Below, in pieces: positions 1 through 64,000 of a DNA stretch of 64,000 nt; position 1 is the stretch's first letter, and each line of letters starts with the position of its first letter. The notes below the pieces were generated by a model. That model did no database searches and was not told the DNA's origin. It saw only the letters and a program-made list of their open reading frames with translations. This stretch comes from Streptomyces virginiae (GTDB lineage Bacteria > Actinomycetota > Actinomycetes > Streptomycetales > Streptomycetaceae). A program made the translations under genes and the position numbers. The stretch is from contig NZ_JOAK01000003.1 in assembly GCF_000720455.1 (NCBI RefSeq), forward strand, positions 1 to 64,000, in the 5' to 3' direction.

Positions 1-2619
1 CGAGAGGTGCCGCTCGATGAGCCGGGCCATCGTCACGTACTGCGTGAACACCAGCACCGAACCGCCCTCGGCGAGGATGGTGTCCAGCAGCTCGTCGAGG
101 AGCTCCAGCTTGCCGGAACGCGCGCCGCCGGTCGCGCCGCCGTCGCCCAGGTAGTGGGCCGGGTGGTTGCAGATCTGCTTGAGCGAGGTCAGCAGCTTGA
201 CCACGAGCCCGCGCCGCTCCATCCCGTCGGCCTCCGAGATCGCCGCGAGGGTCTCGCGTACGACGGCCTCGTAGAGCGCGGTCTGTTCGCCGGTGAGGGA
301 CACCGGGTGGTCGGTCTCGGTCTTCGGCGGCAGCTCGGGCGCGATGCCCGGGTCGGACTTCCTGCGCCGCAGCAGGAACGGCCGGACGAGCGCCGACAGC
401 CGGGCCGCCGCCTGCGGGTCGCGGCCGCTCTCGACCGGTTCGGCGTAGCGGGCGCGGAAGGTCCCGAGGCGGCCCAGGATTCCCGGGGTCGCCCAGTCCA
501 GGACGGCCCACAGCTCGGAGAGGTCGTTCTCCACGGGGGTACCGGTCAGGGCCACGCGGGCCCGCGCCGGGACGGTCCGCAGGGCCTTGGCGGTGGAGGA
601 GTGCGGGTTCTTGACGTGCTGCGCCTCGTCTGCGACGACCAGGCCCCAGTCGGTGGCGGCGAGCACGGCCGTGTCCAGGCGCATCGTGCCGTACGTGGTG
701 AGTACGAACTCCCCGGCGCCGGGCGTGAGTCCGGCCAGGCCGCGGCCAGGCCCGTGGAAACGGCGTACGGGGCTGCCGGGCGCGAACTTCCCGATCTCCC
801 GTTCCCAGTTGCCCAGCAGCGAGGCCGGGCACACCACCAGGGTGGGGCCGGCGGTGAACGCGCCCGGACGGTTGCGGTGCAGGTGGAGCGCGATGAGGGT
901 GACGGTCTTTCCCAGGCCCATGTCGTCGGCGAGGCAGGCGCCGAGGCCGAGTGAGGTCATCCGGGCCAGCCAGCGCAGGCCGTGCAGCTGGTAGTCGCGC
1001 AGGGTGGCCGACAGCCCGGGCGGGGCGTCCACCCCGTCCGCCTCCTGCGGGTCGCCGGTGAGCCGCGCGCGCAGGCGTTCCAGCGCACCGTCGGCCTCGA
1101 CGCCGACCCGCTCGCCGTCGATCTCCGCGGACCCGGTGAGTACGGCGGCCAGCGCGTCCGCGGCGCCGAGCGTACGGTCCTGGAGCGCGCGGGCCCGGCG
1201 GGCCTCGGCGGGGTCGATCAGCACCCACTGGTCGCGCAGCCGCACCAGGGGGCGGTTGGCCTCGGCGAGGCGGTCCAGCTCGTCCGGGGTCAGATCGCCG
1301 TGCCCGCCGAGGGCGTGGCGCCAGCTGAAGGAGAGCACGGCGCCGGGGGAGAGCAGTCCGGAGGGCAGGGCGCTCCCGGCGGTGTCGCGGGAGTCGTGGG
1401 GTCTGCGGGAGTCGTGGGGTTCGCGGAATTCGTCGGGCCCGGGGGATCCGACGACGGCGCGGGCGGTCAGTCCGCGGACGAGCCCGCGCGGCCAGTGCAC
1501 CTGCACCCCGTCGGCGGCGAGCGCGGCGGCGGCCTCGCCGAGCAGCTCCGCGACCTCCTCGTCGGCGAGTTCGACGGCGTCCGGGACGGCCGCGCCCAGC
1601 AGCGGGGCGAGCGGGGGCCACAGCCGGGCGGCCCGGCGCAGGGCGCGCAGGGCGTCCAGCCGGGCGCCGGGAGGGAAGGCGGCCGCGGCGGCGCCGGAAC
1701 CGGCCCAGACGTCGGCGGCGTCGGCCACCAGCGCGGCGGCGGCCGGGCTGTGCATCTGCAGGACGGCCCGGAAACCTCCGGCGGCCGTGGTGCCTTCGAC
1801 CGCCTCCGGGGCGGCGGGGGCCCGCCCGGGTTCCCCGGTGAGCTCGACCCGGAGGGAGAGGCGCACTCCGGCGTCGTGACCGGAGGCCACTTCGGCGGTC
1901 CAGTCGCGCAAGTGGGGGCGGCGCTCGGGCGGGCGGGCGGCGAAGGCGGTCCCCCCGGCGGCCGCGGGCGCGGCGGAGGAGCGCGGCAGGGTGTCGGCGA
2001 CGGCGTCGAGGAAGGCGCGCAGCAGCGGCTCGGCGGCGGGCAGCCGGGGCGGCCCCTCCGGATTCGTCGGCAGGCAGCGGGCACCGGGCGGCATGGCGGC
2101 GGCCAAGGCGCGCACCTCGTCGAGGTCGGCCGCTTCCAGCGGCCCGAGCCGCCAGGCGTCGTGGCCGGCGGGGCTCAGGCCCGGCAGCAGCTTCCCCCGT
2201 GCGGCGAACCGCAGGGCCAGCAGCGCGGCCGCGCCCCAGAACACGGTGCCGGCAGCGGCCACGTCGGCGGTGCCGGCTCCTGCTCCGGTCCGGGCGCGGG
2301 TGAGCAGGGGCAGGGCCTCGTCCACGGTCAGCACGAGCGCGCGCACGGTGGTCCGCCGCAGGTCGGAGGTGACGACGGACAGCTCCTCGAAGGCGTCCGA
2401 GCCAGAGCCCGAGCCGGAGCCCGAGCCGGAGCCGGAGCCCGTGTCTGTGCCGCCGGTGTCCGTGCCCGCCACCGCGCCGGGCGCCGGGGCGGAGGGTGCC
2501 GTGAGTGTGGCGGGTGACGTCCCGTCCGCCTGCCAGAGGGCGATCCGGCCGGTGCGGGCCGGGTCGCCGGGAAGGAAGACGGCGGAGCAGCGGAGGAGGT
2601 CGGAGATCTCGGCGAGCAC
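1..2619 (-). CDS. SNF2/SWI2-family DEAD/DEAH-box ATP-dependent helicase (3' end outside window)
   Basis: The frame is open for 873 codons from a GTG at 2619 (GAGGA four bases upstream) to the left edge, so the C-terminal end of the protein is missing. Upstream in-frame sequence contains no better start. The helicase core shows motif I LADDMGLGKTVTL (about 882-944), motif II VVADEAQHVKN (about 595-640), motif III ALTGTPVENDLSELW (about 500-550), and motif V beginning VLVFTQY at the very edge. This is a Snf2/HepA-like translocase that remodels DNA-protein complexes; its bacterial role is poorly defined. A roughly 500-residue N-terminal region precedes the motor. It carries an acidic/Gly-Ser low-complexity linker encoded at about 2400-2450. 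Family assignment is firm, the precise role unknown. Confidence 0.9.
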   Translation of the reverse strand, partial: MLAEISDLLRCSAVFLPGDPARTGRIALWQADGTSPATLTAPSAPAPGAVAGTDTGGTDTGSGSGSGSGSGSGSDAFEELSVVTSDLRRTTVRALVLTVDEALPLLTRARTGAGAGTADVAAAGTVFWGAAALLALRFAARGKLLPGLSPAGHDAWRLGPLEAADLDEVRALAAAMPPGARCLPTNPEGPPRLPAAEPLLRAFLDAVADTLPRSSAAPAAAGGTAFAARPPERRPHLRDWTAEVASGHDAGVRLSLRVELTGEPGRAPAAPEAVEGTTAAGGFRAVLQMHSPAAAALVADAADVWAGSGAAAAAFPPGARLDALRALRRAARLWPPLAPLLGAAVPDAVELADEEVAELLGEAAAALAADGVQVHWPRGLVRGLTARAVVGSPGPDEFREPHDSRRPHDSRDTAGSALPSGLLSPGAVLSFSWRHALGGHGDLTPDELDRLAEANRPLVRLRDQWVLIDPAEARRARALQDRTLGAADALAAVLTGSAEIDGERVGVEADGALERLRARLTGDPQEADGVDAPPGLSATLRDYQLHGLRWLARMTSLGLGACLADDMGLGKTVTLIALHLHRNRPGAFTAGPTLVVCPASLLGNWEREIGKFAPGSPVRRFHGPGRGLAGLTPGAGEFVLTTYGTMRLDTAVLAATDWGLVVADEAQHVKNPHSSTAKALRTVPARARVALTGTPVENDLSELWAVLDWATPGILGRLGTFRARYAEPVESGRDPQAAARLSALVRPFLLRRRKSDPGIAPELPPKTETDHPVSLTGEQTALYEAVVRETLAAISEADGMERRGLVVKLLTSLKQICNHPAHYLGDGGATGGARSGKLELLDELLDTILAEGGSVLVFTQYVTMARLIERHLS

Positions 2620-2801
2620 GCATTCCTCAAATTTGACTACCGGGGTCGGGGTGGCCGAGGGTACCCCAACTCGGGCCCCGGACGACGGGTGCCGGGCCGC
2701 ACCCGCCTTCCTGCTCCGAAATCCGCGCGAGTGCAGGGAACGCGCGGTCGTGACGGCGCGTTGAGGGAGTAATGGTCGACGGCACAAGGAGGTGTCCGCA
2801 G

Positions 2802-2984
2802 ATGTCCAGCAGCGGAAAGGTCGCGGTTGCCGGAGTCGTGGCAGCCATCGTGTTGTTCTGGGCGGTGGGCTTCTGGGCGGGCCTGCTGGTCCTCATCGGG
2901 GTGCCGACGGCGGCCTACCTCCTGCTGGACTCCTCCCAGCGGCGCCGGCTGCGGGGCCTGTCCAGGAAGCAGATAGGCCGCTGA
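2802..2984 (+). CDS. Small membrane protein, unknown function
   Basis: A 60-aa protein. I chose the ATG at 2802 because AAGGAGGT lies eight bases upstream; an upstream ATG at 2772 has no ribosome-binding site. Residues 5-49 form one long hydrophobic stretch (VAVAGVVAAIVLFWAVGFWA then GLLVLIGVPTAAYLLL), enough for two closely spaced membrane helices, followed by a basic tail ending RRRLRGLSRKQIGR. The topology suggests a cytoplasmic basic C-terminus. I do not recognise a family with a known function. It is divergent from the SNF2 helicase gene and ends at a strong hairpin. Confidence 0.75.
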   Translation: MSSSGKVAVAGVVAAIVLFWAVGFWAGLLVLIGVPTAAYLLLDSSQRRRLRGLSRKQIGR

Positions 2985-3027
2985 GGGCGGCGGTGCGCGG
3001 CACCGGGTGAGGCCCGCTCCGGAAGTG

Positions 3028-3058
3028 GCCGGGCTCCGGCTGGTGTGCGGAGCCCGGC
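3028..3058. terminator. Perfect 11-bp stem hairpin between convergent genes
   Basis: GCCGGGCTCCG pairs perfectly with CGGAGCCCGGC across a 9-base loop. It lies between the ends of the small membrane protein (+) and the prenyl synthase (-), so it can terminate both. There is no U-tract, as is usual in Streptomyces. Confidence 0.65.
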
Positions 3059-3114
3059 GGGCACGGCCGCGGGGTGGGCGTCGGGCGCGGGTGCGCCCGG
3101 GGTGGCCGGCCGGA

Positions 3115-4122
3115 TCAGGCCGCGCCGCTCACGACGACGGGACGGAGCTCGGCTTCGAGCAGCATCTGGGACGCGTGGTCCACGAGGTTGCGGAGCACCG
3201 GCTGATAAGCCTGGTCGCCGCCCAGTTCGTCCAGGATCCGGTAGGCCTCGGCGCGGAACGCGTCGATCTCCGCGCGGTAGCGGTCGAGGGCGAGGGGCGT
3301 CCGCAGGATGCCCGCGAGTTCCGCCCTGGCCTGATGCGACCGGCCCGCGGCCGCGCACAGCCCCAGGATGTGTTCCCGGGAGAGGGGCGACGCGTCCTCG
3401 AGGACCGAGGCGAGCAGATAGGTCACCGTGCCGTTGAGCAGGTCCTCGTCACGGCCGGAAAGGATGTCTTCCTGGTCGTTGAAGATCTGCCACAGGATTC
3501 CGAAGACGTAGCCGAATTCACGCCACAGCTCGATCCTTTCGTCCGTGGTGCCCGAGAATATGGCGGCCATTGCCGTGATCATCCCGAAGGGCGCGCCGGA
3601 TTTTCCGCGGTACGTCTCCACCACCGATTTCCGGGAGGCGCTGCCGATGTCCCCGCGCATGTCCTCTATCTGGCCGTCGACGCCGATGATCCAGCCGTTC
3701 AGGATCTCGGTTATCAGGGCGCCGTGCGCCGCATCCGGGAGATCTTGCGCCAGGATGATCTGAATGGGCAGCGCATTTCCGGTGATGACGGAGGTGAGCA
3801 GTGCTTCGTCCTCGGTGAGCTCGCCGGAGATCGACGCGCCATTGGCGTCGGCCAGGTCGTCGAGATAGCAGGCCGAGGTCCACCACAGCAGGTGCACCGC
3901 GGACAGTGGCACGGCCGGCCCCGGATTCCCCGTCTCTATGGCGTGCGCGAGCAGCGGGAGTACCGACAGGGGATGTCTCAGTTTGCGCTGCTCCAAGAGC
4001 TTGGCCACGGAGTTCTTGGTGGTCGTCGCGATCGGGCCGAGCCGGTCCAGAGCGGTTTCGATCTCCGCATCGATGTCCTGTGCGACCTTCCGGTGCAGGT
4101 CCAGGTACGACATGGAATTCAA
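3115..4122 (-). CDS. Polyprenyl-diphosphate synthase family protein (isoprenoid synthase fold)
   Basis: A 335-aa all-alpha isoprenoid synthase. Residues 88-92 form a first aspartate-rich motif DDLAD, residues 215-219 the second motif NDQED, and residues 172-178 a GKSGAPF loop like the GKT loop of GGPP synthases. Together these support Mg-dependent chain elongation of allylic diphosphates with IPP. The start is a TTG at 4122, chosen because GGAGG stands six bases upstream; the ATG three codons later is too far from it. The residues before the first motif (LLWWTSACYL) differ from the usual HxxSLxHDD pattern, so product length is uncertain and a divergent role is possible. No terpene cyclase, MEP or mevalonate gene is next to it. 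Confidence 0.8.
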   Translation of the reverse strand: MNSMSYLDLHRKVAQDIDAEIETALDRLGPIATTTKNSVAKLLEQRKLRHPLSVLPLLAHAIETGNPGPAVPLSAVHLLWWTSACYLDDLADANGASISGELTEDEALLTSVITGNALPIQIILAQDLPDAAHGALITEILNGWIIGVDGQIEDMRGDIGSASRKSVVETYRGKSGAPFGMITAMAAIFSGTTDERIELWREFGYVFGILWQIFNDQEDILSGRDEDLLNGTVTYLLASVLEDASPLSREHILGLCAAAGRSHQARAELAGILRTPLALDRYRAEIDAFRAEAYRILDELGGDQAYQPVLRNLVDHASQMLLEAELRPVVVSGAA

Positions 4123-4305
4123 GAGTGGCCTCCATCGTGGAATGAGCGTGGGGGTGAGGTGCGCACCCTTCGAGCCGCGTGACTGGCCGATTCGATCATT
4201 CCGGAGGAGGGGGATCCAGAGCGATTTTCAGTCGCTCTGGCCGAATCTCTGTGGTTGAAGCGTTAAACTACCGACGGTAATAAACATTTTCGGCCATCGA
4301 GGCGA
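4123..4305. promoter_or_regulatory. AT-richer upstream region of the prenyl synthase, with an 11-bp palindrome
   Basis: This 183-bp gap is clearly richer in A/T than its surroundings (for example 4255-4295). It contains a perfect odd-centred palindrome TACCG-A-CGGTA at 4269-4279. The position, about 150 bp upstream of the prenyl synthase start and just past the TrmO stop, suits a promoter/operator for the left-reading gene. No regulator is encoded beside it. The operator role is inferred. Confidence 0.4.
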
Positions 4306-4764
4306 TCAGTAATAGCCATCCATCAAGGTCGTCGCCCACTCCGGCTGCCGGAGCTCGCCGCGTGGCGCGAATTCGACCATGTAGGGCTTCAGGTCGAGGA
4401 CCGGGGTGCCGTCGACGGCGTCGAGCCCTTCCACGTGGACGTCCAGCCCGTCCACCTTCACCACCCGGCACCGTGAGACGCCCAGCCGGTTGGGCCGGTT
4501 CTTGCCGCGCTGCGCGAAGATGCCGACCAGCGGCCAGTCCGGGTTGTTGCGCGGGTGCCGCGCGCCCGTCTCGATCCTCTCCACCGGGACCCGGTCGAAG
4601 TGGTAGACGACCTCGACGTGCGAGAAGTCCTCCAGTCCGTAGAGGGCTTCCGGACCGAACCGGTCGCCGTCCAGGCGGATCACCGCCGTCTCCCGCCCCC
4701 AGTCGTCGTCCACGACGTCGGCGCGCCCACCCACGACCACACCCACCGGCTCCGACTCCACCAC
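4306..4764 (-). CDS. trmO: TrmO/TsaA-type tRNA (t6A37) N6-methyltransferase
   Basis: A 152-aa beta-barrel SAM-dependent methyltransferase of the TrmO (TsaA/VirR) family. Members methylate N6-threonylcarbamoyladenosine at position 37 of ANN-decoding tRNAs. Family signature: residues ARHPRNNPDWPLVGIFAQR, then GKNRPNRLGVSRCRV, corresponding to the conserved RPN(P/R)(I/L)G segment, then GTPVLDLKPY. I place the start at GTG 4764 (followed by GTG 4761), because GAGGGGGA lies four to five bases upstream. The open frame runs much further upstream, but that part overlaps the next gene in another frame and has biased Arg-rich composition. Confidence 0.85.
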   Translation of the reverse strand: MVESEPVGVVVGGRADVVDDDWGRETAVIRLDGDRFGPEALYGLEDFSHVEVVYHFDRVPVERIETGARHPRNNPDWPLVGIFAQRGKNRPNRLGVSRCRVVKVDGLDVHVEGLDAVDGTPVLDLKPYMVEFAPRGELRQPEWATTLMDGYY

Positions 4765-4870
4765 CGTGTCCCCCTCGTACCGTCGCTCGTGCGCACGCCG
4801 TTCGTACGCCGCTGTTCGTGCAGGCCCCAAGCCCCAGCCCCAGCCGCAGCCCCTGGTCCGGGGCCGGGGG

Positions 4871-5650
4871 TCATGCCGGACGGACCGCGACGCGGTCGAG
4901 CGCCGCCAGCAGCTCCGGCAGGTCGGGATCCCCCTCCCGGGGAACCGTGAGCACCTCGCCCGGCTCCTCGTCCAGCAGGACGAAGGCCGCCTCCCCGGTG
5001 CGGGCCACCAGCGACCAGCCGGGGCCGTCCACGCGCAGGGTCCGGGCGCCCTCGCCGGCGAAGGAGGACCGCACGCGGCCGGGCGGCGGCGCGGTCCGCG
5101 TGTACTCCAGCGCCTGCTCCAGCGCACGCGCGAGTCCGGGATGCGCCGCGGCCGCGGCCCCGCCGTCCGTCGCCACGCGCTCGCGCCAGTCGGCCCATTC
5201 CCGCGCGATCTGGTCCGCGCCCAGCCGTCGCTGCACCGGGCCCCACGCCTCCGCCGAGGGCGGCGCCAGCGGCACCCGCCCCGTGCCGTCCGCGCCCTGC
5301 TCGGGATCGTGCGGCTCCGGGATCCCCGGTGCTGCCACCGACAGGTCCACCGGCCAGCCCGCCAGCGAGACCACGATGGTCCGCTCGTCGGGCGACAGGT
5401 CGTATTCCATGCCGCAGTCCCACGAGGCGATGGCGGCGGCCACGAGCGAGACGTCGTCGACGACGACCGTCCAGCGGGCGCCCTCCTCGTCCTGGCCGAG
5501 CACCAGCCCGTACCCCTCCCTGCTGGGCGCCACGCCCAGCAGGGCGCAGGCCTCCGGGAAGTCGTCACCCAGGAAGCTGGGGAACTGCGCGGGGGTCAGG
5601 AGTACGGCGGTCAGCACGTACAGCGAGCCGCCACCCTCGTCGTCGGACAC
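4871..5650 (-). CDS. Hypothetical protein, possible immunity/SUKH-like fold unproven
   Basis: A 259-aa soluble, acidic protein starting at GTG 5650 with GGAGG four bases upstream. No membrane segment or signal peptide is present. There are two beta-rich parts, separated by a polar linker around residues 110-140: an N-terminal one (LYVLTAVLLTPAQFPSFLGD...) and a C-terminal one (SLVARTGEAAFVLLDEEPG). I recognise no catalytic motif and no named family. It reads in the same direction as trmO, 106 bp upstream of it, so co-transcription is possible. Function unknown. Confidence 0.7.
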   Translation of the reverse strand: MSDDEGGGSLYVLTAVLLTPAQFPSFLGDDFPEACALLGVAPSREGYGLVLGQDEEGARWTVVVDDVSLVAAAIASWDCGMEYDLSPDERTIVVSLAGWPVDLSVAAPGIPEPHDPEQGADGTGRVPLAPPSAEAWGPVQRRLGADQIAREWADWRERVATDGGAAAAAHPGLARALEQALEYTRTAPPPGRVRSSFAGEGARTLRVDGPGWSLVARTGEAAFVLLDEEPGEVLTVPREGDPDLPELLAALDRVAVRPA

Positions 5651-5750
5651 CTGGCCTCCAGCTTGCTCTCTCGTCGGCGCACCTTAACTACTCGGTAACC
5701 CGCGCGTCGAGAGCCTGCGGGCCACGATTTCCAAGGCCGCCACCTGCACG

Positions 5751-5756
5751 TAGAGT
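5751..5756 (+). promoter_or_regulatory. Candidate -10 element TAGAGT for the MpaB-family gene
   Basis: TAGAGT matches the actinobacterial TANNNT consensus. It lies 29 bases upstream of the GTG start at 5786, leaving room for a short leader that contains the AAAGGGA ribosome-binding site. Confidence 0.4.
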
Positions 5757-5785
5757 TGGGGACCCGCCACAGAAAGGGACACCCG

Positions 5786-6700
5786 GTGCAGCGTTACGAC
5801 CGGCTGAAGGAGATCCTCCGGCTCGATCCCGACAAGGACTTCCTCGCCATCTACCGGCTCACCGCCACCTACGAGTTCCCCTGGGACTTCGCCCGCGCCC
5901 TGGAGCTCGCGCTGTTCCGGACGTACGCCGTCCCCAGCATCGGCGGCCTGCTGGCCGAGACCGCCGAGTTCACCGAGCGCACCCAGAAGCGCTACGACGA
6001 CACCGCGCTGCTCCTCGACGCGGTCGTCGAGCACGGCTTCGACAGCGACACCGCGCGCACGGCGATCCGCCGCGTCAACCAGATGCACCGCAGTTACGAC
6101 ATCTCCAACGACGACATGCGCTATGTCCTGTGCACGTTCGTGGTGATCCCGTCACGCTGGCTGGACGCCTACGGCTGGCGCCCGATGACCCACCACGAGC
6201 GCCGGGCGAGCGCGAACTACTACGCCGCTCTCGGCCGACACCTGGGCATCACGGACATCCCGGGCTCCTACGAGGAGTTCGAGGCCACCCTCGACGCCTA
6301 CGAAGCGGCCCACTTCGGCTGGGACGAAGGCGCCCGCAGGGTCGCCGACTCCACCCTCGACCTGATGGCCTCCTGGTACCCGGCGCCGCTCGCGCCCGCC
6401 GTGCGCCGCGGGGGCCTCGCCCTCCTCGACGACTCGCTGATCGACGCCTTCGGCTACGAGGCCCCGAACGCCGGCCTCCGGAAGCTGGTGCAGGGCGCCC
6501 TGCGGCTGCGGGGCCGCGCGGTCCGGCTGCTGCCCCCGCGCCGGGCCCCGCACTACGCCCGCCAGAACCCGGAGATCAAGGGCTACCCCGGCGGCTACGA
6601 CGTGGGCGAGCTGGGCACCTTCCCCGTGCCCGGCTCGGGCGGCTGCCCCGTGCCGCATCCCCGCCGGCCCGCCGGAGCGGAGGCCCAGCCTCCGGCCTGA
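5786..6700 (+). CDS. Oxygenase MpaB family protein (DUF2236)
   Basis: A 304-aa protein of the DUF2236/MpaB family. This heme-associated family includes the rubber oxygenase Lcp and mycophenolate-pathway MpaB', which cleave or oxidise lipophilic substrates. Visible hallmarks are the helical core with RVNQMHRSYDISNDDMRYVL (about residues 103-122) and the later LMASWYPAPLAPAVRRG. The former holds the conserved His/Arg/Asp pattern expected near the heme. I chose GTG 5786 (AAAGGGA six to nine bases upstream) over the ATG at 5756, which overlaps the -10 element. The substrate is unknown. It converges with the methyltransferase gene at 6766. Confidence 0.8.
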   Translation: MQRYDRLKEILRLDPDKDFLAIYRLTATYEFPWDFARALELALFRTYAVPSIGGLLAETAEFTERTQKRYDDTALLLDAVVEHGFDSDTARTAIRRVNQMHRSYDISNDDMRYVLCTFVVIPSRWLDAYGWRPMTHHERRASANYYAALGRHLGITDIPGSYEEFEATLDAYEAAHFGWDEGARRVADSTLDLMASWYPAPLAPAVRRGGLALLDDSLIDAFGYEAPNAGLRKLVQGALRLRGRAVRLLPPRRAPHYARQNPEIKGYPGGYDVGELGTFPVPGSGGCPVPHPRRPAGAEAQPPA

Positions 6701-6701
6701 T

Positions 6702-6725
6702 CCCGGTACCTCCGCGGTCACCGGG
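6702..6725. terminator. Weak hairpin between convergent genes
   Basis: CCCGGT pairs with ACCGGG around a loop that can pair further through ACC/GGT with mismatches. It sits directly after the DUF2236 stop codon and before the methyltransferase stop. Confidence 0.3.
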
Positions 6726-6765
6726 TGCGGCGGCGACGTACAAGGTGTGTGCCGTCACGCGGGGG

Positions 6766-7365
6766 TCAGGGCCGGCGCGCGGCCAGCACCAGGAACCGGT
6801 GGTCCTCGTCGGCGTACGAGGTCATGTCCCAGCCCGAGGCGGACAGGAGCGGGCCGAGGTTGTGCTCGGCGCGCATGTCCTGCGGGGTCGATTCGCGGCC
6901 GTGGCGCGCGGCGAGCGCCGCTCGCCCGATCGGGTGGAAGAGCGCGAGCCGGCCGCCGGGGCGGACCACCCGCGACAGTTCGCGCAGGTTCGCCGCCGGA
7001 TCGGGCAGGTGCGCGATGAGCCCGGCGGCGAACACCGCGTCCAGCGCCTCGTCGCGCAGCGGCAGCCGGGCCACGTCGGCGAGCAGCAGCACGCCCTCGG
7101 CGGCACGCCCGGCCCGCTGCGCGGCGGCCAGCATCTGCGGCGTGAGGTCCACGCCGAGCACGGTGCCCGCGGGTCCGACGGCGGCGCGCAGCGCACCCAG
7201 GGCCCGCCCGGTGCCGCAGCCCGCGTCGAGCACGCGGTCCCCGGGCCGCAGCCCGAACTCCGCCACGGCGGCGGCGAAGGCGGGCCCGTCCTCCGGGAAC
7301 TTGCGGTCCCAGCCGTCGGCCCGCGCCCCGAAGAACTCCTGCACGTGCGTGTGGTCTTCGCTCAT
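6766..7365 (-). CDS. Class I SAM-dependent methyltransferase
   Basis: A 199-aa methyltransferase of the UbiE/Methyltransf_11 type. Motif I VLDAGCGTGRALG binds SAM. The acidic post-I residue is in LGVDLTPQM, and motif II/III regions follow as DAVFAAGLIAHLPDP and LSRVVRPGGRLALFHP. I prefer the ATG at 7365 (GGAGG eleven bases upstream, start MSEDHTHVQEFFG), because the upstream in-frame extension to 7470 lacks family-like sequence. The C-terminal part carries no recognisable substrate domain. It stands alone between two genes reading rightward, so the substrate cannot be inferred. Confidence 0.8.
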   Translation of the reverse strand: MSEDHTHVQEFFGARADGWDRKFPEDGPAFAAAVAEFGLRPGDRVLDAGCGTGRALGALRAAVGPAGTVLGVDLTPQMLAAAQRAGRAAEGVLLLADVARLPLRDEALDAVFAAGLIAHLPDPAANLRELSRVVRPGGRLALFHPIGRAALAARHGRESTPQDMRAEHNLGPLLSASGWDMTSYADEDHRFLVLAARRP

Positions 7366-7533
7366 GGGCCCATGATCCTCCACCGCCGCACAGCCGGGTG
7401 TCCGCGGACCGTGCGCAAGGTGGCGCGCGGGGTGATCGAAGGTGAACGTAGCTCTGTCATATTCCAGCACTTACAGCTGCTTTCGAAATGCGCCCCCTGT
7501 TCGCGCCCTCACCCGGACTAGCGTCCGTTGGCC

Positions 7534-8322
7534 ATGGGACACCTGGGACATCTGGACCACGCCGCCTACGGCTGGCTGACACCCGCGCTGTCATACGTGA
7601 TGGCATCGATCGGCGCCGCCCTCGGACTGCGCTGCACCGTCCGCGCGCTCGCCGCGACCGGAGCCGTCCGCCGCAACTGGCTCCTCACGGCGGCCTCCGC
7701 CATCGGAACCGGCATCTGGACCATGCACTTCGTCGCGATGCTCGGCTTCGAGGTCACCGGCACGGAGATCCACTACAACGTGCCGCTCACCATTCTGAGC
7801 CTGCTCGTCGCCATGCTGGTCGTCGGCGCCGGAGTCTTCGCGGTCGGCTACGGCAAGGCGCGCGGCCGTGCCCTCGTGCTGGGCGGGCTCACCACCGGAA
7901 TCGGCGTCGCCAGCATGCACTACCTGGGCATGGCGGCCCTGCGCCTGCACGGTCAGGTCTCCTACGACCCGCTCCTCGTCGGCCTCTCCGTCGTCATCGC
8001 CGTGGTCGCCGCCACCGCCGCCCTCTGGGCCGCGCTCAACATCAAGTCGCCCCTGGCCGTGGCCGCCGCCTCCCTCGTCATGGGCGCCGCCGTCAGCAGC
8101 ATGCACTACACGGGAATGACGGCCGTAGCCGTCAGCGTCAGCCCCTCGGACGCGGCCCTGCCCGGAGCCACCGCGATGCAGTTCATCTTCCCCCTCGCCG
8201 TCGGGCTGGGCTCCTACCTGTTCATCACCGCCGCCTTCGTCGCGCTCTCCCCGACCGCCGACGAACGCGCCGCCTCCGCCTCCGCCCGGCACCTGGGGGA
8301 GCACACCGCGGCCGCGCACTGA
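7534..8322 (+). CDS. MHYT-domain integral membrane signalling protein
   Basis: A 262-aa protein with about seven predicted membrane helices and three MHYT repeats: TMHFVAM, SMHYLGM and SMHYTGM. MHYT domains are thought to sense diatomic gases (O2, CO or NO) through copper bound by the Met/His residues near the outer face. No GGDEF/EAL or kinase output domain is fused, so the partner must be separate. The conservon operon starting 105 bp downstream is the obvious candidate. A TANNNT hexamer (TAGCGT, 7519-7524) lies nine bases before the ATG and no Shine-Dalgarno is visible, so the transcript may be nearly leaderless; TTG 7528 is an alternative start. Confidence 0.85.
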   Translation: MGHLGHLDHAAYGWLTPALSYVMASIGAALGLRCTVRALAATGAVRRNWLLTAASAIGTGIWTMHFVAMLGFEVTGTEIHYNVPLTILSLLVAMLVVGAGVFAVGYGKARGRALVLGGLTTGIGVASMHYLGMAALRLHGQVSYDPLLVGLSVVIAVVAATAALWAALNIKSPLAVAAASLVMGAAVSSMHYTGMTAVAVSVSPSDAALPGATAMQFIFPLAVGLGSYLFITAAFVALSPTADERAASASARHLGEHTAAAH

Positions 8323-8427
8323 CCGCCCCTCCCCGCGTACCACCGCGCCCCAGCGCCCGTACGACCGCACGACCGCACGACCCACCGACCTACCGCACCC
8401 ACAGGCACCGCCCGGAACGAGGAGCCC

Positions 8428-11088
8428 ATGCGAACACCCCGCAGAAGACCGGAAGCAGCGGCGCCGCGGCTGCCCGCGCCGCCGGCGCGCGGCCGCCGGG
8501 CCCATGCCGGGCCACCGGCCGAGGAGCCGGCGGGAGACCGGGCACGGCAGCGGCCGCGGCAGGCGGACGACGCCCGCCCGCCCCGCTCCGCCGCACCGGG
8601 CGAGCGCGCTCCCCGGCTGCGGCTGCGCCCCGCCACCGTCCGCGCGAAGATCGTCTCCCTGCTGATGGTCCCGGTCGTCTCGCTCCTCGCGCTGTGGGCC
8701 TTCGCCACCGTCAACACCGCCCAGGACATAGCCCGGCTGGCCCGTGTCCAGCAGGTCGACTCCGAGATACGCGCCCCAGTAGCCGCCGCCGTCACCGAGC
8801 TCCAGGCCGAACGGCGCGCGGCCGTCCGCCTCCTGGCCGACCCCGCCGCCGACCCGGGCGCGCTGGACCAGCAGGCCCGCCGCACCGACAGCGCCGTCCG
8901 CGGCCTGCGGCTCGGCGAGCGCCACACCGTCGCCGACTCCGGCGACTACCGCTCGGACACCGTGGTCCGCCTGGACGCCTTCGTCGTCGCCGCCGAGGCG
9001 CTGGGCTCGGCCCGCAAGGACATCACCGACCGCCGCGCCACCCCCGATGCCGCCTTCGCGATCTACACCCGCGTGGTCGACGCCGCGTTCGCCGTGAGCG
9101 GCTCGCTGTCCGGTGCCGAGCACGCCGAACTCGGCCCCGACGCAAGGGTCCTACTCGACTTCGCCCGCGCCGCGGAACTCCTGTCCCGCGAGGACGCCCT
9201 GCTCGCCCTGCCCGGCCAGCGCAGCCCCGAAACGCTTCGGCTGCTGACCGGCGCCATCGAGTCCCGCCGCGCGCTCACCGAGACCGCTTCCCGCGACCTG
9301 CCCGCCATCCAGCGGGACGCCTGGCAGTCCGTCGCCAAGAGCGCCGCCTACGCCGACCTCACCGGCGCCGAGGACCGGGCCCTGGCCACCGGCACCTCCC
9401 GTGACGGCCGCGGGGCGCCCGCGGGATGGGAGGCCGCCCACAGCGGCATCAGCGCCTCGATGCGGGAGATCGAGGAGGCAGCGCACACCGCGGCGGCGCA
9501 CCGGGCCGATCCCGTCGCCGAAGGGGCGTTCAGCCCGGCCGGAGCCGCCGTACTGCTGGGCCTGGCGGCCGTCGCCGCCTCCCTCGTCATCTCCGTCCGG
9601 ATCGGCCGCGTCCTCGTCGTCGAACTGGTCTCGCTGCGCAACACCGCCCTGGAGATCGCCCACCGCAAACTCCCCGACGCGATGGAGCGGCTGCGCGCCG
9701 GCGAGGAGATCGACGTCGCCGCCGAGACCCCGGCGGGCGCGCCCGCCGACGACGAGATCACCCAGGTCGGCGAGGCGCTGGGCACGGTCCACCGGGCCGC
9801 GCTCAGCGCGGCCGTCGAGCGGGCGGAGCTGGCCAGCGGAGTGTCCGGCGTCTTCGTCAACCTCGCCCGCCGCAGCCAGGTCCTCGTGCACAAGCAGCTC
9901 ACCCTGCTCGACTCGATGGAGCGGCGCGCCGACGACCCGAACGAGCTGGGCGACCTCTTCCGCCTCGACCACCTCACCACCCGGATGCGCCGGCACGCGG
10001 AGAGCCTGATCATCCTTTCGGGTGCGGCTCCCGGCCGGGCCTGGCGGATGCCGGTCCCGCTCACCAACGTCGTCCGGGCCGCCGTCTCGGAGATCGAGGA
10101 CTACCCGCGCGTCGAGGTCCGCCAGCTCGCCGAGGCCGCGGTGGTCGGCGGAGCCGTCGCCGACCTCACCCACCTCCTCGCCGAACTCATCGAGAACGCG
10201 GCCCAGTTCTCCCCTCCCCACACCAAGGTCCGGGTCAGCGGCGAGCCGGTGGGCACCGGCTACGTCCTGGAGGTCGAGGACCGCGGACTGGGCATGGGCC
10301 GCGAAGCCCTGGGCGACGCCAACCGGCGCATCGAGCAGTCCGAGGACCTCGACCTCTTCGACAGCGACCGGCTCGGCCTCTTCGTGGTCAGCCGCCTCTC
10401 GGCCCGCCACGGCGTGAAGGTGCACCTGCGCACCTCGCCCTACGGCGGCACCACCGCCGTGGTGCTGCTGCCCAACTCCATGCTCCAGGGCGCCATCACC
10501 GTCGGCGACCCGGACCCGGACCCGGACCCGGGCCGGGACCCGGCCGCGGCCGCGGACCACGCAGAGGTGGACCAGGGCCCCGGGCGCCGGGAGTCGCGGC
10601 CGGCCACCGCCGCCGCCGGCCCGGTGCGAGCCCGCGTGCCCGCACGGGAACCGGCGGCGGCACAGCAGCCGCCCGCCGTGACCGTCGTACGGGACGAGGC
10701 GCGCGGCCCGGCCGCAGTTCGGGACGACGCGCGCGGCACCCCGGCCAGGGGCGCGGCCCCGGCAGCGGCCGCCGAGGAGCCGCGCCCGGCACCGGTGGCC
10801 CCGCTCCGGCCGCGCACCGCCGGCGGTGCGGCGGGCACCCGTACGGAGGCGGCCGCACCCCCCTCGGCCTCCGTGACGGAACTGCCGCGCCGGGTGCGCC
10901 AGGCCAGCCTCGTCCCGCAGCTGCGGGAGGCCCCCACGTCCCCGGAGCCCACCGGCGTCCGGCTGCCCGAGGAACCGCCGGGCCGCAGCCCGGAGCAGGC
11001 CCGGGACCGGATGGCCGCCTACCGGGCCGGATGGGTCCGCGGCGCCGAGGAGAACTCCCCCCACGCAGGCAGCGAAGGAGAAGTGTGA
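8428..11088 (+). CDS. cvnA: Conservon sensor histidine-kinase-like protein CvnA
   Basis: An 886-aa membrane sensor. A basic, proline-rich N-terminus (about 70 residues) is followed by TM1 (SLLMVPVVSLLALWAFATV), an extracytoplasmic helical sensor domain (about 95-365), TM2 (AAVLLGLAAVAASLVISV), a HAMP-like helix and a GHKL ATPase domain. The latter shows the N box LIENAAQFSPP and the G1 box DRGLGMG. No conventional phospho-acceptor HExxxP motif is obvious, as expected for CvnA proteins. The C-terminal 200 residues are low-complexity, with a DPDPDPDP tract and Ala/Pro/Arg-rich sequence. GAGGAG precedes the ATG. The stop overlaps cvnB as TGATG. CvnA scaffolds a GPCR-like complex with CvnB-D at the membrane. 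Confidence 0.93.
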   Translation: MRTPRRRPEAAAPRLPAPPARGRRAHAGPPAEEPAGDRARQRPRQADDARPPRSAAPGERAPRLRLRPATVRAKIVSLLMVPVVSLLALWAFATVNTAQDIARLARVQQVDSEIRAPVAAAVTELQAERRAAVRLLADPAADPGALDQQARRTDSAVRGLRLGERHTVADSGDYRSDTVVRLDAFVVAAEALGSARKDITDRRATPDAAFAIYTRVVDAAFAVSGSLSGAEHAELGPDARVLLDFARAAELLSREDALLALPGQRSPETLRLLTGAIESRRALTETASRDLPAIQRDAWQSVAKSAAYADLTGAEDRALATGTSRDGRGAPAGWEAAHSGISASMREIEEAAHTAAAHRADPVAEGAFSPAGAAVLLGLAAVAASLVISVRIGRVLVVELVSLRNTALEIAHRKLPDAMERLRAGEEIDVAAETPAGAPADDEITQVGEALGTVHRAALSAAVERAELASGVSGVFVNLARRSQVLVHKQLTLLDSMERRADDPNELGDLFRLDHLTTRMRRHAESLIILSGAAPGRAWRMPVPLTNVVRAAVSEIEDYPRVEVRQLAEAAVVGGAVADLTHLLAELIENAAQFSPPHTKVRVSGEPVGTGYVLEVEDRGLGMGREALGDANRRIEQSEDLDLFDSDRLGLFVVSRLSARHGVKVHLRTSPYGGTTAVVLLPNSMLQGAITVGDPDPDPDPGRDPAAAADHAEVDQGPGRRESRPATAAAGPVRARVPAREPAAAQQPPAVTVVRDEARGPAAVRDDARGTPARGAAPAAAAEEPRPAPVAPLRPRTAGGAAGTRTEAAAPPSASVTELPRRVRQASLVPQLREAPTSPEPTGVRLPEEPPGRSPEQARDRMAAYRAGWVRGAEENSPHAGSEGEV

Positions 11089-11531
11089 TGATCGAGCACC
11101 AGAGGATCGGCCACGACGGCATCCGCAGATCGGGCGAACTCGACTGGCTCCTGGACGACCTGGTGCACCGGGTCGTCGAGGTCCGGCACGCCGTGGTCCT
11201 CTCCAACGACGGCCTGGCGGTCGGCGCCTCCAACGCGCTCAGCCGGGAGGACGCCGAGCACCTGGCGGCGGTGGCCTCCGGCTTCCACAGCCTGGCCAAG
11301 GGCGCGGGCCGGCACTTCCACGCCGGGGGCGTGCGCCAGACGCTGGTCGAGATGGACGAGGGCTTCCTCTTCGTCGCGGCGGCCGGCGACGGATCCTGCC
11401 TGGCGGTGCTCAGCGCCGCGAACGCCGACATCGGGCTGATCGCCTACGAGATGGCCCGGCTGGTCAAGCGGGTCGGCGAGCACCTCTACACCCCGCCGCG
11501 GTTCGCGGCGCGGCCGCCGGCCGCCGGCTGA
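11088..11531 (+). CDS. cvnB: Roadblock/LC7-domain protein CvnB
   Basis: A 147-aa Roadblock/LC7 protein: ELDWLLDDLVHRVVEVRHAV, LSNDGLAVGAS, EDAEHLAAVASGFHSLAKG and IGLIAYEMARLVKRVGEHL are the family hallmarks. In conservons it interacts with the CvnD GTPase and is considered a regulator of its nucleotide state. AAGGAG lies seven bases upstream of the ATG at 11088. The start overlaps the cvnA stop, indicating translational coupling. Confidence 0.93.
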   Translation: MIEHQRIGHDGIRRSGELDWLLDDLVHRVVEVRHAVVLSNDGLAVGASNALSREDAEHLAAVASGFHSLAKGAGRHFHAGGVRQTLVEMDEGFLFVAAAGDGSCLAVLSAANADIGLIAYEMARLVKRVGEHLYTPPRFAARPPAAG

Positions 11532-11548
11532 GGGCGGCGGTCCGGCAC

Positions 11549-11932
11549 ATGAACGGCCAGTGGTACGACGCCGAAGCGGGCCCGCTCGTCCGTCCGTACG
11601 CCATGACCGGGGGGCGTACCAGGCCGGGACCGCACGGGGTCCGCTTCGACCTGATCGCCCTGGTCGCGGTGGATCCGGAGGGCGGCGCGGACGAGGCGGC
11701 CGAGTCGCTGCTCGGCCCCGAACACCGGGCACTGCTGGGGCTCTGCCGGTCCGAGACCCAGTCGGTGGCGGAACTCGCCGCCGACGCCGACCTGCCCGTG
11801 GGAGTCGTACGGGTGCTCCTCGGGGACCTGCTGGAGGGCGGACACGTCAAGGTCAGCCGCCCGGTACCGCCCGCCCAACTGCCGGACGAGCGGATTCTGC
11901 GTGAAGTCATCGAGGGATTGCGAGCGCTTTGA
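11549..11932 (+). CDS. cvnC: DUF742 protein CvnC
   Basis: A 127-aa DUF742 protein, the third conservon component. It opens with the typical WYDAEAGPLVRPYAMTGGRT and continues through a winged-helix-like segment (SVAELAADADLPVGVVRVLL, then DLLEGGHVKV). Its last residues, ILREVIEGLRAL, are characteristic. The stop TGA overlaps the cvnD ATG. Biochemical role is not established beyond complex membership. Confidence 0.92.
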   Translation: MNGQWYDAEAGPLVRPYAMTGGRTRPGPHGVRFDLIALVAVDPEGGADEAAESLLGPEHRALLGLCRSETQSVAELAADADLPVGVVRVLLGDLLEGGHVKVSRPVPPAQLPDERILREVIEGLRAL

Positions 11933-12660
11933 TGGGACACCACGACAACCGACCTTCCGGCGCGTCCGGACCGGCCGGAGCCGCACCGGACCCGGACCTG
12001 GATCTGGACGTGGATCTGGACCCGGAGCTGGGATCGGACGCGGATCCGGGCACGGTGGAGGAGGACGGCGAACTGGCCGCGCTCGCACTGAAGATCCTCG
12101 TGGCGGGCGGCTTCGGGGTGGGCAAGACCACGCTGGTCGGTGCGGTGAGCGAGATCCGGCCGCTGCGCACCGAGGAGCAGCTGAGCGAGGCGGGCGAACT
12201 GGTCGACGACACGGGGGGCGTGGACCAGAAGACGACCACGACCGTGGCCATGGACTTCGGACGGATCACCATCCGCTCCGGGCTGTCCCTCTACCTGTTC
12301 GGCACCCCGGGGCAGGACCGGTTCTGGTTCCTGTGGGACGAGCTGTCGCAGGGAGCGCTCGGCGCGGTGGTGCTCGCCGACACGCGGAGGCTGGAGGACT
12401 GCTTCCCGGCGGTCGACTACTTCGAGCACCGGCGCATCCCCTTCGTGGTCGCCGTCAACTGCTTCACCGAGGCCCGGCGTTACGGAGCGCACGACGTCTC
12501 GCGCGCCCTGGACCTGGAGCAGGGGACTCCGGTGGTGCTGTGCGACGCGCGGGACAAGGACTCCGGCAAGGAAGTGCTGATCAGGCTGGTCGAGTACGCC
12601 GGGCGGGTGCACACCGCCCGGCTGCTGGACTCGGTGGGGCCGCAGGCCGGTTCCGTGTGA
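11932..12660 (+). CDS. cvnD: Conservon small GTPase CvnD
   Basis: A 242-aa P-loop GTPase (MglA-like). After an acidic N-terminus rich in DPDLDLDVDLD, the G1 loop is GGFGVGKTTLVGAVSEI. G3 is LFGTPGQDRFWFLWDEL, with a Gln in the catalytic position, and G4 is VAVNCF in place of the canonical NKxD. It is the signalling output of the conservon, probably controlling development or secondary metabolism. I take ATG 11932, one codon after TTG 11929, because it overlaps the cvnC stop as an ATGA-like junction. Confidence 0.92.
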   Translation: MGHHDNRPSGASGPAGAAPDPDLDLDVDLDPELGSDADPGTVEEDGELAALALKILVAGGFGVGKTTLVGAVSEIRPLRTEEQLSEAGELVDDTGGVDQKTTTTVAMDFGRITIRSGLSLYLFGTPGQDRFWFLWDELSQGALGAVVLADTRRLEDCFPAVDYFEHRRIPFVVAVNCFTEARRYGAHDVSRALDLEQGTPVVLCDARDKDSGKEVLIRLVEYAGRVHTARLLDSVGPQAGSV

Positions 12661-12683
12661 GCCGGCCCTGCCGCGGGGGTGGG

Positions 12684-13121
12684 TCAGTCGGACACCCCGG
12701 CGACGGAGATCACCTTCTCGATCGGGACGCGGACCAGGAGCTCGCTCGGGACTGCATTGCGGCGGCCGAAGGCCTCGGCCGCCTCCTCGCCCATGTAGCG
12801 GGCGGCGATGCGGGTCGCCCAGACGAGCATCCCGTCCGCGTCGTCGGCGTATCCGCTGATCTCGGCGCGGCCCTGGAGGACGACGTAGGAGAACGGCGGC
12901 CGGTCGTCGTCCACGCAGAGTGCGACGCGGCCGTCCCTGGCCAGATTGCGCCCCTTGACCGTGTCCTTGCCGGTATTGAATACGAAGGAGTCCCCGTCGA
13001 GTACGAACCAGATCGGAGCGACGTGCGGACTTCCGTCCTCGCGGACGGTGGAGAGCTTTCCGGTGCGGGTGGAATGGGAGACGAATGCCCGCCATTCCTC
13101 TTGAGTCATCTTCTTCGCCAT
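12684..13121 (-). CDS. PPOX-class (FMN/F420-type split-barrel) oxidoreductase
   Basis: A 145-aa split beta-barrel flavoprotein of the pyridoxamine-phosphate-oxidase-like family. It shows KLSTVREDGSPHVAPIWFVL, FNTGKDTVKGRNLARDGRVA and PPFSYVVLQGRAEI, typical of actinobacterial F420-dependent biliverdin- or quinone-reductase-like members. The ATG at 13121 has GGAGG eight bases upstream; the frame extends to 13205 without a ribosome-binding site. It is divergent from the Roadblock gene at 13229 and convergent with cvnD. Substrate unknown. Confidence 0.85.
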   Translation of the reverse strand: MAKKMTQEEWRAFVSHSTRTGKLSTVREDGSPHVAPIWFVLDGDSFVFNTGKDTVKGRNLARDGRVALCVDDDRPPFSYVVLQGRAEISGYADDADGMLVWATRIAARYMGEEAAEAFGRRNAVPSELLVRVPIEKVISVAGVSD

Positions 13122-13228
13122 GGGCACATCCTCCTTGCCGGAAAGGCGCTGGTGGGGAAGGCTGGCGGCACGAGTACGCGGGGTGGGGCGCGGCCGAGCG
13201 GGCACGCGTCAACGGGGAGGGGCTTGGA

Positions 13229-13627
13229 ATGGCACTGGACAAGCAACTGGACTGGCTGCTGGACGACCTGACGCGCAGGGTCCCGCAGGTGCGGCACGCT
13301 GTGGTGCTGTCCAATGACGGCCTGGTGACGGGGGCGAGCGCGGGGCTGCCGAGGGAGGACGCCGAACACCTGGCCGCCGTGGCGGCCGGGCTGCAGAGTC
13401 TGGCGAAGGGGTCGGGGCGGCACTTCAGGGCCGGAGAGGTCCGGCAGACGATGGTCGAGTACGACGACGGGGCCCTCTTCGTCATGGCGGCGGGTGCGGG
13501 CAGCTCCTTGTGCGTGCTGAGCGCGGCCGAGGCGGACATCGGTCAGGTCGCGTACGAGATGACGCTGCTGGTCAACCGGGTGGGCGAGCACCTGGGCGTC
13601 GCGGAGCGGCGCATCACCGGCGGCTGA
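13229..13627 (+). CDS. Second Roadblock/LC7-domain protein (CvnB paralogue)
   Basis: A 132-aa Roadblock/LC7 protein strikingly similar to CvnB at 11088. Shared blocks include LDWLLDDL, VRHAVVLSNDGL, EDAEHLAAVA, SLAKG and EMTLLVNRVGEHL versus EMARLVKRVGEHL. GGGGAGGGG precedes the ATG by six bases. It lacks adjacent cvnA/C/D partners of its own. It is either an orphan from a second conservon or a duplicate serving the cvnABCD set 0.6 kb away. Confidence 0.88.
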   Translation: MALDKQLDWLLDDLTRRVPQVRHAVVLSNDGLVTGASAGLPREDAEHLAAVAAGLQSLAKGSGRHFRAGEVRQTMVEYDDGALFVMAAGAGSSLCVLSAAEADIGQVAYEMTLLVNRVGEHLGVAERRITGG

Positions 13628-13688
13628 ACGCCCGGCGCCTGAACGTCCAACACGCGGCCGGGTGGCCGAGGTGGCCGGGTGGGCGGAG

Positions 13689-13697
13689 TTGTCCACA
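13689..13697 (+). promoter_or_regulatory. Single DnaA-box-like sequence TTGTCCACA
   Basis: TTGTCCACA matches the GC-adapted DnaA-box form preferred in Streptomyces. It lies 75 bp upstream of the DUF6397-like gene. Only one copy is visible, so it is not an origin; regulatory or chance occurrence. Confidence 0.3.
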
Positions 13698-13771
13698 GGC
13701 CTCGCGGGGCTCCGTTGCACTGAGTTACGGTCTTCACACAGAGTAATCACTGCTCGTGGGGGAGGACCGTG

Positions 13772-14629
13772 ATGACGCAGATGACGCAGATGGTGACCGC
13801 GCCGCCGAAGGACATGGCCGTGCGCGAGGGGGAGGGGGCGGCCGTCCGGGCCGACGGCGCCGTGGAGGTGCTGGTCGGCAGCGCGCTGGCCGCCGGAGAA
13901 CTGGGCTTGACCCGAGGCGAGTTGGCCAGGGCCGTCCAGCTGGGGATCGTGCGGGCCGGTCCGCCGACGGCCGGCGGGGCCGCGCGCTTCACCCGGGCGG
14001 AGCTGGCGAGGGTGCGCGAAGCGGCCCCCGGCCCATCCGACGCGCTGCGCCGACAGGTCGAGACGGTGGCCGGTGCCCAGGGCGCGGCCGAGGTGCTGGG
14101 AGTCGGCCCGAGCCGGTTCACCCGGCTCGCCCGCTGCGGGCACCTCACCCCGGTCGGCTACCGGATCAACCGCTACCGCGCCGTCGTATGGCTCTATCTG
14201 GCCGCGGAGTTACGGGAGTTCGCCGACCGGGAGCCGCGGATGCTGCGCGGGACGGCGCCCGCCGAGGACCGGGAACTGCTGGCGGCCAAGGGGGACCTGC
14301 GGCCGCGCACCTGGCGAGGGCGGCACGTGGGGCTCCTGCTCAGACGGACCGCCGATCCATGGGCCCGCGCTGCCGTACTGGCCTGCGTACTCCCGGAGGA
14401 CGAGCTGCGCGCGGCCGTGCCCGATCCGGCGGAACGGATCGTCCTGGCCGCGCTGGCCCCGCCCCCGCCGTACGGGCACCCGCAGGTGCCCGCCGCCGCG
14501 GCGGTGGCGGAGGGGCTGCTGCGGGCCGGGCCGCCGGACGAGGTCCACTGGTACCGCACCAGCCTGGAGTTCGCCCTGACCGGGGCCCGGGCTCAGTCGA
14601 AGTCGACGGGGGAGAGGGGGCCGACGTAG
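13772..14629 (+). CDS. DUF6397-like Streptomyces protein with helix-turn-helix character
   Basis: A 285-aa protein. The N-terminal half holds repeated helix-turn-helix-like segments (LTRGELARAVQLGIVRAG, FTRAELARV, AAEVLGVGPSRFTRLARCGH followed by INRYRAVVWLYLAAEL). These resemble the DUF6397 family found in Streptomyces. The C-terminal half (LLLRRTADPWARAAVLACVL...) is helical. The start is ATG 13772, six bases after GGAGG; GTG 13769 would be too close. The last 37 bp overlap the end of the convergent ychJ gene. Function unknown; DNA binding is inferred from the helix pattern only. Confidence 0.7.
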   Translation: MTQMTQMVTAPPKDMAVREGEGAAVRADGAVEVLVGSALAAGELGLTRGELARAVQLGIVRAGPPTAGGAARFTRAELARVREAAPGPSDALRRQVETVAGAQGAAEVLGVGPSRFTRLARCGHLTPVGYRINRYRAVVWLYLAAELREFADREPRMLRGTAPAEDRELLAAKGDLRPRTWRGRHVGLLLRRTADPWARAAVLACVLPEDELRAAVPDPAERIVLAALAPPPPYGHPQVPAAAAVAEGLLRAGPPDEVHWYRTSLEFALTGARAQSKSTGERGPT

Positions 14630-14994
14630 ACCCAGGCGCCGGCCTCACGGGAGAAGGCACTGTGCTCGTGCAGCGAGCCGGTGTGCCGGCCCTCGCGGTA
14701 GTGCGCGCGGAACTCCACCGAGCCCTCCGTCTCGAACATCCCGCCGCGCTCCGTGGCGAGGATCTCCAGCCGCTCCCAGCGCTGCCCGGGATCCAGGTCC
14801 AGGCGGTCAGGGCGCGTCGAGGGGTGCCAGGAGCGCAGCAGGTAGGCGGTGTCACCGACGGCGAAGGCACTGAAGCGGGAGCGCATCAGCAGCTCGGCGG
14901 TGGGTGCCCGGCCGTCACCGGAGTGGAAGCGGCCGCAGCACTCCGGGTAGGCGGCGGGCAGCCCGCAGGGGCACGGCAGGGCGGGGGTGGGCAT
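14593..14994 (-). CDS. ychJ: YchJ-family protein (UPF0225) with SEC-C zinc-binding N-terminus
   Basis: A 133-aa YchJ family protein. The N-terminal SEC-C-like cluster CPCGLPAAYPECCGRFH would bind zinc. It is followed by the NTF2-like domain (LLMRSRFSAFAVGDTAYLLR, then WERLEILATERG and VEFRAHYREG). Function is unproven. The ATG at 14994 is only eight bases after the tesB stop, so the two form an operon. Its 3' end overlaps the DUF6397-like gene. Confidence 0.88.
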   Translation of the reverse strand: MPTPALPCPCGLPAAYPECCGRFHSGDGRAPTAELLMRSRFSAFAVGDTAYLLRSWHPSTRPDRLDLDPGQRWERLEILATERGGMFETEGSVEFRAHYREGRHTGSLHEHSAFSREAGAWVYVGPLSPVDFD

Positions 14995-15002
14995 CGGTCT
15001 GC

Positions 15003-15926
15003 TCAGTTCTTCGGTGCGGTGTCGGACGGCCGGCCCGGCTGGTCCGGGCGGCTCGGCTTGGCAGGGTACGGGCGGAAGAGGCCCTCTTGGACCACGGAGA
15101 CCAGCAGCCTGCCCTCCAGGTCGTAGATCCGGCCCCGGGCCAGGCCCCGGCCGCCGTGCGCGATGGGCGACTCCTGGTCGTAGAGGAACCACTCGTCCGC
15201 CCGGAACGGCCGGTGGAACCACATGGCGTGGTCGAGCGAGGCCATGTCGAAACCGCGCATGCCCCACAGGGGTTCCACGGGGATGCGCACGGCGTCGAGG
15301 AGGGTCATGTCACTGGCGTAGGTGAGGGCGCAGGTGTGGACGAGCGGGTCGTCGCCCAGCGGGCCGACGGCGCGCATCCACACCGCGCTGCGCGGATCGG
15401 CGCCCTTGAGCTCCTCAGGAGTCCAGCGGAGCCGGTTGACGTAGCGGATGTCGAAGGGCTGGCGGCGGGCCATCCGCTCCAGTGCCTCCGGCAGCGCCCC
15501 GAGGTGCTCGCGGATCTCGTCCGCGACCTTGGGGAGCGTGTCGGGATGGGGGACGTGGTGAGGAGGCAGCTGGTGCTCGATGCTGCCGTCCTCCGGATGA
15601 TGGAAGGAGGCGGTGAGATTGAAGATCGTCTTGCCCTGCTGGACCGCGGTGACCCGGCGCGTGGTGAAGGACCGCCCGTCACGCACCCGCTCCACCTGGT
15701 ACACGATCGGCACCCCGGGGATGCCGGGGCGCAGGAAGTACGCGTGCAGCGAGTGGACCGGGCGGTCGCTCTCGACGGTGCGGCCCGCGGCCACCAGCGC
15801 CTGGCCGGCGACCTGGCCGCCGAACACGCGCTGGAGGGACTCCTGCGGGCTGGCGCCGCGGAAGATGTTGACCTCGATCTGCTCGAGATCGAGCAGATCG
15901 ACCAGTCTCTCGGCGGGGTTCGTCAT
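15003..15926 (-). CDS. tesB: Acyl-CoA thioesterase II
   Basis: A 307-aa double-hotdog thioesterase. Characteristic TesB blocks are FGGQVAGQALVAAGRTV, VHSLHAYFLRPG, FTTRRVTAVQQGKTIFNLTASF, then in the second hotdog MRGFDMASLDHAMWFH, the catalytic Asp region, and ARGRIYDLEGRLLVSVVQEG. It hydrolyses acyl-CoA to free acid and CoA. I take the ATG at 15926 (MTNPAERLVDLL), with GGAGAT upstream. The 51 additional in-frame codons upstream lack family similarity. Confidence 0.92.
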   Translation of the reverse strand: MTNPAERLVDLLDLEQIEVNIFRGASPQESLQRVFGGQVAGQALVAAGRTVESDRPVHSLHAYFLRPGIPGVPIVYQVERVRDGRSFTTRRVTAVQQGKTIFNLTASFHHPEDGSIEHQLPPHHVPHPDTLPKVADEIREHLGALPEALERMARRQPFDIRYVNRLRWTPEELKGADPRSAVWMRAVGPLGDDPLVHTCALTYASDMTLLDAVRIPVEPLWGMRGFDMASLDHAMWFHRPFRADEWFLYDQESPIAHGGRGLARGRIYDLEGRLLVSVVQEGLFRPYPAKPSRPDQPGRPSDTAPKN

Positions 15927-15978
15927 CAGAGGATCTCCACTGTCGGGTCCGGGCGGTCCGGCGGCGTGCCGGATCAGG

Positions 15979-18501
15979 TCACAGGGCGCCGAGCTCACCG
16001 ACCGAGGTGACCCGGACGACCGCCCGGCCCTCCTCGTCGGAGGCCGCCAGGTCGACCTCGGCGCTGATGCCCCAGCCATGGTCGCCGTTCGGGTCGGCGA
16101 AGGTCTGGCGGACGCGCCACAGACCGTGCGCCGGGTCCTCCTCGATCTGCAGCAGCTTCGGGCCGCGGGCGTCCGGGCCGGTGCCCAGGTCGTCGTACTC
16201 GTCCCAGTACGCGTCCATGGCCTCGCCCCAGGCGTCGGCGTCCCAGCCCGACTCGGCGTCCAGCTCGCCCAGCATGTCGACGTTGTCGAGGGCGGCCAGC
16301 TCCACCCTGCGGAACATGGCGTTGCGGACCAGGACGCGGAAGGCGCGCGCGTTCGCGGTGACCGGCTTGACCTGGTCGGCCTTCTCCTGGGCCTGCTCCG
16401 CCGTCTCCACCTCAGGGTTCGCCAGCTGCTCCCACTCGTCCAGCAGGCTGGAGTCGACCTGGCGGACCAGCTCGCCGAGCCAGGCGATCAGGTCCTCGAG
16501 GTCCTCGGACTTGAGGTCGTCGGGGATGGTGTGGTCCAGCGCCTTGAACGCGCTCGCCAGGTAGCGCAGCACGATGCCCTCGGTGCGGGCCAGCTCGTAG
16601 AAGGAGGTGAACTCGGTGAAGGTCATCGCGCGTTCGTACATGTCGCGGATGATCGACTTCGGGGAGACGGGGTGGTCGCGCACCCACGGGTGGCTCTTGG
16701 CGTAGACGTCGTAGGCGTGGAAGAGGAGCTCTTCCAGCGGCTTGGGATAGGTGACCTCCTGGAGCCGCTCCATCCGCTCCTCGTACTCGATCCCGTCGGC
16801 CTTCATCTGGCCGACCGCGATGCCGCGCTCCTTGTTCTGCTGGGCGGCCAGGATCTGGCGCGGGTCGTCCAGCGTGGACTCCACGACGGACACCATGTCC
16901 AGCGCGTAGGAGGGGGACTCCGGGTCCAGCAGGTCGAAGGAGGCCAGCGCGAAGGTGGACAGCGGCTGGTTGAGCGCGAAGTCCTGCTGGAGGTCGACGG
17001 TGAGCCGGATGGTGCGGCCCTCCGCGTCCGGGGTGTCGAGCTTCTCCACCACGCCGCCGTCCAGCAGCGAGCGGTAGATCGCGATGGCCCGCCGGATGTG
17101 GCGCAGCTGGGCCTTGCGCGGCTCGTGGTTGTCCTCCAGGAGGTGGCGCATCGCCTGGAAGGCGTCGCCCGGCCGGGCGATCACCGACAGCAGCATGATG
17201 TTGGTGACCTTGAAGCGCGAGGTCAGCGGCTCCGGGTCGGCGGCGATGAGCTTTTCGAAGGTGGTGTCCGACCAGGCGACGAAGCCCTCGGGCGCCTTCT
17301 TGCGGACCACCTTGCGGCGCTTCTTCGGATCGTCGCCCGCCTTGGCGAGGGCCTTCTCGTTCTCGATGACGTGCTCGGGCGCCTGGGCGACCACGAAGCC
17401 CGCCGTGTCGAAGCCGGCCCGGCCGGCGCGTCCGGCGATCTGGTGGAACTCGCGGGCGCGCAGCGTGCGGACCCGGTTGCCGTCGTACTTGGTGAGCGCG
17501 GTGAACAGCACGGTGCGGATCGGGACGTTGACGCCGACCCCGAGCGTGTCCGTACCGCAGATGACCTTCAGCAGACCGGCCTGCGCGAGCTTCTCCACCA
17601 GACGCCGGTACTTGGGCAGCATGCCGGCGTGGTGGACGCCGATGCCGTGCCGCACGTAGCGCGAGAGGTTCTGGCCGAACTTGGTGGTGAAGCGGAAGTT
17701 GCCGATCAGCTCCTGGATCTTGTCCTTCTCCTCGCGGGTGCACATGTTGATGCTCATGAGCGACTGCGCCCGCTCGACCGCCTGGGCCTGCGTGAAGTGC
17801 ACGATGTAGACGGGGGCCTGCCGGGTCTCCAGCAGCTCGGTGATCGTGTCGGTGATCGGCGTGGTCACGTACTCGTACGACAGCGGCACGGGCCGGGTCG
17901 CGGAGCGGACCACCGAGGTGGGCCGGCCGGTGCGCCGGGTCAGGTCGTCCTCGAACCGCTTCACGTCGCCGAGGGTCGCCGACATCAGGACGAACTGCGC
18001 CTGCGGCAGCTCCAGCAGCGGGATCTGCCAGGCCCAGCCGCGGTCCGGCTCGGCATAGAAGTGGAACTCGTCCATCACGACCTGGCCGATGTCGGCGTGC
18101 TTGCCGTCACGGAGCGCGATGGAGGCCAGCACCTCGGCGGTGCAGCAGATCACCGGCGCGTCCGCGTTCACGGAGGCGTCGCCGGTCAGCATGCCGACGT
18201 TCTCGGTGCCGAAGAGCTTGCACAGGTCGAAGAACTTCTCCGACACCAGCGCCTTGATCGGGGCGGTGTAGAAGGTCACCTTGTCCTGGGCCAGGGCCGT
18301 GAAGTGCGCACCGGCCGCGACCAGGCTCTTGCCGGAGCCGGTCGGGGTGGACAGGATCACGTTCGCCCCGGAGACGACCTCGATCAGCGCCTCCTCCTGA
18401 GCCGGGTACAGGGTGATGCCCTGGTCCTCCGCCCACGAGGAGAAAGCCTCGAAGAGGGCGTCGGGGTCGGCGGTCGGCGGGAGCTGATCAATGAGGGTCA
18501 C
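15979..18501 (-). CDS. DEAD/DEAH-box RNA helicase with DUF3516 C-terminal domain
   Basis: An 840-aa Ski2-like superfamily 2 helicase. Motif I is STPTGSGKSLVA and motif Ia APIKALVSEK. Motif II is MDEFHFY (DEFH rather than DEAH), motif III MSATL, motif V GTDTLGVGVN and motif VI QIAGRAGRAGFD. The C-terminal 400 residues match the actinobacterial DUF3516 region. Likely role is RNA unwinding or turnover. The start is GTG 18501 (VTLIDQL); further upstream the frame runs into sequence opposite the YdjM-like gene. It precedes tesB-ychJ in the same direction with a 52-bp gap. Confidence 0.9.
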   Translation of the reverse strand: MTLIDQLPPTADPDALFEAFSSWAEDQGITLYPAQEEALIEVVSGANVILSTPTGSGKSLVAAGAHFTALAQDKVTFYTAPIKALVSEKFFDLCKLFGTENVGMLTGDASVNADAPVICCTAEVLASIALRDGKHADIGQVVMDEFHFYAEPDRGWAWQIPLLELPQAQFVLMSATLGDVKRFEDDLTRRTGRPTSVVRSATRPVPLSYEYVTTPITDTITELLETRQAPVYIVHFTQAQAVERAQSLMSINMCTREEKDKIQELIGNFRFTTKFGQNLSRYVRHGIGVHHAGMLPKYRRLVEKLAQAGLLKVICGTDTLGVGVNVPIRTVLFTALTKYDGNRVRTLRAREFHQIAGRAGRAGFDTAGFVVAQAPEHVIENEKALAKAGDDPKKRRKVVRKKAPEGFVAWSDTTFEKLIAADPEPLTSRFKVTNIMLLSVIARPGDAFQAMRHLLEDNHEPRKAQLRHIRRAIAIYRSLLDGGVVEKLDTPDAEGRTIRLTVDLQQDFALNQPLSTFALASFDLLDPESPSYALDMVSVVESTLDDPRQILAAQQNKERGIAVGQMKADGIEYEERMERLQEVTYPKPLEELLFHAYDVYAKSHPWVRDHPVSPKSIIRDMYERAMTFTEFTSFYELARTEGIVLRYLASAFKALDHTIPDDLKSEDLEDLIAWLGELVRQVDSSLLDEWEQLANPEVETAEQAQEKADQVKPVTANARAFRVLVRNAMFRRVELAALDNVDMLGELDAESGWDADAWGEAMDAYWDEYDDLGTGPDARGPKLLQIEEDPAHGLWRVRQTFADPNGDHGWGISAEVDLAASDEEGRAVVRVTSVGELGAL

Positions 18502-18567
18502 GCCCCCATCTTGCCTGGCTTCCCCCCGGATAAGGGAACCGGAGGACGCAACGAAGATCACCGACTG

Positions 18568-18573
18568 TACGCT
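18568..18573 (+). promoter_or_regulatory. Candidate -10 element TACGCT for the YdjM-like gene
   Basis: TACGCT fits TANNNT and lies 70 bp upstream of the ATG at 18644 in the divergent gap from the helicase. No convincing -35 is seen. Confidence 0.3.
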
Positions 18574-18643
18574 GTGCCGTCGATGCGGCCCGAACGAACC
18601 GGTCAACAGGGCCCGATACACACCAGCGGGGCGGGGAACGACC

Positions 18644-19435
18644 ATGATGGGTCCGGCGCACTCACTGTCCGGGGCGGCGGCCTGGCTGGGGGTGGGAGCG
18701 GCCACTGCGGCCGCCGGCCGTCCCATGCCCTGGCCGGTCCTCGTCGTCGGCGCGCTGATCTGCGCCGGCGCGGCCCTCGCCCCGGACCTCGACCACAAGT
18801 CGGCGACGATCTCCCGCGCCTTCGGTCCCCTGTCCAAGGGCCTGTGCGAGGTGGTCGACAAGATCTCCTACGCCGTCTACAAGGCCACCCGCTCCACGAA
18901 GGACGCCCGCCGCTCCGGCGGCCACCGCACCCTGACGCACACCTGGCTCTGGGCGGTCCTGATCGGCGGCGGCGCCTCCGCGCTCGCCGTCACCGCCGAC
19001 CGCTGGGGTGTGCTCGCACTGCTCTTCGTGCACCTGGTGCTGGCGGTCGAGGGCCTCCTGTGGCGGGCCGCCCGCATGTCCAGTGACGTCCTGGTCTGGC
19101 TGCTCGGCGCGACCAGCGCGTGGATCATGGCCGGGGTGCTCGACCAGCCCGGAAACGGTGCGAACTGGCTGTTCACCGAGCCGGGGCAGGAATACCTCTG
19201 GCTCGGCCTGCCCATCGTGCTCGGGGCCCTGGTCCACGACATCGGTGACGCGCTGACGGTCTCCGGCTGCCCGGTCCTGTGGCCCCTGCCGATCGCCGGA
19301 AAGCGCTGGTACCCGATCGGCCCGCCGAAGCCGATGCGCTTCCGCGCCGGCAGCTGGGTGGAGCTGAAGGTCCTGATGCCGGTCTTCATCCTGCTGGGCG
19401 GCTTCGGAGGCGCCTCGGCCCTCGGCTTCATCTAG
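18644..19435 (+). CDS. YdjM/LexA-binding-type metal-dependent hydrolase-like membrane protein
   Basis: A 263-aa polytopic protein of the YdjM (DUF457) family, annotated as inner-membrane metal-dependent hydrolases. Visible motifs are GPAHSLSGAAAWL near the N-terminus, LAPDLDHKSATISRAFGP and GGHRTLTHTWLW, the His/Asp sets typical of this family, and VLGALVHDIGDALT later. About five membrane helices can be drawn. Start ATG 18644 (GGGGAA a few bases upstream); 18647 is an alternative. Function in Streptomyces is not known. Confidence 0.85.
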   Translation: MMGPAHSLSGAAAWLGVGAATAAAGRPMPWPVLVVGALICAGAALAPDLDHKSATISRAFGPLSKGLCEVVDKISYAVYKATRSTKDARRSGGHRTLTHTWLWAVLIGGGASALAVTADRWGVLALLFVHLVLAVEGLLWRAARMSSDVLVWLLGATSAWIMAGVLDQPGNGANWLFTEPGQEYLWLGLPIVLGALVHDIGDALTVSGCPVLWPLPIAGKRWYPIGPPKPMRFRAGSWVELKVLMPVFILLGGFGGASALGFI

Positions 19436-19444
19436 TCGTGCGAC

Positions 19445-19495
19445 GGCCCCGGTCACCGGGTACGGAGGGCTGCTCCGTACCCGGTGACCGGGGCC
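19445..19495. terminator. Perfect 23-bp stem bidirectional terminator
   Basis: The arm at 19445-19467 is perfectly complementary to the arm at 19473-19495 with a 5-base loop (GGCTG). It lies between the convergent YdjM-like (+) and ABC exporter (-) genes. This is the strongest hairpin in the window. Confidence 0.9.
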
Positions 19496-19528
19496 TTCCG
19501 AAATGCCCGCACCGGCGGGGCCGCCGGC

Positions 19529-21310
19529 TCAGCCGTGCCAGGACCGCCACAGCGCCGCGTACGCCCCGTCCGCCGCGACCAGCTCGTCGTGCGAGCCGAG
19601 TTCACTGATCCGGCCGCCCTCGACCACCGCGATCACATCCGCGTCGTGGGCCGTGTGGAGCCGGTGGGCGATCGCGATGACCGTACGGCCGTCCAGCACC
19701 CGGGCCAGCGAGCGCTCCAGATGCCGTGCGGCCCGCGGGTCCAGCAGCGAGGTGGCCTCGTCCAGCACCAACGTGTGCGGATCCGCCAGCACCAGCCGGG
19801 CCAGTGCCACCTGCTGGGCCTGAGCCGGGGTGAGCGCCGTACCGCCGGATCCGACCTCGGTGTCCAGGCCGTCGTCCAGCGCCCGTGCCCAGCCGTCCGC
19901 GTCGACCGCGCCCAGCGCCGCCCACAGCTCGGCGTCCCCGGCACCCGTCCGTGCCAGACGGAGGTTGTCGCGCAGCGAACCCACGAAGACGTGGTGCTCC
20001 TGGTTGACCAGGGCCACGTGCTCACGCACCCGCTCCGCCGGCATCCGCGACAGCCGGGCCCCGCCGAGGGTGACCTCGCCGGTGCGGGGCTCGTAGATGC
20101 CCGCGAGCAGCCGCCCCAGGGTGGACTTGCCCGCGCCCGAGGGGCCGACGAGCGCCATCCGGGTGCCCGGCGGCACCGACATCGACACCTGGTGCAGGAC
20201 GTCCACGCCCTCCCGGTAGCCGAAGCGGACCTCCTGCGCCCGGACGTCCCGGCCGTCGGGCGCCACCTTCGCGTCCCCCGCGTCCGGTTCGATCTCGCGC
20301 ACGCCCACCAGGCGGCCCAGTGACACCTGGGCCACCTGCAGCTCGTCGTACCAGCGCAGGATCAGGCCGATCGGATCGACCAGCATCTGCGCCAGCAGCG
20401 CGCCCGTGGTGAGCTGCCCCACCGACATCCAGCCCCGCAGCACGCAGTAGCCGCCGATCAGCAGCACCGAGCCGAGGATCGTGACGAAGGTGACGTTGAT
20501 GACGGGGAAGAGGACGGTCCGCAGGAACAGCGTGTACCGCTCCCACGCCGTCCACTCCTTGATGCGCCGCTCCGACCGGGCGATCCGCTCCGGCCCCAGG
20601 CGGTGCGCCTCGACCGTGCGGCCCGCGTCCACCGTCTCGGTGAGCACGGCCGAGACCGCGGCGTAGCCCGCCGCCTCCGACCGGTACGCCGAAGGCGCCC
20701 GCCGGAAGTACCAGCGGCAGCCGATCACCAGCACCGGCAGGGCGACGAGCGCGGCCAGCGCCAGCGGCGGCGCGGTCACCGCGAGGGCCCCGAACAGCAG
20801 CCCCGCCCACACCACGCCGATGGCCAGCTGCGGAACGGCCTCACGCATCGCGTTGGCCAGCCGGTCGATGTCGGTGGTGATCCGCGACAGCAGGTCACCG
20901 GTACCGGCCCGTTCCAGCACGCCCGGCGGCAGCCCCACCGACCGCACCAGGAAGTCCTCCCGCAGATCGGCGAGCATCTCCTCGCCCAGCATCGCCCCGC
21001 GCAGCCGTACCAGCCGCACGAAGAACGTCTGCACGGCGAGCGCCAGCGCGAACAGCAGGGCCATCCGCTCCAGATGCAGCTCGCGCGCCCCCGCCGCGAG
21101 ATCGTCCACGACCCGGCCCAGCAGGTACGGGCCGACCATGGAGGCGATCACCGCGACCGCGTTGACCCCCACCAGCACCAGGAAGGGCCGCCGGTGGCGC
21201 CGGAACAGGTCGCGCACATAGCCCCGTACGGTCGACGGCGTGCCCACGGGCAGCGTCGCGGCCGTCTCGGGGGCCGCCGGATCGTATTCCGGCGGCGCCA
21301 GGCCGATCAT
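19529..21310 (-). CDS. ABC exporter half-transporter B (canonical Walker A, degenerate signature)
   Basis: A 593-aa fused TMD-NBD half-transporter with six membrane helices (about residues 30-310). The NBD has Walker [10 protein letters not shown], Walker [10 protein letters not shown] with the catalytic Glu, and an H-loop IAIAHRLH, all intact. Its signature motif is [14 protein letters not shown] instead of LSGGQ. The start ATG at 21310 overlaps the stop of the upstream half-transporter by four bases (ATGA), so they are co-translated and form a heterodimer. Substrate unknown. It ends at the strong terminator at 19445-19495. Confidence 0.92.
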
Positions 21311-23205
21311 GCGGATTCCTCGATCTCTGTGAGTGCTTCTTCCAGCTCTGTCAGTCCGAGCCCGGCGAGCCGCTGCTCCTCGTCCGTCTCGCGGGTGACC
21401 ACCGCCCGGTAGAGCGGCTCCCGGTGCAACAGCTCGCGGTGGGTCCCGACCGCCGCCACTGTGCCGCCGTCGATGAGCACGACCCGGTCCGCGCGGTCCA
21501 GCAGCAGCGGCGAGGACGCCAGTACGACCGTGGTCCGGCCGCCGCGCAGGGCCGCGATCCCGTCCGCGATCCGTGCCTCGGTGTGCGAGTCGACCGCCGA
21601 GGTCGGCTCGTCGAGCACGAGCACCTCAGGGTCGGTGACCAGGGACCGGGCCAGTGCGAGACGCTGGCGCTGGCCGCCGGACAGCGACCGGCCGCGCTCG
21701 GTGATCCGGGCGTCCATCGGGTCCTCGACCCCGTCCGGCGCCGACTGCAGCAGTGCGTCCAGTACGTCCGCGCACTGGGCGGCCGCCAGAGCGGCGCCCG
21801 ACTCGACCGCCCCGGAGGCCGGTACGTCGAGCAGCTCGCGCAGCGTCCCCGACAGCAGCACAGGATCCTTGTCCTGCACGAGGACCAGCCTGCGGGCGGT
21901 GTCCAGTTCGAGGTCGTCCAGGGCGACTCCGCCGAGGAGCACCGAAGGACCGTCCTTCGCCTCCCGGTCGCTTCCGCCTCCGCCTTCGCCGGCCCCGTCA
22001 CCGGTGACGTCCGGGTCGCCGCCGTTGCCGTCCTCCATGGCGTGGCCGCCGAGGCGTTCGGCCAGTCGGCCCGCCAGGTCGGGGTCCCCGCAGACGACGG
22101 CGGTGAACCGGCCGGCGGGCACCAGCAGTCCGGTCCGCGGGTCGTACAGGTCCCCGCCCGCGGCCGGTTCCCCGACGGGCCCGGCCTGCGCGGGGCGCTC
22201 CGCCGGATCCGTCCGGGTCAGCGACAGCACCCGGGCCGCCCGCTTCGCGGAGGGACGGGAGAAGGAGTACGCCATGGCGATCTCCTCGAAGTGCCGCAGC
22301 GGGTAGAGCAGCGTCGCCACCGCGCTGAACGCCGCGACGAGTTCACCCACCGCGATGCGCCCGTCCAGGGCCAGCGAGGCGCCGTACCAGACGACCGTGA
22401 TCAGCAGCAGGCCCGGGAGCACCACCTGGATCGCGGAGATCAGCGCCCACATCCGGGCGCTGCGCACGGCGGCCCTGCGGACCTCCTGCGAGGCCTCGCG
22501 GTACCGGCCGAGGAACAGCTCCTCGCCGCCGATGCCGCGCAGCACGCGCAGGCCGGCGACGGTGTCGGAGGCCAGCTCGGTCGCCTTGCCCGCCTTCTCC
22601 CGCTGCACGTCGGCGCGTCGGGTGGCCCGCGGCAGCAGCGGCAGCGAGGCCAGGGCGATCAGCGGCACGCCGACGGCGACGAGCACGCCGAGCTCGGGTG
22701 CGTAGAACACCAGGCCGACGCAGACCAGGACGATCGCGAAGACGGCGGCGAGGAAGCGGGACACCGCCTCGACGAACCATCCGATCTTCTCGACGTCGCC
22801 GGTGGACACGGCGACCACCTCACCCGCGGCGACCCGGCGGGTCAGGGCGGAGCCCAGCTCGGCGGTCTTGCGCGCGAGGAGCTGTTGCACCCGTGCGGCG
22901 GCGGTGATCCAGTTGGTGACGGCGGTGCGGTGGAGCATGGCGTCGCCCACGGAGATGGCGACGCCGATCAGGAGGAGCAGCCCGCCGACGAGCAGCAGCC
23001 GGTTCGGCTCGCGGTCGACGACGGCGTCGACGCCCAGACCCACGGCGTACGGCAGTCCGGCGACACCGCCGAAGTGCAACATCCCCCAGGCCAGGCTCTT
23101 GAGCTGTCCGCCGAGTTGACCACGTCCCAGCCACAGGAGGAAACGGGGGCCTGAACGAGCGTCGGGCACCCCCGGATCGGGATACGGAAGATCGCTGATC
23201 TGCAT
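21307..23205 (-). CDS. ABC exporter half-transporter A (degenerate Walker A and H-loop)
   Basis: A 632-aa half-transporter with an N-terminal six-helix TMD and a C-terminal NBD. The Walker A region reads [17 protein letters not shown], with no GxxGxGK[ST]. It is followed by a Gly/Asp-rich insertion of about 30 residues. The Q-loop ([14 protein letters not shown]), signature ([16 protein letters not shown]) and Walker B ([13 protein letters not shown]) are normal. The H-loop is VLASSPLLL, without His. It supplies the good signature to partner B's good Walker A. I start at ATG 23205 ([12 protein letters not shown]); 50 in-frame codons upstream look non-coding. Confidence 0.92.
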
Positions 23206-23365
23206 GACGCCCCATGACTGGTCGAGTGGTCCAAACCGTGCAAGGTTCGCCTTCCGGACCGGCGTCGGGCAATCGATTTTCCGTCCGCCGGGAGCCACGG
23301 GAAAGAGGTTTGCGCACGCGGACGTCCGCCCGATGCCTGGTCGCGGGGGTCGCACGCACCGGCGC

Positions 23366-26299
23366 TCACGGGCGGGTGGCGTGCTCCAGTTCGAGCAGGG
23401 CCGAGTAGTAGCGGCGCCCGGTGGCCCGGTCCATGCCCACCTCGCACATCCGGTTCGCCGACAGGTGCGCGTCGAAGGGCCGCGCCGTCACCTCCGCGGC
23501 CTCCCGCGCCGTCGCCGCGGCCGTCAGCTCCGGGTGCAGCATGCCCCGGTCGCCCGCGAAGGCGCAGCAGCCCGCGTCGTCCGGGACCACCACCTCGTCG
23601 GCGCAGGCCTCGGCGACCGCCCGCAGCTGCGGCTCGTCGCCCAGGTGCCGCATCGAGCAGGTGGGGTGGAGGACGGCCGAGCCCACCGTGCGCCGGACCT
23701 CCAGGTGCGCCAGCAGCTCCTGCGCGGCCCACACGACCGAGTCGACGATCCGCAACTCCTCGTGCAACGCCCGGTTGTCCGGCGTCAGGTACGGGACCAC
23801 CTCCCGCGCGATGCCCAGGGTGCAGGAGGAGGCATCGACGACCAGGGGCAGCCGCCCGCCGGCCGTCCAGCCCCAGGCCGCCTCGACGATCCGGTTGGCC
23901 ATCAGCCGGTTCCCCTCCTCGTAGCCCTTGGAGTGCCAGATGACCGCGCAGCAGGTGCCGGTCACGTCGCCGGGGATCCAGACCGGCTTGCCCGCCCGCT
24001 CCGACACGGCCACCAGTGCCTGTGGCAGCGACGGGCCGGGCCGTCCGTCCGGGCCGCCGAAGATCCGGTTGACGCAGGCCGGGTAGTACACGGCCGCCGC
24101 ACCCGACCGCGCTGTCGTGGGCAGTTTCGCGGCGGCGCCCGGGATCTGCGGCAGCCACCGCGGAACCAGGTCCGGTCGTACGGCCCTGCGCGCGGCCCCG
24201 GTGATCCCTCCCAGCAGCCGGTCCCGGACCCGGTCGGGGATCCGGCCGGCGGTGGCGAGGGCCGTCCGGGCGGCGGCCTCGACGGTGCGGAAGTGCCGGG
24301 CGGCCAGCGCGGCGGCCGCCTCCTCGCGCGGACCGTGCCGGCGGTGGCGGAAGTCCCTCATCAGCGCCCCGGTGTCGATCCCGACCGGGCAGGCCAGCCG
24401 GCAGGTGGAATCGCCCGCGCAGGTGTCCACCGCGTCGTGGCCGTAGGCGCCGAGCAGTCCGTCCAGCAGGGGCGAGCCCGGCTGCTGGCGGACCATCTCC
24501 CGGCGCAGCACGATGCGCTGGCGCGGAGTGGTCGTCAGGTCCCCGCTCGGGCAGGTCGGTTCGCAGAACCCGCACTCGATGCAGGGGTCCGCCTCCCCCT
24601 CCACCCGCGGGATGGTCTTCAGGCCGCGCAGATGGGCCCGCGGGTCGCGGTCGAGGAGGACCCGCGGGGCGAGCACCCCGGCCGGGTCGACGAGCCGTTT
24701 GGTGCGCCACATCAGGGCGGCGGCCTCGGGGCCCCATTCCAGTTCCAGGAAGGGGGCCATGTTGCGGCCGGTGGAGTGCTCAGCCTTCAGGGAGCCGTCG
24801 AAGCGCTCCACGGTGAGCCGGCAGAAGGCTTCCATGAAGGCGCCGTACCGCTCGACGTCGGCAGGGTCGGCGGCGTCGAAGGCGAGCAGGAAGTGCAGGT
24901 TCCCGTGCGCGGCGTGACCGGCGACCGCCGCGTCGAAGCCGTGCTCCGCCTGGAGTGCGAGGAGCGCCGCGCACGCCTCCGCCAGCCGGGACGGCGGCAC
25001 CGCGAAGTCCTCGGTGATCAGGGTGGTGCCGCGGGCGCGGGCGCCGCCGACGGCGGTGACGAAGGCCTTGCGGGCCTTCCAGTAGCCGCTGACGGTCCGC
25101 GGGTCGCTGGTGAAGCGGTTGGTGATCGAGGGCACCGGGGCGACCAGGTCGAGGCCGTCCAGGGCCGCCGCGGCGCGGCGCGCGCAGTCCTCCCGGCCGG
25201 CCGCGTCCGGAGCACGGAACTCCACGAGCAGGGCCGTCGTCGTCCCGGGCAGGGCGGCCCAGTCGGCGGGCACCCCCTCGACGCTGACCGAGGCCCGCAG
25301 GGTGTTGGCGTCCATCAGCTCGACGGCCAGGGCGCCCGCCACGTTGAAGCGGGGCACGGCCGCGGCCGCGGCGGGCAGTGAGGGGAAGAAGAGCAGGGCG
25401 GTGCACACCTCGCGGTCGAGCGGGAGGGTGTCGAAGACGACCTCCGAGATGAAGCCGAGGGTGCCCTCCGATCCGACCATGAGGCCCCGCAGGATCTCGA
25501 CGGGGGTGTTGCCGTCCAGGTAGGCGTCGAGCCGGTAGCCGGTGGTGTTCTTGATCTCGTACTTGGCGCGGATCCGGGCCGTCAGGGCGGGATCGGCCTC
25601 GATCTCCCGCTTGATCTCCATCAGCCCGCGGCACAGGGCCGGTTCGGCGCGCGCCAGTTCCTCGTCGGCCAGCGGATCGGCGGTGTCCACGACGGTGCCG
25701 CCGGGCAGCACGAAGGTGAGGGAGGACAGGGTGCGGTAGGAGTTGCGCGTGGTGCCCGCCGTCATCCCGGACGCGTTGTTGGCGACGACCCCGCCGACGG
25801 TGCAGGCGATGGCGCTGGCCGGGTCGGGGCCGAGGACACGGCCGTGGCGGGCCAGCGCGGCGTTGGCCCGCAGCACGGTGGTGCCGGGCCGGACGCGGGC
25901 CCGCCGGCCCTCCTCCAGCACCTCGACACCGGCCCAGTGGCGGCGTACGTCGACCAGGATGTCCTCGCCCTGGGCCTGGCCGTTCAGCGAGGTCCCGGCG
26001 GCGCGGAAGACGACCTCGCGCTGCCGGCCGTGGGCGTAGGAGAGGACGGCGGAGACGTCGTCGATGTCCTCGGCGATCACCACGACCTGGGGCACGAAGC
26101 GGTAGGGGGAGGCGTCGGAGGCGTAGCGCACCAGGTCGGAGACCTTCCACAGGACCTTCTCGGCGCCCAGCAGCTCGGTCAGCTCGGTGCGCAGGGGTTC
26201 CGGTGTGCCCGCGGCCCGGTACGGGGGGACCCGGTCGGGTGAGGGGCCGCTGACACTGCGCGGGCGCAGGGCCCCCGGCCTCGGTTCCAGCAGCGGCAT
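23366..26299 (-). CDS. FAD-linked D-lactate/2-hydroxyacid dehydrogenase fused to a Fe-S/CCG domain
   Basis: A 977-aa flavo-iron-sulfur fusion like GlcD+GlcF or Dld-type D-lactate dehydrogenases. Residues about 45-260 form the PCMH FAD domain ([36 protein letters not shown]), and residues about 270-530 the FAD-oxidase C-terminal domain. Two ferredoxin-type clusters follow ([12 protein letters not shown] and [16 protein letters not shown]), then two CCG-type heterodisulfide-like domains (ending [13 protein letters not shown] and [13 protein letters not shown]). It oxidises a D-2-hydroxyacid and passes electrons to the quinone pool. GAGGGG stands six bases before the ATG. It is not obviously linked to its neighbours. 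Confidence 0.92.
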
Positions 26300-26338
26300 G
26301 TGGGACCCCTCGCCTCGTCGCGGCCCGCCGGGGCCTGT

Positions 26339-26791
26339 TCAGCAGGTGTGCTCCGCCGGCGCGTCCGACAGGGCGTTCAGCAGACCGCCGAGCACCTCGC
26401 GCTGGTCGGCGGTCAACGGAGCCAGGATCTCCTCCGCCGCGTCGGTCCGCGCGTTGCGCAGACGGCGCAGCGTGGCGCGTCCGCTGTCGGTGAGCTCGAT
26501 CCTGATGACGCGGCGGTTCGCCGGGTCGGGCACGCGCCGCACGCACTCGGCCGCCTCCAGCCCGTCGACCAGGGTGGTCACCGCACGGGGGACGACCTCC
26601 AGGCGGGCGGCGAGGTCCGCCATCCGGGGCGGCTGCTCGCCCTCGTAATGCGAGACGAGGCGCAGCAGCCGACTCTGGGCGGGAGTGATCCCGAGCGGCA
26701 CCATGTGGCGCTTCTGGATCCGGTGGAGCCTGCGCGTCAGGCGCAGGAGCTGTTCGGCGAGGAGGCGATCGGTGTCGGAGGCGGAGCTCAT
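26339..26791 (-). CDS. MarR-family transcriptional regulator
   Basis: A 150-aa winged-helix MarR protein: LLRLTRRLHRIQKRHMVPLGITPAQSRLL, recognition region MADLAARLEVVPRAVTTLVDGLEAAECV, and wing VRRVPDPANRRVIRIELTDSG. A TATCGT -10 hexamer (26798-26803) lies six bases before the ATG and no Shine-Dalgarno is present, predicting leaderless mRNA. It is divergent from the ABC exporter at 26925. The palindromes between them make it the likely repressor of both. Confidence 0.9.
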   Translation of the reverse strand: MSSASDTDRLLAEQLLRLTRRLHRIQKRHMVPLGITPAQSRLLRLVSHYEGEQPPRMADLAARLEVVPRAVTTLVDGLEAAECVRRVPDPANRRVIRIELTDSGRATLRRLRNARTDAAEEILAPLTADQREVLGGLLNALSDAPAEHTC

Positions 26792-26797
26792 GCGGGA

Positions 26798-26803
26798 ACG
26801 ATA
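26798..26803 (-). promoter_or_regulatory. Leaderless -10 element TATCGT for the marR-type gene
   Basis: On the minus strand TATCGT is followed by six bases and the ATG, the spacing typical of leaderless actinobacterial promoters. Confidence 0.5.
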
Positions 26804-26816
26804 TCAGGACCCCGTT

Positions 26817-26844
26817 CATTGTGAGTATAGGTAACAATGACCTA
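26817..26844. promoter_or_regulatory. Overlapping palindromes, probable MarR operator
   Basis: Two dyads overlap in the divergent gap: CATTGT...ACAATG (26817-26839, 11-base centre) and TAGGT-AACAATG-ACCTA (26828-26844). The local sequence is AT-rich against its surroundings, and a CAATGAC copy follows at about 26851. The position, 26 bp from the marR start, fits autoregulation plus control of the exporter. Confidence 0.6.
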
Positions 26845-26924
26845 TGCTCCAATGACGCCGGCTCCTCGCGCAGCCGGCCCCGCCAAGACCTCGACCACCG
26901 TCCCCTGACCCCGAGAGGGTGCCC

Positions 26925-28787
<1,863 letters not shown>

Positions 28788-28838
28788 CCATATGACCGGA
28801 ACACGGGCTGGATGTCGGAAAAGTGAAAGTGTGCGGGT

Positions 28839-28844
28839 TAGCGT
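28839..28844 (+). promoter_or_regulatory. Leaderless -10 element TAGCGT for the mltG-like gene
   Basis: TAGCGT is separated from the ATG at 28851 by exactly six bases (TCCCGC), and no ribosome-binding site is present. Confidence 0.5.
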
Positions 28845-28850
28845 TCCCGC

Positions 28851-29696
28851 ATGAGTCATGAGTACCGGCCGCCCCAGGCCCGATCCCGGCTCACCCGCCG
28901 GGGCCGACTGGCGCTCTTCCTCGGCGTACTGCTCGCGATCGGAGCGGCAGTCCTGACCCCGGTCCTGCGGGGTGGGCAGGGACCGGAGGAACCACGCCAG
29001 CTGGTGATCCCCGAGGGCTGGCGCGCGACGCAGGTGTACTCCGCGGTCGACCGCGCGCTGAAGCTGCCGCCGGGATCCGCGAAATCGGCGGTGGCCACCG
29101 CCGCACTGGCCCTGCCCGCCGAGGCCAAGGGCAACCCGGAGGGGTACCTCTTCCCGGCGACGTACCCGGTGACCTCGAAGACCACCCCGGCCGCGCTGCT
29201 GGCCCACATGGTGCGCACGGCCGACGAGAAGCTCGCCACCAAGGCGGTGGCCGACGGCGGCAGGGCCCACGGGATGACCCCGTACCAGACGGCGACGATG
29301 GCCAGCATCATCGAGGCGGAGGCCGGGACCCGTGCCGACATGGGCAAGGTCGCCCGGGTGGTGCACAACCGGCTCGCGAAGTCGATGCCGCTCCAGATGG
29401 ACTCCACCATCAACTACGCGCTGAACCGCAGCACCGTCGACACCACGCTGAGCGACACCCGGATCGGCAGCCCCTTCAACACGTACGAACGCCAGGGCCT
29501 GCCCCCGACGCCGATCGGCAGCCCGGGTCTGGAGGCGATGGCGGCGGCGGTCGCACCGACGCCCGGCGACTGGCTGTACTTCGTCACCGTCAAGCCGGGG
29601 GACACCCGCTTCTCGGCGACGTACGGGGAGCACAAGAAGCACGTCGCGGAGTTCAACAGACATCGCGCCGCCCATGCGGGCCCGCGCTCCGGGTGA
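28851..29696 (+). CDS. MltG/YceG-like endolytic transglycosylase
   Basis: A 281-aa membrane-anchored protein: a basic N-terminus, one helix (LALFLGVLLAIGAAVLTPVL), then a YceG/MltG domain. Catalytic region MASIIEAEAGTRADMGKVAR carries the conserved Glu, and NTYERQGLPPTPIGSPG is the family signature. Such enzymes cleave nascent glycan strands and set their length. It is shorter than the usual Streptomyces MltG (which lies beside aroE/alaS-type genes), so it is probably a paralogue. The stop precedes the convergent monooxygenase gene. Confidence 0.88.
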   Translation: MSHEYRPPQARSRLTRRGRLALFLGVLLAIGAAVLTPVLRGGQGPEEPRQLVIPEGWRATQVYSAVDRALKLPPGSAKSAVATAALALPAEAKGNPEGYLFPATYPVTSKTTPAALLAHMVRTADEKLATKAVADGGRAHGMTPYQTATMASIIEAEAGTRADMGKVARVVHNRLAKSMPLQMDSTINYALNRSTVDTTLSDTRIGSPFNTYERQGLPPTPIGSPGLEAMAAAVAPTPGDWLYFVTVKPGDTRFSATYGEHKKHVAEFNRHRAAHAGPRSG

Positions 29697-29724
29697 ACCG
29701 GTGCGCCCGCCGCGCCCGGACGGA

Positions 29725-30819
29725 TCAGGACACGGGTGCGGCGGCCCGTTCGCGGGCCAGCAGGCGGCGGATCTCGCGGACCGCCGCCCCGCCGGCGCGG
29801 TTGGCGCCGACGGTCGACGCCGACGGGCCGTAGCCGACCAGGTGGATCCGTTCGTCGCGTACGGCCCGGGTCCCCTCGACCCGGATGCCGCCGCCCGGCT
29901 CGCGCAGCCGCAGCGGGGCCAGGTGGTCGACCGCCGCGCGGAACCCGGTGGCCCACAGGAGGGCGTCCGCGTCCACGCGGCTGCCGTCGGCCCACGCGGC
30001 GCCCGTGGCGGTGATCCGGTCGAAGACGGGCCGTCGGTCCAGGACCCCCGAGGCCAGGCCGCCCCGCACGGCCTCGTTCAGCGGGAGGCCCGTCACGCTG
30101 ACCACGCTCTGCGGCGGCAGCCCCCGGCGGACCCGCTCCTCCACCAGGGCCACGGCGGCCCGCCCCTCGGCCTCGCCGAAGCCTCCGTCGCGGAAGACCG
30201 GCGGGCGCCGCGTCACCCAGGTGGTCTCCGCCGCCACCTCCGCGATCTCCAGCAGGTGCTGGACCGCCGACGTGCCGCCGCCGACCACGATCACCCGGGC
30301 CCCCGCGAACTCCCGCGGCCCGGCGTAGTCCGCGGTGTGCAGCTGGCGGCCGCGGAACGTCTCCTGCCCCGGGTAGCGCGGCCAGAAGGGCCGGTCCCAG
30401 GTCCCGGTGGCGTTGATCAGGGCCCGCGCCGACCAGACGCCGGCCGAGGTCTCCACGCGCAGCCGGCCGCCGTCGCCCTCGCGGACGGCCGAGACGTCCA
30501 CGGGGCGCCGTATGCGCAGGCCGAAGCGGTCCTCGTAGGCGGCGAAGTACTCCCCGATCACCTCCGACGACGGTCGCAGCGGGTCGGCGCCGGTCAGTTC
30601 CATGCCGGGCAGGGCGTGCATGCCGTGGACCTTGCCGTAGGTGAGCGAGGGCCAGCGGAACTGCCAGGCCCCGCCCGGGCGGGGCGCGTGGTCGAGGACC
30701 ACGTGGTCGAGCCCCGCCCGCGTCAGGTGGTACGCGCTGGACAGGCCCGCCTGTCCGGCCCCGACGACCACCACGTCCACGTCCGCGTCCGCGCCCGAGT
30801 CCCACATCAGATCGTTCAC
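29725..30819 (-). CDS. Flavin-containing monooxygenase / NAD(P)-binding FAD oxidoreductase
   Basis: A 364-aa FAD enzyme. The N-terminal Rossmann motif is VVVVGAGQAGLSSAYHL, and a second GxGxxS/A motif VIVVGGGTSAVQHLLEIAE binds NADPH. ALLWATGFRAAVDHL and the C-terminal GYGPSASTVGANRAGG complete the pattern of CzcO/Trk-like monooxygenases. The start is probably GTG 30819; ATG 30807 is the alternative and neither has a strong Shine-Dalgarno. It follows the P450 gene by 38 bp in the same direction, suggesting joint oxidation of an unknown substrate. Confidence 0.85.
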   Translation of the reverse strand: MNDLMWDSGADADVDVVVVGAGQAGLSSAYHLTRAGLDHVVLDHAPRPGGAWQFRWPSLTYGKVHGMHALPGMELTGADPLRPSSEVIGEYFAAYEDRFGLRIRRPVDVSAVREGDGGRLRVETSAGVWSARALINATGTWDRPFWPRYPGQETFRGRQLHTADYAGPREFAGARVIVVGGGTSAVQHLLEIAEVAAETTWVTRRPPVFRDGGFGEAEGRAAVALVEERVRRGLPPQSVVSVTGLPLNEAVRGGLASGVLDRRPVFDRITATGAAWADGSRVDADALLWATGFRAAVDHLAPLRLREPGGGIRVEGTRAVRDERIHLVGYGPSASTVGANRAGGAAVREIRRLLARERAAAPVS

Positions 30820-30857
30820 GGTTCTACCAACTCGCGGCGGGCGCCGGATCTTCCCCC

Positions 30858-32234
30858 CTAGACCTGCCGAGGGCCGCCGGCGGGCCGGCGCAGGGTGGCC
30901 CGCACGGGCCGGTCCGGCTGGAGCGTGAGGCCGGGGAAGACCCCGGCGCATTCGCTCCCGCTGTCGAGGTGGAACCGCTGACCCAGTACGGCCAGTACGA
31001 GCGCGGCCTCCACCAGCGCGAACCGGGCGCCCAGGCAGGCCCGCGGGCCCCCGCCGAAGGGGAACCACGCGTGCTCGGGCACCGGCTGCGGAGCGTCGTC
31101 GTCCCACCGCTCGGGCCGGAAGGCCTCCGGGTCCGGGAACCACCGGCGGTCGCGGTGCACCGACCAGGGACTGGTCCACACCGACGTCCCCGCCGACACC
31201 GGGCGCCCGCCGAGGGTCGCGCCCTCGGTGGCCACCGCCGACATCAGCCAGATCGGCGGATAGATCCGCAGCGTCTCCTTGACCACCTGACGGGTCCACG
31301 GCAGCAGCGCGTAGTCGTCATACGTCGGCAGCCGCCCGCCGAGCACGCGGTCCAGCTCCTCCGTCAGCCGGGCCCGTGCCTCCGGCGCCCCCGACAGCAG
31401 CTGCCAGGCCCAGGTCAGGGTGGTCGAGGTGGTCTCGTGCCCGCCGATGTAGAGGGTGATCGACTCGTCCCGCAGCTCCCTGCGCGACAGCGGGCCGCCG
31501 TGCTCGTCGCGCGCCGCCAGCAGCCGGCTCAACAGGTCGTCGCGCTCCGCGCCGGCCGCCGATGCCGCCTCGTGCTCCCGGATGACGTGCTCGATCTCCC
31601 GGTCGAGGACCGCCACCGCCTCCCGCATGCGGCGCCGTCCGGGAGTGCGCACCCACGGCGGCAGGAACAGCGTCAGCCCCCGGAACTCCGCACCCAGTTC
31701 GCGCTGCGCCGTGGCCATGGCCGCGCTGATGGGCGCCTCCCGGCCGACGGCGTCGCTGCCGAACAGCGTGCGCACGGCGATCCGCTGGGTCAGGCCGGCC
31801 ATCTCCGCGTGCACGTCGATCCGGGCGCCCTCGCGCCACCGGCCCGCCAGTGCGTCCGCGCACTCCACCATCGTGGCGGCGTACGAGCGCACCTGCCGCG
31901 GCCGTACGGCCGGCTGGACCAGGGCGCGCTTGCGCCGCCAGTCGTCCCCGGTGGCGACGACCACCCCGTTGCCCAGCAACTGGCGGAAGGCCCAGCCCAG
32001 TTCACTGGGCTCGAAGGTGGATTCGACGGCGCCGAGGAGTTCACCGGCGTGCTCGGGAAGGGAGACCAGCACGTTGCGCCTGGGGCCGAGGAACCAGGGC
32101 ACCCAGTCCCCGTGGTCGTCGCGCAGCGACTCGAAGAAGGCCAGTGGATCGCGGGCGAAGGCGGGCAGGTTGCCGAGCAGGGGCCAGCGGCGCGGGCCGC
32201 CGCCGCGGGTGCCCGGGTGCAGGGTCGCGGTCAC
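30858..32234 (-). CDS. Cytochrome P450
   Basis: A 458-aa P450 without a membrane anchor. The I-helix is YIGGHETTSTTLTWAW, the K-helix ETLRIYP, and the PERF-like segment FRPERWDDD. The heme-binding loop is FPFGGGPRACLGARFA, carrying the axial Cys. Length and the FGGGPRxCxG form resemble the CYP102/CYP4-like bacterial group. I take GTG 32234 (VTATLHPG); the frame extends to 32267, but that segment looks non-coding. It is paired with the flavin monooxygenase downstream; no ferredoxin gene is adjacent. Confidence 0.9.
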   Translation of the reverse strand: MTATLHPGTRGGGPRRWPLLGNLPAFARDPLAFFESLRDDHGDWVPWFLGPRRNVLVSLPEHAGELLGAVESTFEPSELGWAFRQLLGNGVVVATGDDWRRKRALVQPAVRPRQVRSYAATMVECADALAGRWREGARIDVHAEMAGLTQRIAVRTLFGSDAVGREAPISAAMATAQRELGAEFRGLTLFLPPWVRTPGRRRMREAVAVLDREIEHVIREHEAASAAGAERDDLLSRLLAARDEHGGPLSRRELRDESITLYIGGHETTSTTLTWAWQLLSGAPEARARLTEELDRVLGGRLPTYDDYALLPWTRQVVKETLRIYPPIWLMSAVATEGATLGGRPVSAGTSVWTSPWSVHRDRRWFPDPEAFRPERWDDDAPQPVPEHAWFPFGGGPRACLGARFALVEAALVLAVLGQRFHLDSGSECAGVFPGLTLQPDRPVRATLRRPAGGPRQV

Positions 32235-32309
32235 GCGGGCATGGTGACAGCCGCGCCCGCAGGGCACCAGAGACGTGACGCCCGCGCTGCCGCCCGCCCC
32301 GCCGTCGCG

Positions 32310-33005
32310 TCAGACGGTCCCGCGTGCCGTGCCCGCGGTGCGTGCGGTGAGCCACCCGTAGGCGGCGTCCGCGCTGAACTCCGGCTGCCCGCCCCGGAAG
32401 AGGAGCCCGGCGGACGCGAAGGCCGGGTCGTCCGCGATCTCCGGCGCGTACGGCACCACGACGCACCCCATGCCCGCGGCGCGGGCGGCCCGCGCCCCCG
32501 GCGCCGCGTCCTCCACGACCACGCAGTCGGCCGGCTCGGAGCCCAGCCGGCGGGCCGCCTCCAGGAACACGTCCGGAGCGGGCTTGCCCCGCGGGACCTC
32601 CTCGGCGGACACCACCGTGGTCAGCAGCGCGTCCAGTCCCGTGCCCGCCAGTACGGCGTCGATCGCCTCGCGCGAGGAACCGGAGGCCACGGCCATCGGC
32701 ACGCCCTCCGCGTGCAGCCGTTCGACCAGCCCCCGCATCTGCGGGAAGACCTCGGTCCGGGTGCGCGCGAGGTCGAGGTAGGCGGCGTTCTGCTCGGCGA
32801 GCAACTGCTCCACCGGCGCCTCGATCCCGTACCGGTCCTTGAGGATCTCCAAGGTCTCCAGCGTGCCGATGCCGATGAAGCGGGAGTGCTGCTCCCAGGT
32901 GAAATCGGGGACGCCGTGCCGCTCCAGTGTGCGGCGCCCGGACTCGTAGTAGTTCGGCTCGCTGTCCACCAGGGTGCCGTCGAGATCGAATATGACGGAG
33001 ATCAT
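32310..33005 (-). CDS. HAD-superfamily phosphatase (beta-phosphoglucomutase-like)
   Basis: A 231-aa HAD hydrolase subfamily IA. Motif I VIFDLDGTLVDSEPNYY carries the nucleophile Asp and general acid Asp, motif II VASGSSREA, motif III Lys in PRGKPAPDVF, and motif IV VVVEDAAPGARAA. A helical cap lies between residues 15 and 80. Substrates are likely small phosphorylated sugars or metabolites. The start is ATG 33005 without an evident ribosome-binding site; nine in-frame codons upstream are possible but not favoured. Confidence 0.88.
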   Translation of the reverse strand: MISVIFDLDGTLVDSEPNYYESGRRTLERHGVPDFTWEQHSRFIGIGTLETLEILKDRYGIEAPVEQLLAEQNAAYLDLARTRTEVFPQMRGLVERLHAEGVPMAVASGSSREAIDAVLAGTGLDALLTTVVSAEEVPRGKPAPDVFLEAARRLGSEPADCVVVEDAAPGARAARAAGMGCVVVPYAPEIADDPAFASAGLLFRGGQPEFSADAAYGWLTARTAGTARGTV

Positions 33006-33050
33006 CCGATGTGCCCGTCCTGCCTGTCGCATCCTGTATCGGCCATCCTG

Positions 33051-33530
33051 TCAGGTTTTGCGGGCCTTCCGTCCCACCGATTCGACCAGCGGCAGCAGCC
33101 GGTGCGGGACCCGTTCGCGCAGTGCCACCTCCGTCCGGGTGCGGACCACGCCGGGGAGCTGGATCAGCCGCTGGATCACGTCCTCCAGATGGGCGTTGTC
33201 CCGTGCCGCCACGCGGGTCAGCAGGTCCCCGCCACCGGTGATCGAGAAGGCCTCGATGATCTCGGGTACGGCGGCCAGCGCGTCGCCCACGTCGTCCAGA
33301 TGGCCCTGGGTGACCTCGATGTGCACGAAGGCGAGCACCGGGTGCCCCAGCGCCGCGGGGGAGAGCACCGGTCCGCTCCCGGTGATCACGCCCGTGCGTT
33401 CCAGCCGGTCCAGCCGGGCCTGGAGGGTGCCGCGCGCGACACCGAGGATCCGGGCGTACTCACGGACGCTGGTGCGCGGCTGCTCGATCAGCAGGCGCAG
33501 GATTCTGGTGTCGAGCTCGTCCACCGCCAT
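33051..33530 (-). CDS. Lrp/AsnC-family transcriptional regulator
   Basis: A 159-aa Lrp/AsnC regulator. The N-terminal HTH is LDTRILRLLIEQPRTSVREYARILGVARGTLQARLDRLERTG (only parts quoted as motifs: LDTRILRLLIE and GVARGTLQARLDRL). The C-terminal RAM ligand domain holds VHIEVTQGHLDDV and ITGGGDLLTRVAARD. It probably senses an amino acid. A TAAAGT hexamer six bases before the ATG and absence of a Shine-Dalgarno predict a leaderless mRNA. Confidence 0.9.
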   Translation of the reverse strand: MAVDELDTRILRLLIEQPRTSVREYARILGVARGTLQARLDRLERTGVITGSGPVLSPAALGHPVLAFVHIEVTQGHLDDVGDALAAVPEIIEAFSITGGGDLLTRVAARDNAHLEDVIQRLIQLPGVVRTRTEVALRERVPHRLLPLVESVGRKARKT

Positions 33531-33536
33531 GCTGGG

Positions 33537-33542
33537 ACTTTA
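33537..33542 (-). promoter_or_regulatory. Leaderless -10 element TAAAGT for the Lrp/AsnC gene
   Basis: Minus-strand TAAAGT, six-base spacer CCCAGC, then ATG. It fits TANNNT with leaderless spacing. Confidence 0.55.
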
Positions 33543-33555
33543 CCAATGGCATAGT

Positions 33556-34359
33556 TCAGCGCGGTCGTTCCCGGCCAGGGGCCTGCCCGGTGTGCAGCGC
33601 GGGCTGCCCCCGGTAGGCCAGGCCCACCACCAGCACCGCGGCGGCCGTCGGCAGCAGCAGCCAGCCCACCGCGCAGCCGGCCCGGATCAGCAGCGCCCCG
33701 AGCGCCCCGCCGGCGAACATGGCGAGAACCGACAGACCGCGCAGCTTCCATCCGGCCGTCCCGTATCCGTAGACGGCGTCGCGCCCCATGGCGGAGCCGC
33801 CGAGGAAGGCCGTCATGGACCGGGTGACCAGCGTCGTCGGCACCCCCGGCACGTTCGCCCGCATGATCGTGGTGTTGCGCATGCCCATCGCCAGCGCCAG
33901 GACCGCCATCACCGCCAGGTGCCGCGCGGTCGGCGACCCGTACTGCGGCGCCAGCCCCCAGGCCGCGGCAGCGGCGGCCAGGACGAGCCCGGCCTCGACG
34001 ATCAGGCCCATGACGAACCAGCGCCGCCCGCGGGCCTCCGTCACCGACTCCAGGTGGGAGCCGCAGACCACCCCGAGGACGAACGCGGCCAGCGAGATCC
34101 CGGCCGGCAGCGTCGGCAGGTTGCCCGCCTGCGCGGCACCGAAGGCCAGGAACAGCACGTTGCCGGTCTGCATCGCCGTGAAGGCGGGCCCGAGCCCGAG
34201 CAGGCTCACCGCCTCGATCACCCCGGTCACCGCGGTCAGGGCGACCATCAGCGCCGGCATGTGCGGCGGGAGCCGCGAACCGGCCGTCGGAGCGGCCTTC
34301 CGCTTCTCGTCCATGACGCCCGACAGTGACACGCCCGCCGGGTCCGCCGGTGCCGACAT
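33556..34359 (-). CDS. YoaK-family (DUF1275) membrane protein
   Basis: A 267-aa DUF1275 protein with six to seven membrane helices. Signature elements are TAVTGVIEAVSLLGLGPAFTAMQTGN, where the M/T-G-N motif is typical, and GMRNTTIMRANVPGVPTTLVT. Function is unknown; the family is annotated as putative transport/permease. I use ATG 34359 (MSAPADP), but ATG 34314 (MDEKRK) is equally possible and would widen the divergent promoter gap. It is adjacent to the Lrp/AsnC gene, which reads the same way, 25 bp downstream. Confidence 0.8.
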   Translation of the reverse strand: MSAPADPAGVSLSGVMDEKRKAAPTAGSRLPPHMPALMVALTAVTGVIEAVSLLGLGPAFTAMQTGNVLFLAFGAAQAGNLPTLPAGISLAAFVLGVVCGSHLESVTEARGRRWFVMGLIVEAGLVLAAAAAAWGLAPQYGSPTARHLAVMAVLALAMGMRNTTIMRANVPGVPTTLVTRSMTAFLGGSAMGRDAVYGYGTAGWKLRGLSVLAMFAGGALGALLIRAGCAVGWLLLPTAAAVLVVGLAYRGQPALHTGQAPGRERPR

Positions 34360-34370
34360 GCCGGACGGCA

Positions 34371-34376
34371 TAGGGT
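34371..34376 (+). promoter_or_regulatory. Leaderless -10 element TAGGGT for the histidine phosphatase gene
   Basis: TAGGGT, seven-base spacer, then GTG 34384. The spacer itself contains GGAGG directly against the start codon, too close to act as a normal Shine-Dalgarno. Confidence 0.5.
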
Positions 34377-34383
34377 CCGGAGG

Positions 34384-34977
34384 GTGAGTGACCTGTTGCT
34401 GGTGAGACACGGTGAGACCGCCTGGAGTGCCAACGGGCGGCACACCGGGCGCACCGACGTACCGCTGACCGCCCGCGGGGTCGAGGAGGCCATCTCCCTG
34501 GCGCCCTACTTCCGGGGCCGGCGCCCGGCCCTGGTGCTGGCCAGCCCGCTGCGCCGGGCCGTCGCCACCGCCGAGCTCGCCGGGCTGCCCGGCGCCGGCA
34601 TCGACTCCGACCTGTACGAGTGGGACTACGGCGGCTACGAGGGCATCACCACCGTGGAGATCCACCGGGCCACGCCCGACTGGTCCCTGTGGACCCACGG
34701 CGTCCCGCCCGGCGACGCGGACCACCCCGGCGAGAGCGCCGCCCAGGTGGGCGCCCGCGCGGACCGGGTCCTGGCCCGGGTCGCCCCCGTGCTGCGCGCG
34801 GACGACGGTGACGTGGTGCTCGTCGCCCACGGCCACTTCCTGCGCGTCCTGACCGCCCGCTACCTGCGCCTGGAGCCCGAGCACGGCCGGCTCTTCCTGC
34901 TGCGCACGGGCACCGTCAGCACGCTCTCGACGGAACACGGCCTCCCGGTGATCGCGGGCTGGAACACCCGCCCCTGA
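34384..34977 (+). CDS. Histidine phosphatase family protein (phosphoglycerate mutase-like)
   Basis: A 197-aa acid-phosphatase-like protein. The catalytic RHG is in LLLVRHGETAWSANGRH, the second Arg in ASPLRRAVATAELAG, the acid Glu in LYEWDYGGYEGI, and the second His in VVLVAHGHFLRVL. These residues are all present, so it should be active as a phosphomonoesterase; substrate unknown. GTG start with leaderless-type promoter spacing. It diverges from the DUF1275 gene. Confidence 0.9.
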   Translation: MSDLLLVRHGETAWSANGRHTGRTDVPLTARGVEEAISLAPYFRGRRPALVLASPLRRAVATAELAGLPGAGIDSDLYEWDYGGYEGITTVEIHRATPDWSLWTHGVPPGDADHPGESAAQVGARADRVLARVAPVLRADDGDVVLVAHGHFLRVLTARYLRLEPEHGRLFLLRTGTVSTLSTEHGLPVIAGWNTRP

Positions 34978-35027
34978 TCCGCGCCCCTCGCCTCGCGCGC
35001 CGGGGCCGCCTGCGTGAACATGCGTAC

Positions 35028-36536
35028 ATGAGCCATGACGGTGCGGGCGACGGCCCCGCGACGCCCACCCAGGAAGCGGGGCTCAAGGCCAACGCGATCG
35101 GCTTCCTCGACGCGCTCGTCATCGGCCTGAACTCGACCTCGCCCGCCTACTCCCTGGCCGCCGTCCTCGGGCCGATCGTGGCCCTGGTCGGGATCTACGC
35201 GCCGGGCGTGATGCTGGCCTCCTTCGTGCCGATGCTGCTCATCGCCGCAGCCTTCTACTACCTCAACAAGGTCGACCAGGACTGCGGCACGACCTTCTCC
35301 TGGGTCACCCGGGCCATGGGCCCCTGGGCGGGCTGGCTCGGCGGCTGGGCGATCGCCATGACGGGCGTGCTGGTCATCGGCTCGCTCGCGGACGTCGCCG
35401 TCAACTTCGGGCTGCTCGCCTTCGGCCTGGACGACTGGGCCGCGAACGCCTGGATCCGGCAGGGCCTCACCGTCGCGGTGATCCTGGCCATGACCGCGAT
35501 CTGCGTGATCGGCACCGAGCTGTCCGCCCACCTCCAGGACATCCTCATCCTCGCGCAGGTCTTCTTCCTCCTGGCCTTCGCGGTCGTCGCCATCTACCGC
35601 ATCTACGCCGGCACCAGCACCCTCGAGGAGATCGAGCCGTCCCTCAGCTGGCTCAACCCCTTCGGCGCCGGCGGCGCCGCCCTCACCGGCGGACTGCTGC
35701 TGGGTGTGTTCATGTACTGGGGCTGGGAATCCGCGGTCAACCTCACCGAAGAGGTCGAGAACTCCGCCACCGCACCCGGCCGGGCCGGGATCTGGTCGAC
35801 GGTGATCCTCCTGGTCACCTACCTGTCCGTGGGCTTCGCGGTCGTCGGCTACGCCGGCACCGTCTTCCTCGCCGAGAACGCGGGGGAGGAGGAGGCCATC
35901 TTCGCCGTGCTCGCCCACGAGGTCATGGGCGGCTGGGACTGGATGGTGCTCCTCGCCGTCTGCACCTCCGCGCTGGCCTCCACGCAGACCACGATCATCC
36001 CCGCCTCCCGCACCGCGCTGTCCATGGCCCGCCGGCACGCCCTGCCGCCGCACCTCGCCCACATCCATCCGCGCTTCAGGACCCCCGACGTGAGCACGTG
36101 GTGGGTGGCCGGCATCGCGATCGGCTGGTACCTGATCGTCAACCAGATCAGCGAGAACGCGCTCCTGGACTCGCTCACCGCACTGTCCCTGCTCATCGCC
36201 TTCTACTACGCGCTCACCGGCCTGGCCTGCGCCGTCTACTACCGCCGCCACCTGCTGGAGGGCCCGCACAACTTCCTGCTCATCGGCGTCGGCCCGGTGG
36301 TCGGGGCGGGCCTGCTGATCTGGCTGCTGGTCGAGTCGATCGGCGACATGTCGAACCCGGAGAACTCGGCGAGCGGCGTCTCCTGGTTCGGCCTCGGCCC
36401 GCCGCTGGTCATCGGCATCGCGATCGCCCTCGTCGGCGTGCTCGTCATGTGCTTCTGGCGGGTACGTGACGGCAGGTTCTGGCAGGAGCGCCGCGGAGTG
36501 GTCGACCCGGCCCTCGTCCACGCCAGGAAGCGCTGA
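35028..36536 (+). CDS. APC-superfamily amino acid permease
   Basis: A 502-aa permease with about twelve membrane helices. The N-terminal GLKANAIGFLDALVIGLNSTSPAYSLAAVLG carries the APC helix-1 GxNxxSPAYS-type unwound motif that binds the amino/carboxyl groups of substrate (motif NSTSPAYSLA). LLGVFMYWGWESAVNLTEEVEN in TM6 fits as well. It probably imports amino acids or amines. It is followed 17 bp later by a universal stress protein gene, suggesting an operon. Confidence 0.9.
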   Translation: MSHDGAGDGPATPTQEAGLKANAIGFLDALVIGLNSTSPAYSLAAVLGPIVALVGIYAPGVMLASFVPMLLIAAAFYYLNKVDQDCGTTFSWVTRAMGPWAGWLGGWAIAMTGVLVIGSLADVAVNFGLLAFGLDDWAANAWIRQGLTVAVILAMTAICVIGTELSAHLQDILILAQVFFLLAFAVVAIYRIYAGTSTLEEIEPSLSWLNPFGAGGAALTGGLLLGVFMYWGWESAVNLTEEVENSATAPGRAGIWSTVILLVTYLSVGFAVVGYAGTVFLAENAGEEEAIFAVLAHEVMGGWDWMVLLAVCTSALASTQTTIIPASRTALSMARRHALPPHLAHIHPRFRTPDVSTWWVAGIAIGWYLIVNQISENALLDSLTALSLLIAFYYALTGLACAVYYRRHLLEGPHNFLLIGVGPVVGAGLLIWLLVESIGDMSNPENSASGVSWFGLGPPLVIGIAIALVGVLVMCFWRVRDGRFWQERRGVVDPALVHARKR

Positions 36537-36553
36537 GGAGGCAGGAGGCCCCG

Positions 36554-36982
36554 ATGTCCGTGGTCCTTGGATACGACGAGTCGCCCGGCGCGGAACGGGC
36601 CCTGTACGTGGCGCTGGAGGTGGCCACCGCCTTCGGCGAGCCGCTCGTCCTCGTCTACGGAGCCGCCGCCCCGGGCAGCACCGGCGAGGAGTACCGGGCC
36701 CACCGCGAAGCCGTCCGCCAGGCGGGCCGCAGCGCCCTCGCCCACGCCGTCGAGGAGGCCGACGCCGCCGGTGTCCCCTCCACGGTCGAAGTCGTCGACG
36801 AGAAGCCGGCCCAGGCCCTGCTCGACGCCGCCGAACGCCACGGAGCCCGGGTCATCATCGTCGGCAGCTGGGGCGACAGCCCGATGCGCGGCGCCCTGCT
36901 CGGCTCCACCCCGCACAAACTCCTGCACCTCTCGCCGGTCCCCGTCCTGTGCGTACCGACCGAGAGCCCGCCGCCACGCTGA
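36554..36982 (+). CDS. Universal stress protein (UspA family)
   Basis: A 142-aa Usp domain: VVLGYDESPGAERALYVALE at the N-terminus, the VVDEKPAQALLDAAERHGA helix, and the ATP-binding G-2x-G-9x-G(S) motif in VGSWGDSPMRGALLGSTPHK. It should bind ATP. A purine-rich GAGGAGGCAGGAGG stretch lies just upstream of the ATG. It is linked to the permease gene before it. Confidence 0.9.
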   Translation: MSVVLGYDESPGAERALYVALEVATAFGEPLVLVYGAAAPGSTGEEYRAHREAVRQAGRSALAHAVEEADAAGVPSTVEVVDEKPAQALLDAAERHGARVIIVGSWGDSPMRGALLGSTPHKLLHLSPVPVLCVPTESPPPR

Positions 36983-37011
36983 ATTCCGCGGGCGGCCGAC
37001 AGGCCACCCCC

Positions 37012-37017
37012 TACGAT
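37012..37017 (+). promoter_or_regulatory. Leaderless -10 element TACGAT for the GNAT gene
   Basis: TACGAT followed by six bases and ATG 37024; no ribosome-binding site. Confidence 0.5.
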
Positions 37018-37023
37018 GCTGCG

Positions 37024-37533
37024 ATGACGGAACTCCAGCGGCTCCGAGCCGAACACGCCCCGGCCCTGCTCGCGTTCGAGCGTGCCAACCGCGCCTACTT
37101 CGCGGAGTCGGTGCCCGACCGTGGAGACGCGTACTTCGCCGACTTCGACACCCGCCACGGCGAACTCCTCGCCGGGCAGGCCGCCGGCCGTGACCACCTG
37201 CACCTGATCGTCGGCGGGGACGGGGAGGTGCTGGGCCGGATCAACCTCATCGACGTCGAGGACGGCTCCGCCGAACTGGGCTTCCGCGTCGCGAAGGCCG
37301 CGGCCGGCCGCGGCCTGGCCACCAGCGCCGTCCGGCAGGTCCTGGTGCTCGCCGCGGACACGTACGGGCTGCGGACCCTGCACGCCGCCGCGACCGTCGA
37401 CAACACCGGATCGCGCACGGTCCTGCAGCGCACCGGGTTCCTGCCGGTGGGCGAGACCGTACTGGACGGCCGCCCCGCGGTCCGCTACGTACGGGGCCTG
37501 GCGGAGGAAGGGCAGCGGCCGACGGGCGCCTGA
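37024..37533 (+). CDS. GNAT-family N-acetyltransferase (RimJ/RimL-like)
   Basis: A 169-aa acetyltransferase. The acetyl-CoA loop is VAKAAAGRGLATSAVRQVL (Q/RxxGxG/A variant AGRGLA), with ELGFRV before it and VDNTGSRTVLQRTGFLPVGE after it. These match the RimJ/RimL type that acetylates N-termini or small amines. The start is set by the leaderless promoter at 37012; the frame continues upstream but has no start signal. It is convergent with the antiporter gene. Confidence 0.87.
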   Translation: MTELQRLRAEHAPALLAFERANRAYFAESVPDRGDAYFADFDTRHGELLAGQAAGRDHLHLIVGGDGEVLGRINLIDVEDGSAELGFRVAKAAAGRGLATSAVRQVLVLAADTYGLRTLHAAATVDNTGSRTVLQRTGFLPVGETVLDGRPAVRYVRGLAEEGQRPTGA

Positions 37534-37568
37534 AGAGCCGTCAGACACCCGCCGGCCGGGTCCGGTCG

Positions 37569-38864
37569 TCAGGGGCGGGAGAGCGCGTTCTCGGGCGGGG
37601 CCGGCGCCTGATCCGGAGAGGCCGCCCCGTCCTTCCCGGACGCCTGCGTGGCGCGCAGCCGGGTCAGCGCCGGGCTGGTGATCGCCGTCGTCACCAGTGC
37701 CATCAGCACGAGCATGGTGAACAACTGCGGCCCGATCACACCCAGTTCCAGTCCGACGTTGAGCACCACCAGCTCGGTCAGCCCCCGGCAGTTCATCAGG
37801 GCGCCGATCGACAGGGCCTCCCGCCACGGTCTTCCGCTCGCGCGTGCCGCTCCCGTGGCGCCGCCCCATTTGCCGAGGAAGGCGACCGCCAGGATGGCGG
37901 CCGTCCACAGCCACAGCTCGGGAGAGGCCGTCAGGCCGCCGATGTCGGTGCGCAGCCCCGTGTGCACGAAGAACAGCGGCAGCAGCACGGGCACCGTGAA
38001 GGCACGCAGCCGGGCCGCCGCCACCTCGATGCGCCCACCGGTGCGCGGGGTGATCACCCCGAACAGGAACGCGCCGAACAGCGCGTGCACGCCGATCCGG
38101 TCGGTGGCCAGCGCGGACAGGCTCAGCCCGCTGAAGAGCGCCACCAGGACCATCGCGTCCCCGGCCCGGTCGGCGCGGGCCGCCCAGCGGGCCAGCAGCG
38201 GCCGTACCGCGTACAGCATGAACAGGGTGAAGGCCACGGCGAGGCCGGCCGTGGTGGCCGCCTCCATCGGGGATCCGGCCGAGGAGAGCGCCACCACCAG
38301 TGCCAGCAGGCACCACGCGACGACGTCGTCCACGGCCGCGCAGGCCATGGCGAGCGCCCCGAGCGGCGTCCCGTACAGGCCCCGGTCGATGAGTATCCGG
38401 GCCAGTACGGGGAAGGCCGTGATGCTCATGGCGACGGCCATGAACAGGATGAACGGCGTCCGGCCCACGCCGTCCGGGGCGAATCCGTCGTACATCGCGA
38501 TCGCGAGGAGCGCGCCCAGGGTCAGCGGCAGGAGCATGCCCGCCTGGCTCACGGCGACCGCGACGCGGGTGTGACCGCGCAGGTTCTTCAGGTCGAGCTC
38601 CAGGCCGACCAGGAACATGAAGGCGAGCAGGCCCAGTTGGCCGAGGACCGAGGTGTACGGCAGGACGGACGCCGGGAACAGCGCGTGCTGGGCCTGCGGC
38701 CAGATCCAGCCCAGCAGGGACGGGCCCAGCAGGATGCCGGTGGCGATCTCGCCCACCACCGGGGGCTGCCCCAGCCGGCGGCAGACCGCGGCTCCCGCCT
38801 GGCAGGCGAGGATCACCGCCGGAACGGCGACCAGCAGGGCGGGCAGTGGATCAGCGGACGACAC
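37569..38864 (-). CDS. Cation:proton antiporter (CPA2/Kef type), last gene of the halogenase arm
   Basis: A 431-aa membrane protein with about twelve helices. GEIATGILLGPSLLG near residue 37, FLVGLELDLKNLRG and a later ACAAVDDVVAWCLLALV carry the acidic/Asp-Asp ion site of CPA2 antiporters; VHTGLRTDI and FGAFLFGVITPR are further family motifs. It lacks TrkA domains. Its start overlaps the flavin reductase gene by 14 bp, so it is translated with the halogenase-reductase set. Within a biosynthetic cluster it may serve ion homeostasis or export; this is inference. Confidence 0.88.
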   Translation of the reverse strand: MSSADPLPALLVAVPAVILACQAGAAVCRRLGQPPVVGEIATGILLGPSLLGWIWPQAQHALFPASVLPYTSVLGQLGLLAFMFLVGLELDLKNLRGHTRVAVAVSQAGMLLPLTLGALLAIAMYDGFAPDGVGRTPFILFMAVAMSITAFPVLARILIDRGLYGTPLGALAMACAAVDDVVAWCLLALVVALSSAGSPMEAATTAGLAVAFTLFMLYAVRPLLARWAARADRAGDAMVLVALFSGLSLSALATDRIGVHALFGAFLFGVITPRTGGRIEVAAARLRAFTVPVLLPLFFVHTGLRTDIGGLTASPELWLWTAAILAVAFLGKWGGATGAARASGRPWREALSIGALMNCRGLTELVVLNVGLELGVIGPQLFTMLVLMALVTTAITSPALTRLRATQASGKDGAASPDQAPAPPENALSRP

Positions 38865-39471
38865 GGGTGCCTCCTTCGGGGGCGCCGGGGCGCAGGGCGG
38901 CGGACGGGACGAGGTGCGGGGCCGGCGGCGGGAACGAGGCCGCCTCCGACCACCGGGCGTAGCGGCGCAGGCCGTACAGCAGGGGCTGCGGATCCTCCCG
39001 TACGGTCACCCGGCGGACCTCGGCGAAGACGGCCGTGTGGTCCCCGAACCCGACGGTCCTGACCACGGCGCAGTCCGCCACGGCGTGCGCGTCCGCGGTC
39101 AGGTGGGGCCCGCCCGCCCCCAGCGGCAGCCGCCACTCGACGCGCTCGAAGCGGTCGGGCGCGCCCGAGGCGAACAGGTCGGAGGCGCCGCGGGCCCGCT
39201 CGTGCAGCAGGTTGAGGGCGAAGGCCCCCTGGGCGAGCACCACCGCGAGCGTCGGGCTCGCCGACCGTACGCACACCACGACCGTGGGCGGTTCGAGGGC
39301 GACGCTCGCGACGGAACTGCAGGTCAGGCCATGGGGCACGGTGTCCGAGTCCAGGGTGGTGACGATGGACACCCCGGTGGGGAAGGCAGCCATGAAGGGC
39401 CGGAGGTCCGCGCGGCGGTTTCTGGCCGACTCGTCCGGCGCGGCGGGGTGGTGCGCGGAGCGGTGGGGCAT
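38851..39471 (-). CDS. Flavin reductase (FMN/FAD split-barrel), halogenase partner
   Basis: A 206-aa NAD(P)H:flavin reductase of the HpaC/PrnF/RebF type. Motifs: FMAAFPTGVSIVTTLDSD, GLTCSSVASVALEPPTVVVC, FALNLLHERARGASDLFAS and a C-terminal GDHTAVFAEVRRV plus LLYGLRRYARW. It reduces free FAD, which the upstream halogenase needs as FADH2. CAGGAG is six bases before the ATG. It sits between the halogenase and antiporter genes in one left-reading operon, separated from the halogenase by a hairpin. Confidence 0.92.
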   Translation of the reverse strand: MPHRSAHHPAAPDESARNRRADLRPFMAAFPTGVSIVTTLDSDTVPHGLTCSSVASVALEPPTVVVCVRSASPTLAVVLAQGAFALNLLHERARGASDLFASGAPDRFERVEWRLPLGAGGPHLTADAHAVADCAVVRTVGFGDHTAVFAEVRRVTVREDPQPLLYGLRRYARWSEAASFPPPAPHLVPSAALRPGAPEGGTRVVR

Positions 39472-39499
39472 GTCTGACTCCTGAAGTGGCTGGAAGCGA

Positions 39500-39543
39500 C
39501 AGCGGCCCGGCCGCCGGCGGAGTGCCGTGCTGCCGGGCCGCTG
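39500..39543 (-). terminator. Perfect 12-bp stem hairpin between halogenase and reductase genes
   Basis: CAGCGGCCCGGC pairs exactly with GCCGGGCCGCTG over a 20-base loop. It starts 13 bases after the halogenase stop. Since reductase and halogenase must work together, it more likely sets their ratio (partial termination or mRNA stability) than ends the operon. Confidence 0.6.
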
Positions 39544-39555
39544 ACGCGGAGGGCC

Positions 39556-41333
<1,778 letters not shown>

Positions 41334-42338
41334 ATGACCACCGCAGCGACCGAGACAGCGGGGCCGGCGGTACGCGTCCGCTTCCTGGGCGATTTCGAGC
41401 TGACCGTGAACGGCACCCCCGTACGCCGCTGGAAGGCCGGCAAGGCCCGCGGCCTCTTCCAGTACCTCGTCGTCCACCGCGGCCAGATGCTCACCCGCGA
41501 CCGGCTCTACGCCTCCCTGTGGCCCGGCACCGACAGCACCGCGGGCAGCTCGCTCAAGGTCGCCGCCCACGCGCTGCGCCGGGTGCTGGACGCCCACCCC
41601 GACCGCCCCGGCGACTCCGGGATCCAGCTGGTCTACCGCGACTTCGGCTACGTCCTCAACGTCACCGGCCTGTGGTCCGACCTCGACCGCTTCCAGGAAC
41701 TCGTCCACGCCGGCCTGCGCGCCGCCACCGCCGGCGACACCGCGCTCGCCCGGACCCGGCTGCGGGCGGCGATCGCCCTGTACGGCGGCGAGTTCCTGCG
41801 CGGCGAGAGCGCCGACTGGGTCGTCGAACAGCGCGAATACCTCAGGGCACTGGTCCTGCGGGCCCTGGGCGTGCTGCGCGCCGACGCCGAGGACCGCGAG
41901 GACTTCGTGGAGCTGATCGAGCTCTGCAAGCGCACGCTGGAGATCGACCGCCACCACGAGGAGACCTACCGCGCGCTGATGGCCGCGCACGGCCGACGCG
42001 GCGAACTGGCCTGCGTACGCCGCTGGTACGAGCTGTGCGCCCGCCGGATGCGCGACGAACTGGCCGTGGCACCCGGCCACGAGACCCAGCGGCTGCTGCG
42101 CACCCTGATCCCGGCCGCCGCCCGCGCCGCCGCACCCGGGCCCGCGCCCGCTCCCGCCTCCGTCGGCGGCGCCCCCGCCACGGTCCGCGCACTGCGGCCC
42201 GCCGGGCGCCAGCCCGGGACACCGGCGTGGAGCCCGGAAGTCCGCAACCCCGCCCTGGCCCGGCCCGTCCGCAGGGCCAGGCCCGACAACCGGGCCCCGG
42301 CCGTCCTGGCCCGCACCGCCGACCCTGCGACCGCGTGA
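41334..42338 (+). CDS. SARP-family pathway-specific activator (AfsR/DnrI/RedD type)
   Basis: A 334-aa SARP. An OmpR-like winged-helix domain (about 13-100) shows VRFLGDFELTVNGTPVRRW, KARGLFQYLVVHRGQMLTRDRLYASLWPG and LKVAAHALRRVLD. The bacterial transcriptional activator domain (about 108-255) has YGGEFLRGESADWVVEQREYL and LEIDRHHEETYRALMAAHGRRGE. A Pro/Ala-rich tail of about 75 residues follows. It should activate the NRPS operon and the divergent halogenase operon through 11-bp repeats. It stands 55 bp upstream of the aldehyde dehydrogenase gene and probably heads that operon. Confidence 0.93.
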   Translation: MTTAATETAGPAVRVRFLGDFELTVNGTPVRRWKAGKARGLFQYLVVHRGQMLTRDRLYASLWPGTDSTAGSSLKVAAHALRRVLDAHPDRPGDSGIQLVYRDFGYVLNVTGLWSDLDRFQELVHAGLRAATAGDTALARTRLRAAIALYGGEFLRGESADWVVEQREYLRALVLRALGVLRADAEDREDFVELIELCKRTLEIDRHHEETYRALMAAHGRRGELACVRRWYELCARRMRDELAVAPGHETQRLLRTLIPAAARAAAPGPAPAPASVGGAPATVRALRPAGRQPGTPAWSPEVRNPALARPVRRARPDNRAPAVLARTADPATA

Positions 42339-42393
42339 CCGACACCGCTGTTCAGCGAGCCCGTGATTTCCGCGACCGAGTGAGGACTCCACC

Positions 42394-43977
42394 GTGACCG
42401 TGCTGACCGTGCCGACCGTGCCGCAGGGCTCCAGACCGCCCGGCGACGACCCGAACGCGGCCGCCCTGCCGCCCCGTTACACCGACCAGTGGATCGGCGG
42501 CGCGTGGGTCGCCTCCGAGGCCGACGGCCGTCTCGTCGTGACCGACCCCGCCACCGAGCGCGCCCTGGCCACCGTCCCCGCGGGCACCGCCCGGGACGCC
42601 GACCTCGCGGCGCGCGCCGCCGCGGGCGCCTTCGAAGGCTGGGCCGCGACCCCGCTGCGCCAACGGACCGCCCTGCTGCGCAGGGTCGTCGAGGCCATGG
42701 AGGTGCGGGCCGACCGGTTCGCGGAGGTCATCACCGCCGAGGTGGGCGCGCCCGCCCGGATGGCCCGGCACACCCACGTCGGACTCTCCCTCGGCATGGC
42801 CGCCCACTGCGTCGAGACCGCCGCCTCCTACGCCTTCGAGGAGCGGGTGGGCCACTCGCTCGTCGTGCGCGAGGCCGCCGGGGTCGCCGCCTGCATCACC
42901 CCGTGGAACACCCCGCTGCTGCTGACCGTGCAGAAGATCCTCCCGGCGCTGGCGGCCGGCTGCACCGTCGTGCACAAGCCGAGCGAGATCACCCCGCTGC
43001 ACGCCCGGCTGCTCGCCGAGGCCATCGCCGAGGCGGACCTGCCGCCCGGCGTCTTCAACATGGTCGTCGGCACCGGCGACACCGTCGGCACGGCCCTGGT
43101 CACCCACCCGCTGGTCGACGTGGTCTCCCTGACCGGTTCCACCCGGGCCGGCCGCGACGTCTCCGCGCTCGGCGCCGACCGCGTCAAGCGCGTCCACCTC
43201 GAACTCGGCGGCAAGAACGCCAGCCTCGTCCTCGACGACGCCGACCTGGCCCCGGCCGTCGCCGCCACCGTCGACCAGATGCTCTTCAACACCGGCCAGA
43301 CCTGCCTGCAGTGGAGCCGGCTGCTGGTGCCTCGCGAGCGGCAGGACGAGGCCGTGGACCTCGCCGTCCGGGCCATGGAGGGCTACGTCACCGGGGATCC
43401 GCGCGATCCGGCGACCGACCTCGGCCCGCTGGTGTCGGCGGCCGCGCACGCCCGCGTCACCGGGTACATCCGCCGCGGCGTCGAGGAGGGCGGAGCCCGC
43501 CTGGTCCACGGCGGCCCCGACCGGCCCGCCGGCCTGGACACCGGCTACTACGTGCGGCCGACGGTCTTCGCCGACGTCGACCCGCTCACCACGATCGCCC
43601 AGGAGGAGATCTTCGGACCGGTGCTGTCCGTCATCCCCTACGACGACGAGGAGCAGGCCGTCCGGATCGTCAACGGCACCCGCTACGGGCTGCACGGCGC
43701 GGTCTGGTCCGGCGACGACGCCCGCGCCGAGAAGGCGGCGCGCCGCTTCCGCTCCGGCCTGGTCGACGTGAACGGCGGCCAGTTCAACCCGGCCGCGCCG
43801 TTCGGCGGCTTCAAGCAGTCCGGGATCGGACGCGAGTGCGGCGCGGCCGGACTGGAGGCCTTCCTGGAGACCAAGTCGATGCAGCTCCCGCAGGGCACGG
43901 GGGGCCAGGTGGTCGGCCCGCGGCTGCGGGCCACCGAGGCCGCCCGCCCCGCGGACACCGAGAGGAACGACGGATGA
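42394..43977 (+). CDS. NAD(P)-dependent aldehyde dehydrogenase
   Basis: A 527-aa ALDH. Substrate/NAD regions ITPWNTPLLLTVQKILPALA and VVSLTGSTRAGRDV are present, as are the catalytic Glu in HLELGGKNASLVL and the catalytic Cys in FNTGQTCLQWSRLL. EIFGPVLSVIPYDDEE and PFGGFKQSGIGRE close the fold. It oxidises an aldehyde to a carboxylic acid. In this operon a likely substrate is an indole-3-carbaldehyde-type intermediate (inference). GTG start with GAGGACT upstream; its stop overlaps the A-T gene (ATGA). Confidence 0.93.
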   Translation: MTVLTVPTVPQGSRPPGDDPNAAALPPRYTDQWIGGAWVASEADGRLVVTDPATERALATVPAGTARDADLAARAAAGAFEGWAATPLRQRTALLRRVVEAMEVRADRFAEVITAEVGAPARMARHTHVGLSLGMAAHCVETAASYAFEERVGHSLVVREAAGVAACITPWNTPLLLTVQKILPALAAGCTVVHKPSEITPLHARLLAEAIAEADLPPGVFNMVVGTGDTVGTALVTHPLVDVVSLTGSTRAGRDVSALGADRVKRVHLELGGKNASLVLDDADLAPAVAATVDQMLFNTGQTCLQWSRLLVPRERQDEAVDLAVRAMEGYVTGDPRDPATDLGPLVSAAAHARVTGYIRRGVEEGGARLVHGGPDRPAGLDTGYYVRPTVFADVDPLTTIAQEEIFGPVLSVIPYDDEEQAVRIVNGTRYGLHGAVWSGDDARAEKAARRFRSGLVDVNGGQFNPAAPFGGFKQSGIGRECGAAGLEAFLETKSMQLPQGTGGQVVGPRLRATEAARPADTERNDG

Positions 43978-45806
43978 CCGAGCCCCATGCCGGGGCGGCC
44001 GGGGCGAGCGCCCCGGGCGCACTCCCGCCGCTGTTCGCCCGCCTGGAACGGTGGACCCGCGAACAGCCGAACGAGACCGCGGTCAAGGCCGTGGACGGCA
44101 GCCTCACCTACGCGGCGCTGACCGCCCGCACCGCCCGGTACGCCGCCGCCCTCGCCCGCGCCGGAGTCGGCCCCGAGACCCCGGTCGGGCTCCTGCTGGG
44201 CCGGTCCCGCGAGAGCGTGCCCGCCCTGCTCGCCGTCTGGAGCCTGGGCGGGACGGCCGTACCGCTGGACCCCGGGCATCCCGTCGAGCGCCTCGGCGGG
44301 GTACTGCGCGACGCCGGCGCCGCCGTCCTGGTCGCCACCGGGGTGCCCGCCGGCCTGGAGACCGGCGGCATCGGCCTCCTGACCCCCCGCGAGGTCCGCC
44401 GCGGCGCCCCCGGGGCGCTCGCCGTGTCCCCGCCCGCCCCCGACGGCTGCGCCTACCTCATCTACACCTCCGGAACCACCGGCCGCCCCAAGGGCGTCGA
44501 GGTCACCTACCGCGGCCTGGACACCTTCGTCGAGGCCCTCCGCGGACTCGGCCTGCCCCCCGGCGGACTCGGACTCAACGCCGTCTCGCCCGCCTTCGAC
44601 GGCTGGCTCTGGTGCACCCTGCTCTACCTCGTCCACGGCCAGGGGGTGGCCCTCACCGACCTCTCCCTCGACGGACTGCGCCAGGCCGCCGCCGAGGACC
44701 GCGAGCCGCTGCCCGCCGGACTGCGCACGGTCTCCCTCACCCCGTCGCTGCTCGCCGCCCACGGCGCGGGCCTCGACGCCGCCGAGGTGGTCGTCGTCGC
44801 CGGGGAGGCCTGCCCGGCCGCACTGGCCGAGCGGTTCGCCCACGGCCGCCGGCTGCTCAACGTGTACGGGCCGACGGAGGTGACCATCGCCGCCACCTGG
44901 GCCGACAGCCGACGAGGGGACGACGTGACCAGTATCGGACGCCCGTTGCCCGGCTACCGGGCGTACGTCCTGGACGAGGAGCTGCGGCCGGTGCCCACGG
45001 GCACCGAGGGCGAGCTCTACCTCGGCGGGCCCGCCGTCGCCCGCGGCTACCGGGGCCGCCCCGGACTCACCGCCAGCCGCTTCCTGCCCGACCCCTTCCA
45101 GGGCGGCGGCACCCGCATGTACCGCACCGGCGACGTGGTGATCCGCCGTGACGGCGGCGAACTGGAGTACCGGGGCCGCCGGGACGACCAGGTGAAGGTC
45201 CGCGGCCACCGCATCGAGCTCGGCGAGGTGGAGCGCATCGCCGCCGAACTCCCCGAGGTCGTCGCCGCCGCCTGCTGCCCGCTGGCCTCGGGCCAGGCCC
45301 TCGGCCTCGCCGTCGTCGCGGCACCCGGCGTCGCCGACCCGGCCGGGCTCGCCGCCCGGGTCGTGGAGCGCTGCCGCAAGCAGCTGCCCGCGGCGGCGGT
45401 ACCGGGCACGGTGCGGGTACTGGACCGGATCCCGACGCTGACCACCGGCAAGGCCGACCGCGCGGCGCTCGCCCGGGCCCTGGCGGAGCCGGAACCCGGC
45501 GACGGACCGGACGCGGCCGGCGGCGCCGCGCTCAGCGCGAGCGAGCGCACGGTGATGACCGTGTGGGCCGAGGTGCTCGCCACCGAGGTCCCCGGCCCCG
45601 AGGCGGACTTCTTCGACCTGGGCGGTCACTCCCTGGCCGCCGCCCGCGCGGTGTCGGAGCTGCGCAGGACGACCGGCCTGCGCGTCGGCCTCGGTGCCCT
45701 GCTGGCCCGGCCGACGGTCGCCGACGTCGCCGCCGAGATCGACCGGCTCGCAGCCGAACAGGGCGGGCCCGCCGGCGACGCGGCCGACACCGCCGAAGGG
45801 GCGTAG
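43974..45806 (+). CDS. Free-standing NRPS adenylation-thiolation didomain (A-T)
   Basis: A 610-aa A-T protein. A3 is AYLIYTSGTTGRPKG, A5 NVYGPTEVTIAATW, A7 YRTGDV, A8 RGRRDDQVKVRGHRIELGEVE and A10 TTGKADR. The T domain has FFDLGGHSLAA with the pantetheine Ser553. Asp209 in AFDGWLW occupies the amine-binding Asp235 position, so an alpha-amino acid is expected. My hand-aligned ten-residue code is D-G-W-S-V-A-V-I-A-K. Small Gly at the second position would allow a large side chain such as tryptophan (inference). With MbtH, P450 and type II TE it resembles cassettes that make beta-hydroxy amino acids on a carrier. It overlaps the ALDH stop by four bases. Confidence 0.93.
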   Translation: MTEPHAGAAGASAPGALPPLFARLERWTREQPNETAVKAVDGSLTYAALTARTARYAAALARAGVGPETPVGLLLGRSRESVPALLAVWSLGGTAVPLDPGHPVERLGGVLRDAGAAVLVATGVPAGLETGGIGLLTPREVRRGAPGALAVSPPAPDGCAYLIYTSGTTGRPKGVEVTYRGLDTFVEALRGLGLPPGGLGLNAVSPAFDGWLWCTLLYLVHGQGVALTDLSLDGLRQAAAEDREPLPAGLRTVSLTPSLLAAHGAGLDAAEVVVVAGEACPAALAERFAHGRRLLNVYGPTEVTIAATWADSRRGDDVTSIGRPLPGYRAYVLDEELRPVPTGTEGELYLGGPAVARGYRGRPGLTASRFLPDPFQGGGTRMYRTGDVVIRRDGGELEYRGRRDDQVKVRGHRIELGEVERIAAELPEVVAAACCPLASGQALGLAVVAAPGVADPAGLAARVVERCRKQLPAAAVPGTVRVLDRIPTLTTGKADRAALARALAEPEPGDGPDAAGGAALSASERTVMTVWAEVLATEVPGPEADFFDLGGHSLAAARAVSELRRTTGLRVGLGALLARPTVADVAAEIDRLAAEQGGPAGDAADTAEGA

Positions 45807-45809
45807 GCC

Positions 45810-46556
45810 ATGGGTACCTGGATCTCCACCTGGACGGCGGACCTCGCCGACCCGGCCCTGCCCGTACTGCTGTGCCTGCCCCCCGCCGGGGCCGGCTGCC
45901 AGCAGTTCCGCGCCTGGCAGCCCGCGCTGGAGGGCACCGCGCAGGTGTACGGCGTACAGCTGCCGGGCCGGGAGAACCGCTGGCGGGAGCCCATGCCCGA
46001 CACCTTCGACGAGGCCGTCGAGGCCATCGCGACCGAACTGGTGTCCACCGTCGGGAACCGGCCGCTGATCGTCTTCGGGCACAGCTTCGGCGGGCTCCTC
46101 GGCTACGAGGTCTCCCGCCGGGTCACCCCGCGCGCCCTGGTGGTCAGCGGCTGCCGGGCGCCCGGCCACTGGACCGGAGCCGGCCGCGGCATCGTCGACG
46201 ACGGAGAGGAACTGGACAAGCTCTTCGACACGGCCGACCTCGACCCGCGACTGCTCGACGAGGACACCCGGGCCCTGATGGTCGGGATGCTCCGCAAGGA
46301 CGCCCAGCTGTCCCTGAGCTACGTCCACAAGCCGGGCACCCGCCTCTCCGTACCCGTGCACGCCTGGGGCGCCGACGGCGACGAGACCGTCAGCGCCGCC
46401 GACCTGGACGGCTGGGCGGCGGTCACCACCGCCGGTTTCACCCGGCACACCACCACCGGCGGACACCACGCCGTACTGCGCCGCCCCCAGCCCGTACTGG
46501 ACCACCTGAGCGCCCTGCTGCGGGGCGAGGGAGCGTCCCTCACCCCGACCGCCTGA
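45810..46556 (+). CDS. Type II thioesterase
   Basis: A 248-aa alpha/beta-hydrolase: LLCLPPAGAGCQQFRAWQPAL, LPGRENRWREP, nucleophile elbow FGHSFGGLLGYE with Ser, acid in HAWGADGDETV and His in TGGHHAVLRRP. These TEs hydrolyse misprimed or finished acyl groups from carrier proteins. In quinoxaline-type cassettes a TE II frees beta-hydroxytryptophan from the A-T protein, and a similar role fits here. It begins three bases after the A-T stop. Confidence 0.92.
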   Translation: MGTWISTWTADLADPALPVLLCLPPAGAGCQQFRAWQPALEGTAQVYGVQLPGRENRWREPMPDTFDEAVEAIATELVSTVGNRPLIVFGHSFGGLLGYEVSRRVTPRALVVSGCRAPGHWTGAGRGIVDDGEELDKLFDTADLDPRLLDEDTRALMVGMLRKDAQLSLSYVHKPGTRLSVPVHAWGADGDETVSAADLDGWAAVTTAGFTRHTTTGGHHAVLRRPQPVLDHLSALLRGEGASLTPTA

Positions 46557-46596
46557 CAGCCCGCCCGCACCCATCGGCCCGAGCCCGGAGGACACC

Positions 46597-46776
46597 GTGC
46601 CCACCACCCACCAGGTCCTCGTGAACCACGAGGGGCAGTACGCGCTGTACCCCGCCACGCGCGAGACGCCCGACGGCTGGACGCCGGCCGGCTTCGACGG
46701 CACCGAGGACGAATGCGCCGCCTTCGTCGACGCCCACTGGCCCGACATCCGCCCGCTCAGCCTGCGAGGAGCCTGA
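46597..46776 (+). CDS. MbtH-like protein (59 aa)
   Basis: A 59-aa MbtH family chaperone of adenylation domains: VLVNHEGQYALYPATRETPDGW, GFDGTEDECAAFVDAHWPDIRPLSLR. The hallmark N-x-E-x-Q-x-S-L-W-P reads NHEGQYALYP, with Ala and Tyr replacing the usual Ser and Trp, while W (TPDGW), W (HWPDIRPLSLR) and the Pro are kept. GTG start at 46597 with GGAGGACACC upstream. It ends one base before the P450 ATG. It probably activates the A-T protein and/or the NRPSs of this cluster. Confidence 0.92.
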   Translation: MPTTHQVLVNHEGQYALYPATRETPDGWTPAGFDGTEDECAAFVDAHWPDIRPLSLRGA

Positions 46777-46777
46777 G

Positions 46778-47992
46778 ATGGAGATCGACCTGCTCGACCC
46801 GGGCCCCTTCAGCCGCAACGACTTCTGGCCGACGTTCACCTGGCTGCGCGCCAACTCGCCCGTCCACTGGCACCCCGAGCCCGGCAGCGAGGACGGCGGC
46901 TTCTGGGCGCTGAGCCGGCACCGCGACATCATGAAGGTCTACGCCGACAGCGACACCTTCACCTCCGGCCGCGGGATGCGGCTGGGCAGCGACCCCGCCG
47001 CCGTCGCCGCGGTCGCCCAGCGCATGCTCATCGTCTCCGACGTCCCGCACCACACGCGCCTCAAGCGGGCCCTCGGACAGGCCTTCGGCCCGCAGCAGAT
47101 GCCGCGCCTGGAAGCCCTCGTCGAGCAGGTCGTCGCCGACCTGGTCACCGAGGCCGCCGAACGCGACGAACTGGACTTCATCGACCTCGCCAAACAGCTG
47201 CCCAACCGGGTGGTCTGCGCGATCCTGGGCATCCCGCGCGCCGACTGGGCCTGGATCGGCGCCCTGACCACCGACGCCTTCGACTCCCCGGACGAAGCGG
47301 TGCGCAGCAGCGCCCACTCCGAGATCTTCCTCTACTTCATCGAGCTGCTCGCCGAACGCCGGGCCCGCCCCGGCGAGGACCTGGTCAGCCAGATCGCCCA
47401 CGACACCCTCGTGGACGAGGGCGACGGCAGCGAACGGCCGCTCAGCGACCACGAGATCGTCTTCAACCTCAACGGCGTCCTGTCCGGGGCCAACGAGACC
47501 ACCCGCTACTCGGCGGCCGGCGCCGTCCACATGTTCGCCGAGCACCCCGACCAGTGGCGGCTGCTGCGCGGCCTCGGACCCGACGGCATCGCCCCGGCCG
47601 TCGAGGAGGTCCTGCGCTGGACCACGCCCGGCGTGCACGCCCTGCGCACCGCCGCCCGCGACACCGAGATCAACGGGATCCCCGTCGCCGCGGGCGCCCG
47701 CGTCACGCTGTGGAACGTCTCGGCCAACCGGGACGAGGACGTCTTCGCCGACCCGCACTCCTTCCGGGTCGACCGCCGCCCCAACCGGCACGTCGCCTTC
47801 GGCCACGGCCGCCACCTCTGCCTCGGCGCCCGCCTCGCCCGCTTCGAACTCGGGGCCCTGCTCACCGAGATGCTCGCCGTGCTGGACGGGTTCGAACTGA
47901 CCGGTCCCGCCACCTTCAACTCGTCCAACTTCACCTGGGGGATCAACAGCCTCCCCGTGCGGCTGCTGCGCAGCCGAGCCTTCGCGAAGTAA
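46778..47992 (+). CDS. Cytochrome P450, probable carrier-bound amino acid beta-hydroxylase
   Basis: A 404-aa class I bacterial P450. The I-helix is NGVLSGANETTRYSAAGAV (A/G-N-E-T-T-R, the form common in aminoacyl-carrier hydroxylases), the K-helix EEVLRW, and the heme loop VAFGHGRHLCLGARLA. DVPHHTRLKRAL is the C-helix. Context (A-T, TE II, MbtH) points to beta-hydroxylation of the aminoacyl-thioester, as with the NovI/NikQ and quinoxaline enzymes; this is inference. GAGGAG is upstream of the ATG and the gene is coupled to mbtH. Confidence 0.92.
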   Translation: MEIDLLDPGPFSRNDFWPTFTWLRANSPVHWHPEPGSEDGGFWALSRHRDIMKVYADSDTFTSGRGMRLGSDPAAVAAVAQRMLIVSDVPHHTRLKRALGQAFGPQQMPRLEALVEQVVADLVTEAAERDELDFIDLAKQLPNRVVCAILGIPRADWAWIGALTTDAFDSPDEAVRSSAHSEIFLYFIELLAERRARPGEDLVSQIAHDTLVDEGDGSERPLSDHEIVFNLNGVLSGANETTRYSAAGAVHMFAEHPDQWRLLRGLGPDGIAPAVEEVLRWTTPGVHALRTAARDTEINGIPVAAGARVTLWNVSANRDEDVFADPHSFRVDRRPNRHVAFGHGRHLCLGARLARFELGALLTEMLAVLDGFELTGPATFNSSNFTWGINSLPVRLLRSRAFAK

Positions 47993-48007
47993 GAAAGGGC
48001 CCGTACT

Positions 48008-51000
48008 GTGACCACCGCACTCGTCGACTTCAACCGTTCGGACGCCGCGTTCCCCGCGACCGGATACCCGGAACTCCTCGCCGGACAGGCCGCCCGCACC
48101 CCCACGGCCACCGCCCTCGCGCACGGCGACCGCTCCTGGACCTACGCCGAACTCCAGGCCGCCACCAACCGCCTGGCGCACGCCCTGATCGCCCGCGGCG
48201 CCGGTCCCGGGACCAGGGTCGGGCTCTGCTACCCGCGCAGCGCCGAATACGTCCTCGGCTCCCTGGCCATCCTCAAGACCGGCGCCGCGATCGTCGCCCT
48301 CGACCCGGTCAACCCCGACGACCGGCTCGCCGCGATGATCGCCGACGCGGCGCCGCTGCTCGTGCTCACCCCGGCCGAACTCGCCCGCCGGATACCGGAG
48401 GACGTCCCGCGGGCCGAGGTCGCCACCGCCGGGCAGGGCATGCCGGACACCGCGCCCGCGTCCGTCACCGGCCCCGACACCGTCAGCCACCTCATCTACA
48501 CCTCCGGCTCCACCGGCACCCCCAAGGCCGTGCTGGAACGGCACGGCGCGCTCACCAACCTCGTCCACTGGACCGCCCGCGCCTACGGGGTCCGCCCAGG
48601 CGACCGCGCCTCCTGGATGTCCACCCCCGGCTTCGCCGTCCAGATCATGGAGTGGCTCGCCTACCTGCCGGCCGGCGCCGCGATCCACATCCCCGAGGCG
48701 GGCCAGGCACAGACCCCCGAGCAGATCCGCGACTGGCTGGTCCGCGAGGGCATCACCCACACCATGCTGGTGGCCGCGCTGGCCGAGCCCGCGTGGGGCC
48801 TGGACTGGCCCGCGGACACGGCACTGCGGATCCTGGTGACCACGGCCGAGCGCGTCCACAGCTGGCCGCCCGTCGACACCCCCTTCCGCGTGGTGATGAC
48901 CTACGGCACCACCGAGACCACCAACGTCCTGTCCTGCCTCGACCTCGGCGCCGGCACCGACTTCACCAGCCAGGCCACCTCCGAGGAGGTCCGCGCCACC
49001 CGCCAGGTGCCCGTCGGCGTGCCCATCGCCAACCTCCGCGTCCACCTCCTGGACGAGGACGGCCGCCCGGTCCCCGAGGGCGAGGTCGGCCGGCTGCACG
49101 TCTCCGGGGCCGGGGTCGCCGCCGGCTACCACGGCCGCCCCGAACTCACCGCCGCCAAGTTCCACCCCAACTTCGTCGAGGGCGACCCGCACCCGGTGCT
49201 CTACGACACCGGCGACCTCGCCCGCCGCCGCGAGGACGGCGCCGTCGAACTCCTCGGCCGCTCCGACTCCCAGGTCAAGATCCGCGGCTTCCGCGTCGAA
49301 CTCGGCGAGGTCGAGACGCACCTCGCACGCCTCGACGGCATCGCCGAGGCCGTCGTCGTCACCCAGGAACGCGGCCCGGGCGACAAGCGGCTCATCGCCT
49401 ACGTCTCCCCGGCCGGCGAGAGCGAACCCGACTCGGCCACCGTGCGCGCGGAAGTCGCCCGTACCCTGCCCTACTACATGGTCCCCGCCTCCGTCGTCGT
49501 GCTGCCCTCCCTCCCGCGGCTGCCCAACGGCAAGGTCGACCGGCGCAGCCTGCCCGAACCCCCCGAGGGCCGCGACGGCGTCGGCGCCGGCTACGAGGCG
49601 CCGCGCAACGAGGTCGAGGACGGCCTGAGCCGCCTGTGGGCCGAGGCGTTCCGCACCGACGGCGTCGGCATCCACGACAACTTCTTCGAGCTGGGCGGAC
49701 ATTCGCTGCTGGCCTTCCAGCTCATCGACGAGATCCGCCGCCGCTACGGCGTCGAGCTGAGCCTCTCCGACCTCTCCACCTGCCCCACCGTCGCCGAGCT
49801 GGCCACGCTGGTCACCACCGAACGCGCCGGCGGCCGCGGCTCCTTCGGCGGCCTCCCGGCGATCGTCCCCGACCCGGCCGCCCGCTTCGAGCCGTTCCCG
49901 CTGACCGAGAGCCAGCAGGCGCTGTGGATCGGCCGCGGCGGGCTCGTCGAACTCGGCAACGTCGGCTGCCACGGCTACTTCGAGTGGGAGAGCGAGAAGC
50001 TCGACGTACCCCGCTTCGAGGAAGCCTGGCGCCGGCTCGTCGAACGCCACGACGCGCTGCGCACCCGGGTCCTGCCCGACGGCACCCAGCAGGTCTTCGA
50101 GGAGATCCCCGCGTACGAGATCCCCGTCACCGACTTCGGCGGCCTCGACGAGGAGACCCGCACGGCCGAACTGGCCGCCCTGCGCGAGCGGCTGTCCCAC
50201 CAGGTCCTCGACGCCGACGCCTGGCCGCTGTTCGACGTGCGGATCAGCCTGCTCGGCGGCGGCCGGGCCCGGATCCACCTCTCGCTGGACTTCCTCGTCG
50301 CCGACGCCTGGAGCTACTTCCAGGTCCTCATCCCCGACCTCGTCACCTACTACGTCGAACCGGACGCCGAACTCGCCCCGCTGGAGCTGACCTTCCGCGA
50401 CTACGTGCTCGCCGTCGGCAACTCGCTGCGCGACAGCGAGATCTACCGGCGCTCCGAGTGGTACTGGCGAGACCGCCTCGCCACCCTCCCGCCCGCCCCC
50501 GAACTGCCCGCGCGCCCGGCCGACGCCCCCGAGCTGCCGGTCCGCTTCGAGCGGCGCAGCCACGTCGTCTCCCCGGAGCTGTGGACCCGGATCCAGGAGC
50601 GGGCGCACGCCCGCGAGGTGACCCCCTCCGGAGTGCTGGCCGCCGCCTACGCCGAGATCCTCGGGAAGGCCTCCGGCCAGGCCCGGTTCACCATCAACTT
50701 CCCGCTCTTCAACCGGCTCCCGCTGCACCCGCAGGTCAACGCGCTGCTCGCCGACACCACCACCACGCTGCTGCTCGCCGTCGAACAGCAGGACTCCACC
50801 TTCGCCGGGCGCGCGCAGGGCGTCCAGCGCCGCCTCTGGGCCGACCTGGAACACCGCTACTTCAGCGGGGTGCAGGTCCTGCGCGAGCTCACCAAGCTGC
50901 GCGGCTCCCTGGCCCCGGCCATGCCCGTGGTCATGACCAGCCTGGCCGGCCACCCGCCGCAGTACGAGGAGACCGAACTGGGCGCCCCGGTCTACGGTAT

Positions 51001-51946
51001 CTCCCAGACCCCCCAGGTCTCCCTGGACTTCCAGGTCTTCGAGAAGCCCGAAGGGCTCACCTTCAACTGGGACTTCCTGCCCGCCGTCTACCCCGACGGG
51101 CTCATCGACTCCATGTTCGAGGAGTTCACCGCCCTGCTGGAGGCCCTCGGCGAGGACGAGGTCTGGGAGCGGTACTCCCCGCCGCCCGGCGAGGAGAACG
51201 TGGACGCCGGAACGGCGCAGGAGCGCGACACCGGCGACGCCTGGGAGCGCTACTGGGCCGGAATCCAGCGCACCGGCCGCGGCGGCGACGTCATCTGGGA
51301 CGCCGACAGCGGCGAGGAGTTCCAGTGGCTCCTCGACCAGGCGCAGCGCCACTTCCGCCCCGACCTGCCGCTCATCGACCTCGGCTGCGGCAACGGCCGC
51401 TACAGCCGGGAACTCGCCCCGCACTACCCGTCGGTCGTCGGCGTCGACGTCTCCGTCAGCGCCATCGACCACGCCAGGCGCGAGGCCGAGGGCGTGGCGA
51501 ACGTCGACTACCTGGCGATCGACATGACCGACGCCGAACAGGCCGCGGTCCTGGGGGAGGGGCCCTACAACATCTTCGTCCGCGGTGTCTTCCACGTCCT
51601 GGACACCGAGGCCCGGGCCCGGCTCGCCGCGGTCGCCGACCGCCTGCTGGGCGACGAGGGAACGCTGATCGTGCACGAGCCCGACTACTCCAGCAACTCC
51701 TTCGGCTACCTGGGCTTCGTGGGCGGCAAGCGCGGCCGCGCCGAGGACCTGGTCGGCCCGCTGGAGGCGGCCGGCGTCCGGCACTCGCACCGCTTCACCC
51801 GGCCCGAACTGGCCGAGGCGTTCGGCGCGGACGGCTGGGAGATCGTCGAGGACGAGGCGATTGAACTGCACGCCATCGACCCCCAGTCGGACTCCGACGC
51901 CCTGCGGCTGCCCGGCTACTACGCGGTGCTGCGCCGCAGGCGCTGA
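48008..51946 (+). CDS. NRPS with A-T-Cy-MT architecture
   Basis: 1312 aa. A domain about 1-515 (LIYTSGSTGTPKAV, YDTGDL, PNGKVDR). T domain with Ser566 in LGGHSLLAF. Heterocyclisation domain about 628-1050 with FPLTESQQALWIGR, D761-FLVA-D766-AW-S769 (DxxxxDxxS) and WYWRDRLATLPPAPELP. C-terminal class I methyltransferase about 1075-1312 with IDLGCGNGRYS. The A-domain position of Asp235 is Ala (GFAVQIMEW), and my hand-aligned code is A-V-M-M-V-T-T-N-V-K. This suggests an acid without an alpha-amino group, for example an aryl or indole carboxylate. No condensation domain precedes A, so this is a starter module. GTG start 48008; stop overlaps the PPTase ATG. Confidence 0.93.
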   Translation: MTTALVDFNRSDAAFPATGYPELLAGQAARTPTATALAHGDRSWTYAELQAATNRLAHALIARGAGPGTRVGLCYPRSAEYVLGSLAILKTGAAIVALDPVNPDDRLAAMIADAAPLLVLTPAELARRIPEDVPRAEVATAGQGMPDTAPASVTGPDTVSHLIYTSGSTGTPKAVLERHGALTNLVHWTARAYGVRPGDRASWMSTPGFAVQIMEWLAYLPAGAAIHIPEAGQAQTPEQIRDWLVREGITHTMLVAALAEPAWGLDWPADTALRILVTTAERVHSWPPVDTPFRVVMTYGTTETTNVLSCLDLGAGTDFTSQATSEEVRATRQVPVGVPIANLRVHLLDEDGRPVPEGEVGRLHVSGAGVAAGYHGRPELTAAKFHPNFVEGDPHPVLYDTGDLARRREDGAVELLGRSDSQVKIRGFRVELGEVETHLARLDGIAEAVVVTQERGPGDKRLIAYVSPAGESEPDSATVRAEVARTLPYYMVPASVVVLPSLPRLPNGKVDRRSLPEPPEGRDGVGAGYEAPRNEVEDGLSRLWAEAFRTDGVGIHDNFFELGGHSLLAFQLIDEIRRRYGVELSLSDLSTCPTVAELATLVTTERAGGRGSFGGLPAIVPDPAARFEPFPLTESQQALWIGRGGLVELGNVGCHGYFEWESEKLDVPRFEEAWRRLVERHDALRTRVLPDGTQQVFEEIPAYEIPVTDFGGLDEETRTAELAALRERLSHQVLDADAWPLFDVRISLLGGGRARIHLSLDFLVADAWSYFQVLIPDLVTYYVEPDAELAPLELTFRDYVLAVGNSLRDSEIYRRSEWYWRDRLATLPPAPELPARPADAPELPVRFERRSHVVSPELWTRIQERAHAREVTPSGVLAAAYAEILGKASGQARFTINFPLFNRLPLHPQVNALLADTTTTLLLAVEQQDSTFAGRAQGVQRRLWADLEHRYFSGVQVLRELTKLRGSLAPAMPVVMTSLAGHPPQYEETELGAPVYGISQTPQVSLDFQVFEKPEGLTFNWDFLPAVYPDGLIDSMFEEFTALLEALGEDEVWERYSPPPGEENVDAGTAQERDTGDAWERYWAGIQRTGRGGDVIWDADSGEEFQWLLDQAQRHFRPDLPLIDLGCGNGRYSRELAPHYPSVVGVDVSVSAIDHARREAEGVANVDYLAIDMTDAEQAAVLGEGPYNIFVRGVFHVLDTEARARLAAVADRLLGDEGTLIVHEPDYSSNSFGYLGFVGGKRGRAEDLVGPLEAAGVRHSHRFTRPELAEAFGADGWEIVEDEAIELHAIDPQSDSDALRLPGYYAVLRRRR

Positions 51947-52590
51947 TGGCCGGTCTCGCACTGGCCGGGCCGACCGGAGCGGTGCTGGCGGCGGCCGGTG
52001 ACGTACGGGAGCTGCTGACCCGTACCGAACTGGACCGCGCCGGCGCCCTCCGGTCGGCCGGCGACCGGGACGACTTCCTGGCCGCGCACGCACTGGTCCG
52101 GCTCTGCGCCGGGCGGCTCCTGGGCCGCCCGGCGCAGGGCCTCAGCGTCGTTCAGAGCTGCGGTTCGTGCGACCGGCCGCACGGCAGGCCGCGGCTGGCC
52201 GAGGCGCCCGGAACCGGCGTCAGCCTCGCGCACACCCGGGGATGGGTCGCGGCCGCCGCGGCCGACGGCCCGGTCGGCGTGGACGTGGAGGCCGTCGGCG
52301 ACGGGGACGTGGACTGGCGGACGGCCTCGGCCGTCTGCACGGAGAAGGAACTGGCCGCCCTGCGGGCGGACACCCACCCGCGGCGCGCCTTCCTGCGCCA
52401 GTGGGTACGAAAGGAGTCCCTGGTCAAGGTCGGGGCGGGCACGCTCGACGAGCCGGCCCGCCTCGACGTTCCCGTGTACGGGCAGGAGCCGCCGCGCTGG
52501 CACGGCTGGCGGCTGCTGGACTGGGGCGGCGCGGAGGCCGTCGGATGTGTGGCGGCCCGCGAGGAGATGCGGCTGCGGCTGCTCGGCTGA
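51946..52590 (+). CDS. 4'-phosphopantetheinyl transferase (Sfp type)
   Basis: A 214-aa Sfp-like PPTase that converts apo carrier domains to holo form. Mg/CoA motifs: GVSLAHTRGWVAAAAAD, VGVDVEAVG (the GVDVE acidic motif) and FLRQWVRKESLVKVG (the W-x-x-KES-x-x-K motif). CSCDRPHGRPRL-like region is present as SCGSCDRPHGRPRL. The start overlaps the NRPS stop (TGATG). It would serve the T domains in this cluster. Confidence 0.93.
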   Translation: MAGLALAGPTGAVLAAAGDVRELLTRTELDRAGALRSAGDRDDFLAAHALVRLCAGRLLGRPAQGLSVVQSCGSCDRPHGRPRLAEAPGTGVSLAHTRGWVAAAAADGPVGVDVEAVGDGDVDWRTASAVCTEKELAALRADTHPRRAFLRQWVRKESLVKVGAGTLDEPARLDVPVYGQEPPRWHGWRLLDWGGAEAVGCVAAREEMRLRLLG

Positions 52591-52602
52591 AAGACTGGAC
52601 AC

Positions 52603-53634
52603 GTGGAACGACGTACGACCGAACGGCTGCTCAGGGCGCGCGCACAGGCGATCGGGGGCGAGGTCCGGGAGGACTCCGTCGCCGCGGTCCTGGGCCGGGT
52701 GCTGGCCGTCCAGGCCCAGGACCTGACCGCGGCGGAGCTCGGGCTGCGGGTACGGGCCCGCGGACTGACGCGGGAAGCCGTGCGCCGGGCCACCGACACC
52801 GAACGCACCGCCGTCCGGGGCTGGTTCATGCGCGGGACCCTCCAGCTGGTGCCCGCCGCCGACGCCCGCTGGCTGCTGGCCCTCTTCGGCCCGGTCCACC
52901 TCGCGCTCGCCGCCCGGCGCCTGCGCGAACTCGGCCTGGACGAGGCGCTCTGCACGCGCTCGGAGCGGCTCATCGCCGACGCGATCGCCGCCGAGGGCCC
53001 GCTGACCCGCGCCCAGCTCACCGACCGGCTCACCACCCTCGGGGTCGAGCCGAAGGGGCAGTCCGCCTTCCACCTCATCCGCCGTGCGGCCCTGGCGGGC
53101 GTGATCTGCCACGGACCGCAGCGGGGCGGCGACGCCACCTTCGTCCTCCTCGACGACTGGCTGCCCGCCACCGGACCCCTGCCGTACACGGGGGAGGCGG
53201 CCGTACGGGAGCTGGCACGCCGCTACCGCACGGCCCACGGACCCTCCGACGCCCTGGACTTCGTCCACTGGGCGGGACTGAAGACCACGACGGGCCGGAA
53301 CGCCTGGGCCGCCGTGCGCGACACCGGCCCCGAAGCCCCGCCCACCCCCGGCGAACCCGACGTACGGCTGCTGCCGGCCTACGACAACTACCTCGTCGGC
53401 TACCGCAGCCGGGACCTGTCGGTACCCGCCGAGCACGAACGCCGGGTGTGGCCCGGCGGCGGGCAGATCCGGGCCACCGTGGTCGTCGACGGCCTGGCCG
53501 TCGGCACCTGGTCGGGCGGCCGCCGCGGGACTCCGGTCACGGTCGAACCCTTTCCCGGAACCGAGCCGCCGAGCCCCGCCGTGGCCGCCGGAATCGCCCG
53601 CGAGAGCGCCGACATCGCACGCTTCTCCAGCTGA
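52603..53634 (+). CDS. AlkZ-like winged-helix (HTH_42) DNA glycosylase family protein
   Basis: A 343-aa member of the HTH_42 (former DUF1006) superfamily, annotated 'winged helix DNA-binding domain-containing'. AlkZ of this family excises bulky alkylated purines and gives self-resistance to the crosslinker azinomycin B. The catalytic QxQ motif is visible as Q37-A-Q39 in VLAVQAQDLTAAELGLRV. GWFMRGTLQLVPAADARWLLALF and LLPAYDNYLVGYRSRDL are further conserved blocks. GTG start 12 bases after the PPTase stop, same operon. Whether it is a resistance enzyme here is inference; non-cluster homologues are common in Streptomyces. Confidence 0.8.
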   Translation: MERRTTERLLRARAQAIGGEVREDSVAAVLGRVLAVQAQDLTAAELGLRVRARGLTREAVRRATDTERTAVRGWFMRGTLQLVPAADARWLLALFGPVHLALAARRLRELGLDEALCTRSERLIADAIAAEGPLTRAQLTDRLTTLGVEPKGQSAFHLIRRAALAGVICHGPQRGGDATFVLLDDWLPATGPLPYTGEAAVRELARRYRTAHGPSDALDFVHWAGLKTTTGRNAWAAVRDTGPEAPPTPGEPDVRLLPAYDNYLVGYRSRDLSVPAEHERRVWPGGGQIRATVVVDGLAVGTWSGGRRGTPVTVEPFPGTEPPSPAVAAGIARESADIARFSS

Positions 53635-53646
53635 CCTCATCGCATG

Positions 53647-53664
53647 TCTACAAGCGTTCTACAG
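53647..53664. promoter_or_regulatory. 11-bp-period repeat TCTACAR upstream of the MFS gene, possible SARP site
   Basis: TCTACAA and TCTACAG are separated by four bases. Read on the minus strand they are CTGTAGA and TTGTAGA, matching the TTGTAGG heptamers at 41253-41274 with the same 11-bp period. A TAGCGT hexamer (53702-53707) further down may be the -10. Confidence 0.5.
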
Positions 53665-53753
53665 TCCCGGAATTCATAACCGGGGTGCAACCCGGGGTCC
53701 ATAGCGTCAGTGCCGTCCGACAATTCCGTACCCAATCAGAAAAGGGCGTCGAC

Positions 53754-55031
53754 ATGGCACTCGGTCGGCATTCCGATTTCAATCGCCTGTGGTTCGGGCA
53801 GACCGTCAGCAACTTCGGCGACAAGATCTCCCTTCTGGCACTACCGACCCTCGCGGTCGTGGTGCTGGACGGCGGAGCCTTGGAGGTCGGCGTGCTCGGC
53901 GCGCTGCGCTTCCTCCCCTTCCTGCTGCTCGCCCCGATCGCCGGGCTGGTGGCCGACCGGGTTTCGAGGCGCACCGTCATGATCGTCGCCGACCTGGGCC
54001 GCTTCCTGGCCCTGGCGACGATTCCGCTGGCATTCGCGCTCGACTCCGTCAGCATGACCCACCTCTTCATCGTGGCCGGCGTCACCGGCTGCCTCACGAC
54101 CTTCTTCGAGGTCTCGTACCAGTCCTGGCTGCCCCAGCTCATCGGCACCGAGAACCTCATCGAGGGCAACACCAAACTCCAGATCAGCCGCAGCGTCGCC
54201 GAGGCGGTCGGCGCGGGCGCCGGCGGCGCGCTCATCCAGCTGCTCGGCGCCGCGCGCGCCATCACCGCCGACGCGTTCACCTTCCTCATCTCGCTCATCG
54301 CCCTGCTGGTCATCCGCCACCGGGACGTGCGCGAGCGGACCGAGGAGCGGAAGGCCTCCGCGAAGGCGGAGATGAAGGAGGGCATGCGGACGCTCTTCGG
54401 CAACCCGGTCCTGCGCGGCCTGTTCACCGCCAACGTCGTGGTCAACCTCGGCGCGGCGATGGGCGACGCCATCCTGATCGTCTACGCCTACAAGGTCCTG
54501 GACCTCAGCCCCGGCCAGGTCGGCGCGGCCTTCGCCGTCATGTCGGTCTTCGTCATCGTCGGCGCGGTGCTCTCCGAGGTCGTCTCCAAGAGCCTCTCGG
54601 TGGGCCGCCTCCTGGTCATCACCGCGGTCGTGCTCGGCGCCGGCTACATCCTGGTCCCGACGGGCGGCGCGATCGGCGGCTTCGTCGGACTGATCGTGGT
54701 CCAGGCCATCATCGGTTTCGTCTCCCCGATGTTCGACATCCACGTCCTCAGCCTCGTGCAGGGTGTCACCCCGAACGAGCAGATGGGCCGTGTCAGCGGC
54801 ACCGCGCTCTCCGCGGTGTACGGCGCCCTGTCCCTCGGCTACTTCGCCGGCGGCGCCCTCGGCGAGGCGATCGGTCTCACCGGCGGCCTCGCGGTGGCCG
54901 GAACCGTCACCATCATCGGCGGCCTGACCCTGCTCAGCGGGCCCGTCGCCAAGATCAAGGAGATGCCCGGCGGAGACGACGCCGCCGAGGAGGGATCTCC
55001 GGCCGCGGACGAGACCAGGATCACCGCCTGA
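53754..55031 (+). CDS. MFS transporter, probable product exporter
   Basis: A 425-aa major facilitator with about eleven to twelve membrane helices, EntS/TetV-like. It opens FNRLWFGQTVSNFGDKISLLALP, and the cytoplasmic loop 2-3 motif is GLVADRVSRRTVMIVAD. Later helices include SYQSWLPQLIGTENLIEGN, typical of the MFS_3 group that exports siderophores and drugs. AAAAGGG precedes the ATG at 53754. It has its own 119-bp leader with SARP-like repeats and is followed by a strong terminator, so it can be controlled separately while co-regulated with the cluster. Confidence 0.92.
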   Translation: MALGRHSDFNRLWFGQTVSNFGDKISLLALPTLAVVVLDGGALEVGVLGALRFLPFLLLAPIAGLVADRVSRRTVMIVADLGRFLALATIPLAFALDSVSMTHLFIVAGVTGCLTTFFEVSYQSWLPQLIGTENLIEGNTKLQISRSVAEAVGAGAGGALIQLLGAARAITADAFTFLISLIALLVIRHRDVRERTEERKASAKAEMKEGMRTLFGNPVLRGLFTANVVVNLGAAMGDAILIVYAYKVLDLSPGQVGAAFAVMSVFVIVGAVLSEVVSKSLSVGRLLVITAVVLGAGYILVPTGGAIGGFVGLIVVQAIIGFVSPMFDIHVLSLVQGVTPNEQMGRVSGTALSAVYGALSLGYFAGGALGEAIGLTGGLAVAGTVTIIGGLTLLSGPVAKIKEMPGGDDAAEEGSPAADETRITA

Positions 55032-55045
55032 CGGTCCTGCCCCAC

Positions 55046-55079
55046 GGGAGCGGGTGGCCGCCGAGCGGCACCCGCTCCC
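55046..55079 (+). terminator. Strong hairpin terminator after the MFS gene
   Basis: GGGAGCGGGT pairs perfectly with ACCCGCTCCC, with further inner pairing CCGC/GCGG. It lies 15 bp after the MFS stop and separates the two NRPS transcription units. Confidence 0.8.
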
Positions 55080-55211
55080 GACACCCGCACCCACCCATGC
55101 ACGCGCACGCCCGCACCCCGCACACGCGCACCCCGCACCCGCACGCCCGCGTCGCGCTCCCGCGGCGCGCCCTGCCGTACTCCCTCTCCCGAAGACGCAC
55201 GGAGGCTCAAG
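55080..55211. repeat. C/A-rich low-complexity leader of the second NRPS operon
   Basis: Imperfect repeats of CACGC/CGCACCC units fill 55080-55160 (GCACGCCCGCACC, GCACACGCGCACC and similar). The stretch from 55165 to 55211 holds the ribosome-binding site GGAGG of the next gene. A promoter for the NRPS at 55212 should lie here, but I see no clear TANNNT element. Confidence 0.4.
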
Positions 55212-58200
55212 GTGAGCGAGTCCCTCGCCGAACGCATAGCCGCACTGCCGAAGTCCCGCAGGGCACTGTTCCAGGCCCTGACGGGCCGCACCGGCGGGCG
55301 CGCCGCCGTACGGGAGGACCCCGAGCCGGCACCCCGTGACCCCGCGGACCCGCCGGTGCTCTCCTTCGCGCAGCGCCGGCTCTGGTTCATCGACCAGCTC
55401 CAGCCCGGCAGCCCCGCCTACAACGTGCCGGTGGCCACCCGCATCCGCGGCCCGCTCGACGTCCCCGCCCTGCACGCGGCGCTCCAGGACATCGTGGACC
55501 GCCACGAGGTGCTGCGCACCGTCTACACCTACCGGGAGGGCGCCTCCGAGGCCCTGCCCCGTGTGGTGGACGGCTTCCGGCTGCCCCTGCCGCTGACCGA
55601 ACTGCCCGGCGAGGAGGCCGTCCGGCCGTTCTACGACGCGGACGCGGGCGCCCCCTTCGACCTGGCCGGCGCCGTCCCGCTGCGGGCCCGGCTCGGCCGC
55701 CTCGGAGCCGAGGACCACGTCCTCGTCCTCAACCTCCACCACATCGTCACCGACGGCTGGTCGATGCGGATCCTCTACACCGAACTGGAGCGCGCCTACG
55801 CCGCCCGCACCGGCGCCCCCGCCGAGGCGAACGCCCCGCTCGCCCTCCAGTACGCCGACTTCGCCACCTGGCAGCGGCGCCGCGTCAGCGGGGACCGGCT
55901 GGAGGGCCTGACCTCCTTCTGGCGGGAGGAACTGGGCGGCGCCGCACCCGTGGACCTGCCCACCGACCGGCCCCGGCCCCCCGTCTTCGGGCACGAGGGA
56001 GCCTCCCGCTACATCGACCTCCCGCCCCGTCTCATCGCCCGGCTCAGGGAGTTCGGCAAGTCCGAGGGCGCCACCCTCTACATGACGATGCTGGCCGGCT
56101 TCGCCGCCACCCTGCGCCGCTGGACCGGCCAGGAGGACATCGTCGTCGGCACCTCCGTCTCCGGCCGCGACCACCCGGCCTTCAGCGAACTCATCGGCTT
56201 CTTCGTCAACACCCTGCCGCTGCGCATCAGAACCGGCGGCGACCCCGGTTTCGCCGAGCTGGTCCGCGCCACCCGCCACACCACCCTGCAGGCGTACGCG
56301 CACCAGGAACTGCCCTTCGACCTCATCGTCGACACCCTCGGGCTGCCCCGCGACCCGAGCCGGCCGCCACTGACCTCCGTGATGTTCCTCCTCGACGAGA
56401 CCCCGGACACCGCCCCCGGCCTCGCGGGCCTCGCCACCGAGCCCATCGACTTCTCCTCGCACGCCACCAAGTACGACCTCATGATCAGCGTCCACGACAC
56501 CGGTACCGCGGTCCGCGCCCTCGTGGAGTACCCCACCGCCCTGTTCGACGCCTCGACCGTGGACCGGCTGCTCGGCCACTTCCTCACCACCCTCGAAGGC
56601 GCCGTCGACCGCCCCGACGCCCCGCTGTCCGCCCTGCCGCTGCTCACCGACGCCGAACGGCACGCCGCCCTGGACGACTGGAACGCCACCCGCGCCCCCT
56701 TCCCCCAGGACGCCTGCCTGCACCACCTCTTCGAGCAGCACGCCGACCGCCGGCCCGACGCGCCCGCCGTGGTCCTCGGCGGACTCGGCGGCTGGAGCGT
56801 CACCTACCGGGAGCTGGAGGAGCGCGCCAACCGTCTCGCGCACCGGCTCGCCGGGGCCGGGGCGGGCCCCGGCCGGACCGTGGCCCTGTGCCTGCGCCGC
56901 GGCCCCGGCCTGGTCACCGCGATCCTCGCCGTCCTGAAGTCCGGCGGGGCCTACGTACCCCTCGACCCGGACTACCCCGCAGAGCGCCTCGCCCTGCTGC
57001 TGGAGGACGCCGCGCCGCCCATCGTCGTCTCCGACGCGGAGCTCATCGGCCGGCTGACCGTCCCCGACGGCACCGCACGGGTGCTCCTGGACGCCGACCG
57101 GGCCGCCCTCGCCGAACTCCCCGCGACCCGGCCCGACGTCCCCGTCACCGCCCGGGACCTCGCCTACGTCATCTTCACCTCGGGCTCCACCGGCACCCCC
57201 AAGGGGATCGCCCTGGAGCACCGCGGCGTGGTCAACAACCTCCTCGACCTCAACCGCTCGTACGGCATCGGCCCCGGCGACTCGGTGCTCGCGCTGTCCT
57301 CGCCCAGCTTCGACATGAGCGTCTACGAAACCCTCGGCATCCTGGCGGCGGGCGGCACGCTCGTCCTGCCCGACCCGGCCGCCGCCAAGGACCCGGCCCA
57401 CTGGGCCGACCTCGTCGACCGGCACGCGGTCACCGTCTGGAACTCCGCCCCCGCCCTCCTCGGCCTCCTCGTCGACCAGCTCGAACACGCCGGCGGCCCC
57501 CGACTGCCGAAGCTGCGCACCGCGTTCCTCGGCGGTGACTGGATCCCCGTCACCCAGCCCGACCGGATCCGCGCCTTCGCGCCCGAGCTGTCCTTCGTGG
57601 CACTCGGCGGGGCGACCGAGGCGTCCATCCATTCGGTGGAGTACCGGGTGGGCCGCGTCGATCCGCAGTGGACGAAGCTCCCGTACGGCCGCCCCATGGC
57701 CAACCAGCGCACCTACGTACTCGACCCGCACGACCGCCTGGTCCCCGTCGGCGTGCCCGGCGAACTCCACCTCGGCGGAGTCGGACTGGCCCGCGGCTAC
57801 CTGAACCGGCCCGAGCTCACCGAGGAGAAGTTCGTCCACGTCGAGCTGGAACCCGGCCGCACCGAACGCCTCTACCGCACCGGCGACCTGGCCCGCTACG
57901 GCACGGACGGCACCATCGAACTCCTCGGCCGCACCGACTTCCGGATCAAGCTCAACGGGCTCCGCATCGAGCCCGGCGAGGTGGAGAGCGCGCTGCGCGA
58001 CCGCCCCGGCGTCCGTGAAGCCGTCGTCGCCGCCCGCCGTACCGCCGCCGGATCGGACCGCCTCGTCGGCTACGTCGTCCCCGAGGACGGCGCCGACCTC
58101 GACACCGCCGCCCTGCGCACCGCACTCGGCGCGGTCCTGCCCCCGCACTGCGTCCCCGCCGAACTGGTGCTGCTGGAGCGGCTGCCGCTCAGCCCCAACG

Positions 58201-59297
58201 GCAAGGTGGACCGCGGCGCCCTGCCCGACCCGCGCCCCGCCGTCCCCGTCGCGGACCGGCCCGCGGCCGCACCGGCGGACGGCGACCCCGTCGCCCTGCG
58301 GATCGCCGCCGTCTGGGCCGAGGTGCTCGGCGTGGCCGAGGTGGCGCCCGACGACGACTTCTTCGCCCTGGGCGGGGACTCCTTCGCCGCCGTGCGCGCC
58401 GTACGGGCCGTCGCCGCCGCCCTGCCCGACGGCGGGGCCGCCGCCCTGCGCGTGGTCGACCTCTTCAGCAACCCGACTCCGGCCGGCCTCGCGGCCCGCA
58501 CCGCCGAACTCGGCGCCGCCGGCACGGGGGCGCACCGCCTGCTGCACCGGCTCACCCCCGAACGCCCGCCCGGTACCACCTCCCTGACCCTGGTCTGCTT
58601 CCCCCACGGCGGCGGCGACGCCATCGCCTACCAGCCGCTCGCGGCCCAGCTCCCGCCGCACATCGAGCTGCTGGCCGTCTCCCCGCCCGGACACGACCCG
58701 CTGCGCCCCGGCCCGATGCTGCCGGTCCCCGACTTCGCGGAACTCGCCGCCCGGGAGATCGCCCGAACCGTACGGGGCCCGTACGCGGTCTACGGCCACT
58801 GCGCCGGAGTCGTCACCGCGCTGGAGACCACCCACGTCCTCGAACGGCTCGGACAGCGCCCGGTCGCCCTGGACCTCGCCGCGGCCCTCCCCGAGGAGGA
58901 CCCGGAGTACGCCCTGGAGATGGAACGCGTCTCCGGCGACGACGACCTCGTCGCCTACCTGACCACCATGGACGGCTTCGACGGCGTCCTCGACGACCGC
59001 GACCTCACCGCCGTCCTGCGGATGGTGCGGCACGACATGACCGAGGCCGCCCGCTTCTTCGCCCGCACCCCGGCCGGCTACGACCGGCCCCTGGCCACCC
59101 CGCTCACCTGCATCATCGGCGACGCCGACGACGCCACCGACGGCTACGAGGACGGCTACCGCGCCTGGAGCCGCTACGCGGCCGACGTGAGGCTCGCCGT
59201 GATCCCCGGTGGCCGCCACTACTTCGCCAAGCACCTCCCCGACCGGCTCGCCGCCCTGCTCGCCGACCTGCACCGCAACGGAGGAAACCATGTCTGA
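55212..59297 (+). CDS. NRPS with C-A-T-TE architecture; TE has a Cys nucleophile
   Basis: 1361 aa. C domain about 48-470 with H176-H177-IVTDG. A domain about 500-1005 (FTSGSTGTPKG, SFDMSVYETLG, LGGATEASIHS, YRTGDL, PNGKVDR). T domain with Ser1057 in LGGDSFAA. TE about 1125-1361. The LGGATEAS motif and hand-aligned code D-M-Y-N-F-G-L-I-H-K resemble the cysteine code DLYNLSLIWK, so Cys or a beta-hydroxy/thiol relative is likely. The TE elbow is YGHC1197AG, Cys replacing Ser (codon 58800-58802), with a His in PGGRHYFAKH. GTG start with GGAGG six bases upstream. Its end overlaps the next NRPS by 8 bp. The TE suggests this protein acts last despite its gene position. Confidence 0.93.
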   Translation: MSESLAERIAALPKSRRALFQALTGRTGGRAAVREDPEPAPRDPADPPVLSFAQRRLWFIDQLQPGSPAYNVPVATRIRGPLDVPALHAALQDIVDRHEVLRTVYTYREGASEALPRVVDGFRLPLPLTELPGEEAVRPFYDADAGAPFDLAGAVPLRARLGRLGAEDHVLVLNLHHIVTDGWSMRILYTELERAYAARTGAPAEANAPLALQYADFATWQRRRVSGDRLEGLTSFWREELGGAAPVDLPTDRPRPPVFGHEGASRYIDLPPRLIARLREFGKSEGATLYMTMLAGFAATLRRWTGQEDIVVGTSVSGRDHPAFSELIGFFVNTLPLRIRTGGDPGFAELVRATRHTTLQAYAHQELPFDLIVDTLGLPRDPSRPPLTSVMFLLDETPDTAPGLAGLATEPIDFSSHATKYDLMISVHDTGTAVRALVEYPTALFDASTVDRLLGHFLTTLEGAVDRPDAPLSALPLLTDAERHAALDDWNATRAPFPQDACLHHLFEQHADRRPDAPAVVLGGLGGWSVTYRELEERANRLAHRLAGAGAGPGRTVALCLRRGPGLVTAILAVLKSGGAYVPLDPDYPAERLALLLEDAAPPIVVSDAELIGRLTVPDGTARVLLDADRAALAELPATRPDVPVTARDLAYVIFTSGSTGTPKGIALEHRGVVNNLLDLNRSYGIGPGDSVLALSSPSFDMSVYETLGILAAGGTLVLPDPAAAKDPAHWADLVDRHAVTVWNSAPALLGLLVDQLEHAGGPRLPKLRTAFLGGDWIPVTQPDRIRAFAPELSFVALGGATEASIHSVEYRVGRVDPQWTKLPYGRPMANQRTYVLDPHDRLVPVGVPGELHLGGVGLARGYLNRPELTEEKFVHVELEPGRTERLYRTGDLARYGTDGTIELLGRTDFRIKLNGLRIEPGEVESALRDRPGVREAVVAARRTAAGSDRLVGYVVPEDGADLDTAALRTALGAVLPPHCVPAELVLLERLPLSPNGKVDRGALPDPRPAVPVADRPAAAPADGDPVALRIAAVWAEVLGVAEVAPDDDFFALGGDSFAAVRAVRAVAAALPDGGAAALRVVDLFSNPTPAGLAARTAELGAAGTGAHRLLHRLTPERPPGTTSLTLVCFPHGGGDAIAYQPLAAQLPPHIELLAVSPPGHDPLRPGPMLPVPDFAELAAREIARTVRGPYAVYGHCAGVVTALETTHVLERLGQRPVALDLAAALPEEDPEYALEMERVSGDDDLVAYLTTMDGFDGVLDDRDLTAVLRMVRHDMTEAARFFARTPAGYDRPLATPLTCIIGDADDATDGYEDGYRAWSRYAADVRLAVIPGGRHYFAKHLPDRLAALLADLHRNGGNHV

Positions 59298-62200
59298 TCT
59301 CGCCGAACGGCTCGGCCGCCTGCCCCAGGGACAGCGCTCCCGGCTGCTGGGCAGGATGCGCAACCAGATGACGGCCGGCGTGGGCCGCCGCGTCGAACTC
59401 AAGCGCGCCGACCACGGACCGCGCTCCCGCTCCTCCTTCCAGCAGGAGCAGATGTGGTTCGTCGACAAGCTCGGCGCCGGCAAGGCCCGCAACAACATAG
59501 CCCTCTCCATAACCCTCGGCGGTCCGCTCGACCGGGCCGCCCTGCACGAGGCGCTCAACGCCGTCGTCGCCCGCCACCAGGTGCTCCACAGCAAACTCGT
59601 CGAGATCGACGGAGTCCCCTGGCAGGAACCGGTCCCCTCCTTCGTCCTCGGCATCCAGAGCACCGACCTGTCGGGCAGCGAGGACGCCGACCGCGAACTC
59701 GCCGAGCTGACGGCCGGCTGCGCAGCAGCCCCCTTCGACCTGGCCGCCGCCCCGCCCGTCCGTGCCCACCTGGTGCGCCTCGCCGCGGACCGGCACGTCC
59801 TGCTCTGGGTCGTCCACCACATCGCCTGGGATCCGGGCTCGACCCGCATCTTCACCGAGGAGCTGACCACCAGCTACGCCGCGGCCGCCGCGGGCAAGCG
59901 CCCCGAAGCCCCCAGACTCGCCGTCGAGTACGCGGACTTCGCGGCCTGGCAGCGGGCCAAGCTGGAGAACGACGAGCACGGCCGGGCGCTCTCCGCCAAA
60001 TGGCGCCAGATCCTCGCCGGCGCCGTCGCCACCGAGGTCATGCCCGACCACCCGCGCGGTCCCGAGACCAAGGGCGACGGCCGCGGCCTGAAACTGACCC
60101 TCGACCAGAAGCTGCTGGACCGGCTCACCGAGCTCGCCGACGCGGGCAGCACCACCGTCTTCACCACCCTGCTGGCCGCCTTCAACGCGCTGCTGCGGCA
60201 CTGGACCCGCACCGAGGACGTCGTCGTCGGCACCGCGAGCGCCTCCCGCCCGCACCCCGACCTGGAACAGGTCATCGGCTGCTTCGTCCAGATGATCACC
60301 CTGCGGACCGAGGTCACCGACGGGCTCACCTTCCGCGAGCTCGTCACCCGCACCGCGGCCTCCGTGATGGACTCCTTCACCAGCAGCGAACTGCCCTTCG
60401 AGCAGGTCGTCGAGGCCGTCCGCCCGGTCCGCGACCCGCTGCGCCACCCGCTCTTCCAGATCGAGTTCACCTCGCTCGGACGCTGGGGCACCCACCGGGC
60501 GCAGGCCGCGGACGTCGAGTTCGCCATGGACCAACTGCACGACGGGGCAGCCAAGTTCGACATGAGCTTCCTCGTCGGCGAGAACGACGGCCTGGAACTC
60601 TCCCTCGAATACAACACCTCCCTCTACCGGCACGGCACGGCCAGTGCCCTCCTCGCCGCCTTCCGGCAGGTCCTGGAGCAGGTCGCCGACAACCCCGACC
60701 TGCGGGTCGGCGACATCAGCCTGGTCGAGGAGCCGGCCGCCTCCCGGCACGCCCGCGAGCTGTCCCGCGGCGGCCCCGTCGACGAGGCCGCCTGGACCAC
60801 CACCCTGGACCGCGCCTTCCGCGAGCGGGCCACCATCCACCCCGACGCCGTCGCCGTCCGGCACGGCGCCACGCGGCTGGACTACGCGGCCCTCGACCGC
60901 TGGTCCGAGGCCATCGCCCACCGGCTGCGCGACCGGGGCGTCGGACACGGAGACCCCGTCGCCGTGTGCGTGGCCCGCGGCCCGGCCGCCGTCGCCGGCG
61001 TCCTCGGCGTCCTCAAGGCGGGCGCCCACTACATCCCGGTCGACCCGGCGGCCCCGGCCGAGCGGACCCGTACGGTCCTGGCCGACGCCAAGGTCCGCCA
61101 CGCCCTCGTCGACGAGAGCGCACAACTGCCCGTACCCCTGGAACTCGTCAACACCGGGACCGCGGCCCCCGTCCGGGAGGTCCCCTCCCTCGCCCTCAGC
61201 TCCACCCCCGCCGACCTGGCCTACGTGCTCTACACCTCCGGCAGCAGCGGAACCCCCAAGGGCGTCATGATCGAGCACCGCTCGGTCACGCACTTCTCCC
61301 GCACCATCGCCAAGGCCTACGAGATCAAGGCCGAGGACCGGGTGCTGCAGTTCGCCCCCCTCACCTTCGACGTCTCCGTCTTCGAGATCTTCACCACCCT
61401 GCTGGCCGGCGGCTCGCTCGTCATCGCCACCGACGACGAACGCCGCGACCCGGCCCTGCTCCAGGCACGGATGCGCGAGGACGCGGTCACCGTCGCCGAA
61501 CTCCCGCCCGCCCTCCTGCCGCTCCTCGACCAGGCGGCCCTGCCCGACCTGCGCCTGGTCTCGGTGGGCGGCGAGGCCTTCCCCGGCCGGCTCGTCGCCG
61601 AATGGACCGCGGGGGAGCGGAGGTTCGTCAACGGCTACGGGCCCACCGAGGCGACCGTCGCCGTCACGCTGATGGACTGCACCGGCAGCTACGACCGCAA
61701 CCCGCCGATCGGCCGCCCCATGCCCGGCCACCAGGCGTTCGTCCTCGACGAGCGGCTGCGCCCGGTGCCGCCCGGCGTCCCCGGCGAACTGTGCGTGGCC
61801 GGCCCCGGCGTGGCCCGCGGCTACCTGGGCCGCCCCGACCTGACCGCCGAACGCTTCGCGGACAACCCCTACGCCGACGGCCCCGAGACCGCCCGCCTCT
61901 ACCGCACCGGCGACCTGGTGCGCTGGCTGCCCGGCGGCAACCTGGACTTCCTCGGCCGCACCGACCGCCAGCTCAAGGTCCGCGGCCACCGCATCGAGCC
62001 CGGCGAGGTCGAGGCCGTCCTGACCGGGCACCCCTCCGTGCAGCAGGCCGTCGTGGTGGCCCAGCCCGCCGCGGGCGGCGAGCGCATGCTGGCCGCCTAC
62101 GTCACCGTCGAGCAGGTCGGCTCCTACGCCTCGGAGGTCGCCGACGCCGAGGGCCTGCGCGCCTACACGGCCGTCCGGCTCCCCGGCTACATGGTCCCGG

Positions 62201-62646
62201 TGGTCGTCGTCCTGGACGAGCTGCCGCTGACCCCCCACGGCAAGGTCGACACCGCCGCCCTGCCCCTGCCCACGGAGCACTCGGCGCAGGGCGGGACCCC
62301 GCCGCGCGACGCCGTCGAGGAGCAGATCTGCCGCGACATCCTCACCCCCCTCCTGGAATGGCAGAACCCGGACGTCGAAGGCGACTTCTTCGCCCTGGGC
62401 GGCAGCTCCCTCCAGGCCACCATCGTCGTCTCCCGGGTCCGCGCCCTCTTCGGCATCGACATCGCCCTCGCCGACTTCTTCGGCCGCCCGACCGTCTCGG
62501 GCCTCGCCGAACTCGTCCGCGCCGCGAAGGCCGAGGCCGCCGGCGAACAGGACCGGCTGCTCGCGGTCTTCGAGCAGATCGAGAACATGAGCGACGAAGA
62601 GGCCGCCGCCCTCCTCGGCTCCCTCCAGCAGCCGGAGGGACCCTGA
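59290..62646 (+). CDS. NRPS module C-A-T
   Basis: 1118 aa. C domain about 45-470 with H176-H177-IAWDP (D181 kept, the usual Gly182 is Pro). A domain about 505-990 with YTSGSSGTPKG, TFDVSVFEIF, NGYGPTEATVA, YRTGDL and PHGKVDT. T domain with Ser1040 in FFALGGSSLQA, then an acidic C-terminal tail. The hand-aligned specificity code is D-V-F-E-S-G-G-V-A-K, which I cannot assign with confidence. It has no epimerase or TE, so it is an internal extension module. The start overlaps the preceding NRPS by 8 bp and the stop overlaps the next one (TGATG), so all three are translationally coupled. Confidence 0.93.
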   Translation: MSDLAERLGRLPQGQRSRLLGRMRNQMTAGVGRRVELKRADHGPRSRSSFQQEQMWFVDKLGAGKARNNIALSITLGGPLDRAALHEALNAVVARHQVLHSKLVEIDGVPWQEPVPSFVLGIQSTDLSGSEDADRELAELTAGCAAAPFDLAAAPPVRAHLVRLAADRHVLLWVVHHIAWDPGSTRIFTEELTTSYAAAAAGKRPEAPRLAVEYADFAAWQRAKLENDEHGRALSAKWRQILAGAVATEVMPDHPRGPETKGDGRGLKLTLDQKLLDRLTELADAGSTTVFTTLLAAFNALLRHWTRTEDVVVGTASASRPHPDLEQVIGCFVQMITLRTEVTDGLTFRELVTRTAASVMDSFTSSELPFEQVVEAVRPVRDPLRHPLFQIEFTSLGRWGTHRAQAADVEFAMDQLHDGAAKFDMSFLVGENDGLELSLEYNTSLYRHGTASALLAAFRQVLEQVADNPDLRVGDISLVEEPAASRHARELSRGGPVDEAAWTTTLDRAFRERATIHPDAVAVRHGATRLDYAALDRWSEAIAHRLRDRGVGHGDPVAVCVARGPAAVAGVLGVLKAGAHYIPVDPAAPAERTRTVLADAKVRHALVDESAQLPVPLELVNTGTAAPVREVPSLALSSTPADLAYVLYTSGSSGTPKGVMIEHRSVTHFSRTIAKAYEIKAEDRVLQFAPLTFDVSVFEIFTTLLAGGSLVIATDDERRDPALLQARMREDAVTVAELPPALLPLLDQAALPDLRLVSVGGEAFPGRLVAEWTAGERRFVNGYGPTEATVAVTLMDCTGSYDRNPPIGRPMPGHQAFVLDERLRPVPPGVPGELCVAGPGVARGYLGRPDLTAERFADNPYADGPETARLYRTGDLVRWLPGGNLDFLGRTDRQLKVRGHRIEPGEVEAVLTGHPSVQQAVVVAQPAAGGERMLAAYVTVEQVGSYASEVADAEGLRAYTAVRLPGYMVPVVVVLDELPLTPHGKVDTAALPLPTEHSAQGGTPPRDAVEEQICRDILTPLLEWQNPDVEGDFFALGGSSLQATIVVSRVRALFGIDIALADFFGRPTVSGLAELVRAAKAEAAGEQDRLLAVFEQIENMSDEEAAALLGSLQQPEGP

Positions 62647-64000
62647 TGGCCGGACCGGCCGGGCTGGAGGGAGCGCTCGCCGCGCTCCCCGAGGGCAAGC
62701 GCGAGCTCGCCCGCCTGATGCTGGCCGCCCGCCGGCCCGTACCCGCACACCCGGCCCCGCGCTCCGGCGCGGGGCCGGTCCCGCCCACCGCCCTCCAGAC
62801 CCGGCTGTGGCGCCGCGAGCGCACCCACCCGGCCGTCGCCACCGGCTCCCACGCGCTGCGGCTGACCGGCCCCCTCGACCCACGACGGCTGGAGGAGGCC
62901 CTCACCGGGGTGCTGCGCCGCCACGAGGCGCTGCGCACCCGGCTGGTCCGCTCCACCGCCGACCAGCCGCGGCTGCACGTGGACGGGGAACCGGTCCTGC
63001 GGCTCACCCGGGCCGACCTGTCGGGCTTCACCCCGCAGGCCGCCGCCGAGCGGACCGCCCTGCAGCTCACCGAGAGCGCCTCCACCGTCCTGGACCTGGA
63101 GAGCGGCCGCACCAGCGCCTTCCGGCTGCTGCGGACCGCGCCCGACGAGCACGTGCTGATCCTCGCCTCCCACCTCGCGGTCTTCGACGGCTGGTCCTCG
63201 GGGGTCTTCCTCGCGGACCTCGCCGCCGGCTACCGCGAGGGCCCGGAGGACCTCACCCCGCCCGAACTCCAGTTCCCCGACTACGCCGACTGGCAGCACC
63301 GCTGGCTCGCCGGACCGGACGGCACCGCCGAACTCACCCGCCGCCGGGCGGTGTTCGCGGCCGACCCGCCCGCGCCCCGGGCCCCCGGCGGCTTCGAGCG
63401 CGGACACCTGCCCGTACGGCTGGCCCGCGGCCCCGTCGACGCCGGGCTGGAGCTGGGCGCGGCCGAAGGGGCCACTCCGTTCATGACCCTGCTCGCCGCG
63501 CTCGGCGTCGTACTGGCCCGCAGGGACGGCCGTACCTCCGTCGTGATCGGCACCCCGGCCGCCGGCCGGTTCGCCGCACCGCTCGAAGGCGCCGTCGGGC
63601 AGTACACCACCGTCGTGCCGATCCGGCTCGACCTCGCGGGCGGGCCCTCCTTCCGCGAGCTCCTGCACCGCACCCGCACCGCCGTGGCCGAGGCCCTGGC
63701 CCACCAGCGCCTGCCCGTCGACGTGCTGTTCGGTGACGGCACGCCCCCGCCCTACAACGTCCTGTTCGCCCTCCACAACTACCCGGCCGTACCGCTGGAC
63801 CTGCCGGGCATCGAGGTCGGCCAGCTGCCCGGACCGCCCGCACGCCACCTGGAGCTCTACAGCCCCGACCCGGCCGCCGCCCTCGCCTGCGTGGGCCTGG
63901 TGGAGCGGGACGGCGAGATCGGCGGCACCGCCGAGTACAACCGGCACGCGGCCACGCCCGAGGACGTGCGGGGCCTGCTCACCGGGATCGAGGAGGTACT
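62646..64000 (+). CDS. NRPS, N-terminal condensation domain (runs off the window)
   Basis: 451 codons are visible, with no stop. After a short helical N-terminus (LEGALAALPEGKRELARLML) comes a condensation domain: TALQTRLWRRE, RRHEALRTRLVRS, then SH176-L177-AVFDGWSSG, PDYADWQHRWLAG, TPFMTLLAALGVVLAR, GTPAAGRF and VGQYTTVVPIRLDL. The second, catalytic His of HHxxxDG is Leu (codon 63174-63176), so the domain may be inactive or non-canonical. Downstream domains are outside the window. The start overlaps the previous stop by one base. Confidence 0.9.
   Translation, partial: MAGPAGLEGALAALPEGKRELARLMLAARRPVPAHPAPRSGAGPVPPTALQTRLWRRERTHPAVATGSHALRLTGPLDPRRLEEALTGVLRRHEALRTRLVRSTADQPRLHVDGEPVLRLTRADLSGFTPQAAAERTALQLTESASTVLDLESGRTSAFRLLRTAPDEHVLILASHLAVFDGWSSGVFLADLAAGYREGPEDLTPPELQFPDYADWQHRWLAGPDGTAELTRRRAVFAADPPAPRAPGGFERGHLPVRLARGPVDAGLELGAAEGATPFMTLLAALGVVLARRDGRTSVVIGTPAAGRFAAPLEGAVGQYTTVVPIRLDLAGGPSFRELLHRTRTAVAEALAHQRLPVDVLFGDGTPPPYNVLFALHNYPAVPLDLPGIEVGQLPGPPARHLELYSPDPAAALACVGLVERDGEIGGTAEYNRHAATPEDVRGLLTGIEEV

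Follow-up and report, generated by a model that had tools for sequence, protein, structure and literature searches.

Gene content and extent of the cluster

The window analysed here is a 64-kb stretch of Streptomyces virginiae DNA, in which the enzymes named below have matches above the Pfam cut-offs. The start given in the original prediction, 37569, falls on a reverse-strand gene that it did not list, a member of the Na+/H+ antiporter family (37569..38864; Na_H_Exchanger, 192 bits). It is followed on the same strand by a flavin reductase (38851..39471; Flavin_Reduct, 124 bits) and a tryptophan halogenase (39556..41157; 544 bits). The remaining genes of the window lie on the forward strand: a SARP-type regulator (41334..42338; BTAD and Trans_reg_C), an aldehyde dehydrogenase (ALDH; 42394..43977; Aldedh, 512 bits), a free-standing A-T didomain (43974..45806), a type II thioesterase (TE II; 45810..46556; Thioesterase), an MbtH-like protein (46597..46776; MbtH), a cytochrome P450 with the heme motif FGHGRHLCLG (46778..47992), an A-T-Cy-MT NRPS (48008..51946), a 4'-phosphopantetheinyl transferase (PPTase; 51946..52590; ACPS), an AlkZ-like (AZL) DNA glycosylase (52603..53634; AlkZ-like, 182 bits against a cut-off of 25.9), an MFS transporter (53754..55031; MFS_1, 102.5 bits), a C-A-T-TE terminal module (55212..59297), a C-A-T module (59209..62646) and a C domain (62646..64052; Condensation, 157.5 bits). 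Every enzyme originally listed is thus present, and the C domain with which that list broke off is a stand-alone one, cut by the window edge at 64000.

The sequence past 64 kb, to which the original prediction had pointed, was examined: a further 15 kb of this contig belongs to the cluster, giving a span of 37569-79262 (41.7 kb, 25 genes called). Outside the window, two acyl-CoA dehydrogenase genes, ACAD1 (64138-65328) and ACAD2 (65325-66470), remain on the forward strand, and the reverse strand holds a GNAT gene (66545-67126), a GntG-type PLP aldolase (67153-68223), DUF2461 (68220-68909), SHMT (68906-70306), a Cy-A-T gene (70361-73651) and two SARPs (73743-75719 and 76212-79262). The best match to the antiporter is 73-95% identical in 14 of the 15 genomes searched, with no match in the other, Frankia, and the gene occupies the same cluster edge where the contig spans it (e.g., G002, G003, G007, G009, G026 and G259); it is probably part of the cluster, with a putative role in ion homeostasis or export. 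The PPTase has no match in several relatives.

Very probably, this is the biosynthetic cluster of tambromycin, a known cytotoxic peptide, in a host of the S. virginiae/avidinii group. We base this assignment on size, gene content, DNA identity to S. antarcticus H27-S2 and published chemistry, together with an FmoA3 homologue, the aldolase and the relatives of the P450. The MIBiG entry for tambromycin, BGC0001368, has 42,431 bp and 27 genes (PMC8466323). The S. antarcticus H27-S2 genome is reported to carry an NRPS cluster with 96% similarity to the one making JBIR-126 (tambromycin) (PMC12451607); by blastn, counting pieces of more than 300 bases, that locus is 89.1% identical in DNA over 96% of the cluster here, and S. 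yangpuensis is 94.4% identical over 98.6%. Tambromycin contains a chlorinated indole and a methyloxazoline, with an AZL gene in its cluster (PMC9040887), as well as alpha-methylserine and a pyrroline-containing residue (PMC8466323). The alpha-methylserine is coupled to an unusual residue and the indole is made from 4-methoxyindole (PMC9291613), and lysine feeding is consistent with the assignment (PMC10206073). The A-domain codes would fit an indole acid, alpha-methylserine (twice) and lysine, judged from code and gene association. Gene identities, domain order and codes were read from sequence; every substrate named below, and the succession of the reactions, is deduced from these. By all signs, the cluster matches the one already described for tambromycin, so its existence is no news. 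This identity had escaped the original prediction, as had the AlkZ-like gene and the half of the pathway that involves lysine and the dehydrogenases.

For comparison, we set 13 tambromycin-type regions against one fmo-type cluster (G033) and one Frankia cluster. Eleven of the 13 come from the 15 genomes in which a Cy-A-T matches at 80% or more, and the other two are G259 and G638; G001, G004, G005 and G006 were left out, the short loci L005, L016 and L020 were tabulated but not counted, and the regions of G008, G009, G010 and G013 run into a contig end on one side. The ACAD pair, GNAT, aldolase, SHMT and Cy-A-T are present in 13/13 tambromycin-type regions. A chloroindole-methyloxazoline gene set is common to all three types, whereas the ACAD pair, GNAT and free C domain occur in the tambromycin type only (13 regions versus G033 and Frankia). 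This comparison assigns most tambromycin genes to one or the other half of the molecule.

Proposed route to the chloroindole cap and methyloxazoline

The halogenase carries the WxWxIP and GxGxxG motifs and finds its best PDB matches among Trp 6-halogenases (902 bits; RebH, 873), and its nearest relatives suggest a Trp-6 type. With the flavin reductase, which also occurs in the clusters of fmo type (46%) and of Frankia (63%) and would supply FADH2, it would chlorinate Trp. The free A-T, whose code DGWSVAVI(A) we take to be Trp-like, has motif blocks that show little or no variation across 13 compared sequences, among them that of Frankia. An Asp235-less A domain does exist, as originally predicted, but its gene is A-T-Cy-MT (code AVMMVTTN); the free A-T, which adjoins the MbtH and TE II genes, retains Asp235. 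Together with MbtH, the A-T would load (chloro)Trp, the P450 would beta-hydroxylate it and TE II would free the product.

The top PDB match of the P450 is 4l0e (302 bits), presumably P450sky, an aminoacyl-carrier-protein beta-hydroxylase; reconstructed CYP125 ancestors rank second and third (285 and 281 bits), and 3mgx, which we take to be OxyD, is fifth. The same P450 is found in the cluster of Frankia (81%) and in the fmo-type one (61%). We propose that this P450 is the beta-hydroxylase of carrier-bound (chloro)Trp. A candidate for the aldol-cleaving step, which the original prediction had put outside the window or taken to be non-enzymatic, is found 3 kb past the edge: the PLP aldolase has L-(allo-)threonine aldolases as its best PDB relatives and passes the NCBIfam cut-off for GntG-type PLP aldolases (328.6 versus 230). 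It would split the beta-hydroxy product into glycine and chloroindole-3-carbaldehyde, which ALDH would oxidise to the acid. In the fmo-type cluster, the PF01212 enzyme is a distant relative (30% to the aldolase here) and falls below the GntG cut-off (85 versus 230), which makes aldolase cleavage less secure for that cluster. Overall, the predicted cap chemistry fits the P450 relatives, the Trp-like A-T with MbtH and TE II, and the aldolase, and we consider the route from halogenation through to the acid fairly likely.

Alternatively, the P450 may oxygenate C4 of the indole, the Trp side chain being removed without P450 beta-hydroxylation, e.g., by a PLP enzyme acting on another intermediate. 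The tambromycin indole has a 4-oxygen, no other oxygenase of known kind was found to be common to the tambromycin, fmo and Frankia types, and the P450 scores almost as high with the CYP125 ancestors as with 4l0e. DUF2461, also common to all three types, resembles only proteins of unknown function. Given the carrier-dependent context of A-T, MbtH and TE II, and with two of the five best solved matches being 4l0e and 3mgx, we hold this alternative to be doubtful, at somewhat under one chance in three. The single P450 must explain both the beta-hydroxylation and the 4-oxygen, or else a further enzyme is missing; it is not obvious that one P450 can perform both reactions, and this, like the close scores of the CYP125 ancestors, counts against the proposal.

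Following the proposed cap route, A-T-Cy-MT would load chloroindole-3-carboxylate. Its best-matching stretch to FmoA3 (6lta) is the Cy domain, which has the motif DFLVADAWS. The predicted link to fmo is borne out by the Cy-A-T gene, a full-length homologue of FmoA3 (1138 bits), the alpha-methylserine NRPS of JBIR-34/35, whose alpha-methylserine contacts A688, N730 and S760 (PMC11253843) are conserved in the Cy-A-T here. SHMT would make alpha-methylserine for this FmoA3-like Cy-A-T, the two Cy domains would condense and cyclodehydrate to the methyloxazoline, and the MT would methylate. C-A-T-TE would add a further alpha-methylserine and release the peptide; this putative specificity comes from its code, DMYNFGLIH, and from the near-identical code that adjoins SHMT homologues in five other clusters.

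The AlkZ-like gene accompanies the same half. It is found in 13/13 tambromycin-type clusters and in the fmo-type and Frankia clusters. Relative to AlkZ itself (PDB 5uuj), the protein belongs to the same HTH_42/AlkZ-like family and has the QAQ catalytic motif, with modest similarity (88 bits). QAQ is present in 18/18 aligned sequences, this one included, in line with the Q-Phi-Q catalytic motif given for AZL glycosylases in PMC8934636. We consider it a probable self-resistance protein, a candidate DNA-repair gene protecting the producer. Less probably, it has no part in self-resistance, being a bystander or working in some process other than DNA repair: one published account leaves the choice undecided (PMC9040887), and relatives at 49-58% identity, Frankia's apart, sit in loci without other tambromycin genes, while its occurrence in all 13 tambromycin-type, fmo-type and Frankia clusters and the universal QAQ argue for a role in self-resistance. 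The comparison shows that the gene goes with the shared chloroindole-methyloxazoline half and not with tambroline, which gives a narrower form to a question raised in print: do these peptides damage DNA, and if so, with which part?

Proposed closure of the tambroline ring

In the tambromycin cluster, the free-C gene sits between the C-A-T module and ACAD1. The best match of ACAD1 in both sequence and fold is Fic32-33 (PDB 8hk0; 271 bits, 42% identity; next match, 94 bits), whereas ACAD2 gives no match to 8hk0 at E up to 0.001. Distant ACAD1 homologues adjoin DV[FS]DFGGV modules in four of five distant clusters; the fifth locus, G645, is without such a module and was excluded from the five modules of the association test. 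In this test, which was framed after the pattern was seen, counts related sequences as independent, includes tambromycin itself and draws on A domains detected with a motif pattern by which at least one, that of the G033 A-T, was overlooked, the code DV[FS][DE]xGGV occurs in 5/5 ACAD-linked modules versus 0/30 other A domains detected in the regions compared (Fisher 3e-6).

From its code (DVFESGGVA) and this association with the ACAD pair, C-A-T is a candidate lysine (tambroline) module. It would load lysine, the ACAD pair would desaturate the carrier-bound lysine at alpha,beta, and the epsilon-amine would then close the pyrrolidine of tambroline; we judge ring closure by this route to be evenly balanced between right and wrong. 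The free C domain lacks the catalytic second His of HHxxxDG, which is replaced in 13/13 compared sequences; it may serve to retain the desaturated intermediate or to cyclise it. The residue is called pyrroline-containing once and JBIR-34 is termed a pyrrolidine-containing peptide (PMC8466323); the ACAD proposal yields a pyrrolidine, and we count the former wording against it.

Tambroline might instead arise if the P450, or some other oxygenase, hydroxylated lysine at C3 and the epsilon-amine then displaced the new group, with the ACAD pair doing something else such as oxidation of the azoline ring. A total synthesis employed lysine dioxygenases (PMC9138302). As noted above, the top solved relative of the P450 is taken to be a beta-hydroxylase of carrier-bound amino acids, and the cluster has only one P450. 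That P450, however, is shared with the two clusters of Frankia (81%) and fmo type (61%), neither of which has a DVFESGGV module or an ACAD pair. Azoline machinery is likewise found in these two clusters without an ACAD1 or ACAD2 orthologue, and distant ACAD1 homologues keep company with DV[FS]DFGGV modules in four of five clusters. We therefore rate C3 hydroxylation as unlikely, at about one chance in four.

Comparison with known clusters

The fmo (JBIR-34/35) type, represented by G033, shares with the cluster here the halogenase, flavin reductase, A-T, P450, ALDH, A-T-Cy-MT, SHMT, FmoA3-type Cy-A-T, DUF2461 and AlkZ-like genes. It differs in its downstream modules, transporter and A-domain codes, in being without the ACAD pair, GNAT and free C, and in having SHMT fused to Cy-A-T, where the cluster here has separate genes. 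The MFS of the fmo-type and Frankia clusters differs from that here, and a module with code DGIHLGLV and a G033-type MFS, present in G033 and Frankia, are absent from this cluster. Despite the same left half, the FmoA3 homologue and the AZL genes of both fmo and tambromycin clusters, it is highly improbable that the cluster is that of JBIR-34/35: G033 shares 84% identity with FmoA3 across 296 residues and the Cy-A-T here only 66%, G033 compares with the cluster here at 65% for the halogenase, 61% for the P450, 48% for the A-T and 55% for the Cy-A-T and has the DGIHLGLV code but no ACAD-pair, GNAT or free-C orthologue, and H27-S2, a reported carrier of the tambromycin cluster, is 89% identical in DNA.

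Compared by published size and content rather than base by base, the tbm cluster BGC0001368 of Streptomyces sp. NRRL F-4474 (42.4 kb and 27 genes versus 41.7 kb and 25 here) shows no difference; both have a PPTase and an AZL gene, and the chemistry of the chloroindole, of the methyloxazoline and of lysine is common to the two.

For the tambroline half, the closest solved relative of ACAD1 is the Fic32-33 acyl-CoA dehydrogenase complex of Streptomyces ficellus, a producer of ficellomycin. Two of the clusters with ACAD1 homologues (G239 and G400) hold LysX-type genes, whereas none of that kind was found in the cluster here. An ACAD pair acting on an NRPS-bound diamino acid may be a shared route to alpha-(pyrrolidin-2-yl)glycine units, a proposal to which we give an even chance: once the alpha,beta bond had been desaturated, the terminal amine would attack Cbeta, with lysine as the substrate in tambromycin (DVFESGGVA) and a longer diamino acid in ficellomycin/vazabitide-like clusters (DV[FS]DFGGV[TA]). 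The comparison of the three cluster types would offer a possible explanation of how tambroline is made, as well as a connection to antibiotics of the ficellomycin type.

Extent and identity of the cluster

Within a genome of 8.3 Mb, the window covers the first 64 kb of a contig 620 kb long, and the cluster under study (37569-79262) runs past the window edge. Gene calls and Pfam assignments show that the enzymes named in the original prediction are all real and in the order stated, although its gene list overlooked an AlkZ-like DNA glycosylase (52603-53634) between the PPTase and MFS genes, and its last, open-ended C domain is a stand-alone one (free C, 62646-64052) that crosses the window edge. 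Outside the window lie two acyl-CoA dehydrogenases, ACAD1 (64138-65328) and ACAD2 (65325-66470), and, on the opposite strand to this pair, genes for a GNAT protein, a PLP aldolase (67153-68223), a DUF2461 protein (68220-68909), an SHMT (68906-70306), a Cy-A-T NRPS (70361-73651) and two SARP regulators, up to 79262. Counted from a Na+/H+ antiporter gene, which forms the same cluster edge in relatives with contigs spanning it, the cluster comprises 25 genes in 41.7 kb. A nitric-oxide-synthase oxygenase-domain gene (85029-86165) is also found on this contig outside the window, ~6 kb to the right of the cluster.

The tambromycin reference cluster, BGC0001368, is reported to span 42,431 bp and 27 genes, all of which are clustered in 36 of 2062 Streptomyces genomes, with 10 further genomes lacking the PPTase gene (PMC8466323); conservation in S. 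virginiae groups 1-3 is also described (PMC13273461). By blastn (pieces >300 bases), 96-99% of our cluster aligns with S. yangpuensis, S. avidinii and S. antarcticus H27-S2 at 94.4%, 90.6% and 89.1% DNA identity, respectively, and 85% of it with Streptomyces sp. TRM49041 at 83.5%. For H27-S2, an NRPS cluster with 96% similarity to the JBIR-126 (tambromycin) cluster has been reported (PMC12451607). Judged by published size and gene count and by identity to a strain reported as a carrier, ours is very probably the tambromycin cluster. That cluster is already known; the initial observation of a halogenase-containing NRPS cluster is confirmed, and its interpretation as a source of a chloroindole-3-carboxylate-capped azoline peptide is supported. 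At the thresholds used, the PPTase gene (51946-52590) has no match in loci L009 and L010, TRM70350, TRM49041 or Frankia canadensis, where its neighbours are present, in agreement with published loss (PMC8466323, PMC13273461).

Adenylation codes and peptide order

With codes numbered via a GrsA segment, the free A-T reads DGWSVAVI(A), presumably a Trp-like code, while the A domain of A-T-Cy-MT (AVMMVTTN) lacks Asp235, and its substrate would therefore be an acid without an alpha-amine. The Cy-A-T code, DAYNVSSC, is identical in the Frankia cluster and in the fmo-type (JBIR-34/35-like) cluster of genome G033, so labelled because its Cy-A-T is 84% identical over 296 residues to FmoA3, the alpha-methylserine NRPS of JBIR-34/35 (66% for ours and Frankia's). 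Our Cy-A-T matches FmoA3 (6lta) over its whole length at 1138 bits, with the next structure at 603 bits, and has the published Ala, Asn and Ser contacts of that protein (PMC11253843). The codes of C-A-T-TE (DMYNFGLIH) and C-A-T (DVFESGGVA) are invariant in all 13 sequences compared. We read DMYNFGLIH as a second alpha-methylserine code because near-identical codes adjoin SHMT homologues (58-61% identity) in five other clusters (four SHMT loci plus G458), each within ~3 kb of a DMYN[FM]G[ML]IH module. These clusters (L099-L110 and L125; genomes G116, G099, G103, G249 and G458) possibly encode further alpha-methylserine peptides. Together, codes and gene association suggest the order indole acid, alpha-methylserine (oxazoline), Lys-derived residue, alpha-methylserine. 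This fits published accounts of alpha-methylserine coupled to an unusual residue and an indole built from 4-methoxyindole (PMC9291613), and of lysine feeding (PMC10206073).

Indole cap and lysine-derived residue

The closest solved relative of the P450 is 4l0e (302 bits), which we take to be P450sky, and the fifth is 3mgx, presumably OxyD; reconstructed CYP125 ancestors rank second and third (285 and 281 bits), which weakens a clear assignment. The aldol-cleaving enzyme that the original prediction expected outside the window, with non-enzymatic cleavage as its alternative, corresponds to the PLP enzyme at 67153-68223, which most resembles L-(allo-)threonine aldolases and scores above the curated GntG aldolase family cut-off. 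The Frankia aldolase, 67% identical to ours, also exceeds this cut-off, whereas the sole counterpart in G033 is a distant PF01212 relative below it, making the case weaker in the fmo-type cluster. In Frankia, the putative aldolase is thus retained along with the indole half. The tambromycin indole is reported to bear a 4-oxygen (PMC9291613, PMC7067857); a search for a second known oxygenase common to the tambromycin-type, fmo-type and Frankia clusters found none. DUF2461 is present in all three, and fold comparison gave no clue to its function.

By sequence, the closest solved relative of ACAD1 is 8hk0 (271 bits; next 94 bits), titled as the Fic32-33 complex of Streptomyces ficellus and 42% identical in the fold search, where ColB1, titled as catalysing assembly-line-tethered cysteine dehydrogenation, also appears. 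ACAD2 has no match to 8hk0. Among 394 genomes drawn from the class, seven have an ACAD1 match with an E value of 1e-60 or better: the genome under study, the tambromycin-type G638 (96%) and five distant ones (40-47%). A second ACAD gene adjoins ACAD1 in all five distant loci, and a DV[FS]DFGGV[TA] NRPS module lies <1 kb away in four; the fifth (G645) has no such module. None of the other A domains identified in the retrieved regions, 30 in number, carries this type of code, an association among related sequences that was tested after the pattern had been seen. LysX-type ATP-grasp genes, which are expected in ficellomycin/vazabitide-like clusters, are also found in G239 and G400, two genomes with ACAD1 homologues. 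The free C probably does not act as a regular condensation enzyme, because His-Leu replaces the His-His of HHxxxDG (13/13 sequences compared). The part of this analysis worth testing is the proposal that the ACAD pair would desaturate carrier-bound lysine, whose epsilon-amine would then close the tambroline ring.

Comparison with fmo-type and Frankia clusters

We compared 13 tambromycin-type regions (11 plus G259 and G638) with G033 and the Frankia canadensis cluster. All 13 contain ACAD1 (91-99%), ACAD2, GNAT, free C, aldolase, SHMT, Cy-A-T and AlkZ. Orthologues of the first four are absent from G033 and Frankia, whose downstream A codes differ from ours. Since these two clusters, our small non-tambromycin sample, lack both the ACAD pair and the DVFESGGV module, the pair appears to go with the lysine half, and the AlkZ-like gene, which both have, with the shared chloroindole-methyloxazoline half. 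In G033, SHMT and the alpha-methylserine Cy-A-T form a single continuous frame of 1716 residues (L097:9663-14813, minus strand), a fusion that ties enzyme to module.

The AlkZ-like (AZL) glycosylase is a candidate self-resistance protein. AZL proteins are already described in tambromycin, JBIR-34/35 and ficellomycin/vazabitide-like clusters, with genotoxicity suggested (PMC9040887). The QAQ motif is present in all 18 aligned AlkZ-like sequences, including ours, and our addition to this picture is limited to retention of the gene where tambroline chemistry is absent. The closest AlkZ-like gene found outside tambromycin-type clusters (64% identical) is that of Streptomyces sp. YIM 130001, whose 21-kb locus (L020) has no other tambromycin-cluster homologue at >=40% identity.

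The Frankia cluster (L078-L080; G025:C61:1-60000) combines a tambromycin-type first half (halogenase 89%, P450 81%, A-T-Cy-MT 76%, SHMT 80%, Cy-A-T 75%) with a DMWNTGLV module and downstream NRPS (58-59%) and MFS (66%) genes that instead match G033, and its AlkZ is equally far from both (56% to G033's, 57% to ours). It is a natural hybrid of the tambromycin and fmo types, and its product is probably chlorinated.
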